From Haliotis asinina (taxonomy: Eukaryota; Mollusca; Gastropoda; Lepetellida; Haliotidae): 64,000 nt of DNA. Below the pieces are notes generated by a model that was not told where the DNA came from, searched no databases, and saw only the letters and a list, made by a program, of their open reading frames with translations. The DNA lies in NCBI RefSeq assembly GCF_037392515.1, contig NC_090291.1, positions 41,523,501 through 41,587,500 on the forward strand, written 5' to 3'. The position numbers were made by a program, and so were the translations under genes. This document shows positions 1 through 64,000 of this stretch, piece after piece. Every line of letters starts with the position of its first letter. Position 1 is the first letter of the stretch.

Positions 1-1203
1 TCAAAGACACCCTAAACATAAACAGTATATTATCTATTCCCATTCTCTTTCTTGTCTTCAAGCTATTAAGAATATTTCTTGCAAACATCCACTTTTAATA
101 GCAATTATTGAATTGTATAATGATCTTGCCACTGGCCAATACGACATCGTCTTTTGTTGGTTACCAAGCCATGTAGGAATCTCTGGTAACCATTGGCTGA
201 CCTTGCTGCTAAAGCAGCACTCAACAAATCTGTGACACCACTTCTTATTCCTTATATTGATTACAAAGCCACCATTAGATCCTATATCCGTGATCTGATG
301 CAGAAGAAGTGGGACACCCAAGTGGGTATCAATAAATTACATGAGATATAACCTTACATTGGTTATACCCACTTGGGCTGTCAGTCCAGATTTGAAGAGG
401 TTATTTTACGACGATGTCGTATTGGCCACACTAGATATACTCATGCGTACCTGTTAAAAGGTGAGGATCCTCCATTTTGTATCCCTTGTGATGAGAGAGT
501 TGCAGTCAAACATATTCTGCTTGACTGCGTTGAATTCTCCATCACAAGGGATAAGTATTTTACAGTTAAAACAATGAAGGATCTTTTTACCAGCGTTAAT
601 TCTCATTTAATTATAGGTTTTTTAAAAGAAATTGACTTTTTGGTTGAAATTTGAATAGTGTGTTTCTGTAAATAGATGTATTTAATGATTGTAGTTTGAA
701 TTAGTAACTTGAATTGTTGGTGGCTGTACACTCAAAGGGGGTTGAAGTGTTGTAAAATTATTGTCCTCCTGAGAGGGTACGTAAGTCCAAAAACATTCAC
801 AGTAAATTTAAGTCTACCAGGTTTTTAATCGTAGTATTGATGTTCTTTTAATTTTGGCTATTTTTTCGTACAATCGCCAGCAGCTGAAGGGATGGTGTAA
901 ATCCAACTAGGGTCCATGTAGGTAGCAAAGGTACTGTAAGTCCCCATGGTCCCTAGTGTGGTGATCTACCTTCTGTTGGTGGCGATCTATGGTCTGTTTT
1001 TACATTGTATTGGCTAAATAGTGATATTAGTTTTAACTTTCCATGCTAGTTTTAATTGAAATTGTGATATTCTAGTACTTTTACTGTCCTTCGTTGACAG
1101 ATTTTACCACATAATGCATATATTTCATTTATATGTTCTCGTCACGATATGGCTGAGATATTGCCGATGTGACGTAAAATATTAACTCACTCACTCACTC
1201 ACT
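1..1203 (+). mobile_element. Degenerate 3' end of a non-LTR retrotransposon (LINE A) with RNase H remnant
   Basis: The plus strand encodes broken pieces of a LINE C-terminus. Around 145-235 an RNase H-like stretch reads FCWLPSHVGISGN, then needs a frameshift near 200 to continue as ADLAAKAALNK. An in-frame TAA follows near 349. From about 373 to 654 the frame is open and contains a Cx2Cx7Hx4C knuckle (FCIPC...VKHILLDC), as found at the C-termini of several RNase H-bearing LINE clades such as Jockey and I. The non-coding tail runs to about 1203 and ends in (CTCA)n. The 5' part lies outside the window. Frameshift and stop show it is dead. The clade assignment is tentative. Confidence 0.75.
373..654 (+). 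pseudogene. LINE A ORF2 C-terminal fragment with Cys/His knuckle
   Basis: This is the longest surviving open piece of LINE A, about 93 codons, ending at TGA 652-654. It carries the Cx2Cx7Hx4C knuckle in its second half and the phrase RRCRIGHTRYTHAYLL before it, both typical of the region after RNase H in LINE polyproteins. The same frame upstream is interrupted by a TAA near 349, so the piece is a relic, not a host gene. Confidence 0.7.
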
Positions 1204-1354
1204 TATCATGCCTTGCGGTCTTGACATGTTATAGTAATGTGAACTACCCCATACCTCTTGTACATCTCTGTAACACATTTACATGTATTTAGCCATTGAC
1301 GAAAGCAGTTATCTTAGTGTACAAAGGAATAAATCGTAGAGTCTTTAGCTGCGG

Positions 1355-2535
1355 TTATATTAATAATAATGGACAGCATTTATATAGCGCTAATCTGCGT
1401 AATGACTCTTTGCACATTTCTCTCACAAAAATTGGATGGAAAAGTACACATTAAGAGAAAGCTTGTTTAAATAAGAATGTTTTTAAACCAGTTTGGAATG
1501 AACTTAGAGAAGGGGAATTGCGGAGTTCATTTGGAAGAGCTTCCAGATTGAGTGCGCACTTTGAAAGAGCGTTGTCCTGCTGACTTTAAGTTGTATTTTG
1601 GGACTTTTAACAGTTTCTCACTGGAAGAACGGAGAGTTCGTGGTGCCTTATCAGTACAAAGGTCTCTGGACAGGTATGGCAGTAGTGAACCATCAAAATG
1701 GCGAAACAAGTGTTGCAATCTTGTATTTGCATCGAAGCATTATAGGCAGCCAATGCAGATGCTGCATGAGAGTTACATGATTATACTTCCGTCTCTTTAT
1801 CACCTGTACTCGCTTGAGTCAAACAATGTCGTCAAGAGGGAGATCAAAGAAAACTGAACTGCAGTAGTCCAGCCTTGAAGTGATAAAGTAACTTACAGGA
1901 CTGGCTGCTGTGTCGTCAGACAGGTATGGTCTAATAAAAGCAAGCCGGCGCATCTCATGGAAGCAAACATGTGATACACTATTGATGTGGTTATGAAGAG
2001 TTAGTGACTGATCTAGGTGCACCCCCAGGTACTTCACACAAGGTTGGAAGGGAATATCACTCCTACAAGAGCTGACTCATCTATAATGAGTTTTAGACGG
2101 CTAGGTGCGCCAACTGGCATAAGTTCTGTTTTTTCAGTGTTCAGTTTCAGTTTATTACTGAGCACCCATTCCAAATTTGTCGTCATGATGTGTTTGACCA
2201 CATCGAAGTCCTGTGGATGACCACTATTTGGACATTTCGGTGTCTTCTTCAAGTTCACAGTCATGAGATGACCACTGAGAGTGATTGTACATATAAAGTA
2301 AATAATACTGGCCCTAGGATAGAGCCCTGTGGAACTCCATACTCGAGGGAACTGGTATCGGACTGCATGAAATCAAGTACAACTCTCTGTGTACGTCTAC
2401 TGACACATGATTAAACCATGCTAATACGGTACCTCGAATGCCATATGTTATTTCCATCCGCTTTTATAGACTTGAGTGGTCCAGCGTATCAAACGCCGCA
2501 CTCAGATCCAATAGAGCCATCAAGGAGACTACTTG
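1355..2535 (-). mobile_element. Degenerate CR1/L2-like LINE (LINE B), reverse transcriptase C-terminal half
   Basis: Read on the minus strand from 2535 downward, reverse transcriptase motifs appear in order but in shifting frames: LLDLSAAFDTLDH near 2525-2485, EYGVPQGSILGPVLF near 2350-2305, LSNKLKLNTEKTEL near 2160-2110, KYLGVHLDQSLTLHNHI near 2035-1985, then SRLDYCSSVFFDLPLDDIV near 1880-1820. HLHWLP follows near 1770-1750 and YLSRDLCTDKAPRTLRSSSEKLLKVPK near 1680-1600. The 3' end has the GCGCTATATAAATG phrase and an ATT-rich tail near 1355-1390, as in many CR1/L2 elements. The catalytic FADD box is not recognisable, and stops and frameshifts abound, so it is inactive. It lies tail to tail with LINE A. 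Confidence 0.75.
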
Positions 2536-4323
2536 CCTTTCATCAGCAGAATATCACTTTTTACTGATATGTACAGTTTTTGATAATCTATGTCAGTGAT
2601 ATATGGCCAAGGAACACCACGATTATTCTTACATGATAGAATTTAATCTCCTCATGCCACTTAACCAAACATTTGTTGATAAAAACATAACCTGATATAT
2701 TCACCATGCCCCGCATACCCCGTAAGTGAAACATGCTCTTGTAAAGTATGTAATACTTATGTGTGATGAACCAATCAATGTTGTACCAGGTGCCGTTGGT
2801 CCACATCAGTACTGAAATAAAGAAACAGTTAGAAAATATGCGCGTTGAGGAAGTTGGATACAAAATACCCAAATGTCAAGAAATTGCTAAATTTGGCATC
2901 ATTTTGTGGAATAATCTATCCCCAAACTAATGAAGTAATAAAAAAGGAATCACCACGGCATTTGTTTGGCACCATGTGAAAAAGTAATGTGTCAATAGAA
3001 GTTCTCTCTAAAGTTAAATTTTTACTTCTATTATTCAGTGTGTGTTTTTGAACAATATTTCAGTATTGATATGAAATAAAGCAGGAAAACAATTTTCTAG
3101 GCATTATGATTTGACACGCTAATTATCTTTGGAAAAGACTGGAATTCAAAAGCATATTAATTTATCAATAAAACAAAAAAGATTTTAATACTTAAAAGAT
3201 TATTTTATAAAATAATTTTGTATAGTAAATTCACACTAGATTGATATTAAAAAAAATTATGTTACCGGAGTGTATCAACATTTTCTGCAATTGAAACAGC
3301 GCAGCCAAATTAAATTGATAAGGGGAGATAACTCTAGCCCAGGTTTACCCGGGATAAATGGTTGTGATACCAAAATATCATGAAGAATGATCAGAAGCAA
3401 GAAAACTAATGTAGAAATAACTGCGTAACATAAATACGCGCTCCGACGGTCGTATACCGTCGCATACGAAATGCCCACAAACAAAGGTATTCAACCCATG
3501 TAATGCAGGCCTATAGTGAAAGATTATGCAGTTTGAAAAACAAAGAAAAGACTTTAAAAATAAGAAAATCTAACATATAGAGATTGAAGCCAACGTTTAC
3601 ACGGTGACACGTGATTTTATGGTCTTTACTCTCCACTTCCACCCTGCTGATACTATAAACTTCAAGACAGACCATAGGTATTACTCTAAGTCAACGAACA
3701 TGTCCAAGATATTGAGATTTGTCCATTAATTTGGCCATTAATTATTTACATATATTTACGCCGGAATGATTTTAATTTCACGATCACGTTGATTTTCATA
3801 TCCTAGTTAAAAGTGAGCACAGTACTATATACCCATATGGCCTTTCATTTTGGATTTACTCTTTGACTAAAGTAACATAGTGGAAACCTTTGTGACTACA
3901 ATAACAAATTCACTTTAATGCTATGTGTTTCTATGAAGGTAACGCTTCAGGGTATTATCAATCCCGACGTCTTTTCCTAACTGAACAACAAAGGATGGCT
4001 TGCGAGAGCTCCTGCAAATACTCGTACTTATGCATTACAAAAAAGGTTTTACACTTATTGTCAGAATTTTAAGAAACTAAACGTAAAAACCAGCACTGGT
4101 TATGAAGCATTTACCTCTAACAAAAAACCACTGAGACACTTTCACAAATATGGAAACGTCAAAGAACAAAATAAATGACGTCACTATTCGAGAGCCGACA
4201 TTCGAACCTTAACCTTTCTCTATACTACCAGCTGTTTTAATATTATCGATGATGCATACTTGGAGCAATTTTTCAGGCTGAAACCATCAACAAACAATAC
4301 ATTGGGACAGGTACCCCTAATTG
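2536..4323. other. AT-rich intergenic DNA, nothing recognised
   Basis: About 1.8 kb between LINE B and the repeat fragment at the array border. No exon with convincing splice sites, no long ATG-initiated ORF and no repeat family seen elsewhere in the window was found on either strand. Confidence 0.4.
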
Positions 4324-4391
4324 TGTGAGTTTAGTTTCACGACACACTCGGCAATATCCCAGCCATATATAGGCAGTCTCTAGATAATCCT
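4324..4391 (-). repeat. 5'-truncated copy of repeat family C (tail only)
   Basis: The sequence begins gtgtgagtttagtttcacg and continues with ggcaatatcccagccatat. This is the reverse complement of the shared 3' end of family C and of the SINEs here (atattgc...cgtaaaactaaactcactcac). Only about 70 bp remain. It ends about 10 bp before the left border of the 2.9-kb array. Confidence 0.6.
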
Positions 4392-5222
4392 CTCTGAACT
4401 AGTTACTATACAGGTTTATGGGAAAATATTTAGTGTTGTGTAATCTGTATGTCTGCTTGCTTGCGGGTGTTGGTGTGCATCTGTGTATATTTGTGTAAAG
4501 AACCCTTCTGCTTTCCTCTGGGACTACAATAATCAGAAGCTGCAATAAATATCAATAGACATTTGGTCATAAAATATGTTATTATCAAAGTACAATGTCG
4601 AGTCTTGTAGGAAAGCTGTCAAACTTTACTCAGAACTATATGTTACTGACTCCAAACTCCATTCAAGTAAGGGACTATATTCTCCCATGTATCTGCCGGG
4701 CCATGGTGAAAGGTTGGAGTACTTAACTGTCTGAGACCATGTGAGAGGACATCGGCTTCCATGATCATATACTTTTCGCCAGACTCTTGAAACAAACAAA
4801 CAACTGCAGTTGGGAAGAAACTTGGCTGTCTTGAGAACGAATCAGTGCATTACTGGAGATGTGTATAAATCCTTAGCCTAAATGTCATTGCATGGGTGCA
4901 TTGAGACACACGTAATTGTTGTATGGGAACATGCACACGTCTTGAACTATCAACTGTTTGGGCCTTTTGAATCAGTTATGATAGTCTGAGATCAAATGGG
5001 ACTTTCTATATTTGGGGACAGAAATAGTCTACTTGCTTGCTTCAACGTCTTTATAAGAGTATCTCTTGGATTCTCTTGGCCTTTGTGGGCAATGAATCCT
5101 ATGTGATTATAGTATGCAGGACAATGTTATCAGATAGTTTCCTTACATTCTTTTCAGTCTTGAATCTGATTGTAGCGGAGGGAAAAGACAAAGAAAGATG
5201 AAATTGAAACATAACTCAATGC

Positions 5223-5228
5223 TTTATT
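5223..5228 (-). promoter_or_regulatory. Polyadenylation signal AATAAA of copy 1
   Basis: The plus strand reads tttatt, so the minus strand has AATAAA, starting 113 nt past the stop codon of copy 1. A T-rich stretch follows on the minus strand, as expected of a cleavage and polyadenylation region. The same hexamer sits at the same offset, 118 to 113 bases below the first base of the stop triplet, in all 15 copies. Confidence 0.75.
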
Positions 5229-5340
5229 GGTATTCAATGAGGAATATACAGACTGGGTGGATACATCATAGTGAGTGGAATGGACCAATATGATGTCAAA
5301 TGTCCAGCATCTGATGGCAATATGATGATCCTGGGATGTT

Positions 5341-5837
5341 TTACCCGTGGTGTCCGCCTCCATGACCACCACCACCTCCATGGCCTCCACCTCCATGGCC
5401 ACCACCTCCATGACCTCCTCCATGGCCGCCACCTCCATGGCCTCCGCCTCCGTGACCACCACCTCCGTGACCACCACCACCACCTCCATGGCCTCCACCA
5501 CCTCCATGGCCTCCACCACCACCATGGCCTCCACCACCACCATGGCCGCCACCACCACCATGGCCAGCAAGGGCGGACCCAAGGAAGACTGTCAATAATG
5601 GAAAGAAGTCAAGCGATTCATAAGCGATCACACAAGATACCATTCCTACAGAGGAAATTCCTTTTCCAACCCTGATAAACGTTTGGAGCAATGTAGAAAC
5701 TGTGCCAATCATAAGGTTGTCAGTGTACTTGCCGAGCCACTTCACAAACTCTGCAATACTAGTAACGTTGTTCCTTACAAAGTTTAGAAAGCAGACTTAC
5801 CCAAGACTACAACCACTGCAACGTTAAGAAGGCGCAT
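5341..5837 (-). CDS. Secreted Gly/His-only peptide gene, copy 1 of 15
   Basis: Two coding exons join exactly. Exon 1 is 5801-5837 (ATG at 5837, 37 nt, donor GTAAGT). Exon 2 is 5341-5588 (248 nt, acceptor TTGACAG, stop TAA). Together they make 285 nt, or 94 residues. Residues 1-20 (MRLLNVAV...FLGSALA) form a textbook signal peptide with an Ala-Leu-Ala cleavage site. The remaining 74 residues are 59 Gly and 15 His, in blocks of three to six Gly separated by single His, ending HHG. Calculated mature mass is about 5.4 kDa, with no Cys, no aromatics and no acidic residues. The ATG has A at -3. A TATA box lies at 5903-5911. I do not recognise a named orthologue. Gly/His-rich secreted proteins known elsewhere bind Zn or Cu (worm jaw proteins), form sclerotised tissue (squid beak) or are antimicrobial (plant shepherins). 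Any of these roles would be inference here. Confidence 0.85.
5589..5800 (-). other. Intron of copy 1 (212 nt)
   Basis: Minus-strand intron starting GTAAGT at 5800 and ending in a pyrimidine-rich tract and TTGACAG at 5589. It separates the signal-peptide start from the rest and lies in phase 1. It also explains why an apparent open frame extending upstream of the Gly/His region is not coding: that extension is intron and would start at GTG. Confidence 0.8.
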
Positions 5838-5902
5838 CTTGCCAGCTACGTTTACCCAGTAGAGAATAAACGATGTGAATGTTGCTTTTGTAAGTCACTA
5901 CA

Positions 5903-5911
5903 CCTTATATA
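5903..5911 (-). promoter_or_regulatory. TATA box TATATAAGG of copy 1
   Basis: The minus strand reads TATATAAGG, with its 5' end 74 nt upstream of the ATG at 5837. Initiation about 30 nt downstream would give a short 5' UTR of about 45 nt. The element is present in every copy at the same offset (one base closer in copies 3 and 7), so each gene has its own core promoter. Confidence 0.75.
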
Positions 5912-8126
5912 CCTGTGGTACAGGAAATCAGGATGTTGAATCTAATTGCCCACACTGGACGATTTGGCGAAAATTAAATTCCAAGATGACTTTTTACACT
6001 CTTAGATCGTGAAAGATGAATCCTATTATGTAATAACACACGGGACGATCTCACTTGCTTCTCTATATGATGCATATCTTCCTGTATAAATAGAAAAATA
6101 CATCTGTGAAAATTTGTGACCAGGCCTGGCAACCCGTGGCTCAGCTCACTGCTGAAAAGCATGATAGAGTTGATGGTTGATGGAATGCAATTGCAGCTAC
6201 AGACGGCTGGTGATAAATACGAATGGGGAGAGAATTCATGAAACAAAGAGTAAATGTCTAACTGCAGTATTTCGTTGAATGCAGATAGTAATTAGAATAA
6301 GCAACCATTACTATGAGTCAAGAATCATTATCAAGGTATGTCAAATCCATGTTTTAAGGTAAACTCAATGGCAAGCTACTTATTTATAATCAAAGTTAAT
6401 GTGAAGTGGTGGGATTTTTCTCTAGCTTGAGTTATAATTTCAAAACTTCAATACCTACCTTTTGTGATTTCAAAGTCTCAATATATACTGCGATGAGAGC
6501 ATCCTCTTTGTTCTAATTGTAGCAAATCCTAAATTACGCCTCAAACGGGTCAACACTTACAACAATGCGGGTACTGATTACATGGACAAGAAATCCATCT
6601 GATTTTCTCAAGAACTAGTGCTATGAATATTTTGTCTTGATATGGACACGGGAGTAAAGAGAGCATTGGTTGGCTACCCCTTCCTCAGTAAATGTGTTGA
6701 TAGCAAACTAGAGCAGGAAGAGAGGTGGGGAGTTATGCTCTGTTGCTTCACATGCTTTGGTGTCCTGACATGTAACAATTAAAGGAGTGGGATACATGAT
6801 GTCAACCTAACTGCAATCAGAGTGTGTTAATGCAAGTGTTAGAGTGCATGCGTGAGTCTGTACGTTGGCATATGCCTGTGTTTCCATACAGGTTCCACAC
6901 TGAATCAGAATCACATACTCCTTGAGAGAGTACCGTTTGTAAACAAGTGAAGAGACAAAGACGTGTGACAGCTTTGACTGGAGGAAAACGTGTAAGATGT
7001 TTAAGGTTTTTAAAAAGCACATCCATTCAGTAATTAAAACCTGACCACGATTTTACCTATTTAGAGCTGTCATTTTTATCACCATGACCTATACTTATGT
7101 GTGTACAGATATGTTCAAGTAGGTGACATTTGGTGTGGAACTGAGCTTGATGTGTTTAGCTTCCTGTGCTCCGAAAGTTAGCCGACCAAGTTGGCCAGAA
7201 ATTGTATTTTCTTGTAGTTTAAAGGATAGGCTGTATCCATGTGTACAGGGAATAGTTGTTGATAGCCTGGGTGTTTATCTAAAAGCAATAAGGTTACTAT
7301 AGAAGTCTATGGGAAAACATATAGTGTTGTGTAATCTGTATGTCTGCTTGCTTGCGTGTGTTGGTGTGCATCTGTGTATATTTGTGTAAAGAACCCTTCT
7401 GCTTTCCTCTGGGACTACAATAATCAGAAACTGCAATAAATATCAATAGACATTTGGTCATAAAATATGTTATTTTCAAAGTACAATGTCGAATGTTGTA
7501 GGAAAGCTGTCAAACTTTACTCAGAACTATATGTTACTGACTCCAAACTCCATTCAAGTAAGGGACTATATTCTCCCATGTATCTGCCGGGCCATGGTGA
7601 AAGGTTGGAGTACTTAACAACTGTCTGAGACCATGTGAGAGGAAATCGGCTTCCATGATCATATACTTTTCGCCAGACTCTTGAAACAAACAAACAACTG
7701 CAGTTGGGAAGAAACTTGGCTGTCTTGAGAACGAATCAGTGCATTACTGGAGATGTGTATAAATCCTTAGCCTAAATGTCATTGCATGGGTGCATTGAGA
7801 CACACGTAATTGTTGTATGGGAACATGCACACGTCTTGAACTGTCAACTGTTTGGGCCTTTTGAATCAGTTATGATAGTCTGAGATCAAATAGGACTTTC
7901 TATATTTGGGGACAGAAATAGTCTACTTGCTTGCTTCAATGTCTTTATAAGAGTACTTGTATCTCTTGGATTCTCTTGGCCTTTGTGGGCAATGAATCCT
8001 ATGTGATTATAGTATGCAGGACAATGTTATCAGATAGCTTCCTTACATTCTTTTCAGTCAGTCTTGAATCTGATTGTAACGGAAAGAAAAGACAAAGAAA
8101 GATCAAATTAAAATATAACTCAATGC
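5912..8126. other. Array spacer (representative: between copies 1 and 2)
   Basis: About 2.2 kb separates the promoter of one copy from the poly(A) signal of the next. I find no second gene in it. Two open frames recur in most spacers: 90 codons on minus just upstream of the promoter, and 88 codons on plus antisense to the 3' end. Both begin at TTG, not ATG, and show no recognisable domain. The spacer is nearly as conserved as the gene, which fits recent duplication and homogenisation better than a coding role. Confidence 0.6.
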
Positions 8127-8244
8127 TTTATTGGTATTCAGTGAGGAATATACAGACTGGGTGGATACATCATAGTGAGTGGAATGGACCAATATGATAT
8201 CAAATGTCCAGCATCTGATGGCAATATGATGATCCTGGGATGTT

Positions 8245-8741
8245 TTACCCGTGGTGTCCGCCTCCATGACCACCACCACCTCCATGGCCTCCACCTCCAT
8301 GGCCACCACCTCCATGACCTCCTCCATGGCCGCCACCTCCATGGCCTCCGCCTCCGTGACCACCACCTCCGTGACCACCACCACCACCTCCATGGCCTCC
8401 ACCACCTCCATGGCCTCCACCACCACCATGGCCTCCACCACCACCATGGCCGCCACCACCACCATGGCCAGCAAGGGCGGACCCAAGGAAGACTGTCAAT
8501 AATGGAAAGAAGTCAAGCGATTCATAAGCGATCACACAAGATACCATTCCTACAGAGGAAATTCCTTTTCCAACCCTGATAAACGTTTGGAGCAATGTAG
8601 AAACTGTGCCAATCATAAGGTTGTCAGTGTACTTGCCGAGCCACTTCACAAACTCTGCAATACTAGTAACGTTGTTCCTTACAAAGTTTAGAAAGCAGAC
8701 TTACCCAAGACTACAACCACTGCAACGTTAAGAAGGCGCAT
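8245..8741 (-). CDS. Secreted Gly/His-only peptide gene, copy 2 of 15
   Basis: Exon 1 is 8705-8741 and exon 2 is 8245-8492, with TATA box at 8807-8815 and poly(A) signal at 8127-8132. The encoded 94-residue preprotein is identical to copy 1, including the same pattern of silent codons in exon 2. The 3' UTR differs from copy 1 by a few bases. Confidence 0.85.
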
Positions 8742-11148
8742 CTTGCCAGCTACGTTTATCCAGTAGAGAATAAACGATGTGAATGTTGCTTTTGTAAGTC
8801 ACTACACCTTATATACCTGTGGTACAGGAAATCAGGATGTTGAATCTAATTGCCCACACTGGACGATTTGGCGAAAATTAAATTCCAAGATGACTTTTTA
8901 CACTCTTAGATCGTGAAAGATGAATCCTATTATGTAATAACACACGGGACGATCTCACTTGCTTCTCTATATGATGCATATCTTCCTGTATAAATAGAAA
9001 AATACATCTGTGAAAATTTGTGACCAGGCCTGGCAACCCGTGGCTCAGCTCACTGCTGAAAAGCATGATAGAGTTGATGGTTGATGGAATGCAATTGCAG
9101 CTACAGACGGCTGGTGATAAATACGAATGGGGAGAGAATTCATGAAACAAAGAGTAAATGTCTAACTGCAGTATTTCGTTGAATGCAGATAGTAATTAGA
9201 ATAAGCAACCATTACTATGAGTCAAGAATCTTTATCAAGGTATGTCAAATCCATGTTTTAAGGTAAACTCAATGGCAAGCTACTTATTTATAATCAAAGT
9301 TAATGTGAAGTGGTGGGATTTTTCTCTAGCTTGAGTTATAATTTCAAAACTTCAATACCTACCTTTTGTGATATCAAAGTCTCAATATATACTGCGATGA
9401 GAGCATCCTCTTTGTTCTAATTGTAGCAAATCCTAAATTACGCCTCAAACGGGTCAACACTTACAACAATGCGGGTACTGATTACATGGACAAGAAATCC
9501 ATCTGATTTTCTCAAGAACTAGAGCTATGAATATTTTGTCTTGATATGGACACGGGAGTAAAGAGAGCATTGGTTGGCTACCCCTTCCTCAGTACATGTG
9601 TTGATAGCAAACTAGAGCAGGAAGAGAGGTGGGGAGTTATGCTCTGTTGCTTCACATGCTTTGGTGTCCTGACATGTAACAATTAAAGGAGTGGGATACA
9701 TGACGTCAACCTAACTGCAATCAGAGTGTGTTAATGCAAGTGTTAGAGTGCATGCGTGAGTCTGTACGTTGGCATATGCCTGTGTTTCCATACAGGTTCC
9801 ACACTGAATCAGAATCACATACTCCTTGAGAGAGTACCGTTTGTAAACAAGTGAAGAGACAAAGACGTGTGACAGCTTTGACTGGAGGAAAACGTGTAAG
9901 ATGTTTAAGGTTTTTAAAAAGCACATCCATTCAGTAATTAAAACCTGACCACGATTTTACCTATTTAGAGCTGTCATTTTTATCACCATGACCTATACTT
10001 ATGTGTGTACAGATATGTTCAAGTAGGTGACATTTGGTGTGGAACTGAGCTTGATGTGTTTAGCTTCCTGTGCTCCGAAAGTTAGCCGGCCAAGTTGGCC
10101 AGAAATTGTATTTTCTTGTAGTTTAAAGGATAGGCTGTATCCATGTGTACAGGGAATAGTTGTTGATAGCCTGGATGTTTATCTAAAAGCTATAAGGTTA
10201 CTATAGAAGTCTATGGGAAAACATATAGTGTTGTGTAATCTGTATGTCTGCTTGCTTGCGTGTGTTGGTGTGCATCTGTGTATATTTGTGTAAAGAACCC
10301 TTCTGCTTTCCTCTGGGACTACAATAATCAGAAACTGCAATAAATATCAATAGACATTTGGTCATAAAATATGTTATTATCAAAGTACAATGTCGAATCT
10401 TGTAGGAAAGCTGTCAAACTTTACTCAGAACTATATGTTACTGACTCCAAACTCCATTCAAGTAAGGGACTATATTCTCCCATGTATCTGCCGGGCCATG
10501 GTGAAAGGTTGGAGTACTTAACAACTGTCTGAGACCATGTGAGAGGAAATCGGCTTCCATGATCATATACTTTTCGCCAGACTCTTGAAACAAACAAACA
10601 ACTGCAGTTGGGAAGAAACTTGGCTGTCTTGAGAACGAATCAGTGCATTACTGGAGATGTGTATAAATCCTTAGCCTAAATGTCATTGCATGGGTGCATT
10701 GAGACACACGTAATTGTTGTATGGGAACATGCACACGTCTTGAACTGTCAACTGTTTGGGCCTTTTGAATCAGTTATGATAGTCTGAGATCAAATAGGAC
10801 TTTCTATATTTGGGGACAGAAATGGTCTACTTGCTTGCTTCAATGTCTTTATAAGAGTACTTGTATCTCTTGGATTCTCTTGGCCTTTGTGGGCAATGAA
10901 TCCTATGTGATTATAGTATGCAGGACAATGTTATCAGATAGTTTCCTTACATTCTTTTCAGTCAGTCTTGAATCTGATTGTAACGGAGGGAAAAGACAAA
11001 GAAAGATCAAACTAAAATATAACTCAATGCTTTATTGGTATTCAATGAGGAATATACAGACTGGGTGGATACATCATAGTGAGTGGAATGGACCAATATG
11101 ATATCAAATGTCCAGCATCTGATGGCAATATGATGATCCTGGGATGTT

Positions 11149-11645
11149 TTACCCGTGGTGTCCGCCTCCATGACCACCACCACCTCCATGGCCTCCACCT
11201 CCATGGCCACCACCTCCATGACCTCCTCCATGGCCGCCACCTCCATGGCCTCCGCCTCCGTGACCACCACCTCCGTGACCACCACCACCACCTCCATGGC
11301 CTCCACCACCTCCATGGCCTCCACCACCTCCATGGCCTCCACCACCACCATGGCCGCCACCACCACCATGGCCAGCAAGGGCGGACCCAAGGAAGACTGT
11401 CAATAATGGAAAGAAGTCAAGCGATTCATAAGCGATCACACAAGATACCATTCCTACAGAGGAAATTCCTTTTTCAACCCTGATAAACGTTTGGAGCAAT
11501 GTAGAAACGGTGCCAATCATAAGGTTGTCAGTGTACTTGCCGAGCCACTTCACAAACTCTGCAATACTAGTAACGTTGTTCCTTACAAAGTTTAGAAAGC
11601 AGACTTACCCAAGACTACAACCACTGCAACGTTAAGAAGGCGCAT
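11149..11645 (-). CDS. Secreted Gly/His-only peptide gene, copy 3 of 15
   Basis: Exon 1 is 11609-11645 and exon 2 is 11149-11396, with TATA box at 11710-11718 and poly(A) signal at 11031-11036. The protein is identical to copy 1, but exon 2 has a silent change in one Gly block. The intron has aaacggtgcc where neighbours have aaactgtgcc. The 5' UTR has gtgcatgttgctttttaag, one base shorter. These intron and 5' marks are shared only with copy 7. Confidence 0.85.
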
Positions 11646-14051
11646 CTTGCCAGCTACGTTTATCCAGTAGAGAATAAACGATGTGCATGTTGCTTTTTAA
11701 GTCACTACACCTTATATACCTGTGGTACAGGAAATCAGGATGTTGAATCTAATTGCCCACACTGGACGATTTGGCGAAAATTAAATTCCAAGATGACTTT
11801 TTACACTCTTAGATCGTGAAAGATGAATCATATTATGTAATAACACACGGGACGATCTCACTTGCTTCTCTGTATGATGCATATCTTCCTGTATAAATAG
11901 AAAAATACATCTGTGAAAATTTGTGACCAGGCCTGGCAACCCGTGGCTCAGCTCACTGCTGAAAAGCATGATAGAGTTGATGGTTGATGGAATGCAATTG
12001 CAGCTACAGACGGCTGGTGATAAATACGAATGGGGAATGAATTCATGAAACAAAGAGTAAATGTCTAACTGCAGTATTTCGTTGAATGCAGATAGTAATT
12101 AGAATAAGCAACCATTACTATAAGTCAAGAATCTTTATCAAGGTATGTCAAATCCATGTTTTAAGGTAAACTCAATGGCAAGCTACTTATTTATAATCAA
12201 AGTTAATGTGAAGTGGTGGGATTTTTCTCTAGCTTGAGTTATAATTTCAAAACTTCAATACCTACCTTTTGTGATTTCAAAGTCTCAATATATACTGCGA
12301 TGAGAGCATCCTCTTTGTTCTAATTGTAGCAAATCCTAAATTACGCCTCAAACGGGTCAACACTTACAACAATGCGAGTACTGATTACATGGACAAGAAA
12401 TCCATCTGATTTTCTCAAGAACTAATGCTATGAATATTTTGTCTTGATATGGACACGGGAGTAAAGAGAGCATTGGTTGGCTACCCCTTCCTCAGTACAT
12501 GTGTTGATAGCAAACTAGAGCAGGAAGAAAGGTGGGGAGTTATGCTCTGTTGCTTCACATGCTTTGGTGTCCTGACATGTAGCAATTAAAGGAGTGGGAT
12601 ACATGACGTCAACCTAACTGCAATCAGAGTGTGTTAATGCAAGTGTTAGAGTGCATGCGTGAGTCTGTACGTTGGCATATGCCTGTGTTTCCATACAGGT
12701 TCCACACTGAATCAGAATCACATACTCCTTGAGAGAGTACCGTTTGTAAACAAGTGAAGAGACAAAGACGTGTGACAGCTTTGACTGGAGGAAAACGTGT
12801 AAGATGTTTAAGGTTTTTAAAAAGCACATCCATTCAGTAATTAAAACCTGACCACGATTTTACCTATTTAGAGCTGTCATTTTTATCACCATGACCTATA
12901 CTTATGTGTGTACAGATATGTTCAAGTAGGTGACATTTGGTGTGGAACTGAGCTTGATGTGTTTAGCTTCCTGTGCTCCGAAAGTTAGCCGACCAAGTTG
13001 GCCAGAAATTGTATTTTCTTGTAGTTTAAAGGATAGGCTGTATCCATGTGTACAGGGAATAGTTGTTGATAGCCTGGATGTTTATCTAAAAGCTATAAGG
13101 TTACTATAGAAGTCTATGGGAAAACATATAGTGTTGTGTAATCTGTATGTCTGCTTGCTTGCGTGTGTTGGTGTGCATCTGTGTATATTTGTGTAAAGAA
13201 CCCTTCTGCTTTCCTCTGGGACTACAATAATCAGAAACTGCAATAAATATCAATAGACATTTGGTCATAAAATATGTTATTATCAAAGTACAATGTCGAA
13301 TCTTGTAGGAAAGCTGTCAAACTTTACTCAGAACTATATGTTACTGACTCCAAACTCCATTCAAGTAAGGGACTATATTCTCCCATGTATCTGCCGGGCC
13401 ATGGTGAAAGGTTGGAGTACTTAACAACTGTCTGAGACCATGTGAGAGGAAATCGGCTCCTATGATCATATACTTTTCGCCAGACTCTTGAAACAAACAC
13501 ACAACTGCAGTTGGGAAGAAACTTGGCTGTCTTGAGAACGAATCAGTGCATTACTGGAGATGTGTATAAATCCTTAGCCTAAATGTCATTGCATGGGTGC
13601 ATTGAGACACACGTAATTGTTGTATGGGAACATGCACACGTCTTGAACTATCAACTGTTTGGGCCTTTTGAATCAGTTATGATAGTCTGAGATCAAATAG
13701 GACTTTCTATATTTGGGGACAGAAATGGTCTACTTGCTTGCTTCAATGTCTTTATAAGAGTACTTGTATCTCTTGGATTCTCTTGGCCTTTGTGGGCAAT
13801 GAATCCTATGTGATTATAGTATGCAGGACAATGTTATCAGATAGTTTCCTTACATTCTTTTCAGTCAGTCTTGAATCTGATTGTAACGGAGGGAAAAGAC
13901 AAAGAAAGATCAAATTAAAATATAACTCAATGCTTTATTGGTATTCAATGAGGAATATACAGACTGGGTGGATACATCATAGTGAGTGGAATGGACCAAT
14001 ATGATATCAAATGTCCAGCATCTGATGGCAATATGATGATCCTGGGATGTT

Positions 14052-14548
14052 TTACCCGTGGTGTCCGCCTCCATGACCACCACCACCTCCATGGCCTCCA
14101 CCTCCATGGCCACCACCTCCATGACCTCCTCCATGGCCGCCACCTCCATGGCCTCCGCCTCCGTGACCACCACCTCCGTGACCACCACCACCACCTCCAT
14201 GGCCTCCACCACCTCCATGGCCTCCACCACCTCCATGGCCTCCACCACCACCATGGCCTCCACCACCACCATGGCCAGCAAGGGCGGACCCAAGGAAGAC
14301 TGTCAATAATGGAAAGAAGTCAAGCGATTCATAAGCGATCACACAAGATACCATTCCTACAGAGGAAATTCCTTTTCCAACCCTGATAAACGTTTGGAGC
14401 AATGTAGAAACTGTGCCAATCATAAGGTTGTCAGTGTACTTGCCGAGCCACTTCACAAACTCTGCAATACTAGTAACGTTGTTCCTTACAAAGTTTAGAA
14501 AGCAGACTTACCCAAGACTACAACCACTGCAACGTTAAGAAGGCGCAT
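14052..14548 (-). CDS. Secreted Gly/His-only peptide gene, copy 4 of 15
   Basis: Exon 1 is 14512-14548 and exon 2 is 14052-14299, with TATA box at 14614-14622 and poly(A) signal at 13934-13939. The protein is identical to copy 1 through a different set of silent codons, a pattern shared with copies 5 and 7. The following spacer is 16 bp short, with the deletion near 15583. Confidence 0.85.
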
Positions 14549-16939
14549 CTTGCCAGCTACGTTTATCCAGTAGAGAATAAACGATGTGAATGTTGCTTTT
14601 GTAAGTCACTACACCTTATATACCTGTGGTACAGGAAATCAGGATGTTGAATCTAATTGCCCACACTGGACGATTTGGCGAAAATTAAATTCCAAGATGA
14701 CTTTTTACACTCTTAGATCGTGAAAGATGAATCATATTATGTAATAACACACGGGACGATCTCACTTGCTTCTCTGTATGATGCATATCTTCCTGTATAA
14801 ATAGAAAAATACATCTGTGAAAATTTGTGACCAGGCCTGGCAACCCGTGGCTCAGCTCACTGCTGAAAAGCATGATAGAGTTGATGGTTGATGGAATGCA
14901 ATTGCAGCTACAGACGGCTGGTGATAAATACGAATGGGGAGAGAATTCATGAAACAAAGAGTAAATGTCTAACTGCAGTATTTCGTTGAATGCAGATAGT
15001 AATTAGAATAAGCAACCATTACTATGAGTCAAGAATCATTATCAAGGTATGTCAAATCCATGTTTTAAGGTAAACTCAATGGCAAGCTACTTATTTATAA
15101 TCAAAGTTAATGTGAAGTGGTGGGATTTTTCTCTAGCTTGAGTTATAATTTCAAAACTTCAATACCTACCTTTTGTGATTTCAAAGTCTCAATATATACT
15201 GCGATGAGAGCATCCTCTTTGTTCTAATTGTAGCAAATCCTAAATTACGCCTCAAACGGGTCAACACTTACAACAATGCGGGTACTGATTACATGGACAA
15301 GAAATCCATCTGATTTTCTCAAGAACTAGTGCTATGAATATTTTGTCTTGATATGGACACGGGAGTAAAGAGAGCATTGGTTGGCTACCCCTTCCTCAGT
15401 ACATGTGTTGATAGCAAACTAGAGCAGGAAGAAAGGTGGGGAGTTATGCTCTGTTGCTTCACATGCTTTGGTGTCCTGACATGTAGCAATTAAAGGAGTG
15501 GGATACATGACGTCAACCTAACTGCAATCAGAGTGTGTTAATGCAAGTGTTAGAGTGCATGCGTGAGTCTGTACGTTGGCATACAGGTTCCACACTGAAT
15601 CAGAATCACATACTCCTTGAGAGAGTACCGTTTGTAAACAAGTGAAGAGACAAAGACGTGTGACAGCTTTGACTGGAGGAAAACGTGTAAAATGTTTAAG
15701 GTTTTTAAAAAGCACATCCATTCAGTAATTAAAACCTGACCACGATTTTACCTATTTAGAGCTGTCATTTTTATCACCATGACCTATACTTATGTGTGTA
15801 CAGATATGTTCAAGTAGGTGACATTTGGTGTGGAACTGAGCTTGATGTGTTTAGCTTCCTGTGCTCCCAAATTTAGCCGACCAAGTTGGCCAGAAATTGT
15901 ATTTTCTTGTAGTTTAAAGGATAGGCTGTATCCATGTGTACAGGGAATAGTTGTTGATAGCCTGGATGTTTATCTAAAAGCTATAAGGTTACTATAGAAG
16001 TCTATGGGAAAACATATAGTGTTGTGTAATCTGTATGTCTGCTTGCTTGCGTGTGTTGGTGTGCATCTGTGTATATTTGTGTAAAGAACCCTTCTGCTTT
16101 CCTCTGGGACTACAATAATCAGAAACTGCAATAAATATCAATAGACATTTGGTCATAAAATATGTTATTATCAAAGTACAATGTCGAATCTTGTAGGAAA
16201 GCTGTCAAACTTTACTCAGAACTATATGTTACTGACTCCAAACTCCATTCAAGTAAGGGACTATATTCTCCCATGTATCTGCCGGGCCATGGTGAAAGGT
16301 TGGAGTACTTAACAACTGTCTGAGACCATGTGAGAGGAAATCGGCTCCTATGATCATATACTTTTCGCCAGACTCTTGAAACAAACACACAACTGCAGTT
16401 GGGAAGAAACTTGGCTGTCTTGAGAACGAATCAGTGCATTACTGGAGATGTGTATAAATCCTTAGCCTAAATGTCATTGCATGGGTGCATTGAGACACAC
16501 GTAATTGTTGTATGGGAACATGCACACGTCTTGAACTATCAACTGTTTGGGCCTTTTGAATCAGTTATGATAGTCTGAGATCAAATAGGACTTTCTATAT
16601 TTGGGGACAGAAATGGTCTACTTGCTTGCTTCAATGTCTTTATAAGAGTACTTGTATCTCTTGGATTCTCTTGGCCTTTGTGGGCAATGAATCCTATGTG
16701 ATTATAGTATGCAGGACAATGTTATCAGATAGTTTCCTTACATTCTTTTCAGTCAGTCTTGAATCTGATTGTAACGGAGGGAAAAGACAAAGAAAGATCA
16801 AATTAAAATATAACTCAATGCTTTATTGGTATTCAGTGAGGAATATACAGACTGGGTGGATACATCATAGTGAGTGGAATGGACCAATATGATATCAAAT
16901 GTCCAGCATCTGATGGCAATATGATGATCCTGGGATGTT

Positions 16940-17436
16940 TTACCCGTGGTGTCCGCCTCCATGACCACCACCACCTCCATGGCCTCCACCTCCATGGCCA
17001 CCACCTCCATGACCTCCTCCATGGCCGCCACCTCCATGGCCTCCGCCTCCGTGACCACCACCTCCGTGACCACCACCACCACCTCCATGGCCTCCACCAC
17101 CTCCATGGCCTCCACCACCTCCATGGCCTCCACCACCACCATGGCCTCCACCACCACCATGGCCAGCAAGGGCGGACCCAAGGAAGACTGTCAATAATGG
17201 AAAGAAGTCAAGCGATTCATAAGCGATCACACAAGATACCATTCCTACAGAGGAAATTCCTTTTCCAACCCTGATAAACGTTTGGAGCAATGTAGAAACT
17301 GTGCCAATCATAAGGTTGTCAGTGTACTTGCCGAGCCACTTCACAAACTCTGCAATACTAGTAACGTTGTTCCTTACAAAGTTTAGAAAGCAGACTTACC
17401 CAAGACTACAACCACTGCAACGTTAAGAAGGCGCAT
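16940..17436 (-). CDS. Secreted Gly/His-only peptide gene, copy 5 of 15
   Basis: Exon 1 is 17400-17436 and exon 2 is 16940-17187, with TATA box at 17502-17510 and poly(A) signal at 16822-16827. The exon 2 codon pattern matches copy 4 and the protein is identical to copy 1. All splice sites and the stop codon are intact. Confidence 0.85.
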
Positions 17437-19844
17437 CTTGCCAGCTACGTTTATCCAGTAGAGAATAAACGATGTGAATGTTGCTTTTGTAAGTCACTAC
17501 ACCTTATATACCTGTGGTACAGGAAATCAGGATGTTGAATCTAATTGCCCACACTGGACGATTTGGCGAAAATTAAATTCCAAGATGACTTTTTACACTC
17601 TTAGATCGTGAAAGATGAATCATATTATGTAATAACACACGGGACGATCTCACTTGCTTCTCTGTATGATGCATATCTTCCTGTATAAATAGAAAAATAC
17701 ATCTGTGAAAATTTGTGACCAGGCCTGGCAACCCGTGGCTCAGCTCACTGCTGAAAAGCATGATAGAGTTGATGGTTGATGGAATGCAATTGCAGCTACA
17801 GACGGCTGGTGATAAATACGAATGGGGAGAGAATTCATGAAACAAAGAGTAAATGTCTAACTGCAGTATTTCGTTGAATGCAGATAGTAATTAGAATAAG
17901 CAACCATTACTATGAGTCAAGAATCATTATCAAGGTATGTCAAATCCATGTTTTAAGGTAAACTCAATGGCAAGCTACTTATTTATAATCAAAGTTAATG
18001 TGAAGTGGTGGGATTTTTCTCTAGCTTGAGTTATAATTTCAAAACTTCAATACCTACCTTTTGTGATTTCAAAGTCTCAATATATACTGCGATGAGAGCA
18101 TCCTCTTTGTTCTAATTGTAGCAAATCCTAAATTACGCCTCAAACGGGTCAACACTTACAACAATGCGGGTACTGATTACATGGACAAGAAATCCATCTG
18201 ATTTTCTCAAGAACTAATGCTATGAATATTTTGTCTTGATATGGACACGGGAGTAAAGAGAGCATTGGTTGGCTACCCCTTCCTCAGTACATGTGTTGAT
18301 AGCAAACTAGAGCAGGAAGAAAGGTGGGGAGTTATGCTCTGTTGCTTCACATGCTTTGGTGTCCTGACATGTAGCAATTAAAGGAGTGGGATACATGACG
18401 TCAACCTAACTGCAATCAGAGTGTGTTAATGCAAGTGTTAGAGTGCATGCGTGAGTCTGTACGTTGGCATATGCCTGTGTTTCCATACAGGTTCCACACT
18501 GAATCAGAATCACATACTCCTTGAGAGAGTACCGTTTGTAAACAAGTGAAGAGACAAAGACGTGTGACAGCTTTGACTGGAGGAAAACGTGTAAGATGTT
18601 TAAGGTTTTTAAAAAGCACATCCATTCAGTAATTAAAACCTGACCACGACTTTTACCTATTTAGAGCTGTCATTTTTATCACCATGACCTATACTTATGT
18701 GTGTACAGATATGTTCAAGTAGGTGACATTTGGTGTGGAACTGAGCTTGATGTGTTTAGCTTCCTGTGCTCCCAAATTTAGCCGACCAAGTTGGCCAGAA
18801 ATTGTATTTTCTTGTAGTTTAAAGGATAGGCTGTATCCATGTGTACAGGGAATAGTTGTTGATAGCCTGGATGTTTATCTAAAAGCTATAAGGTTACTAC
18901 AGATGTCTATGGGAAAACATATAGTGTTGTGTAATCTGTATGTCTGCTTGCTTGCGTGTGTTGGTGTGCATCTGTGTATATTTGTGTAAAGAACCCTTCT
19001 GCTTTCCTCTGGGACTACAATAATCAGAAGCTGCAATAAATATCAATAGACATTTGGTCATAAAATATGTTATTATCAAAGTACAATATCGAATCTTGTA
19101 GGAAAGCTGTCAAACTTTACTCAGAACTATATGTTACTGACTCCAAACTCCATTCAAGTAAGGGACTATATTCTCCCATGTATCTGCCGGGCCATGGTGA
19201 AAGGTTGGAGTACTTAACAACTGTCTGAGACCATGTGAGAGGAAATCGGCTTCCATGATCATATACTTTTCGCCAGACTCTTGAAACAAACAAACAACTG
19301 CAGTTGGGAAGAAACTTGGCTGTCTTGAGAACGAATCAGTGCATTACTGGAGATGTGTATAAATCCTTAGCCTAAATGTCATTGCATGGGTGCATTGAGA
19401 CACACGTAATTGTTGTATGGGAACATGCACACGTCTTGAACTATCAACTGTTTGGGCCTTTTGAATCAGTTATGATAGTCTGAGATCAAATAGGACTTTC
19501 TATATTTGGGGACAGAAATAGTCTACTTGCTTGCTTCAATGTCTTTATAAGAGTACTTGTATCTCTTGGATTCTCTTGGCCTTTGTGGGCAATGAATCCT
19601 ATGTGATTATAGTATGCAGGACAATGTTATCAGATAGTTTCCTTACATTCTTTTCAGTCAGTCTTGAATCTGATTGTAACGGAGGGAAAAGACAAAGAAA
19701 GATCAAATTAAAATATAACTCAATGCTTTATTGGTATTCAATGAGGAATATACAGACTGGGTGGATACATCATAGTGAGTGGAATGGACCAATATGATAT
19801 CAAATGTCCAGCATCTGATGGCAATATGATGATCCTGGGATGTT

Positions 19845-20341
19845 TTACCCGTGGTGTCCGCCTCCATGACCACCACCACCTCCATGGCCTCCACCTCCAT
19901 GGCCACCACCTCCATGACCTCCTCCATGGCCGCCACCTCCATGGCCTCCGCCTCCGTGACCACCACCTCCGTGACCACCACCACCACCTCCATGGCCTCC
20001 ACCACCTCCATGGCCTCCACCACCACCATGGCCTCCACCACCACCATGGCCGCCACCACCACCATGGCCAGCAAGGGCGGACCCAAGGAAGACTGTCAAT
20101 AATGGAAAGAAGTCAAGCGATTCATAAGCGATCACACAAGATACCATTCCTACAGAGGAAATTCCTTTTCCAACCCTGATAAACGTTTGGAGCAATGTAG
20201 AAACTGTGCCAATCATAAGGTTGTCAGTGTACTTGCCGAGCCACTTCACAAACTCTGCAATACTAGTAGCGTTGTTCCTTACAAAGTTTAGAAAGCAGAC
20301 TTACCCAAGACTACAACCACTGCAACGTTAAGAAGGCGCAT
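19845..20341 (-). CDS. Secreted Gly/His-only peptide gene, copy 6 of 15
   Basis: Exon 1 is 20305-20341 and exon 2 is 19845-20092, with TATA box at 20407-20415 and poly(A) signal at 19727-19732. Exon 2 carries the silent pattern of copies 1 and 2, although copies 3 to 5 lie between. That is a sign of sequence exchange along the array. The protein is unchanged. Confidence 0.85.
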
Positions 20342-22749
20342 CTTGCCAGCTACGTTTATCCAGTAGAGAATAAACGATGTGAATGTTGCTTTTGTAAGTC
20401 ACTACACCTTATATACCTGTGGTACAGGAAATCAGGATGTTGAATCTAATTGCCCACACTGGACGATTTGGCGAAAATTAAATTCCAAGATGACTTTTTA
20501 CACTCTTAGATCGTGAAAGATGAATCATATTATGTAATAACACACGGGACGATCTCACTTGCTTCTCTATATGATGCATATCTTCCTGTATAAATAGAAA
20601 AATACATCTGTGAAAATTTGTGACCAGGCCTGGCAACCCGTGGCTCAGCTCACTGCTGAAAAGCATGATAGAGTTGATGGTTGATGGAATGCAATTGCAG
20701 CTACAGACGGCTGGTGATAAATACGAATGGGGAGAGAATTCATGAAACAAAGAGTAAATGTCTAACTGCAGTATTTCGTTGAATGCAGATAGTAATTAGA
20801 ATAAGCAACCATTACTATGAGTCAAGAATCATTATCAAGGTATGTCAAATCCATGTTTTAAGGTAAACTCAATGGCAAGCTACTTATTTATAATCAAAGT
20901 TAATGTGAAGTGGTGGGATTTTTCTCTAGCTTGAGTTATAATTTCAAAACTTCAATACCTACCTTTTGTGATTTCAAAGTCTCAATATATACTGCGATGA
21001 GAGCATCCTCTTTGTTCTAATTGTAGCAAATCCTAAATTACGCCTCAAACGGGTCAACACTTACAACAATGCGGGTACTGATTACATGGACAAGAAATCC
21101 ATCTGATTTTCTCAAGAACTAATGCTATGAATATTTTGTCTTGATATGGACACGGGAGTAAAGAGAGCATTGGTTGGCTACCCCTTCCTCAGTACATGTG
21201 TTGATAGCAAACTAGAGCAGGAAGAAAGGTGGGGAGTTATGCTCTGTTGCTTCACATGCTTTGGTGTCCTGACATGTAGCAATTAAAGGAGTGGGATACA
21301 TGACGTCAACCTAACTGCAATCAGAGTGTGTTAATGCAAGTGTTAGAGTGCATGCGTGAGTCTGTACGTTGGCATATGCCTGTGTTTCCATACAGGTTCC
21401 ACACTGAATCAGAATCACATACTCCTTGAGAGAGTACCGTTTGTAAACAAGTGAAGAGACTAAGACGTGTGACAGCTTTGACTGGAGGAAAACGTGTAAG
21501 ATGTTTAAGGTTTTTAAAAAGCACATCCATTCAGTAATTAAAACCTGACCACGACTTTTACCTATTTAGAGCTGTCATTTTTATCACCATGACCTATACT
21601 TATGTGTGTACAGATATGTTCAAGTAGGTGACATTTGGTGTGGAACTGAGCTTGATGTGTTTAGCTTCCTGTGCTCCCAAATTTAGCCGACCAAGTTGGC
21701 CAGAAATTGTATTTTCTTGTAGTTTAAAGGATAGGCTGTATCCATGTGTACAGGGAATAGTTGTTGATAGCCTGGATGTTTATCTAAAAGCTATAAGGTT
21801 ACTATAGAAGTCTATGGGAAAACATATAGTGTTGTGTAATCTGTATGTCTGCTTGCTTGCGTGTGTTGGTGTGCATCTGTGTATATTTGTGTAAAGAACC
21901 CTTCTGCTTTCCTCTGGGACTACAATAATCAGAAACTGCAATAAATATCAATAGACATTTGGTCATAAAATATGTTATTATCAAAGTACAATATCGAATC
22001 TTGTAGGAAAGCTGTCAAACTTTACTCAGAACTATATGTTACTGACTCCAAACTCCATTCAAGTAAGGGACTATATTCTCCCATGTATCTGCCGGGCCAT
22101 GGTGAAAGGTTGGAGTACTTAACAACTGTCTGAGACCATGTGAGAGGAAATCGGCTTCCATGATCATATACTTTTCGCCAGACTCTTGAAACAAACAAAC
22201 AACTGCAGTTGGGAAGAAACTTGGCTGTCTTGAGAACGAATCAGTGCATTACTGGAGATGTGTATAAATCCTTAGCCTAAATGTCATTGCATGGGTGCAT
22301 TGAGACACACGTAATTGTTGTATGGGAACATGCACACGTCTTGAACTATCAACTGTTTGGGCCTTTTGAATCAGTTATGATAGTCTGAGATCAAATAGGA
22401 CTTTCTATATTTGGGGACAGAAATGGTCTACTTGCTTGCTTCAATGTCTTTATAAGAGTACTTGTATCTCTTGGATTCTCTTGGCCTTTGTGGGCAATGA
22501 ATCCTATGTGATTATAGTATGCAGGACAATGTTATCAGATAGTTTCCTTACATTCTTTTCAGTCAGTCTTGAATCTGATTGTAACGGAGGGAAAAGACAA
22601 AGAAAGATCAAATTAAAATATAACTCAATGCTTTATTGGTATTCAATGAGGAATATACAGACTGGGTGGATACATCATAGTGAGTGGAATGGACCAATAT
22701 GATATCAAATGTCCAGCATCTGATGGCAATATGATGATCCTGGGATGTT

Positions 22750-23246
22750 TTACCCGTGGTGTCCGCCTCCATGACCACCACCACCTCCATGGCCTCCACC
22801 TCCATGGCCACCACCTCCATGACCTCCTCCATGGCCGCCACCTCCATGGCCTCCGCCTCCGTGACCACCACCTCCGTGACCACCACCACCACCTCCATGG
22901 CCTCCACCACCTCCATGGCCTCCACCACCTCCATGGCCTCCACCACCACCATGGCCTCCACCACCACCATGGCCAGCAAGGGCGGACCCAAGGAAGACTG
23001 TCAATAATGGAAAGAAGTCAAGCGATTCATAAGCGATCACACAAGATACCATTCCTACAGAGGAAATTCCTTTTCCAACCCTGATAAACGTTTGGAGCAA
23101 TGTAGAAACGGTGCCAATCATAAGGTTGTCAGTGTACTTGCCGAGCCACTTCACAAACTCTGCAATACTAGTAGCGTTGTTCCTTACAAAGTTTAGAAAG
23201 CAGACTTACCCAAGACTACAACCACTGCAACGTTAAGAAGGCGCAT
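22750..23246 (-). CDS. Secreted Gly/His-only peptide gene, copy 7 of 15
   Basis: Exon 1 is 23210-23246 and exon 2 is 22750-22997, with TATA box at 23311-23319 and poly(A) signal at 22632-22637. Exon 2 has the copy 4/5 codon pattern, while the intron, 5' UTR and upstream flank carry the marks of copy 3. A switch point therefore falls between exon 2 and the middle of the intron. The protein is identical to copy 1. Confidence 0.85.
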
Positions 23247-25651
23247 CTTGCCAGCTACGTTTATCCAGTAGAGAATAAACGATGTGCATGTTGCTTTTTA
23301 AGTCACTACACCTTATATACCTGTGGTACAGGAAATCAGGATGTTGAATCTAATTGCCCACACTGGACGATTTGGCGAAAATTAAATTCCAAGATGACTT
23401 TTTACACTCTTAGATCGTGAAAGATGAATCATATTATGTAATAACACACGGGACGATCTCACTTGCTTCTCTGTATGATGCATATCTTCCTGTATAAATA
23501 GAAAAATACATCTGTGAAAATTTGTGACCAGGCCTGGCAACCCGTGGCTCAGCTCACTGCTGAAAAGCATGATAGAGTTGATGGTTGATGGAATGCAATT
23601 GCAGCTACAGACGGCTGGTGATAAATACGAATGGGGAATGAATTCATGAAACAAAGAGTAAATGTCTAACTGCAGTATTTCGTTGAATGCAGATAGTAAT
23701 TAGAATAAGCAACCATTACTATAAGTCAAGAATCTTTATCAAGGTATGTCAAATCCATGTTTTAAGGTAAACTCAATGGCAAGCTACTTATTTATAATCA
23801 AAGTTAATGTGAAGTGGTGGGATTTTTCTCTAGCTTGAGTTATAATTTCAAAACTTCAATACCTACCTTTTGTGATTTCAAAGTCTCAATATATACTGCG
23901 ATGAGAGCATCCTCTTTGTTCTAATTGTAGCAAATCCTAAATTACGCCTCAAACGGGTCAACACTTACAACAATGCGGGTACTGATTACATGGACAAGAA
24001 ATCCATCTGATTTTCTCAAGAACTAATGCTATGAATATTTTGTCTTGATATGGACACGGGAGTAAAGAGAGCATTGGTTGGCTACCCCTTCCTCAGTACA
24101 TGTGTTGATAGCAAACTAGAGCAGGAAGAAAGGTGGGGAGTTATGCTCTGTTGCTTCACATGCTTTGGTGTCCTGACATGTAGCAATTAAAGGAGTGGGA
24201 TACATGACGTCAACCTAACTGCAATCAGAGTGTGTTAATGCAAGTGTTAGAGTGCATGCGTGAGTCTGTACGTTGGCATATGCCTGTGTTTCCATACAGG
24301 TTCCACACTGAATCAGAATCACATACTCCTTGAGAGAGTACCGTTTGTAAACAAGTGAAGAGACAAAGACGTGTGACAGCTTTGACTGGAGGAAAACGTG
24401 TAAGATGTTTAAGGTTTTTAAAAAGCACATCCATTCAGTAATTAAAACCTGACCACGACTTTTACCTATTTAGAGCTGTCATTTTTATCACCATGACCTA
24501 TACTTATGTGTGTACAGATATGTTCAAGTAGGTGACATTTGGTGTGGAACTGAGCTTGATGTGTTTAGCTTCCTGTGCTCCGAAAGTTAGCCGGCCAAGT
24601 TGGCCAGAAATTGTATTTTCTTGTAGTTTAAAGGATAGGCTGTATCCATGTGTACAGGGAATAGTTGTTGATAGCCTGGATGTTTATCTAAAAGCTATAA
24701 GGTTACTATAGAAGTCTATGGGAAAACATATAGTGTTGTGTAATCTGTATGTCTGCTTGCTTGCGTGTGTTGGTGTGCATCTGTGTATATTTGTGTAAAG
24801 AACCCTTCTGCTTTCCTCTGGGACTACAATAATCAGAAGCTGCAATAAATATCAATAGACATTTGGTCATAAAATATGTTATTATCAAAGTACAATGTCG
24901 AATCTTGTAGGAAAGCTGTCAAACTTTACTCAGAACTATATGTTACTGACTCCAAACTCCATTCAAGTAAGGGACTATATTCTCCCATGTATCTGCCGGG
25001 CCATGGTGAAAGGTTGGAGTACTTAACAACTGTCTGAGACCATGTGAGAGGAAATCGGCTTCCATGATCATATACTTTTCATATACATATACATGAACAC
25101 ACAACTGCAGTTGGGAAGAAACTTGGCTGTCTTGAGAACGAATCAGTGCATTACTGGAGATGTGTATAAATCCTTAGCCTAAATGTCATTGCATGGGTGC
25201 ATTGAGACACACGTAATTGTTGTATGGGAACATGCACACGTCTTGAACTATCAACTGTTTGGGCCTTTTGAATCAGTTATGATAGTCTGAGATCAAATAG
25301 GACTTTCTATATTTGGGGACAGAAATGGTCTACTTGCTTGCTTCAATGTCTTTATAAGAGTACTTGTATCTCTTGGATTCTCTTGGCCTTTGTGGGCAAT
25401 GAATCCTATGTGATTATAGTATGCAGGACAATGTTATCAGATAGTTTCCTTACATTCTTTTCAGTCAGTCTTGAATCTGATTGTAACGGAGGGAAAAGAC
25501 AAAGAAAGATCAAATTAAAATATAACTCAATGCTTTATTGGTATTCAATGAGGAATATACAGACTGGGTGGATACATCATAGTGAGTGGAATGGACCAAT
25601 ATGATATCAAATGTCCAGCATCTGATGGCAATATGATGATCCTGGGATGTT

Positions 25652-26148
25652 TTACCCGTGGTGTCCGCCTCCATGACCACCACCACCTCCATGGCCTCCA
25701 CCTCCATGGCCACCACCTCCATGACCTCCTCCATGGCCGCCACCTCCATGGCCTCCGCCTCCGTGACCACCACCTCCGTGACCACCATCACCACCTCCAT
25801 GGCCTCCACCACCTCCATGGCCTCCACCACCTCCATGGCCTCCACCACCACCATGGCCTCCACCACCACCATGGCCAGCAAGGGCGGACCCAAGGAAGAC
25901 TGTCAATAATGGAAAGAAGTCAAGCGATTCATAAGCGATCACACAAGATACCATTCCTACAGAGGAAATTCCTTTTCCAACCCTGATAAACGTTTGGAGC
26001 AATGTAGAAACTGTGCCAACCATAAGGTTGTCAGTGTACTTGCCGAGCCACTTCACAAACTCTGCAATACTAGTAACGTTGTTCCTTACAAAGTTTAGAA
26101 AGCAGACTTACCCAAGACTACAACCACTGCAACGTTAAGAAGGCGCAT
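25652..26148 (-). CDS. Secreted Gly/His peptide gene, copy 8 of 15 (Gly to Asp)
   Basis: Exon 1 is 26112-26148 and exon 2 is 25652-25899, with TATA box at 26214-26222 and poly(A) signal at 25534-25539. This is the only copy with an amino acid substitution in the mature peptide. ccaccacc became ccatcacc near 25789, so one Gly of the six-Gly block is Asp. The intron also has its own variant (gccaaccat). The gene is otherwise intact. Confidence 0.85.
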
Positions 26149-28556
26149 CTTGCCAGCTACGTTTATCCAGTAGAGAATAAACGATGTGAATGTTGCTTTT
26201 GTAAGTCACTACACCTTATATACCTGTGGTACAGGAAATCAGGATGTTGAATCTAATTGCCCACACTGGACGATTTGGCGAAAATTAAATTCCAAGATGA
26301 CTTTTTACACTCTTAGATCGTGAAAGATGAATCATATTATGTAATAACACACGGGACGATCTCACTTGCTTCTCTGTATGATGCATATCTTCCTGTATAA
26401 ATAGAAAAATACATCTGTGAAAATTTGTGACCAGGCCTGGCAACCCGTGGCTCAGCTCACTGCTGAAAAGCATGATAGAGTTGATGGTTGATGGAATGCA
26501 ATTGCAGCTACAGACGGCTGGTGATAAATACGAATGGGGAGAGAATTCATGAAACAAAGAGTAAATGTCTAACTGCAGTATTTCGTTGAATGCAGATAGT
26601 AATTAGAATAAGCAACCATTACTATGAGTCAAGAATCATTATCAAGGTATGTCAAATCCATGTTTTAAGGTAAACTCAATGGCAAGCTACTTATTTATAA
26701 TCAAAGTTAATGTGAAGTGGTGGGATTTTTCTCTAGCTTGAGTTATAATTTCAAAACTTCAATACCTACCTTTTGTGATTTCAAAGTCTCAATATATACT
26801 GCGATGAGAGCATCCTCTTTGTTCTAATTGTAGCAAATCCTAAATTACGCCTCAAACGGGTCAACACTTACAACAATGCGGGTACTGATTACATGGACAA
26901 GAAATCCATCTGATTTTCTCAAGAACTAATGCTATGAATATTTTGTCTTGATATGGACACGGGAGTAAAGAGAGCATTGGTTGGCTACCCCTTCCTCAGT
27001 ACATGTGTTGATAGCAAACTAGAGCAGGAAGAAAGGTGGGGAGTTATGCTCTGTTGCTTCACATGCTTTGGTGTCCTGACATGTAGCAATTAAAGGAGTG
27101 GGATACATGACGTCAACCTAACTGCAATCAGAGTGTGTTAATGCAAGTGTTAGAGTGCATGCGTGAGTCTGTAAGTTGGCATATGCCTGTGTTTCCATAC
27201 AGGTTCCACACTGAATCAGAATCACATACTCCTTGAGAGAGTACCGTTTGTAAACAAGTGAAGAGACAAAGACGTGTGACAGCTTTGACTGGAGGAAAAC
27301 GTGTAAGATGTTTAAGGTTTTTAAAAAGCACATCCATTCAGTAATTAAAACCTGACCACGACTTTTACCTATTTAGAGCTGTCATTTTTATCACCATGAC
27401 CTATACTTATGTGTGTACAGATATGTTCAAGTAGGTGACATTTGGTGTGGAACTGAGCTTGATGTGTTTAGCTTCCTGTGCTCCCAAATTTAGCCGACCA
27501 AGTTGGCCAGAAATTGTATTTTCTTGTAGTTTAAAGGATAGGCTGTATCCATGTGTACAGGGAATAGTTGTTGATAGCCTGGATGTTTATCTAAAAGCTA
27601 TAAGGTTACTATAGAAGTCTATGGGAAAACATATAGTGTTGTGTAATCTGTATGTCTGCTTGCTTGCGTGTGTTGGTGTGCATCTGTGTATATTTGTGTA
27701 AAGAACCCTTCTGCTTTCCTCTGGGACTACAATAATCAGAAGCTGCAATAAATATCAATAGACATTTGGTCATAAAATATGTTATTATCAAAGTACAATA
27801 TCGAATCTTGTAGGAAAGCTGTCAAACTTTACTCAGAACTATATGTTACTGACTCCAAACTCCATTCAAGTAAGGGACTATATTCTCCCATGTATCTGCC
27901 GGGCCATGGTGAAAGGTTGGAGTACTTAACAACTGTCTGAGACCATGTGAGAGGAAATCGGCTTCCATGATCATATACTTTTCGCCAGACTCTTGAAACA
28001 AACAAACAACTGCAGTTGGGAAGAAACTTGGCTGTCTTGAGAACGAATCAGTGCATTACTGGAGATGTGTATAAATCCTTAGCCTAAATGTCATTGCATG
28101 GGTGCATTGAGACACACGTAATTGTTGTATGGGAACATGCACACGTCTTGAACTATCAACTGTTTGGGCCTTTTGAATCAGTTATGATAGTCTGAGATCA
28201 AATAGGACTTTCTATATTTGGGGACAGAAATGGTCTACTTGCTTGCTTCAATGTCTTTATAAGAGTACTTGTATCTCTTGGATTCTCTTGGCCTTTGTGG
28301 GCAATGAATCCTATGTGATTATAGTATGCAGGACAATGTTATCAGATAGTTTCCTTACATTCTTTTCAGTCAGTCTTGAATCTGATTGTAACGGAGGGAA
28401 AAGACAAAGAAAGATCAAATTAAAATATAACTCAATGCTTTATTGGTATTCAATGAGGAATATACAGACTGGGTGGATACATCATAGTGAGTGGAATGGA
28501 CCAATATGATATCAAATGTCCAGCATCTGATGGCAATATGATGATCCTGGGATGTT

Positions 28557-29053
28557 TTACCCGTGGTGTCCGCCTCCATGACCACCACCACCTCCATGGC
28601 CTCCACCTCCATGGCCACCACCTCCATGACCTCCTCCATGGCCGCCACCTCCATGGCCTCCGCCTCCGTGACCACCACCTCCGTGACCACCACCACCACC
28701 TCCATGGCCTCCACCACCTCCATGGCCTCCACCACCTCCATGGCCTCCACCACCACCATGGCCTCCACCACCACCATGGCCAGCAAGGGCGGACCCAAGG
28801 AAGACTGTCAATAATGGAAAGAAGTCAAGCGATTCATAAGCGATCACACAAGATACCATTCCTACAGAGGAAATTCCTTTTCCAACCCTGATAAACGTTT
28901 GGAGCAATGTAGAAACTGTGCCAATCATAAGGTTGTCAGTGTACTTGCCGAGCCACTTCACAAACTCTGCAATACTAGTAACGTTGTTCCTTACAAAGTT
29001 TAGAAAGCAGACTTACCCAAGACTACAACCACTGCAACGTTAAGAAGGCGCAT
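28557..29053 (-). CDS. Secreted Gly/His-only peptide gene, copy 9 of 15
   Basis: Exon 1 is 29017-29053 and exon 2 is 28557-28804, with TATA box at 29119-29127 and poly(A) signal at 28439-28444. It is the last copy of the left group, which has ctgggatg just past the stop and ccaatcat in the intron. The protein is identical to copy 1. Confidence 0.85.
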
Positions 29054-31461
29054 CTTGCCAGCTACGTTTATCCAGTAGAGAATAAACGATGTGAATGTTG
29101 CTTTTGTAAGTCACTACACCTTATATACCTGTGGTACAGGAAATCAGGATGTTGAATCTAATTGCCCACACTGGACGATTTGGCGAAAATTAAATTCCAA
29201 GATGACTTTTTACACTCTTAGATCGTGAAAGATGAATCATATTATGTAATAACACACGGGACGATCTCACTTGCTTCTCTGTATGATGCATATCTTCCTG
29301 TATAAATAGAAAAATACATCTGTGAAAATTTGTGACCAGGCCTGGCAACCCGTGGCTCAGCTCACTGCTGAAAAGCATGATAGAGTTGATGGTTGATGGA
29401 ATGCAATTGCAGCTACAGACGGCTGGTGATAAATACGAATGGGGAGAGAATTCATGAAACAAAGAGTAAATGTCTAACTGCAGTATTTCGTTGAATGCAG
29501 ATAGTAATTAGAATAAGCAACCATTACTATGAGTCAAGAATCATTATCAAGGTATGTCAAATCCATGTTTTAAGGTAAACTCAATGGCAAGCTACTTATT
29601 TATAATCAAAGTTAATGTGAAGTGGTGGGATTTTTCTCTAGCTTGAGTTATAATTTCAAAACTTCAATACCTACCTTTTGTGATTTCAAAGTCTCAATAT
29701 ATACTGCGATGAGAGCATCCTCTTTGTTCTAATTGTAGCAAATCCTAAATTACGCCTCAAACGGGTCAACACTTACAACAATGCGGGTACTGATTACATG
29801 GACAAGAAATCCATCTGATTTTCTCAAGAACTAATGCTATGAATATTTTGTCTTCATATGGACACGGGAGTAAAGAGAGCATTGGTTGGCTACCCCTTCC
29901 TCAGTACATGTGTTGATAGCAAACTAGAGCAGGAAGAAAGGTGGGGAGTTATGCTCTGTTGCTTCACATGCTTTGGTGTCCTGACATGTAGCAATTAAAG
30001 GAGTGGGATACATGACGTCAACCTAACTGCAATCAGAGTGTGTTAATGCAAGTGTTAGAGTGCATGCGTGAGTCTGTAAGTTGGCATATGCCTGTGTTTC
30101 CATACAGGTTCCACACTGAATCAGAATCACATACTCTTTGAGAGAGTACCGTTTGTAAACAAGTGAAGAGACAAAGACGTGTGACAGCTTTGACTGGAGG
30201 AAAACGTGTAAGATGTTTAAGGTTTTTAAAAAGCACATCCATTCAGTAATTAAAACCTGACCACGACTTTTACCTATTTAGAGCTGTCATTTTTATCACC
30301 ATGACCTATACTTATGTGTGTACAGATATGTTCAAGTAGGTGACATTTGGTGTGGAACTGAGCTTGATGTGTTTAGCTTCCTGTGCTCCCAAATTTAGCC
30401 GACCAAGTTGGCCAGAAATTGTATTTTCTTGTAGTTTAAAGGATAGGCTGTATCCATGTGTACAGGGAATAGTTGTTGATAGCCTGGATGTTTATCTAAA
30501 AGCTATAAGGTTACTATAGAAGTCTATGGGAAAACATATAGTGTTGTGTAATCTGTATGTCTGCTTGCTTGCGTGTGTTGGTGTGCATCTGTGTATATTT
30601 GTGTAAAGAACCCTTCTGCCTTCCTCTGGGACTACAATAATCAGAAGCTGCAATAAATATCAATAGACATTTGGTCACAAAATATGTTATTATCAAAGTA
30701 CAATATCGAATCTTGTAGGAAAGCTGTCAAACTTTACTCAGAACTATATGTTACTGACTCCAAACTCCATTCAAGTAAGGGACTATATTCTCCCATGTAT
30801 CTGCCGGGCCATGGTGAAAGGTTGGAGTACTTAACAACTGTCTGAGACCATGTGAGAGGAAATCGGCTTCCATGATCATATACTTTTCGCCAGACTCTTG
30901 AAACAAACAAACAACTGCAGTTGGGAAGAAACTTGGCTGTCTTGAGAACGAATCAGTGCATTACTGGAGATGTGTATAAATCCTTAGCCTAAATGTCATT
31001 GCATGGGTGCATTGAGACACACGTAATTGTTGTATGGGAACATGCACACGTCTTGAACTATCAACTGTTTGGGCCTTTTGAATCAGTTATGATAGTCTGA
31101 GATCAAATGGGACTTTCTATATTTGGGGACAGAAATAGTCTACTTGCTTGCTTCAATGTCTTTATAAGAGTACTTGTATCTCTTGGATTCTCTTGGCCTT
31201 TGTGGGCAATGAATCCTATGTGATTATAGTATGCAGGACAATGTTATCAGATAGTTTCCTTACATTCTTTTCAGTCAGTCTTGAATCTGATTGTAACGGA
31301 GGGAAAAGACAAAGAAAGATCAAATTAAAATATAACTCAATGCTTTATTGGTATTCAGTGAGGAATATACAGACTGGGTGGATACATCATAGTGAGTGGA
31401 ATGGACCAATATGATATCAAATGTCCAGCATCTGATGGCAATATGATGATCCTGGCATGTT

Positions 31462-31959
31462 TTACCCGTGGTGTCCGCCTCCATGACCACCACCACCTCC
31501 ATGGCCTCCACCTCCATGGCCACCACCTCCATGACCTCCTCCATGGCCGCCACCTCCATGGCCTCCGCCTCCGTGACCACCACCTCCGTGACCACCACCA
31601 CCACCTCCATGGCCTCCACCACCTCCATGGCCTCCACCACCTCCATGGCCTCCACCACCACCATGGCCTCCACCACCACCATGGCCAGCAAGGGCGGACC
31701 CAAGGAAGACTGTCAATAATGGAAAGAAGTCAAGCGATTCATAAGCGATCACACAAGATACCATTCCTACAGAGGAAATTCCTTTTCCAAACCCTGATAA
31801 ACGTTTGGAGCAATGTAGAAACTGTGCCTATCCTAAGGTTGTCAGTGTACTTGCCGAGCCACTTCACAAACTCTGCAATACTAGTAACGTTGTTCCTTAC
31901 AAAGTTTAGAAAGCAGACTTACCCAAGACTACAACCACTGCAACGTTAAGAAGGCGCAT
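31462..31959 (-). CDS. Secreted Gly/His-only peptide gene, copy 10 of 15
   Basis: Exon 1 is 31923-31959 and exon 2 is 31462-31709, with TATA box at 32025-32033 and poly(A) signal at 31344-31349. It is the first copy of the right group, which has ctggcatg past the stop and cctatcct in the intron. The intron is 213 nt because of one extra A (ccaaaccctg), shared only with copy 11. The protein is identical to copy 1. Confidence 0.85.
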
Positions 31960-34367
31960 CTTGCTAGCTACGTTTATCCAGTAGAGAATAAACGATGTGA
32001 ATGTTGCTTTTGTAAGTCACTACACCTTATATACCTGTGGTACAGGAAATCAGGATGTTGAATCTAATTGCCCACACTGGACGATTTGGCGAAAATTAAA
32101 TTCCAAGATGACTTTTTACACTCTTAGATCGTGAAAGATGAATCATATTATGTAATAACACACGGGACGATCTCACTTGCTTCTCTATATGATGCATATC
32201 TTCCTGTATAAATAGAAAAATACATCTGTGAAAATTTGTGACCAGGCCTGGCAACCCGTGGCTCAGCTCACTGCTGAAAAGCATGATAGAGTTGATGGTT
32301 GATGGAATGCAATTGCAGCTACAGACGGCTGGTGATAAATACGAATGGGGAGAGAATCCATGAAACAAAGAGTAAATGTCTAACTGCAGTATTTCGTTGA
32401 ATGCAGATAGTAATTAGAATAAGCAACCATTACTATGAGTCAAGAATCTTTATCAAGGTATGTCAAATCCATGTTTTAAGGTAAACTCAATGGCAAGCTA
32501 CTTATTTATAATCAAAGTTAATGTGAAGTGGTGGGATTTTTCTCTAGCTTGAGTTATAATTTCAAAACTTCAATACCTACCTTTTGTGATTTCAAAGTCT
32601 CAATATATACTGCGATGAGAGCATCCTCTTTGTTCTAATTGTAGCAAATCCTAAATTACGCCTCAAACGGGTCAACACTTACAACAATGCGGGTACTGAT
32701 TACATGGACAAGAAATCCATCTGATTTTCTCAAGAACTAATACTATGAATATTTTGTCTTGATATGGACACGGGAGTAAAGAGAGCATTGGTTGGCTACC
32801 CCTTCCTCAGTACATGTGTTGATACCAAACTAGAGCAGGAAGAGAGGTGGGGAGTTATGCTCTGTTGCTTCACATGCTTTGGTGTCCTGACATGTAACAA
32901 TTAAAGGAGTGGGATACATGACGTCAACCTAACTGCAATCAGAGTGTGTTAATGCAAGTGTTAGAGTGCATGCGTGAGTCTGTACGTTGGCATATGCCTG
33001 TGTTTCCATACAGGTTCCACACTGAATCAGAATCACATACTCCTTGAGAGAGTACCGTTTGTAAACAAGTGAAGAGACAAAGACGTGTGACAGCTTTGAC
33101 TGGAGGAAAACGTGTAAGATGTTTAAGGTTTTCAAAAAGCACATCCATTCAGTAATTAAAACCTGACCACGACTTTTACCTATTTAGAGCTGTCATTTTT
33201 ATCACCATGACCTATACTTATGTGTGTACAGATATGTTCAAGTAGGTGACATTTGGTGTGGAACTGAGCTTGATGTGTTTAGCTTCCTGTGCTCCCAAAT
33301 TTAGCCGACCAAGTTGGCCAGAAATTGTATTTTCTTGTAGTTTAAAGGATAGGCTGTATCCATGTGTACAGGGAATAGTTGTTGATAGCCTGGATGTTTA
33401 TCTAAAAGCTATAAGGTTACTATAGAAGTCTATGGGAAAACATATAGTGTTGTGTAATCTGTATGTCTGCTTGCTTGCGTGTGTTGGTGTGCATCTGTGT
33501 ATATTTGTGTAAAGAACCCTTCTGCCTTCCTCTGGGACTACAATAATCAGAAGCTGCAATAAATATCAATAGACATTTGGTCATAAAATATGTTATTATC
33601 AAAGTACAATATCGAATCTTGTAGGAAAGCTGTCAAACTTTACTCAGAACTATATGTTACTGACTCCAAACTCCATTCAAGTAAGGGACTATATTCTCCC
33701 ATGTATCTGCCGGGCCATGGTGAAAGGTTGGAGTACTTAACAACTGTCTGAGACCATGTGAGAGGAAATCGGCTTCCATGATCATATACTTTTCGCCAGA
33801 CTCTTGAAACAAACAAACAACTGCAGTTGGGAAGAAACTTGGCTGTCTTGAGAACGAATCAGTGCATTACTGGAGATGTGTATAAATCCTTAGCCTAAAT
33901 GTCATTGCATGGGTGCATTGAGACACACGTAATTGTTGTATGGGAACATGCACACGTCTTGAACTATCAACTGTTTGGGCCTTTTGAATCAGTTATGATA
34001 GTCTGAGATCAAATGGGACTTTCTATATTTGGGGACAGAAATAGTCTACTTGCTTGCTTCAATGTCTTTATAAGAGTACTTGTATCTCTTGGATTCTCTT
34101 GGCCTTTGTGGGCAATGAATCCTATGTGATTATAGTATGCAGGACAATGTTATCAGATAGTTTCCTTACATTCTTTTCAGTCAGTCTTGAATCTGATTGT
34201 AACGGAGGGAAAAGACAAAGAAAGATCAAATTAAAATATAACTCAATGCTTTATTGGTATTCAGTGAGGAATATACAGACTGGGTGGATACATCATAGTG
34301 AGTGGAATGGACCAATATGATATCAAATGTCCAGCATCTGATGGCAATATGATGATCCTGGCATGTT

Positions 34368-34865
34368 TTACCCGTGGTGTCCGCCTCCATGACCACCACC
34401 ACCTCCATGGCCTCCACCTCCATGGCCACCACCTCCATGACCTCCTCCATGGCCGCCACCTCCATGGCCTCCGCCTCCGTGACCACCACCTCCGTGACCA
34501 CCACCACCACCTCCATGGCCTCCACCACCTCCATGGCCTCCACCACCTCCATGGCCTCCACCACCACCATGGCCTCCACCACCACCATGGCCAGCAAGGG
34601 CGGACCCAAGGAAGACTGTCAATAATGGAAAGAAGTCAAGCGATTCATAAGCGATCACACAAGATACCATTCCTACAGAGGAAATTCCTTTTCCAAACCC
34701 TGATAAACGTTTGGAGCAATGTAGAAACTGTGCCTATCCTAAGGTTGTCAGTGTACTTGCCGAGCCACTTCACAAACTCTGCAATACTAGTAACGTTGTT
34801 CCTTACAAAGTTTAGAAAGCAGACTTACCCAAGACTACAACCACTGCAACGTTAAGAAGGCGCAT
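34368..34865 (-). CDS. Secreted Gly/His-only peptide gene, copy 11 of 15
   Basis: Exon 1 is 34829-34865 and exon 2 is 34368-34615, with TATA box at 34931-34939 and poly(A) signal at 34250-34255. It is nearly indistinguishable from copy 10, including the intron insertion and the ctagctacg 5' UTR variant. This points to a recent one-unit duplication. Confidence 0.85.
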
Positions 34866-37272
34866 CTTGCTAGCTACGTTTATCCAGTAGAGAATAAACG
34901 ATGTGAATGTTGCTTTTGTAAGTCACTACACCTTATATACCTGTGGTACAGGAAATCAGGATGTTGAATCTAATTGCCCACACTGGACGATTTGGCGAAA
35001 ATTAAATTCCAAGATGACTTTTTACACTCTTAGATCGTGAAAGATGAATCATATTATGTAATAACACACGGGACGATCTCACTTGCTTCTCTATATGATG
35101 CATATCTTCCTGTATAAATAGAAAAATACATCTGTGAAAATTTGTGACCAGGCCTGGCAACCCGTGGCTCAGCTCACTGCTGAAAAGCATGATAGAGTTG
35201 ATGGTTGATGGAATGCAATTGCAGCTACAGACGGCTGGTGATAAATACGAATGGGGAGAGAATTCATGAAACAAAGAGTAAATGTCTAACTGCAGTATTT
35301 CGTTGAATGCAGATAGTAATTAGAATAAGCAACCATTACTATGAGTCAAGAATCTTTATCAAGGTATGTCAAATCCATGTTTTAAGGTAAACTCAATGGC
35401 AAGCTACTTATTTATAATCAAAGTTAATGTGAAGTGGTGGGATTTTTCTCTAGCTTGAGTTATAATTTCAAAACTTCAATACCTACCTTTTGTGATTTCA
35501 AAGTCTCAATATATACTGCGATGAGAGCATCCTCTTTGTTCTAATTGTAGCAAATCCGAAATTACGCCTCAAACGGGTCAACACTTACAACAATGCGGGT
35601 ACTGATTACATGGACAAGAAATCCATCTGATTTTCTCAAGAACTAATACTATGAATATTTTGTCTTGATATGGACACGGGAGTAAAGAGAGCATTGGTTG
35701 GCTACCCCTTCCTCAGTACATGTGTTGATACCAAACTAGAGCAGGAAGAAAGGTGGGGAGTTATGCTCTGTTGCTTCACATGCTTTGGTGTCCTGACATG
35801 TAACAATTAAAGGAGTGGGATACATGACGTCAACCTAACTGCAATCAGAGTGTGTTAATGCAAGTGTTAGAGTGCATGCGTGAGTCTGTACGTTGGCATA
35901 TGCCTGTGTTTCCATACAGGTTCCACACTGAATCAGAATCACATACTCCTTGAGAGAGTACCGTTTGTAAACAAGTGAAGAGACAAAGACGTGTGACAGC
36001 TTTGACTGGAGGAAAACGTGTAAGATGTTTAAGGTTTTTGAAAAGCACATCCATTCAGTAATTAAAACCTGACCACGATTTTACCTATTTAGAGCTGTCA
36101 TTTTTATCACCATGACCTATACTTATGTGTGTACAGATATGTTCAAGTAGGTGACATTTGGTGTGGAACTGAGCTTGATGTGTTTAGCTTCCTGTGCTCC
36201 GAAAGTTAGCCGACCAAGTTGGCCAGAAATTGTATTTTCTTGTAGTTTAAAGGATAGGCTGTATCCATGTGTACAGGGAATAGTTGTTGATAGCCTGGAT
36301 GTTTATCTAAAAGCTATAAGGTTACTATAGAAGTCTATGGGAAAACATATAGTGTTGTGTAATCTGTATGTCTGCTTGCTTGCGTGTGTTGGTGTGCATC
36401 TGTGTATATTTGTGTAAAGAACCCTTCTGCTTTCCTCTGGGACTACAATAATCAGAAGCTGCAATAAATATCAATAGACATTTGGTCATAAAATATGTTA
36501 TTATCAAAGTACAATATCGAATCTTGTAGGAAAGCTGTCAAACTTTACTCAGAACTATATGTTACTGACTCCAAACTCCATTCAAGTAAGGGACTATATT
36601 CTCCCATGTATCTGCCGGGCCATGGTGAAAGGTTGGAGTACTTAACAACTGTCTGAGACCATGTGAGAGGAAATCGGCTTCCATGATCATATACTTTTCG
36701 CCAGACTCTTGAAACAAACACACAACTGCAGTTGGGAAGAAACTTGGCTGTCTTGAGAACGAATCAGTGCATTACTGGAGATGTGTATAAATCCTTAGCC
36801 TAAATGTCATTGCATGGGTGCATTGAGACACACGTAATTGTTGTATGGGAACATGCACACGTCTTGAACTATCAACTGTTTGGGCCTTTTGAATCAGTTA
36901 TGATAGTCTGAGATCAAATGGGACTTTCTATATTTGGGGACAGAAATAGTCTACTTGCTTGCTTCAATGTCTTTATAAGAGTACTTGTATCTCTTGGATT
37001 CTCTTGGCCTTTGTGGGCAATGAATCCTATGTGATTATAGTATGCAGGACAATGTTATCAGATAGTTTCCTTACATTCTTTTCAGTCAGTCTTGAATCTG
37101 ATTGTAACGGAGGGAAAAGACAAAGAAAGATCAAATTAAAATATAACTCAATGCTTTATTGGTATTCAGTGAGGAATATACAGACTGGGTGGATACATCA
37201 TAGTGAGTGGAATGGACCAATATGATATCAAATGTCCAGCATCTGATGGCAATATGATGATCCTGGCATGTT

Positions 37273-37769
37273 TTACCCGTGGTGTCCGCCTCCATGACCA
37301 CCACCACCTCCATGGCCTCCACCTCCATGGCCACCACCTCCATGACCTCCTCCATGGCCGCCACCTCCATGGCCTCCGCCTCCGTGACCACCACCTCCGT
37401 GACCACCACCACCACCTCCATGGCCTCCACCACCTCCATGGCCTCCACCACCTCCATGGCCTCCACCACCACCATGGCCTCCACCACCACCATGGCCAGC
37501 AAGGGCGGACCCAAGGAAGACTGTCAATAATGGAAAGAAGTCAAGCGATTCATAAGCGATCACACAAGATACCATTCCTACAGAGGAAATTCCTTTTCCA
37601 ACCCTGATAAACGTTTGGAGCAATGTAGAAACTGTGCCTATCCTAAGGTTGTCAGTGTACTTGCCGAGCCACTTCACAAACTCTGCAATACTAGTAACGT
37701 TGTTCCTTACAAAGTTTAGAAAGCAGACTTACCCAAGACTACAACCACTGCAACGTTAAGAAGGCGCAT
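37273..37769 (-). CDS. Secreted Gly/His-only peptide gene, copy 12 of 15
   Basis: Exon 1 is 37733-37769 and exon 2 is 37273-37520, with TATA box at 37835-37843 and poly(A) signal at 37155-37160. The 5' UTR variant gccaactacg is shared only with copy 15. The base after the TATA region (ctgtagtacagg) is shared with copies 13 to 15. The protein is identical to copy 1. Confidence 0.85.
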
Positions 37770-40176
37770 CTTGCCAACTACGTTTATCCAGTAGAGAATA
37801 AACGATGTGAATGTTGCTTTTGTAAGTCACTACACCTTATATACCTGTAGTACAGGAAATCAGGATGTTGAATCTAATTGCCCACACTGGACGATTTGGC
37901 GAAAATTAAATTCCAAGATGACTTTTTACACTCTTAGATCGTGAAAGATGAATCATATTATGTAATAACACACGGGACGATCTCACTTGCTTCTCTATAT
38001 GATGCATATCTTCCTGTATAAATAGAAAAATACATCTGTGAAAATTTGTGACCAGGCCTGGCAACCCGTGGCTCAGCTCACTGCTGAAAAGCATGATAGA
38101 GTTGATGGTTGATGGAATGCAATTGCAGCTACAGACGGCTGGTGATAAATACGAATGGGGAGAGAATTCATGAAACAAAGAGTAAATGTCTAACTGCAGT
38201 ATTTCGTTGAATGCAGATAGTAATTAGAATAAGCAACCATTAGTATGAGTCAAGAATCTTTATCAAGGTATGTCAAATCCATGTTTTAAGGTAAACTCAA
38301 TGGCAAGCTACTTATTTATAATCAAAGTTAATGTGAAGTGGTGGGATTTTTCTCTAGCTTGAGTTATAATTTCAAAACTTCAATACCTACCTTTTGTGAT
38401 TTCAAAGTCTCAATATATACTGCGATGAGAGCATCCTCTTTGTTCTAATTGTAGCAAATCCTAAATTACGCCTCAAACGGGTCAACACTTACAACAATGC
38501 GGGTACTGATTACATGAACAAGAAATCCATCTGATTTTCTCAAGAACTAATGCTATGAATATTTTGTCTTGATATGGACACGGGAGTAAAGAGAGCATTG
38601 GTTGGCTACCCCTTCCTCAGTACATGTGTTGATACCAAACTAGAGCAGGAAGAAAGGTGGGGAGTTATGCTCTGTTGCTTCACATGCTTTGGTGTCCTGA
38701 CATGTAACAATTAAAGGAGTGGGATACATGACGTCAACCTAACTGCAATCAGAGTGTGTTAATGCAAGTGTTAGAGTGCATGCGTGAGTCTGTACGTTGG
38801 CATATGCCTGTGTTTCCATACAGGTTCCACACTGAATCAGAATCACATACTCCTTGAGAGAGTACCGTTTGTAAACAAGTGAAGAGACAAAGACGTGTGA
38901 CAGCTTTGACTGGAGGAAAACGTGTAAGATGTTTAAGGTTTTTGAAAAGCACATCCATTCAGTAATTAAAACCTGACCACGATTTTACCTATTTAGAGCT
39001 GTCATTTTTATCACCATGACCTATACTTATGTGTGTACAGATATGTTCAAGTAGGTGACATTTGGTGTGGAACTGAGCTTGATGTGTTTAGCTTCCTGTG
39101 CTCCGAAAGTTAGCCGACCAAGTTGGCCAGAAATTGTATTTTCTTGTAGTTTAAAGGATAGGCTGTATCCATGTGTACAGGGAATAGTTGTTGATAGCCT
39201 GGATGTTTATCTAAAAGCTATAAGGTTACTATAGAAGTCTATGGGAAAACATATAGTGTTGTGTAATCTGTATGTCTGCTTGCTTGCGTGTGTTGGTGTG
39301 CATCTGTGTATATTTGTGTAAAGAACCCTTCTGCCTTCCTCTGGGACTACAATAATCAGAAGCTGCAATAAATATCAATAGACATTTGGTCATAAAATAT
39401 GTTATTATCAAAGTACAATGTCGAATCTTGTAGGAAAGCTGTCAAACTTTACTCAGAACTATATGTTACTGACTCCAAACTCCATTCAAGTAAGGGACTA
39501 TATTCTCCCATGTATCTGCCGGGCCATGGTGAAAGGTTGGAGTACTTAACAACTGTCTGAGACCATGTGAGCGGAAATCGGCTTCCATGATCATATACTT
39601 TTCGCCAGACTCTTGAAACAAACACACAACTGCAGTTGGGAAGAAACTTGGCTGTCTTGAGAACGAATCAGTGCATTACTGGAGATGTGTATAAATCCTT
39701 AGCCTAAATGTCATTGCATGGGTGCATTGAGACACACGTAATTGTTGTATGGGAACATGCACACGTCTTGAACTATCAACTGTTTGGGCCTTTTGAATCA
39801 GTTATGATAGTCTGAGATCAAATGGGACTTTCTATATTTGGGGACAGAAATAGTCTACTTGCTTGCTTCAATGTCTTTATAAGAGTACTTGTATCTCTTG
39901 GATTCTCTTGGCCTTTGTGGGCAATGAATCCTATGTGATTATAGTATGCAGGACAATGTTATCAGATAGTTTCCTTACATTCTTTTCAGTCAGTCTTGAA
40001 TCTGATTGTAACGGAGGGAAAAGACAAAGAAAGATCAAATTAAAATATAACTCAATGCTTTATTGGTATTCAGTGAGGAATATACAGACTGGGTGGATAC
40101 ATCATAGTGAGTGGAATGGACCAATATGATATCAAATGTCCAGCATCTGATGGCAATATGATGATCCTGGCATGTT

Positions 40177-40667
40177 TTACCCGTGGTGTCCGCCTCCATG
40201 ACCACCACCACCTCCATGGCCTCCACCTCCATGGCCACCACCTCCATGACCTCCTCCATGGCCGCCACCTCCATGGCCTCCGCCTCCGTGACCACCACCT
40301 CCGTGACCACCACCTCCATGGCCTCCACCACCTCCATGGCCTCCACCACCTCCATGGCCTCCACCACCACCATGGCCTCCACCACCACCATGGCCAGCAA
40401 GGGCGGACCCAAGGAAGACTGTCAATAATGGAAAGAAGTCAAGCGATTCATAAGCGATCACACAAGATACCATTCCTACAGAGGAAATTCCTTTTCCAAC
40501 CCTGATAAACGTTTGGAGCAATGTAGAAACGGTGCCTATCCTAAGGTTGTCAGTGTACTTGCCGAGCCACTTCACAAACTCTGCAATACTAGTAACGTTG
40601 TTCCTTACAAAGTTTAGAAAGCAGACTTACCCAAGACTACAACCACTGCAACGTTAAGAAGGCGCAT
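40177..40667 (-). CDS. Secreted Gly/His-only peptide gene, copy 13 of 15 (two Gly shorter)
   Basis: Exon 1 is 40631-40667 and exon 2 is 40177-40418 (242 nt), with TATA box at 40733-40741 and poly(A) signal at 40059-40064. An in-frame 6-bp loss turns the six-Gly block into four Gly, giving a 92-residue preprotein. The loss fits slippage in the CCACCA repeat. The intron has aaacggtgcc. All of these are shared with copy 14. Confidence 0.85.
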
Positions 40668-43074
40668 CTTGCTAGCTACGTTTATCCAGTAGAGAATAAA
40701 CGATGTGAATGTTGCTTTTGTAAGTCACTACACCTTATATACCTGTAGTACAGGAAATCAGGATGTTGAATCTAATTGCCCACACTGGACGATTTGGCGA
40801 AAATTAAATTCCAAGATGACTTTTTACACTCTTAGATCGTGAAAGATGAATCATATTATGTAATAACACACGGGACGATCTCACTTGCTTCTCTATATGA
40901 TGCATATCTTCCTGTATAAATAGAAAAATACATCTGTGAAAATTTGTGACCAGGCCTGGCAACCCGTGGCTCAGCTCACTGCTGAAAAGCATGATAGAGT
41001 TGATGGTTGATGGAATGCAATTGCAGCTACAGACGGCTGGTGATAAATACGAATGGGGAGAGAATTCATGAAACAAAGAGTAAATGTCTAACTGCAGTAT
41101 TTCGTTGAATGCAGATAGTAATTAGAATAAGCAACCATTACTATGAGTCAAGAATCTTTATCAAGGTATGTCAAATCCATGTTTTAAGGTAAACTCAATG
41201 GAAAGCTACTTACTTATAATCAAAGTTAATATGAAGTGGTGGGATTTTTCTCTAGCTTGAGTTATAATTTCAAAACTTCAATACCTACCTTTTGTGATTT
41301 CAAAGTCTCAATATATACTGCGATGAGAGCATCCTCTTTGTTCTAATTGTAGCAAATCCTAAATTACGCCTCAAACGGGTCAACACTTACAACAATGCGG
41401 GTACTGATTACATGAACAAGAAATCCATCTGATTTTCTCAAGAACTAATGCTATGAATATTTTGTCTTGATATGGACACGGGAGTAAAGAGAGCATTGGT
41501 TGGCTACCCCTTCCTCAGTACATGTGTTGATACCAAACTAGAGCAGGAAGAAAGGTGGGGAGTTATGCTCTGTTGCTTCACATGCTTTGGTGTCCTGACA
41601 TGTAACAATTAAAGGAGTGGGATACATGACGTCAACCTAACTGCAATCAGAGTGTGTTAATGCAAGTGTTAGAGTGCATGCGTGAGTCTGTACGTTGGCA
41701 TATGCCTGTGTTTCCATACAGGTTCCACACTGAATCAGAATCACATACTCCTTGAGAGAGTACCGTTTGTAAACAAGTGAAGAGACAAAGACGTGTGACA
41801 GCTTTGACTGGAGGAAAACGTGTAAGATGTTTAAGGTTTTTGAAAAGCACATCCATTCAGTAATTAAAACCTGACCACGATTTTACCTATTTAGAGCTGT
41901 CATTTTTATCACCATGACCTATACTTATGTGTGTACAGATATGTTCAAGTAGGTGACATTTGGTGTGGAACTGAGCTTGATGTGTTTAGCTTCCTGTGCT
42001 CCGAAAGTTAGCCGACCAAGTTGGCCAGAAATTGTATTTTCTTGTAGTTTAAAGGATAGGCTGTATCCATGTGTACAGGGAATAGTTGTTGATAGCCTGG
42101 ATGTTTATCTAAAAGCTATAAGGTTACTATAGAAGTCTATGGGAAAACATATAGTGTTGTGTAATCTGTATGTCTGCTTGCTTGCGTGTGTTGGTGTGCA
42201 TCTGTGTATATTTGTGTAAAGAACCCTTCTGCCTTCCTCTGGGACTACAATAATCAGAAGCTGCAATAAATATCAATAGACATTTGGTCATAAAATATGT
42301 TATTATCAAAGTACAATGTCGAATCTTGTAGGAAAGCTGTCAAACTTTACTCAGAACTATATGTTACTGACTCCAAACTCCATTCAAGTAAGGGACTATA
42401 TTCTCCCATGTATCTGCCGGGCCATGGTGAAAGGTTGGAGTACTTAACAACTGTCTGAGACCATGTGAGCGGAAATCGGCTTCCATGATCATATACTTTT
42501 CGCCAGACTCTTGAAACAAACACACAACTGCAGTTGGGAAGAAACTTGGCTGTCTTGAGAACGAATCAGTGCATTACTGGAGATGTGTATAAATCCTTAG
42601 CCTAAATGTCATTGCATGGGTGCATTGAGACACACGTAATTGTTGTATGGGAACATGCACACGTCTTGAACTATCAACTGTTTGGGCCTTTTGAATCAGT
42701 TATGATAGTCTGAGATCAAATGGGACTTTCTATATTTGGGGACAGAAATAGTCTACTTGCTTGCTTCAATGTCTTTATAAGAGTACTTGTATCTCTTGGA
42801 TTCTCTTGGCCTTTGTGGGCAATGAATCCTATGTGATTATAGTATGCAGGACAATGTTATCAGATAGTTTCCTTACATTCTTTTCAGTCAGTCTTGAATC
42901 TGATTGTAACGGAGGGAAAAGACAAAGAAAGATCAAATTAAAATATAACTCAATGCTTTATTGGTATTCAGTGAGGAATATACAGACTGGGTGGATACAT
43001 CATAGTGAGTGGAATGGACCAATATGATATCAAATGTCCAGCATCTGATGGCAATATGATGATCCTGGCATGTT

Positions 43075-43565
43075 TTACCCGTGGTGTCCGCCTCCATGAC
43101 CACCACCACCTCCATGGCCTCCACCTCCATGGCCACCACCTCCATGACCTCCTCCATGGCCGCCACCTCCATGGCCTCCGCCTCCGTGACCACCACCTCC
43201 GTGACCACCACCTCCATGGCCTCCACCACCTCCATGGCCTCCACCACCTCCATGGCCTCCACCACCACCATGGCCTCCACCACCACCATGGCCAGCAAGG
43301 GCGGACCCAAGGAAGACTGTCAATAATGGAAAGAAGTCAAGCGATTCATAAGCGATCACACAAGATACCATTCCTACAGAGGAAATTCCTTTTCCAACCC
43401 TGATAAACGTTTGGAGCAATGTAGAAACGGTGCCTATCCTAAGGTTGTCAGTGTACTTGCCGAGCCACTTCACAAACTCTGCAATACTAGTAACGTTGTT
43501 CCTTACAAAGTTTAGAAAGCAGACTTACCCAAGACTACAACCACTGCAACGTTAAGAAGGCGCAT
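43075..43565 (-). CDS. Secreted Gly/His-only peptide gene, copy 14 of 15 (two Gly shorter)
   Basis: Exon 1 is 43529-43565 and exon 2 is 43075-43316 (242 nt), with TATA box at 43631-43639 and poly(A) signal at 42957-42962. It shares the 6-bp exon 2 deletion and flanking variants with copy 13. The two units have the same 2898-bp length, so one arose recently from the other. Confidence 0.85.
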
Positions 43566-45972
43566 CTTGCTAGCTACGTTTATCCAGTAGAGAATAAACG
43601 ATGTGAATGTTGCTTTTGTAAGTCACTACACCTTATATACCTGTAGTACAGGAAATCAGGATGTTGAATCTAATTGCCCACACTGGACGATTTGGCGAAA
43701 ATTAAATTCCAAGATGACTTTTTACACTCTTAGATCGTGAAAGATGAATCATATTATGTAATAACACACGGGACGATCTCACTTGCTTCTCTATATGATG
43801 CATATCTTCCTGTATAAATAGAAAAATACATCTGTGAAAATTTGTGACCAGGCCTGGCAACCCGTGGCTCAGCTCACTGCTGAAAAGCATGATAGAGTTG
43901 ATGGTTGATGGAATGCAATTGCAGCTACAGACGGCTGGTGATAAATACGAATGGGGAGAGAATTCATGAAACAAAGAGTAAATGTCTAACTGCAGTATTT
44001 CGTTGAATGCAGATAGTAATTAGAATAAGCAACCATTACTATGAGTCAAGAATCTTTATCAAGGTATGTCAAATCCATGTTTTAAGGTAAACTCAATGGA
44101 AAGCTACTTACTTATAATCAAAGTTAATATGAAGTGGTGGGATTTTTCTCTAGCTTGAGTTATAATTTCAAAACTTCAATACCTACCTTTTGTGATTTCA
44201 AAGTCTCAATATATACTGCGATGAGAGCATCCTCTTTGTTCTAATTGTAGCAAATCCTAAATTACGCCTCAAACGGGTCAACACTTACAACAATGCGGGT
44301 ACTGATTACATGAACAAGAAATCCATCTGATTTTCTCAAGAACTAATACTATGAATATTTTGTCTTGATATGGACACGGGAGTAAAGAGAGCATTGGTTG
44401 GCTACCCCTTCCTCAGTACATGTGTTGATACCAAACTAGAGCAGGAAGAAAGGTGGGGAGTTATGCTCTGTTGCTTCACATGCTTTGGTGTCCTGACATG
44501 TAACAATTAAAGGAGTGGGATACATGACGTCAACCTAACTGCAATCAGAGTGTGTTAATGCAAGTGTTAGAGTGCATGCGTGAGTCTGTACGTTGGCATA
44601 TGCCTGTGTTTCCATACAGGTTCCACACTGAATCAGAATCACATACTCCTTGAGAGAGTACCGTTTGTAAACAAGTGAAGAGACAAAGACGTGTGACAGC
44701 TTTGACTGGAGGAAAACGTGTAAGATGTTTAAGGTTTTTGAAAAGCACATCCATTCAGTAATTAAAACCTGACCACGATTTTACCTATTTAGAGCTGTCA
44801 TTTTTATCACCATGACCTATACTTATGTGTGTACAGATATGTTCAAGTAGGTGACATTTGGTGTGGAACTGAGCTTGATGTGTTTAGCTTCCTGTGCTCC
44901 GAAAGTTAGCCGACCAAGTTGGCCAGAAATTGTATTTTCTTGTAGTTTAAAGGATAGGCTGTATCCATGTGTACAGGGAATAGTTGTTGATAGCCTGGAT
45001 GTTTATCTAAAAGCTATAAGGTTACTATAGAAGTCTATGGGAAAACATATAGTGTTGTGTAATCTGTATGTCTGCTTGCTTGCGTGTGTTGGTGTGCATC
45101 TGTGTATATTTGTGTAAAGAACCCTTCTGCCTTCCTCTGGGACTACAATAATCAGAAGCTGCAATAAATATCAATAGACATTTGGTCATAAAATATGTTA
45201 TTATCAAAGTACAATGTCGAATCTTGTAGGAAAGCTGTCAAACTTTACTCAGAACTATATGTTACTGACTCCAAACTCCATTCAAGTAAGGGACTATATT
45301 CTCCCATGTATCTGCCGGGCCATGGTGAAAGGTTGGAGTACTTAACAACTGTCTGAGACCATGTGAGCGGAAATCGGCTTCCATGATCATATACTTTTCG
45401 CCAGACTCTTGAAACAAACACACAACTGCAGTTGGGAAGAAACTTGGCTGTCTTGAGAACGAATCAGTGCATTACTGGAGATGTGTATAAATCCTTAGCC
45501 TAAATGTCATTGCATGGGTGCATTGAGACACACGTAATTGTTGTATGGGAACATGCACACGTCTTGAACTATCAACTGTTTGGGCCTTTTGAATCAGTTA
45601 TGATAGTCTGAGATCAAATGGGACTTTCTATATTTGGGGACAGAAATAGTCTACTTGCTTGCTTCAATGTCTTTATAAGAGTACTTGTATCTCTTGGATT
45701 CTCTTGGCCTTTGTGGGCAATGAATTCTATGTGATTATAGTATGCAGGACAATGTTATCAGATAGTTTCCTTACATTCTTTTCAGTCAGTCTTGAATCTG
45801 ATTGTAACGGAGGGAAAAGACAAAGAAAGATCAAATTAAAATATAACTCAATGCTTTATTGGTATTCAGTGAGGAATATACAGACTGGGTGGATACATCA
45901 TAGTGAGTGGAATGGACCAATATGATATCAAATGTCCAGCATCTGATGGCAATATGATGATCCTGGCATGTT

Positions 45973-46469
45973 TTACCCGTGGTGTCCGCCTCCATGACCA
46001 CCACCACCTCCATGGCCTCCACCTCCATGGCCACCACCTCCATGACCTCCTCCATGGCCGCCACCTCCATGGCCTCCGCCTCCGTGACCACCACCTCCGT
46101 GACCACCACCACCACCTCCATGGCCTCCACCACCTCCATGGCCTCCACCACCACCATGGCCTCCACCACCACCATGGCCTCCACCACCACCATGGCCAGC
46201 AAGGGCGGACCCAAGGAAGACTGTCAATAATGGAAAGAAGTCAAGCGATTCATAAGCGATCACACAAGATACCATTCCTACAGAGGAAATTCCTTTTCCA
46301 ACCCTGATAGACGTTTGGAGCAATGTAGAAACTGTGCCTATCCTAAGGTTGTCAGTGTACTTGCCGAGCCACTTCACAAACTCTGCAATACTAGTAACGT
46401 TGTTCCTTACAAAGTTTAGAAAGCAGACTTACCCAAGACTACAACCACTGCAACGTTAAGAAGGCGCAT
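45973..46469 (-). CDS. Secreted Gly/His-only peptide gene, copy 15 of 15
   Basis: Exon 1 is 46433-46469 and exon 2 is 45973-46220, with TATA box at 46535-46543 and poly(A) signal at 45855-45860. The protein is the full 94 residues and identical to copy 1. Exon 2 has a silent pattern of its own, with three ccaccaccaccatgg blocks. The 5' UTR shares gccaactacg with copy 12. This is the last gene before the array ends. Confidence 0.85.
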
Positions 46470-47436
46470 CTTGCCAACTACGTTTATCCAGTAGAGAATA
46501 AACGATGTGAATGTTGCTTTTGTAAGTCACTACACCTTATATACCTGTAGTACAGGAAATCAGGATGTTGAATCTAATTGCCCACACTGGACGATTTGGC
46601 GAAAATTAAATTCCAAGATGACTTTTTACACTCTTAGATCGTGAAAGATGAATCATATTATGTAATAACACACGGGACGATCTCACTTGCTTCTCTATAT
46701 GATGCATATCTTCCTGTATAAATAGAAAAATACATCTGTGAAAATTTGTGACCAGGCCTGGCAACCCGTGGCTCAGCTCACTGCTGAAAAGCATGATAGA
46801 GTTGATGGTTGATGGAATGCAATTGCAGCTACAGACGGCTGGTGATAAATACGAATGGGGAGAGAATTCATGAAACAAAGAGTAAATGTCTAACTGCAGT
46901 ATTTCGTTGAATGCAGATAGTAATTAGAATAAGCAACCATTACTATGAGTCAAGAATCTTTATCAAGGTATGTCAAATCCATGTTTTAAGGTAAACTCAA
47001 TGGAAAGCTACTTATTTATAATCAAAGTTAATGTGAAGTGGTGGGATTTTTCTCTAGCTTGAGTTATAATTTCAAAACTTCAATACCTACCTTTTGTGAT
47101 TTCAAAGTCTCAATATATACTGCGATGAGAGCATCCTCTTTGTTCTAATTGTAGCAAATCCTAAATTACGCCTCAAACGGGTCAACACTTACAACAATGC
47201 GGGTACTGATTACATGAACAAGAAATCCATCTGATTTTCTCAAGAACTAATACTATGAATATTTTGTCTTGATATGGACACGGGAGTAAAGAGAGCATTG
47301 GTTGGCTACCCCTTCCTCAGTACATGTGTTGATAGCAAACTAGAGCAGGAAGAAAGGTGGGGAGTTATGCTCTGTTGCTTCACATGCTTTGGTGTCCTGA
47401 CATGTAACAATTAAAGGAGTGGGATACATGACGTCA

Positions 47437-47592
47437 TCCCTGTAGCTATTTCTTTTGAAATGGGCTATTTGCAATCAGGGTGTGTTAATGCAAGTGTTCG
47501 TGTGCACGCACGCAGGTGCCTGTGAACGTGTGAGTCTTCGCGTTGACGTATGCGTGATTCCACTACAGATTCCACTACAGATTCCACTACAG
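47437..47592. repeat. Decayed stub of the 2.9-kb unit at the right array border
   Basis: After a replaced stretch of about 35 bp, homology to the unit resumes in diverged form: gcaatcagggtgtgttaatg against the unit's gcaatcagagtgtgttaatg. It continues through gtgtgagtcttcgcgttgacg to the counterpart of the unit's tttccatacaggttcc. It appears older than any complete unit and probably marks the original flank. Confidence 0.6.
47557..47592. repeat. Three tandem 12-bp repeats (attccactacag)
   Basis: Three perfect copies of attccactacag lie end to end. The position corresponds to a single tttccatacagg in the array units, so this is a local expansion inside the decayed stub. Confidence 0.8.
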
Positions 47593-47990
47593 TTAACCAG
47601 TTTTAGTACTGATTTATGGATGTAAAGAATTGTACCAATTGTATTCTGGTAAAAGAATTTTTCATTTGAGGAAAAATCTCAAGTCCATTTCCATCAATCA
47701 TGTTCTTGTTATCGCTTGTTTGAACGTGTGAGTACCTTCTGTTTCCTTCTAACAAATATTGCAAAACCGACTTCCAGTATTTAGAGTGGATTATTATTAT
47801 TCGTAATAAATACACGGTTATCTATTTGAGATTTTATTACTTTCCTCAGATATTAGGCGATTGGTTCCTTTAGAAACATTTGCAACAGAGAAGGAGTCAA
47901 AGCATCTCGATATTAAAGAATTGGGATGTCAAATATCAATAGGCAGCAATATTATATGTACCTGTGTGACAACATCGTACACCATCGACA

Positions 47991-48075
47991 GCTGTGAAGC
48001 CTAGTAGTTAAAGTCATTCTGAATATACGGGTTCGATTCCCCACATAGAATCGGGTTCGATTCCAGACCAGTACA
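47991..48075 (+). mobile_element. Degenerate tRNA-SINE head with doubled B box
   Basis: The phrase agcctagtagttaaag matches the A-box half of the tRNA-derived SINE seen elsewhere here. The B-box phrase gggttcgattcc occurs twice, 24 bp apart. The rest of the SINE body is not recognisable. Confidence 0.5.
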
Positions 48076-48605
48076 TTTCGGGGTGGGGTATTGCAAGATT
48101 AAGCTCCGTACCAACCGCCTTTGTCCTTAAACTTTATTAACCGAGTATTGAAAATGAATGGCACTTAACTGTGCCTCCCAACCCCTATCCCCGCTCTCAA
48201 AAAGATGTATCTGCTGTTGCATTTGCTAAAACAGGCGTTTGCTAAGTCTAAGCTAACACACACACTGATAAAGCATGCCTCAGTTTAAGTCAGATACTCA
48301 CGCAAGAGTATGATGTATGATGTATAAGATTCAGTGTTGCGTGGTGTCTACATGGGTCAAGAATAAAGTGGATTCACAATGTCGGCAAGACAGTATAGAG
48401 TTCCTAAGGTTCATGAATAATATGTAACATTGAATAAGAAGAGTTTCACTTTACATAATGCTACACTAAGGAACAGGGTGTGGCGGCCTTTGTACATTAT
48501 TAACGTTCTACAACTGAGGAAGCATTCTGCAAAACGATCCATATACCATGCGAGACTGGTTATTACAAATTGGTGTTGGTTTAATAGATGTGATTGGTTG
48601 GTTGT

Positions 48606-48646
48606 TTAATAATCGAGTATGGACCAGACAATCCAGTGATCAGCAG
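48606..48646 (-). repeat. Fragment of repeat family C
   Basis: Contains aataatcgagtatggaccag followed by acaatccagtgatcagcag, the same phrase as in the longer family C copy at 57379-57569. About 40 bp survive. Confidence 0.55.
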
Positions 48647-48858
48647 AGTGATAGTTATCATAACAACATGAAGTTCAATCTACACATGTACTATTGTTGT
48701 TGCAACTCGAATGTGTTTGTTGTTACAAGTGGCTTCTAATAGCAATGTAAAATTTGTTACAACATGGCGGAGGTTATTACAAAGACCTGTGCTTAAGAAA
48801 TAAGAACCATTTCTGTTGCGACGTTGAACCTGTGAACATCTGTTAGAATTGATCTTAA

Positions 48859-49038
48859 GCAACCCAGGCTTCTCATAAAAGACAACTAATGAAATTGGGA
48901 GTCAAATTTGCTGACTTGGTTGACACATCCCAATTGAGTATACTGACGTGTATGCCGATGATCACTGAATTGTCTGGTCCAGACTCGATTATTTACAGAC
49001 CGCCGCCATAGAGCCGGAATATTGCGTGGCGTTGAACA
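48859..49038 (+). repeat. Repeat family C copy
   Basis: A copy of about 180 bp, inverted relative to 57379-57569. Shared phrases include tgacttggttgacaca, gatcactgaattgtctgg and tccagactcgattatttaca. It ends in ccggaatattgcgtggcgtt, a decayed form of the 3' end shared with the SINEs. The (CTCA)n tail is lost. Confidence 0.65.
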
Positions 49039-49477
49039 ACCAATTGCAACAAACCTGTTGTGTCATTACAACCTAAACAGATTGTCACCCAGCCGTGCCT
49101 GTCATGATGGACATCTGAGAGCATGTGTATAGAACCGGTTTTGACACGAAAGATCCTCTTTGCAAACAGACATGCATAGCCGTAGAAATCTCTCGGTCAA
49201 TCAGGCATATCCTGTTAACAAAGGCACACACAAATCGGTGACTGTGTAAGACACACACTTCCAAGGTAAAATATATACTACTGTAAGGACAAAAACTTTA
49301 CTGATACTCTGGTAAGAGGACTCGGGTAGGAAGAGACACGTGATCTGGAGCAACATATCTGTTAACTAAACTGGTTAGTGCTCCCTAAAGCGCTGGCACC
49401 TGTAGCCGCACGAGTGTCAATATCACCATAGAGGCAACTGCATTTCGGAGGGGATACATAATTTGTCGTAGAGACAA

Positions 49478-49502
49478 ATGGATTTAACCGAAGGAGGACA
49501 AG
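49478..49502 (+). CDS. SLC7A9: SLC7A9-like exon 1 (proposed start)
   Basis: ATG GAT TTA ACC GAA GGA GGA CAA G, then donor gtaggc. Exon 2 opens in phase 1 with TT, so a preceding exon must end with one spare base, and this one does (CAA G + TT CCG gives Gln-Val-Pro). The resulting N-terminus is short and hydrophilic, as in the family. Initiation context is moderate (G at +4). Other upstream exons cannot be excluded, so this call is weaker than the rest. Confidence 0.5.
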
Positions 49503-52500
49503 GTAGGCATTGCTTGTTTCCTCAAATACTGTCTCGCCAGGGTTTTTCTATTCAATTTCTGTTATGCAGTTGGAATATTATTGACCGTGTTTTCAAACAA
49601 AGCACTCATGCCAAGGCTGTTGTTAGTTTGTGATTTGCTGCTCGACGTAAATGTTTGAATTAATGAGATGGGTGATGTTCCGAAGTTGCATGCTGGGTGG
49701 TGCTCGTACTGGCGCCTAAATGGTTTGTTATTATTGATCATTATGATTACCGCAGATTTGTTTTCTATTTAGATGTATTTGTGCTCAGTGAAAGTACAGG
49801 TGGCATATCATCTCTGCACATGAACACATCTTGCTCACAACTACTTCATACATGCAATGCTTTGTAACATGTATAAAATACCTTGTAGGCTTCATACGCG
49901 TACAGCAGACCGTGTCGACATCCAAATATATCACGTTCGCCTCAAGTCAAGCCATTCATGCGTCCAGATTTAATCTGCTTGCATTATACAGATATGTACA
50001 TATATTTACGTCCTGTGAATAACATTATGTTTAACACTGCCCTGTGAAGAAAGAGAATCGCTGAGCTGATGCACGTGGTCTGTTTGATAAAGTCATACGC
50101 ATTGTTAAGGTTTTTTTCGTAGATGTCATTAATTCAAAGGAAGGCAGTGTACCTTGAAGCAGACAATATTCATACGTCGCTCTACATATGTAAATCTGTC
50201 CCGTGGATATTTGCAAGATTTGTAACGCACTCATGTCTCAGTGAAGTGTCCTTCTATATTAAAGACGTGATATACACAAATTGCACATTACTGCTACGTG
50301 TCCTTCTGGGTGCCTGTGTGTCTGTGCGTGCGTGCATGTGTGGTTTCTTCCTGTCTAGCCAGCCTCAGAAGACTATCCCTATTCTCATTAAGCGCATTAT
50401 TTTCCCTTTTGTTTAGCCCTTTCTGTAATGCTAAAGCCCTAAATGAGTGATTGATCGAGTGAATTTAGTTTTACTCAATATTAACAGTATTGACCCCGTG
50501 AGAAATCGAACCCGTGTCTTCAGCGTGACGAGCGAACGCTTTAACCACTAGGCTACCCCATCGCCCCTCCCCACCTTAAGTGAAGCAAGTCTAAAAGTAT
50601 TCAGGTTCTGAAGTCTCCCTTTTCATTGGTAATATATATTTTCAGTTTAAGAAGAGACGTTTGTTTCTATGAAAATTATACTAACATATTCAGAAACGAA
50701 GCGTTAGTACATTACCAATGTGGGTAAGGGAAGTGGACATTCTAACGTATCAAGATAACTAGGGTACGTCCCACCGGGGTTCTAGGCCTAGTCTAAGATC
50801 TAGTAACTTGTATCTAGACCTAGTATACTGAACAGCAAAACAAACGCAACTGCCTTTTTTGGTCATGTGTTTAAATAGATGACATAAACATGAATGCTTA
50901 CTTTAATGAGATTTCATTTTTTCGAAACATCCGTTACTTTTGCTCTTCAGTATATATCCACTGTGATAAAACGGGGTTTATGTTTAGGAAAACCTATTGA
51001 ATACAGAGAAGCTGAGAACGAATGTATCACATTTCCGTACATCAGCTGAACGCGTGATACCAGCTTTCATTAGCATACTTCTAACACCAAATATTTATGT
51101 GCAGACATAAAAGAACACAGCTGAATAGATCATGTTGAAGGAATACATTCACAGAGGATCTGCCATTGTTTGTACAGCACGCGCTATTGTAAATATAACA
51201 CTGACATAGGTAGCGCAGTAGAAATTTGATTCTTTGGCAACATCCACTGGCAAACGGTCCAGGAGAACCCGTATTTGCTTATCAACAACGATATTTATTA
51301 CTTTTCCAAGTTGTCGAGCTCGAGCACAATGACCAATTTCATTTGCAACACTCCATCCGCAATTTTGTATCTCGAATGTATGACCTTAGACGCCGATAGG
51401 AAGACTGCGAGTAAAGTGACCATGAGTTCCTAATTGTGTTAAGACACGTTTTTACTATTTAAAAACCAGTGAGCCTACTGTATACACACTTCTAAAACAG
51501 TCTTGACTTCTGGATGTATGTGTATTCTTTCACATAACACTGTCGAGGAAATTCCACAGTTGAGTGGAATGGTCAGGCCCCTGGTTTTTGTTGGTGACTA
51601 TCAGCAGCCTGTTTAAAGGAAGTACTCAAGGCTGGCCATTATACATCAGTCTCCTCAGTAAAACATTCCTTCACAGGCCATCCGTTTTATGATGGCGTAA
51701 ACCTATTAATCTGAGCCTACAATAAATATTCGTTTACAATTTTACTTTTTGACGCAAAGAAGAGAAACATAACTATGCAGGTTATACAGTGATATACTGC
51801 TGGGCTGTTTAAATGTCCCACAGCTTGTAGATCAGGAGAGCTGATTTTTTGTACAGCATACACAGACCTATGTAAAGGCATTGTGTAATCATTCGTTTCA
51901 CAGACCGTAAACAACCATTGTGATGCAAGCTTTAATCGCATGAAGTGGTGTGTTGAAGGTTTTTACATGCTGTAGCTTTCTGAAATGCAGTTCACACAGA
52001 CGCTTAACCCTGTTAAGAAGTTAAATGGAGGCAGGTATAATAAGTGGGAGCTTTACCATCACTTTTGCTACAGGGTTAGATCTATAGCGATGTTAACGCT
52101 TTGAAGGGTTACGTGGCTTTAGCAGTAGTGTGTGGGACACGGTTAACCCTTTCAAATGTAACAGGGATCGTGTGACACACGCTGTTGTGTTTACTTGTCT
52201 GTATGGCTGGAGGGCAGAAGATACACATACAGCAGAGTCAACTGGGATATATTTTCTTGATTTTAATCCCATCCTATCTGTCTGTCCATCTCATCCCAGC
52301 AGGCAATGACGGTACAGCAATCTCATGTTCACTACAAATTCTGTTACAGCACTGGCAACATTTGTTTGGGCATTATCCTTGCGTGTCTGAATGGAAAACA
52401 GAGCATGATTGTGTACCGATTTACATTTGTCATACGCAATAAATGAGTTGTGATTCCACCTTATGAATATACATGTAATTGTGTGGTAGCCTAGTGGTTG

Positions 52501-55500
52501 AGGGTTCGGTCGTCACGCCGAAGACTCGGTTCGATTCCCCAATTGGTACAATGTGTGAAGCCCATTTCTGGTGTCCCCCACCATGATATCCATGGTCCCT
52601 AGTGTGGTGATCTACCTTCAGTTGTTGGTGATCTATAGCCCATTTTTATATTGTACTTTCGTCTATGGTTAAACTGTTTTAGACCTAATCACTAGTTTTA
52701 CATTCTTCTCTGTGATATTCTAGTTAGTTTTACTGTCCTTTGTTTTTACAACGGGTCATATTAATTAATATGTATTTTTGTCGTTCATCGTTCTCGTCAC
52801 GATATGGCTGAAATATTGCCGATGTGACGATAAATTTTAACTCACTCACTCACCCCCAAAATGGTATTGCTGGAATATTGCATAAAGCGTAAAACCGAAC
52901 TCACGCACTCGCCTAGCCCGGCGTTCCTGACCATGTTGTTAGCTCCCTGGTACTGTAAAGCCCTGTAACTAATCCGAACAACAAAATAGGCTGGCATTGA
53001 TTCCGTAGTCACAACAATCGAATATGGCTGTTTGGACGTGACGTACACGTGAATAACGAGCTCATGACAAATCATATGCTTTGCCTACTATAGATAACGT
53101 CTCAATAAAAATGATATTTTTATTATGTTTCTGTGAACAATAAAATATCTATCATTATTATTCAATACGTCGCGTAGACATATTTCCAACAAGCCGATGA
53201 AGAAAAGAGCTTTTTTTCATGATCACCTAAAAGCTAAATAAAGGTTATTTGTTGCTCTATGCCTGCACAAATACGTACACGTATTATAGTTAAGAAATAT
53301 TTGACTAACGCCATTTGGCGTATACTTACTTTTTCCCTTCAGTAAAGCCACAGACTCTATACATGAATGACATCTCTACACTGGGGAGTCATACGCACGT
53401 TATATAATATACAATACGTGATTTCGTTGGTACGAGCATTGCTGACAATAGAGGCTGTGACATGCATACGCAATACGCCATATCCTTGCGCCCACGCTTA
53501 ATGTTATTAACAGATATTTCTTTTTTCGCTCGTCGCATTTTACGCCTAAAATGATCTGTTTCAGACGGATTATTCAAAATCGTTGATGCTGTCTATTCCA
53601 TCGAGTGACTCAACATTAGACGTCACATCTGCAATATTTCAGCCACATAGTGACGTTATTCCCTTGGAATGGATGGATCTGTCATTATTTCAGAAGCATT
53701 TACCATTATTTCTGATTAAATACAAACGAATTGTTTGGGTAGAGACACATGTAATTTGTTTGACCGATGGAAACTTATACCTCCCGACTCGTTCGCAGAC
53801 TAAATGTACAGAACATTCAACTGTCACTGTATCAACTAAACAGAACACTTTTGCTGTTATTTTGTAACGATGTCAACGCAACATTTCGTCAGTGCTAGCT
53901 ACAGTTTTCGGCTAACGTGTACTTTTTTACTGCCAAAGTTTCACTTGAACAGAACATTTTTTACGTTAGTGTTTGAGAAAAACAGTGCATACTTAATGTC
54001 ATTTCGCAATTTTCACAATATATTATTTTCTTAAGGTTTCAATTAAATGTTACATTTTTACAGTCACTTTTTTCTCCAAGCCGAACGTCTTTATCATCAC
54101 TGTTTGGTAACGGGAAATCTTTGTTTTACTGTGTCAAGTAAACAGTATACTTCACTGTTTCACCTAATCAAAGCATGTTTTCTGAACAGAACAATTTGTT
54201 TTCATTTTTCCATCTCGAGATGCTGTTACCATTTCATTTTTAGTCTCACTTTTGCTGCTAAACCGGAAGCATTACAGTCCCGATTTTACCTATCCTTGCA
54301 TGGTTTAACAGATCATTTCCTGTCACGGTTCCAAAGAACAAGAACATTCCTACATTTCCTAATATCCAGAACAGTTCGAAATGCAGCTGAACAGACTATT
54401 TTCCTGTCAGCGATTCAACTGTAAAAAATATCAACACTTCTAAACTAAACTTACTCACTCTAAAAAACGCCGACTGATTTGTTTCTTACCACATATTTAA
54501 GCACATTAAGTAAACCTAGAGCCACAGATATCTGGGGAATTCGTTTTTTCAAAATAATCAGTAGCTCCTACCACATGGTGGTCCTTCCGGCAATGAAATG
54601 TGGTTCTTTTTTTTAAGTTCCGGATGGGGAGAATGGAGACGTCGACTCTCTTCGGCATCGCAATGTTCAGCCGGAGTCTCAGTCTGAGAGCAAGGATGAC
54701 AACGCTACGGTCAGGGGAGACGTCGTGCAGATGGAGAGAAATGTGGGACTGATCAGCGGAATATCTATAATCGTCGGAACTATCATAGGTATCACTGGCG
54801 TGGGGAGGTGGTGGAGAGAAAGTGTCTCTCCCGATCTTATAGCTCGGCATGCTTAACACCAAGAATTCTGATTGGAGAGAATCCTGAAGGAATACACACT
54901 GAATTCTGTGGTGCCGTGTGTGATTGGAAACACAAAGATTAATTAATTCTAAAATATGTAATTGAACAGCCTGGATAAGCTAATCATATTCAAAAGGCAA
55001 AATAGGTATTAGTAACGTAAATAAACTGGTCTAATAAGTCCGTAAAAAAGAGGTCATAGAATCAGTGTAAGTCCGCTTTTGCATGTCCAGAACGTTTACC
55101 CTGTACAATGGTTTGACACTGGAATGGGGGTTGGAAGTCGACAGGAATCCCTTCTTGGCACGTAGGGTAGATATGTATCACCCTCCCAGAAACTCAAATT
55201 ACCAATTTTACTATGTGTGTATTAAACAACCAGGGCCTGCAAATCTGATCACACATGTTGCAGGTAATCTAGTCGCTGTGTGGCACATCCTACTACGTGC
55301 GCTTCAATCATTTGCTGCGGTTTGCTGCAACAAAATCATTTGGACGAACTGAATATACAGTGACAATGATATTTGCATGAATATCGTTGGCATTCTCCAA
55401 AAACAGATATAAATGTTGAAATGATCTTTTTCATTTTTCTTTTGGTGAATAATACGTTCTTACGGAGACAGTAACGCGTGTCAATAGTACACATAGTTGA

Positions 55501-58500
55501 AGGCAGAATCAAATATTAAAATTCTTTTGGGGTATATCTGCTTTACTCAAAGAAAAATAGAAGTAACAATATGAAAATGTGATATGCATCTGGTTTTAAT
55601 GTAGTCGGAATTGTACAATGGATACAACTTAACGGACATTTAATAGATTATACAAATGTTTTGATGTTTCTTATTCTAATATTTCAAAATCTGAATCGTT
55701 TGTGTCAACTGAATAGCAACGTAAATCACTATATATTGTTTCCAGGGTCGGGTATTTTCATCTCCCCCAAAGGTGTTCTGAGGGACACGGGGTCGGTGGG
55801 GCTCAGTCTGGTGGTGTGGGCAGCCTCGGGACTCATCGCGCTCTTGGGTAGGTTCACATGACGGTACCCCAAGTCAGGTTAGTGAGTGAGGTTGTCGGGT
55901 GTGCTAGTTATTTGGTCTGTCTGAGGCTAAGACTAAACAGGTAACAACCGGCACAGATTCTTCTTCATACCCAAAATCGCGAGAATGTTCCCCACAAGGC
56001 CGACCATCACAGTTAACTTACGTCTGATGTTCAGTAAGTGACGGACATGGGAATCCAAATTCCCACAAGTTTGTTTAAAAAAGCTGCTTGCGGAATCTGG
56101 TTCCACGTTCTTTTAATGACAACGAGTTTGATGTTACTTCATAAGATTGTCAGAATCTACCCCAATGCGATGCAGATCTTAGTATCAAAGTGAACTTGTG
56201 TCTTACCAAATGCTAGATAACCACGTTAGTTTCTGCATCAAATAATTGCACTCAGTGTATTAAGACCTTGCATATGTATATGTCAGACCAAGTTTGGTCG
56301 TCTGTTATTCCAGTATTAGTTCATGCGATAATGGTGCGATAAATATATCGCCACGTCACAATCAATGAGCTTGATCTCCAAACCAGGGGCCTTGTCCTAC
56401 TCCGAGCTGGGGACGCTGATCCGCCTGTCTGGAGGGGAGTACGCCTACATCCGCATCGCCCTCGGTAACATCCCCGCCTTCCTCTACTCATGGACGTCCG
56501 TCATCGTCATCAAAACATCGTCGATGTCGATCATCACCTTGACGTTTGCTAACTACGTGGAAAGTTTGTTTGCCATGTGTGGTCATCCGGATATTCCTAT
56601 AAAGATAGTGGCGGCCGTTGCACTTTGTGAGTTGAATACCCCCGAAGACCTGTACTGTCTAAAACAAAGTGGCACTGAATGTAATCTGGATATATACCTA
56701 TCGTCTATATCAGAATCGGACATGGACTGAAACGTTTGTATCTATGATCATTTAAATGAATTAATTCTGTTTAATCAGAAACAAAGAGCGTGACATTAAG
56801 TGGTGGGTAGCCTAGTGGTTAAAGCGTTCGCTCGTCACGCTGCGGACCCGGGTTCGATTCTCCGCATGGGTACAATGTGTGAAGCCTATTTCTGGTGTCT
56901 CCCGCCGTGATATTGCTAGGATATTGATAAAAGCGTCAGGACTTAATTCATTCACACACTATTTGGGTCCAAGGTGTTGCTTAACAGCCTCGCGAGGCGT
57001 GATTTGACAATTGATGTTCGTTCATGACATTCTTTCATAAAATCTTCTCCTCTTCTTTCCTATTCACTCTTAAAGGACGATGCTTGTTCGGATAAGCAGA
57101 GACAGCGATTTTCCGCTGTTTCCTCTTTATGCATCATATGTCATTATCGTCAATTCTTCCTTTGTGACGCTGTTTCAGTGACGGTGGGCATTGTAAACAG
57201 TTGGAGTACGAAGCTAGCAGCGCAGGTACAGATCGTTTTCACAGCGGGAAAGCTCATCGCTCTCACCATCATCATCATTGGGGGTATCGTCAAGCTGGCT
57301 CAAGGTATTGCTTCTGATTCACCTCTGTCATCTATAAAACGCTCCCATGTCAACTTATTATTTGTTCTTTCGTATGCTTAACGTCGCGTTCAGCGATGTT
57401 ACAGACGTATGGCGACTGGTTGTAAATATTTGAGTCTGGACCAGACAATCCAGTGATCAGCAGCCTGAGCATCGATCTACGCAACTTGGATACGATGACA
57501 TGTGTCAACCAAGTCAGCGAGTCTGACCAGTCGACCCCGTTAGACGCCTCATAAAAGCATGCTTTGCTGTATACCATTTTTGACCCGAATCGTCATGAGT
57601 TATTCTTTTTTTTAAGTTATATTACTGTGTAGCTACCAACAACCGTTAACTACGGTTCTCATGTTGATTCCTTACAACTGTATTTCGTCATACACGTTTC
57701 GAGTAAATGAAAGTAAAACACCACTTCCTGATAATTTTTATATGAAGAATATGATAACAAAGTTGACAAAAACTATGTAAATGGCGTATATTTTAATACA
57801 ATAAACTAAATTAGGGCATTTCGACCCAAAATCCCAAGCAATTTCACCAAATTGACGGGGACATATGGTAGCCTCGCGTAATTCGAGTGGTATGAAGAAG
57901 TGTCTGAGACCAGCAGTTCGTTATGTCCGCCCGTTCGTTATAAGCATGCTCGTCATAAGCGTAGTCTACTATATGTGAATAACCACAGCAGGCACCTGTA
58001 CTTATTCCTCACCCAAGGGAACACAAGCGTCGTGGCTGAGGGCTTCAAGGGATCCACGGAATCTCCTTCGACAATTGCACTGGCTTTCTACGGAGCCTTG
58101 TGGGCTTATGACGGCTGGTAAGTTGACAACAGTGTGCGAAACAGTTTCCAAATTGTGCTAGCCTTGTGCCTGAAAGTTACTAGCTCACACAATAAATCAC
58201 TACCCTGAAATTTGAATGTAGGAACTAAGCAAATATTACTCATACAAAAAGATAGATGAGAATAAAAATATTGTCCTCGTGACACGGGTTGTATCAATAA
58301 GTTGCTAGTATTATGAACATTTCTGTCAGGCCATAATCTTGCTTGATTTTAAAAATGTAACAACTTGAACAAGTCGGAGGATGTGGCATATTTACAAGAT
58401 AACCACGTGAAAATTCACTATCCAGTAGGGCCAGTGACTGTTGAGATTTATTGACCCTGCTGGATTTTTACTAGTCACGGATATCTTACTACGAATGTAA

Positions 58501-61500
58501 ATCAATTCTATTGTGAACTCAGTTGATTCTTTTCCCCAGGAACAATCTTAATTACGTCACTGAAGAGCTGGAGTCTCCCTCGAAGTGAGTGAATCAGAAT
58601 AATGTGAATCAGATATATATCAAATGGGGATTCTATCCAAAGTTCTTGTTTCGGGGGCACGAGTTATCTAAGGTAATAGAATTCGGGGTTTAGAGTTGCG
58701 TCCCTTTAGTACGTACGGAACCTGTGATTGTGGGCTCGAGTCCATTTTCACTAAAAATGCGCTTCAGTGTTTGTCAGCCCACATCTCTTCTCGTGGGTGT
58801 CACAATGGTAGTAGGGGCAGTACGGTAGTCTGGTGGTTAAAGCGTTGGCTCGTCAAGCCGAAACCCAGGTTTGATTCCCAATACGGATACAATGTGTGAC
58901 TCCCATTTCTGCTGTCCCCCGCTGTGATGACTTTAAACCCAACTCAGTATTGATGTATTTGTGAAAAGATTTATATTTCAAGGTCCGTTACTGTCAAGAA
59001 ATCATTATCCATGAACCTACACAAGCCAGAAGTCAGGGCTTCATGTTTTCCCTTATTCGCTTTGAACAGAAATCTGCCACGTGCAAACATTATAGCCGTC
59101 CTTCTCGTCACCATCGTCTACGTCTTGACCAACATCTCCTACCTCACCGTGATGACTACACAGGAACTGCTGGACTCCAATGCAGTGGCCGTGGTGAGTG
59201 GTCACCTTTTTCCATAATTTCATAGAATTGTTATACGTCCAGTTATTCCGACTGATGAACTTTCAGTACGTCTTCTCTAGACACGTATCACCAATCTGGT
59301 TGGTTGGCATTGTAGGCGTCGATGAATAATAAGAAAGATACGATGCATATTTACGCTTTTGCATGTCATATCTAGTCATGACAGAGTTCAATGGTGCAAG
59401 TAGTTAACCGACGAACTGAAGAACCCATTCTGCTCATTTGACTACACTGTTCAGTTAGGTTGAGGACTTCAACAGCCCGCAAGAGAGACTCATTCGCTAC
59501 TAACGGTGTATAGTTATTGGTTAACGGTATTGAGGTTCATATACATATGCGATTGTTTTGTGGACTAAAGACAGTTACAATACGTTGAAACGTTTTCATG
59601 TAAAAAACATTTCATGGACAACACTAATCGTTGAACCCAGATTTCTGTTTTGTTGTCACTTTCATAATGCTAAAAAACATCGCTTTGCCACTTAGTGTAG
59701 TTACATTGAGGAGTGACATTCTAAAACGGCCAGCTGTTTGTGTACATCTTGTCAGTTTCAAAAGTGAATCCTACAGGTTTTTAGTTTCATACAACTGAAC
59801 TCTTTTGGGTGTTATTTTCAATAGGGAACACTTCCGGTTCAGAAGTGAATTCTTCTAGATGACGGTTTCAGAAGAGAACACTCAATAGTACAGTTAACTT
59901 TTGCAGACTTGGGGAGACCGTGTTCTTGGGGTAGCCGCCGTCATTATGCCACTCTCTGTCATGGTGTCAACGTTTGGTGCAACCAATGGAAGTGCCTTCA
60001 CGGGAGGAAGGTTAGCTGTACTACTGTCTGAACATTACATATGTCTGAAGGTCTAACACAGACAAGGACATGGTAACAGACTCGATACTATTATATTTCA
60101 CCCACATATTCTGTCAATAACATTATCAACGAATCAAAGTTGGTTAAATAACAACCAGTATTTAACGTAGCCGTGTGTACTCTAGAGGTTAAAGCATTTG
60201 CTCGTCACACAGAAGGCCCGGGTTCGATTCCCCACAGGGGTACAATGTGTGAAGCCTATTTCTGGGGCCCCGTCGTAATCTTGCTGGAATATTGCTAAAA
60301 GCATTCACTGTAATAGAACAAATCTCATATGCATGTGTTGGCGTTACTAGGACACAGCATTACTGCAGCTGTTACTGGGGAATACGAATCGTGGAGAACC
60401 TGGGCCCTTATTCTCGGAGCGATCGTAGCCCTAGGAATTCGTAACTTAAGAATGGACTTAAGAAGTCCGTAGCGCCACGAACGTTTCGAGAATAGCTAGC
60501 CTGATAATACTCATTATTTATGGAATGGGCTGGCCACATTATAACTGTGCATGAAAACATCGTATGCGAAGAAATATACTCATGGAAATACATAAGGGAA
60601 CACATGAAAGTACAAGCGTTCATTTATTCTGATTCATGTTTCTTCATAAGGTACGTATTGCAATATCACTAAGATCGCAATACATATCTTTTGAAGAAAT
60701 ATGGATCAGAATAAAGGAACACTTGTACTTTCATGTGTTTCCTTATTTGTCGTCATGAGTATATATGTTCTCATATATGTCTGTGTTTCCAGAGTCGTAT
60801 ATGCTGCTGCCCGGGATAATAATCTGCCTGAGATATTGTCTTACATCCAGGTGAAGCAGCTGACGCCACTGCCCTCCATGATATTCACAGTGAGTCTTCT
60901 CTTGCCAAATTATGTACCTTCATTTTGATGGCAATATGCTCCAATGAAGTGAATGGTGGTTGAGATGGAGTTTCTGACGGAAAAGAACTCGAAACAACGC
61001 CAATTCCTTAGAGCTGTTATCATTCGTATTCAAACACCCAAAGATATTTGGTGTGTCCATTGTTTGACAGGTGTATTATTCGTTAGATTCTTCATTTATA
61101 CCAGCTACATGTTGTGCTCTAAGCATTCGTTACAGTGATGTATGTCTTCAGTCAATTTTACTTCGAAACGTGATTCGAAGATGACCACTTTTCTGTTCAA
61201 GCATGACATTGTCACATTAATGGCAATGTTGGTGGAAATATCTTGTCTCATTAGTTGCACTAGTATCCTTTCGGATTTCATGTTTTTATAGTTGATATGC
61301 TATCTGTAATTTCAGTTCTATTTCAAGAGTTCGACAAAAATGGAATCACATAGCTGCAATTGCCTTTTACAGTCACCGTCAAATCTGCGTCTACAGTTAG
61401 AAATGTTAAATGATGAAGAAAAGTGTTATGAAGCTATCATGTACTGAAAGTGGCTGGTTCCAGCACTTGACCCATCATTACATCTTACAGATCTTTATCT

Positions 61501-64000
61501 CCATCCTCATGATCATCCCCGGCGACATCGGCAGCCTCATCGACTTCTTCAGCTTCACCGCCTGGATGTTCTACGGCATGACCTTCCTCTCCCTCATCGT
61601 CCTCAGGTTTAAGATGAAAGACGCACCAAGACCATATAAGGTAAAGAACACACACTGATGTTGTAAATAATCGCCCTTGATTTGCATTGGAGTCAGTAGT
61701 AATGTTTTGTCCATAGGAAAATCAGTATATTTAGTTGGAAAGGACTGTATAACGATGGGCCAAACGGACATCTAACGTTCAAATGTGGTCCGAAGGAAAC
61801 CATCCATTCTGAATTTTTCATTCATCTGAGTGAGTGATTTGGGATTTTCACCACTTTTCGGAATATTTCAGCAAAATCATGTTAGATGAAGTCTGAAATG
61901 GCCTTATCAGGTTGAATTCATTTTGGGAATTGAACCCCGAAGAATGAACGCTGTAACCACCAGGCTACCCCATAGCCCCTTCTTGATCTGATATCCGTAT
62001 GCTAAGCGACCGCTGGGCGCTACGGTTGGCTATTCAGGAGACCCCAAAGGGCTTTAAGCGTTAAGACGAGTGTTATACATGGATGGCTGTATGCTCTTAT
62101 GCAGAAACAGGACATGTTTATGGTTACTTTTTATTTGAACTGACCTTAAACTATATCCTCACCCAAAACACTAAAGTCTCTTTGAAAGCGTTTCACATTC
62201 CAGAATACCGGCGTAGATCCATTCAAGTCCTTCAGTTATATGCTATACTTATCACAGTACTCGTCGCTGTAGGTCCTCGCGGTACTAACGCGACTCCCTT
62301 TGCCCACCCTGCGATATGCGAGGCGATTACAGATGCAGATGCGATTACTTCCGATACCAGATTTCTCGTGACAAGCGTATATTCAAGAACGAGTTCTGGT
62401 TCCAAATTGCGCGTCCGTCACATACGACTTTACCGGACCAGGTTTACAATCATACGTGACTGTTGACAATTGTAACAGTTGGCTAATCTGGGGATGGTGG
62501 ATACACAATTTGTAATTCCTTCAATGATTATCACTTCCTTACTGTCAGCTGACAAACATGGAGCCATTCGATGGCATGAAACGTTGTTTGTCACCGGAAG
62601 TACCAAGGTCTTGCGAAATGGCTTAATCTACTTACGGACTCTACATGGCTACAATGACGATGCGACGTTTGAATTTTGTCTCCCTTCTTACAGCAAAAAA
62701 TCACTTCCTTATTACATCTGGTAAAGACGGGAGTATGATGTCGCTATCAGAAATATTACAAACGTCATGGTGGGAAACACCAAAAATGAGCCGGACCTCT
62801 TGTATTCATGTGGCATCGAACCCGGATCTTCTACGTGACGATGGAGTTATCTAAACAATGGGCTAGAAATGGACAAGCTGATCACATCCGCAGTCTATGG
62901 ATAAAGTGCCTGCAGGAGGAGCCGAGTGCCACTGCTTCGATCCCGTAGGCGTGTTATTCCTAACGTTAGAAAATAGTCTATATTATTACCCTTCCTGGCT
63001 CTCGGTATTAATACAATACAGCACGGACTGGTCCTCTCAGAGGTCAAATTGAAAAACACCAGTTTTAGTCATGATGAGTCCATTCAGCCATGCACGACGC
63101 AAGAACGCAAAACTTTCAATAACATCACGAGCTCACGCGCAACCTGACATTCAAGTTCACACGCCTAGTTCACCTCACCGTCATTTAGATACAAGAATTC
63201 GAAACTATACACCGTATGACAGCAACAAGTGTGCTAACAAGTGTGCTATAGCAGTGATCAGTCCTTTGTCTTTATAGACCTGTATAAGCATGACTTCACG
63301 ATGCCACTGAGTAACTAACTTTATAACGGCTGATATAAAGCTATTGTATCTTTATCTTTTGTTGACACGTAAAATGAAGTGTGCAAAACACATGTGATAA
63401 GCCTTCAATGCTTCTCCATGCTACGGTTGTCAGGGTAGCTGACTTACTTTATGCTATGTCATCGTAACCATTTGCTTAGAACGCTGCTCGTGATATCGAT
63501 CACTGGATTTCCTGGATTCGATTATTTCAATGCTGATGTCATATGGCTGGAATGAAAGCCAATGTGGCCGTGCTGTATAGTGTGGTGTCAACCGTTGAGA
63601 TTGATGAACTACATTATGGGCAGGTCTCGTCAACAAATGAAAATATTTAACCTGTAATCTGCCACACCACCAATTCAACTATCGTGTGTACATGTCCATT
63701 TCGGGGCGGTGGGGTAGCCTAGTGGTTAAAGCGTTCGCTCGTCACGCCGAAGACCCGGGTTCGATTACCGACATGGGTACAATGTGTGAAGCCCATTTCT
63801 GGTGTCCACCTCCGTGATATTGCTGGAATATTGCTAAAAAGCGGCGTAAAACTAAACTCACTCACTCACATGTCCATTTCAGGTTCCAATCCCAATCCCG
63901 ATCATCATGTTTCTGGTTTCACTGTACCTGGTCATCGCCCCTATTGTGGAGGATCCCCAGATAGAGTTCCTGTACGCCTTCCTCTTTGTACTCGGAGGCC
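49478..64000 (+). CDS. SLC7A9: b(0,+)-type amino acid transporter, SLC7 light chain (12 exons, 3' end outside window)
   Basis: Twelve coding exons join in frame to about 467 residues; family members have about 480-500. Joins: 49478-49502, 54618-54788, 55746-55847, 56387-56626, 57179-57304, 58018-58117, 58540-58584, 59070-59193, 59907-60010, 60793-60889, 61491-61640, 63883-64000+. All introns are GT-AG. The product has the APC-superfamily 12-TM fold: a hydrophilic tail (about 1-48), the TM1 unwound motif IVGTIIGSGIF (60-70), GGEYAY after TM2, and the TM6 motif [17 protein letters not shown]. Cys164 (FAMCGHP) aligns with the cysteine that disulfide-bonds the light chain to its heavy chain (rBAT or 4F2hc). 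[15 protein letters not shown] and the RPYKVPI segment favour SLC7A9 over LAT or y+LAT types. It should be a plasma-membrane exchanger of neutral and cationic amino acids. That substrate range comes from the family and is not shown here. Confidence 0.85.
50441..50568 (-). mobile_element. tRNA-derived SINE, antisense
   Basis: On the minus strand it has the A box tagcctagtgg, then gcgttcgctcgtcacgctga and the B box gggttcgattt, and ends with a decayed tail (aaactaaattcactcgatc). The middle body is shortened. Confidence 0.75.
52481..52912 (+). mobile_element. tRNA-derived SINE interrupted by a 5'-truncated LINE A tail
   Basis: The SINE head has A box tagcctagtgg and B box ggttcgattcc (52528-52538), and runs to about 52589. 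The matching SINE 3' part (tattgctggaatattgc...) resumes at about 52854. Between them sits LINE A 3' tail sequence. Confidence 0.75.
52590..52853 (+). mobile_element. 5'-truncated LINE A 3' tail nested in a SINE
   Basis: Matches 944-1203 of this window almost end to end: catggtccctagtgtggtga at the start and cacgatatggctgaaatatt near the end, then (CTCA)n. Imperfect flanking repeats, cccccaccatgatat on the left and cccccaaaatggtat on the right, look like a target-site duplication. Confidence 0.75.
54618..54788 (+). CDS. SLC7A9: SLC7A9-like exon 2: cytoplasmic tail and TM1a
   Basis: The acceptor is a T-rich tract ending taag and the donor is g|gtatca. An in-frame TAA overlaps the acceptor, so the exon cannot extend upstream. 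It encodes an acidic, Ser/Gln-rich tail followed by [17 protein letters not shown], the first half of TM1, and splits the codon for the first Gly of GSGIF. Confidence 0.85.
55746..55847 (+). CDS. SLC7A9: SLC7A9-like exon 3: TM1b and TM2
   Basis: Acceptor tttccag, donor g|gtaggt. It encodes [18 protein letters not shown], then the TM2 stretch [20 protein letters not shown] is the conserved TM1 substrate-binding turn of the family. Confidence 0.9.
56387..56626 (+). CDS. SLC7A9: SLC7A9-like exon 4: TM2 end to TM4 start, with heavy-chain cysteine
   Basis: Acceptor ctccaaaccag, donor t|gtgagt. It encodes [20 protein letters not shown], then TM3, then the extracellular loop with the single Cys (residue 164 of the joined protein) followed by GHP, then the start of TM4. 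The position of the Cys is the evidence that this is a heterodimeric light chain. Confidence 0.9.
56801..56962 (+). mobile_element. tRNA-derived SINE in intron 4
   Basis: A box tagcctagtgg, B box gggttcgattc, body acaatgtgtgaagcctattt, and a decayed tail gcgtcaggacttaattcatt. It is in the same orientation as the host gene. Confidence 0.8.
57179..57304 (+). CDS. SLC7A9: SLC7A9-like exon 5: TM4 end and TM5
   Basis: Acceptor ctgtttcag, donor g|gtattg. It encodes [20 protein letters not shown], then the hydrophobic [21 protein letters not shown]. Both match the family pattern NxxSxxxxxxVQxxFTxxKL. Confidence 0.9.
57379..57569 (-). repeat. Repeat family C copy in intron 5
   Basis: Read on the minus strand it goes from gcttttatgaggcgtctaac through acttggttgacacatgtcat and tgtctggtccagactcaaat to a decayed 3' end. 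It pairs with the copy at 48859-49038. Confidence 0.65.
58018..58117 (+). CDS. SLC7A9: SLC7A9-like exon 6: loop and TM6a
   Basis: Acceptor cacccaag, donor g|gtaagt. It encodes an extracellular loop and ends [15 protein letters not shown] with the Trp codon split. This is the substrate-gating TM6 segment of the family. Confidence 0.9.
58540..58584 (+). CDS. SLC7A9: SLC7A9-like exon 7: TM6b mini-exon
   Basis: A 45-nt exon with acceptor ttccccag and donor a|gtgagt. It encodes [14 protein letters not shown], the strictly conserved continuation of TM6, and is flanked by phase-2 junctions on both sides. Confidence 0.85.
58813..58955 (+). mobile_element. tRNA-derived SINE in intron 7
   Basis: A-box region tagtctggtggttaaagcg, B box ggtttgattcc, body tacaatgtgtgactcccatt, with a shortened 3' end reading aaacccaactcag. 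It is more diverged than the intron 11 copy. Confidence 0.75.
59070..59193 (+). CDS. SLC7A9: SLC7A9-like exon 8: TM7
   Basis: Acceptor tttgaacag, donor g|gtgagt. It encodes [20 protein letters not shown], then [10 protein letters not shown] and the loop [11 protein letters not shown]. The NLPRA opening is the family's conserved cytoplasmic motif before TM7. Confidence 0.9.
59907..60010 (+). CDS. SLC7A9: SLC7A9-like exon 9: TM8
   Basis: Acceptor cttttgcag, donor g|gttagc. It encodes [19 protein letters not shown], then [16 protein letters not shown]. The FGxxNGSxFxxxR motif is diagnostic of the SLC7 light chains. Confidence 0.9.
60166..60312 (+). mobile_element. tRNA-derived SINE in intron 9
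   Basis: Diverged A box, intact B box gggttcgattcc, body tacaatgtgtgaagcctatt and the tail phrase ttgctggaatattgctaaaa. There is no (CTCA)n tail. Confidence 0.75.
60409..60494. repeat. Short imperfect inverted-repeat element in intron 9
   Basis: An 86-bp stretch whose ends are imperfect reverse complements: tattctcggagcgatcgtag on the left, and on the right a segment whose complement reads tattctcgaaacgttcgtgg. It has the form of a small hairpin or MITE-like element. Only one copy is seen in this window. Confidence 0.5.
60570..60769. repeat. 200-bp near-perfect palindrome just upstream of exon 10
   Basis: The left arm 60570-60661 and right arm 60677-60769 are reverse complements with few mismatches, sharing for example aacacatgaaagtacaag. 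A 15-bp loop separates them. The arms may extend a little further outward. The right arm ends about 23 bp before exon 10. Confidence 0.75.
60793..60889 (+). CDS. SLC7A9: SLC7A9-like exon 10: TM8 end and cytoplasmic loop
   Basis: Acceptor tgtgtttccag, donor a|gtgagt. It encodes [18 protein letters not shown], then [14 protein letters not shown], matching the family's AxREGxLPxxLSxI...TPxPA. A long palindrome ends just upstream of the acceptor. Confidence 0.9.
61491..61640 (+). CDS. SLC7A9: SLC7A9-like exon 11: TM9 and TM10
   Basis: Acceptor catcttacag, donor g|gtaaag, phase 0 at both ends. It encodes [20 protein letters not shown], then [18 protein letters not shown] and [12 protein letters not shown]. 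The IIPGDI phrase is the best pointer to the b(0,+)AT subgroup. Confidence 0.9.
61827..61980 (-). mobile_element. tRNA-derived SINE, antisense, in intron 11
   Basis: The minus strand shows ggggctatggggtagcctgg, then a B-box-like ggggttcaattcc and a diverged body, ending in ccaaatcactcactcagatg. It is one of the older copies by divergence. Confidence 0.7.
61981..63689 (+). other. Remainder of intron 11, nothing recognised
   Basis: About 1.7 kb between two SINEs. Several short open frames are present but none has a family motif or paired splice sites that would fit the transporter. Confidence 0.4.
63703..63867 (+). mobile_element. Young tRNA-derived SINE with target-site duplication at the exon 12 acceptor
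   Basis: This is the best-preserved SINE in the window. A box tagcctagtgg is at 63715-63725 and the B box near 63758-63768. The body has tacaatgtgtgaagcccatt and the tail gcggcgtaaaactaaactca ends in (CTCA)n. It is flanked by perfect 13-bp duplications acatgtccatttc at 63690-63702 and 63868-63880. The second copy runs straight into the AG of the splice acceptor. Confidence 0.9.
63883..64000 (+). CDS. SLC7A9: SLC7A9-like exon 12: TM11 and TM12 start (cut by window end)
   Basis: Acceptor tgtccatttcag. It encodes [20 protein letters not shown], then [17 protein letters not shown], and is open at the window edge. The acceptor's pyrimidine tract is one copy of a SINE target-site duplication. Confidence 0.85.

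Follow-up and report, generated by a model that had tools for sequence, protein, structure and literature searches.

The window analysed here, a 64,000-nt stretch of Haliotis asinina DNA, contains a large tandem array. A blastn comparison of unit 1 with the window bore out the predicted fifteen copies, which lie head to tail in units of about 2.9 kb from 4402 to 47509 (no strand assigned to the array as a whole), with the last unit partial at the right end. The original prediction had placed the array at 4402-47436; the array does lie there, but the match on the right extends to 47509, and on the left about 20 nt beyond 4402 show patchy similarity to the unit by eye. The right edge is ragged, the end of the blastn match being diverged and gapped, and the match of unit 15 with unit 1 stops at unit position 2450. 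Neither flank contained diverged extra copies when the unit and three unit parts were searched with blastn (word 7, E up to 0.01). An SLC7 gene neighbours the array. The window had no Rfam match at gathering scores and no tRNA (ARAGORN), and a scan for bacterial-type promoters, which has little meaning in this host, found 3 versus a shuffle mean of 1.8 (sd 1.3).

Every unit carries the same gene on the minus strand. As had been claimed, a TATA box (TATATAAG), ATG, 37-nt exon 1, GTAAGT donor, TGACAG acceptor, TAA stop and AATAAA occur in this order in all 15 copies. In copy 1, the TATA box is located at 5904-5911, the coding part of exon 1, which encodes the first part of the leader and has no variable site among the 15 copies, at 5801-5837, the phase-1 intron at 5589-5800, the coding part of exon 2 including the stop at 5341-5588, and the AATAAA poly(A) signal at 5223-5228, all on the minus strand. 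From ATG to stop, and likewise on the minus strand, the other genes are located at 8245-8741 (copy 2), 11149-11645 (copy 3), 14052-14548 (copy 4), 16940-17436 (copy 5), 19845-20341 (copy 6), 22750-23246 (copy 7), 25652-26148 (copy 8), 28557-29053 (copy 9), 31462-31959 (copy 10), 34368-34865 (copy 11), 37273-37769 (copy 12), 40177-40667 (copy 13), 43075-43565 (copy 14) and 45973-46469 (copy 15, an edge copy whose unit is more diverged). Copy 13 has a 6-nt in-frame deletion that removes two Gly, and copy 14, in a unit nearly identical to that of copy 13, has the same deletion. The intron is 212 nt long in 13 copies and 213 nt in copies 10 and 11. We searched for an exon-1-like motif (ATG, 24-90 nt open, GTRAGT, 10-residue hydropathy of at least 3.0; thresholds chosen after the gene was known) and found it 15 times on the minus strand of the array, these being copies of one gene and not independent matches, but neither on the plus strand of the array nor on either strand of the flanks (1-4380 and 47511-64000). 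The predicted two-exon splice in the array gene is probable.

After splicing, 12 of the 15 copies would encode the same 94-residue precursor, in which a signal-like leader ending in ALA is followed by 74 residues, 59 Gly and 15 His. The leader (MRLLNVAVVVVLVFLGSALA), assessed by hydropathy and A-x-A alone, has a hydrophobic core (Kyte-Doolittle mean of 3.1 over the best 12 residues) and A-x-A before the Gly, and the phase-1 intron falls within it. If cleavage occurs after residue 20, the mature peptide of copy 1 is encoded at 5344-5565 (minus strand). Gly and His are the sole mature residues in 14 copies; the exception is copy 8, with a single Gly to Asp change at residue 50. Thus, a product made only of Gly (59) and His (15), as originally described, is predicted from 12 copies and not from copy 8 with its Asp or from copies 13 and 14, which have 57 Gly and 15 His. 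The predicted average masses are 5441.1, 5499.2 and 5327.0 Da in a gene ratio of 12:1:2. In the mature peptide of 5.4 kDa, the His residues are mostly spaced by three to six Gly, and the C terminus is HHG. The computed net charge is about +14 at pH 5.5 and near 0 at about pH 8, with a His pKa of 6.5 assumed. With neither Lys nor Arg, the mature peptide would go undetected in tryptic proteomics; as Tyr and Cys are absent too, it could not crosslink to itself by the usual routes, which counts against an assembling material. A Gly/His polymer of this kind would not be expected to fold.

The array gene shows signs of coding constraint. The 74 mature codons of copy 1 are without exception GGN or CAY; there are 35 departures from GGT/CAT, each at the third position, a count that restates the GGN/CAY-only codons and whose members are not independent, since internal blocks duplicate each other. 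Among the His-led blocks, 14 of 15 differ in DNA, through length or third positions. Sites that vary between copies occupy 3 of 285 coding columns versus 100 of 2647 columns elsewhere (Fisher p 0.016), a weak test given the common descent of the copies and the incomplete right end of copy 15. Two of the three coding variable sites are silent, and the sole coding indel is in frame. When the six frames were compared over the mature region, the Gly/His frame was the only one confined to two residue kinds, in all copies but copy 8, where it used three; the others used 3 to 7. Other frames over the repeat contain ORFs of up to 185 aa. Four of these frames, two on each strand, are open over the mature region (one of the minus-strand pair is interrupted by a stop in copy 8) but were rejected: they use 5 to 7 residue kinds, so that changes silent for Gly/His would alter their residues. 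Such changes would also be silent in the remaining plus-strand frame, which is mostly Pro, but that frame was rejected for its 4 stops in all 15 copies.

It is very improbable that the gene model itself is wrong, either through an unspliced start within the intron (MVSC...) or because the locus is non-coding, a satellite whose GC-rich minisatellite is open by chance. Two observations favour the in-intron start: its frame is open in every one of the 15 copies and leads to the identical ALA ending of the leader, and the 77 nt of intron adjoining exon 2 are invariant in all copies. However, the leader so formed is less hydrophobic (best-12 mean 1.9 vs 3.1), and in copy 1 the intron has no TATA-like string ahead of that start. 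Since copies 10 and 11 carry their one-base insertion upstream of the in-intron start, a frameshift comparison does not separate the two starts; if used, the in-intron start would leave the mature peptide unchanged. A chance-open satellite would fit the finding that, in at least 14 of the 15 copies, four of the five other frames are open across the mature region as well, but the restriction of copy 1 to GGN and CAY codons, the in-frame indel, and the TATA box, donor, acceptor and AATAAA kept in all copies argue against it. The earlier interpretation is supported in part: the results uphold from sequence, in 15 of 15 copies, the claim of an intact, tandem-amplified gene of the spliced, secreted type, and a metal-coordinating or structural product and amplification for dosage are hypotheses.

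The mean divergence between copies is 0.86%. Divergence rises with the distance between copies (Spearman 0.66, with 0 of 2000 permutations as high), and its mean is highest in the edge copies 1 and 15, followed by the inner copy 8. Thus, the array is a concerted tandem multigene locus with near-identical copies, neighbours more alike and edges diverged. Unequal crossing-over with homogenisation accounts for this pattern, and the pattern itself does not require selection for dosage. That all 15 copies are intact suggests that they are apparently not decaying.

The array gene seems to lack annotation, because a search covering about 5.8 billion proteins did not return the exact protein among its matches, although its expected E there would be about 4e-25. 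The search scored 7993 candidates that shared most words and were 0.55 to 1.75 times the query in length, so a longer fused model of the locus or a far diverged orthologue could escape it. The best match had an E of 1.9e-4, and no leader shared with the array protein was seen by eye in the 26 of 99 matches examined. A search with the leader (residues 1-40) returned three matches (E 1.1, 1.8 and 2.6), which were judged unrelated by eye. No recognised homologue was therefore found in the 26 of 99 protein matches or in the leader search, and no Pfam family matched at E up to 1. Runs of GHGGGG are common to unrelated-looking proteins from several kinds of organism. With no recognised homologue, function has to be read from composition alone, which converges easily. 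The open-access literature (most subscription papers being outside its scope) had no paper on an abalone Gly/His peptide or array among the matches listed.

By analogy with known systems, we propose, with confidence evenly balanced, that this concerted Haliotis asinina locus provides a bulk secretion that assembles upon a pH rise or metal binding. A real secreted Gly/His gene is highly probable; a structural or assembling role for its product is about an even call; and, given that role, a metal or pH trigger is likely. The peptide would be produced in bulk by the secretory epithelium of the mantle edge, the foot or a mucus gland and stored dissolved in acidic granules with its His side chains charged (about +14 at pH 5.5). 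Once secreted into seawater, where the pH is about 8 and its net charge near 0, it would lose this charge, and the imidazoles would coordinate Zn or another metal to form a gel, fibre or coating. The tandem copies would raise the output of the peptide.

Jaw proteins of the annelids Nereis and Glycera carry other residues such as Tyr/DOPA. Like the array peptide, they are dominated by Gly and His (Nereis), and their His serves for Zn (Nereis) or Cu (Glycera); the available text gives 27 mol % His for the Nereis protein, with Zn bound by three His on average (PMC6477608), versus 20 mol % (15 of 74) in the abalone mature peptide. Shepherin I of Capsella bursa-pastoris is likewise small, of Gly/His composition and with regularly spaced His. 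Unlike the abalone peptide (20% His), it is a plant peptide of 28 residues with 28.6% His (19 Gly, 8 His and one Tyr), and in the accessible part of its description it binds Zn and then forms fibrils, while copper gave none (PMC10698721). Because those fibrils formed with Zn and not with copper, a general metal trigger would be weaker than a Zn trigger. A Gly/His-dominated mature peptide of the shepherin type is predicted here, and no homology that includes the precursor was seen in the 26 protein matches examined or in the leader search. Plant glycine-rich proteins (PF07172, e.g. AT2G05440) also have a leader with GGHGG runs later, but they contain other residues and the abalone peptide has no Pfam match; the likeness is compositional. 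As an array, the locus resembles those of the flounder type I antifreeze genes, where small low-complexity peptides are encoded in near-identical tandem repeats with little divergence within the array; according to the portion available, there are twelve 11.2-kb repeats of two genes each, the peptides are Ala-rich ice-binding helices of a fish, and gene dosage rises with latitude (PMC9122973).

The first alternative, though an unlikely one, is that the peptide works like shepherin, as a Zn-dependent antimicrobial or antifouling agent in mucus or haemolymph: its metal-bound fibrils, or its cationic form in acid, would harm microbes, and copy number would raise the dose. The composition is closest to that of shepherin I, which, as far as its source describes, needs Zn for fibrils and antifungal action, and the available text on Cornu aspersum snail mucus describes a Gly-rich peptide containing one GHGGGG run (PMC11206429). 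However, the abalone peptide has no Lys or Arg, would be almost uncharged at seawater pH, and has no recognised homology to any known peptide. Defence families often diversify, and the near-complete protein identity between copies counts against such a role.

Less likely still is a passive, silk-like glycine-rich filler of shell matrix or periostracum that makes no use of metal, which would overlap the proposed assembling secretion in place and differ in mechanism. H. asinina has other short secreted glycine-rich genes of the shell field (PMC2034539), and two silk-like genes are expressed in its mantle (PMC4944945), as the accessible parts of both papers describe. Has-tsfgr1, itself an H. asinina protein, and the shematrins resemble the array peptide in being short, of secreted type and with Gly repeats after a signal-like leader. 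Yet Has-tsfgr1, with a 17-residue signal and Gly-Leu-Tyr repeats (PMC2034539), has repeats that end in GYKGY, no His design and no array in the available text, in contrast to the HHG end here, and the Tyr repeats and Tyr-ended C terminus of shematrins are absent, Tyr occurring in 0 of 15 copies. The available text on the H. asinina shell proteome mentions no such peptide (PMC2989941), which says little because trypsin was used and the acid-soluble part was concentrated over a 10 kDa membrane. Known fillers, as the sources at hand describe them, use Tyr, Leu, Ala, Asn, Gln or Met, and a passive filler would leave 15 His with no other side chain unexplained. An egg-coat or other reproductive secretion (jelly, vitelline layer or sperm package) is quite improbable: abalone do have reproductive proteins that contain repeats and evolve in concert, but no sequence links the peptide to them, and with no Asn, Ser, Thr or Cys it lacks the usual glycosylation site or disulphide.

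For a bulk secretion set by pH or metal, we tentatively consider, at somewhat less than even confidence, that the array may be dedicated to a natural two-letter biopolymer made in bulk from Gly spacers and His stickers alone. Granule acidity would keep the peptide soluble, seawater pH and trace metals would set it, and one side-chain chemistry would do the assembly. Under the same tentative reading, such a polymer may have been overlooked because of its tiny first exon, low-complexity filtering and the lack of a trypsin site. If the gene is expressed, few natural secreted peptides based on histidine would be simpler than its product, and the species already serves in research on how shells form. 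The peptide points to a product class missed by tryptic proteomics, and the locus offers a clean array for the copy-number evolution of a predicted secreted peptide.

Unit 1 (4402-7305) had 15 head-to-tail blastn matches in the window, itself and 14 others that were 96.7-98.5% identical to it as counted by blastn. The matches started at 4402, 7293, 10197, 13100, 15988, 18893, 21798 and 24702 (copies 1-8) and at 27605, 30510, 33416, 36321, 39225, 42123 and 45021 (copies 9-15), and that of copy 15 stopped at unit position 2450 (window 47509). On the minus strand, all 15 copies carried TATATAAG, an ATG, a 37-nt exon 1, a GTAAGT donor, a TGACAG acceptor, a TAA stop and AATAAA. The fifteen-copy tandem array of an intact gene stands as originally predicted, with small corrections. 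The joined exons encoded 92 residues in copies 13 and 14 and 94 in each of the others, 12 of which shared an identical protein; copy 8 had one Gly replaced by Asp. The claim of a peptide made only of Gly and His therefore holds for 14 copies, in which the mature peptide is free of acidic, aromatic, Cys, Ser, Thr, Lys and Arg residues, and fails for copy 8. In the region 47436-47592, similarity at the array edge was by eye diverged and gapped, and was followed at 47556-47592 by 3.1 perfect tandem copies of the 12-bp sequence GATTCCACTACA.

Low-complexity DNA easily stays open: over the mature region, at least 14 of the 15 copies also lacked stops in four of the five other frames, so the mere absence of stops is little proof of coding. 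In copy 1, however, all mature codons were GGN or CAY, and every one of the 35 departures from GGT/CAT was at the third position. At the DNA level, 14 different sequences occurred among the 15 His-led blocks, distinguished by length, by third positions or by both; such changes are not independent events, since the blocks are related by duplication. The other open frames each used 5 to 7 kinds of residue. A Pro-rich plus-strand frame, in which the same changes would be silent, had four stops in all 15 copies. Among copies, 3 of 285 coding columns were variable vs 100 of 2647 elsewhere (Fisher p 0.016), two of the three coding sites being silent. The sole coding indel was 6 nt and in frame, and the intron indel was 1 nt. 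No variable site fell in exon 1 or in the leader-coding stretch of exon 2, both of which are short. When exon-1-like signals were scanned for, using thresholds chosen after the gene had been seen, 15 came up on the minus strand of the array, none on its plus strand and none on either strand of the flanks. Judged by hydropathy, the leader MRLLNVAVVVVLVFLGSALA, after which comes GHGG, resembles a signal peptide with an A-x-A motif; a phase-1 intron interrupts it. We conclude that the array is very probably genuine and coding, that it evolves in concert, and that its predicted product is a secreted Gly/His peptide without recognised homologue.

Against the exact two-exon model of the original prediction, an unspliced start within the intron (copy 1 position 5643, MVSCVIAYES..., running to the same ALA) was open in all 15 copies. 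The 77 intron nucleotides adjoining exon 2 (copy 1 5589-5665 and equivalents) had no variable site among the copies, and the 5' part of the intron had seven plus one indel; the invariant part coincides with the open, in-frame alternative leader. The in-intron leader was less hydrophobic than that of the spliced model, and no TATA-like string was found upstream of its start inside the copy 1 intron. Since both models yield the same mature peptide, the main claim is independent of the splice.

Mean pairwise divergence in the 15-row alignment was 0.86% by substitutions, and it grew with intercopy distance (Spearman 0.66, reached in 0 of 2000 permutations). Mean divergence was greatest in the edge copies 1 and 15 (1.31% and 1.15%), which had many singletons (19 and 9), and inner copy 8 followed closely (1.07%, 13 singletons); copy pairs 13/14 and 4/5 were almost identical. 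Such a divergence pattern is typical of unequal crossing-over and conversion, which explain the sameness of the copies without selection for dosage. Copy 8 (24702-27604), with more singletons than its neighbours and the sole amino acid replacement of the array, may be escaping homogenisation. The dosage amplification of the original prediction has a good precedent in the flounder antifreeze arrays, as described in part of PMC9122973, but gains no direct support here; the 15 intact copies are compatible with both homogenisation and selection for dosage.

On the right of the array lies a multi-exon SLC7 b(0,+)-type amino acid transporter gene (54731-63998, plus strand). Because 420 of the first 421 residues of its protein, P0100 (457 aa), were found in 15-residue words of the plus frames, the gene must continue beyond the window on the right. 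H. cracherodii and H. rubra each contributed two proteins to its best matches. Repeated strings noted by eye in the translated right-flank frames (about 56816-57007, 58672-58899, 60152-60298 and 63641-63817) suggest a dispersed short element, possibly tRNA-derived. At 1-2400, open frames resembled by eye reverse-transcriptase and RNase H fragments of a non-LTR retrotransposon, and Pfam gave no convincing match for four frames there.

When the Gly/His precursor was searched against about 5.8 billion proteins (7993 candidates scored, E up to 1), 99 matches were returned, the best at E 1.9e-4. None of the 26 examined shared the leader by eye, and from their sequences they look like unrelated Gly-rich proteins. 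Residues 1-40 gave three matches, at E 1.1 or worse. In a local run, the E expected at the same database size was 4e-25 for the exact peptide, 3e-23 for the copy-13 form, 3e-17 for the in-intron-start form and 4e-7 for one invented, shortened variant. The peptide itself was absent among the 99 matches, although the database includes the product of the gene next to it; the simplest explanation is therefore that the peptide gene was not annotated. A longer fused model of the locus would have escaped the length filter of the search.

In the sections available, the shell proteomes of H. asinina (PMC2989941) and H. laevigata (PMC6003135) were both trypsin-digested. In the former, a 10 kDa membrane was used to concentrate the acid-soluble part; the latter study names missing trypsin sites among the reasons for overlooked proteins. 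The use of trypsin, together with the absence of Lys and Arg from the mature peptide, may be why the peptide was overlooked. Assuming cleavage after residue 20, an average mass of 5441.13 Da is predicted for the product of 12 copies, 5499.17 Da for that of copy 8 and 5327.03 Da for that of copies 13 and 14. Word searches of H. asinina papers found neither 'glycine' nor 'histidine' in the main text of PMC1676022 as available, and no 'histidine' in the available text of PMC2034539, which describes the Gly-rich Has-tsfgr1 of H. asinina. In the portion consulted, PMC4944945 reports two other silk-like H. asinina genes, and its single mention of histidine concerns byssus.

With an assumed His pKa of 6.5, the computed net charge of the mature peptide falls from +13.6 at pH 5.5 to -0.2 at pH 8.1. 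Given the acidity of secretory granules and a seawater pH close to 8, release from the granule into seawater would remove this charge and leave the imidazoles free for metals. Excerpts of PMC10698721 report that the plant Gly/His antimicrobial peptide shepherin I forms fibrils with Zn but none with Cu, its Zn and Cu complexes being mildly turbid at pH 7.4, and part of PMC6477608 attributes the hardness of a Nereis jaw protein to His-Zn. By analogy with these precedents, and from the charge change, the abalone peptide would most likely be an assembling secretion; a Zn-dependent defence peptide would be the first rival, and the rival readings are not mutually exclusive in their odds.
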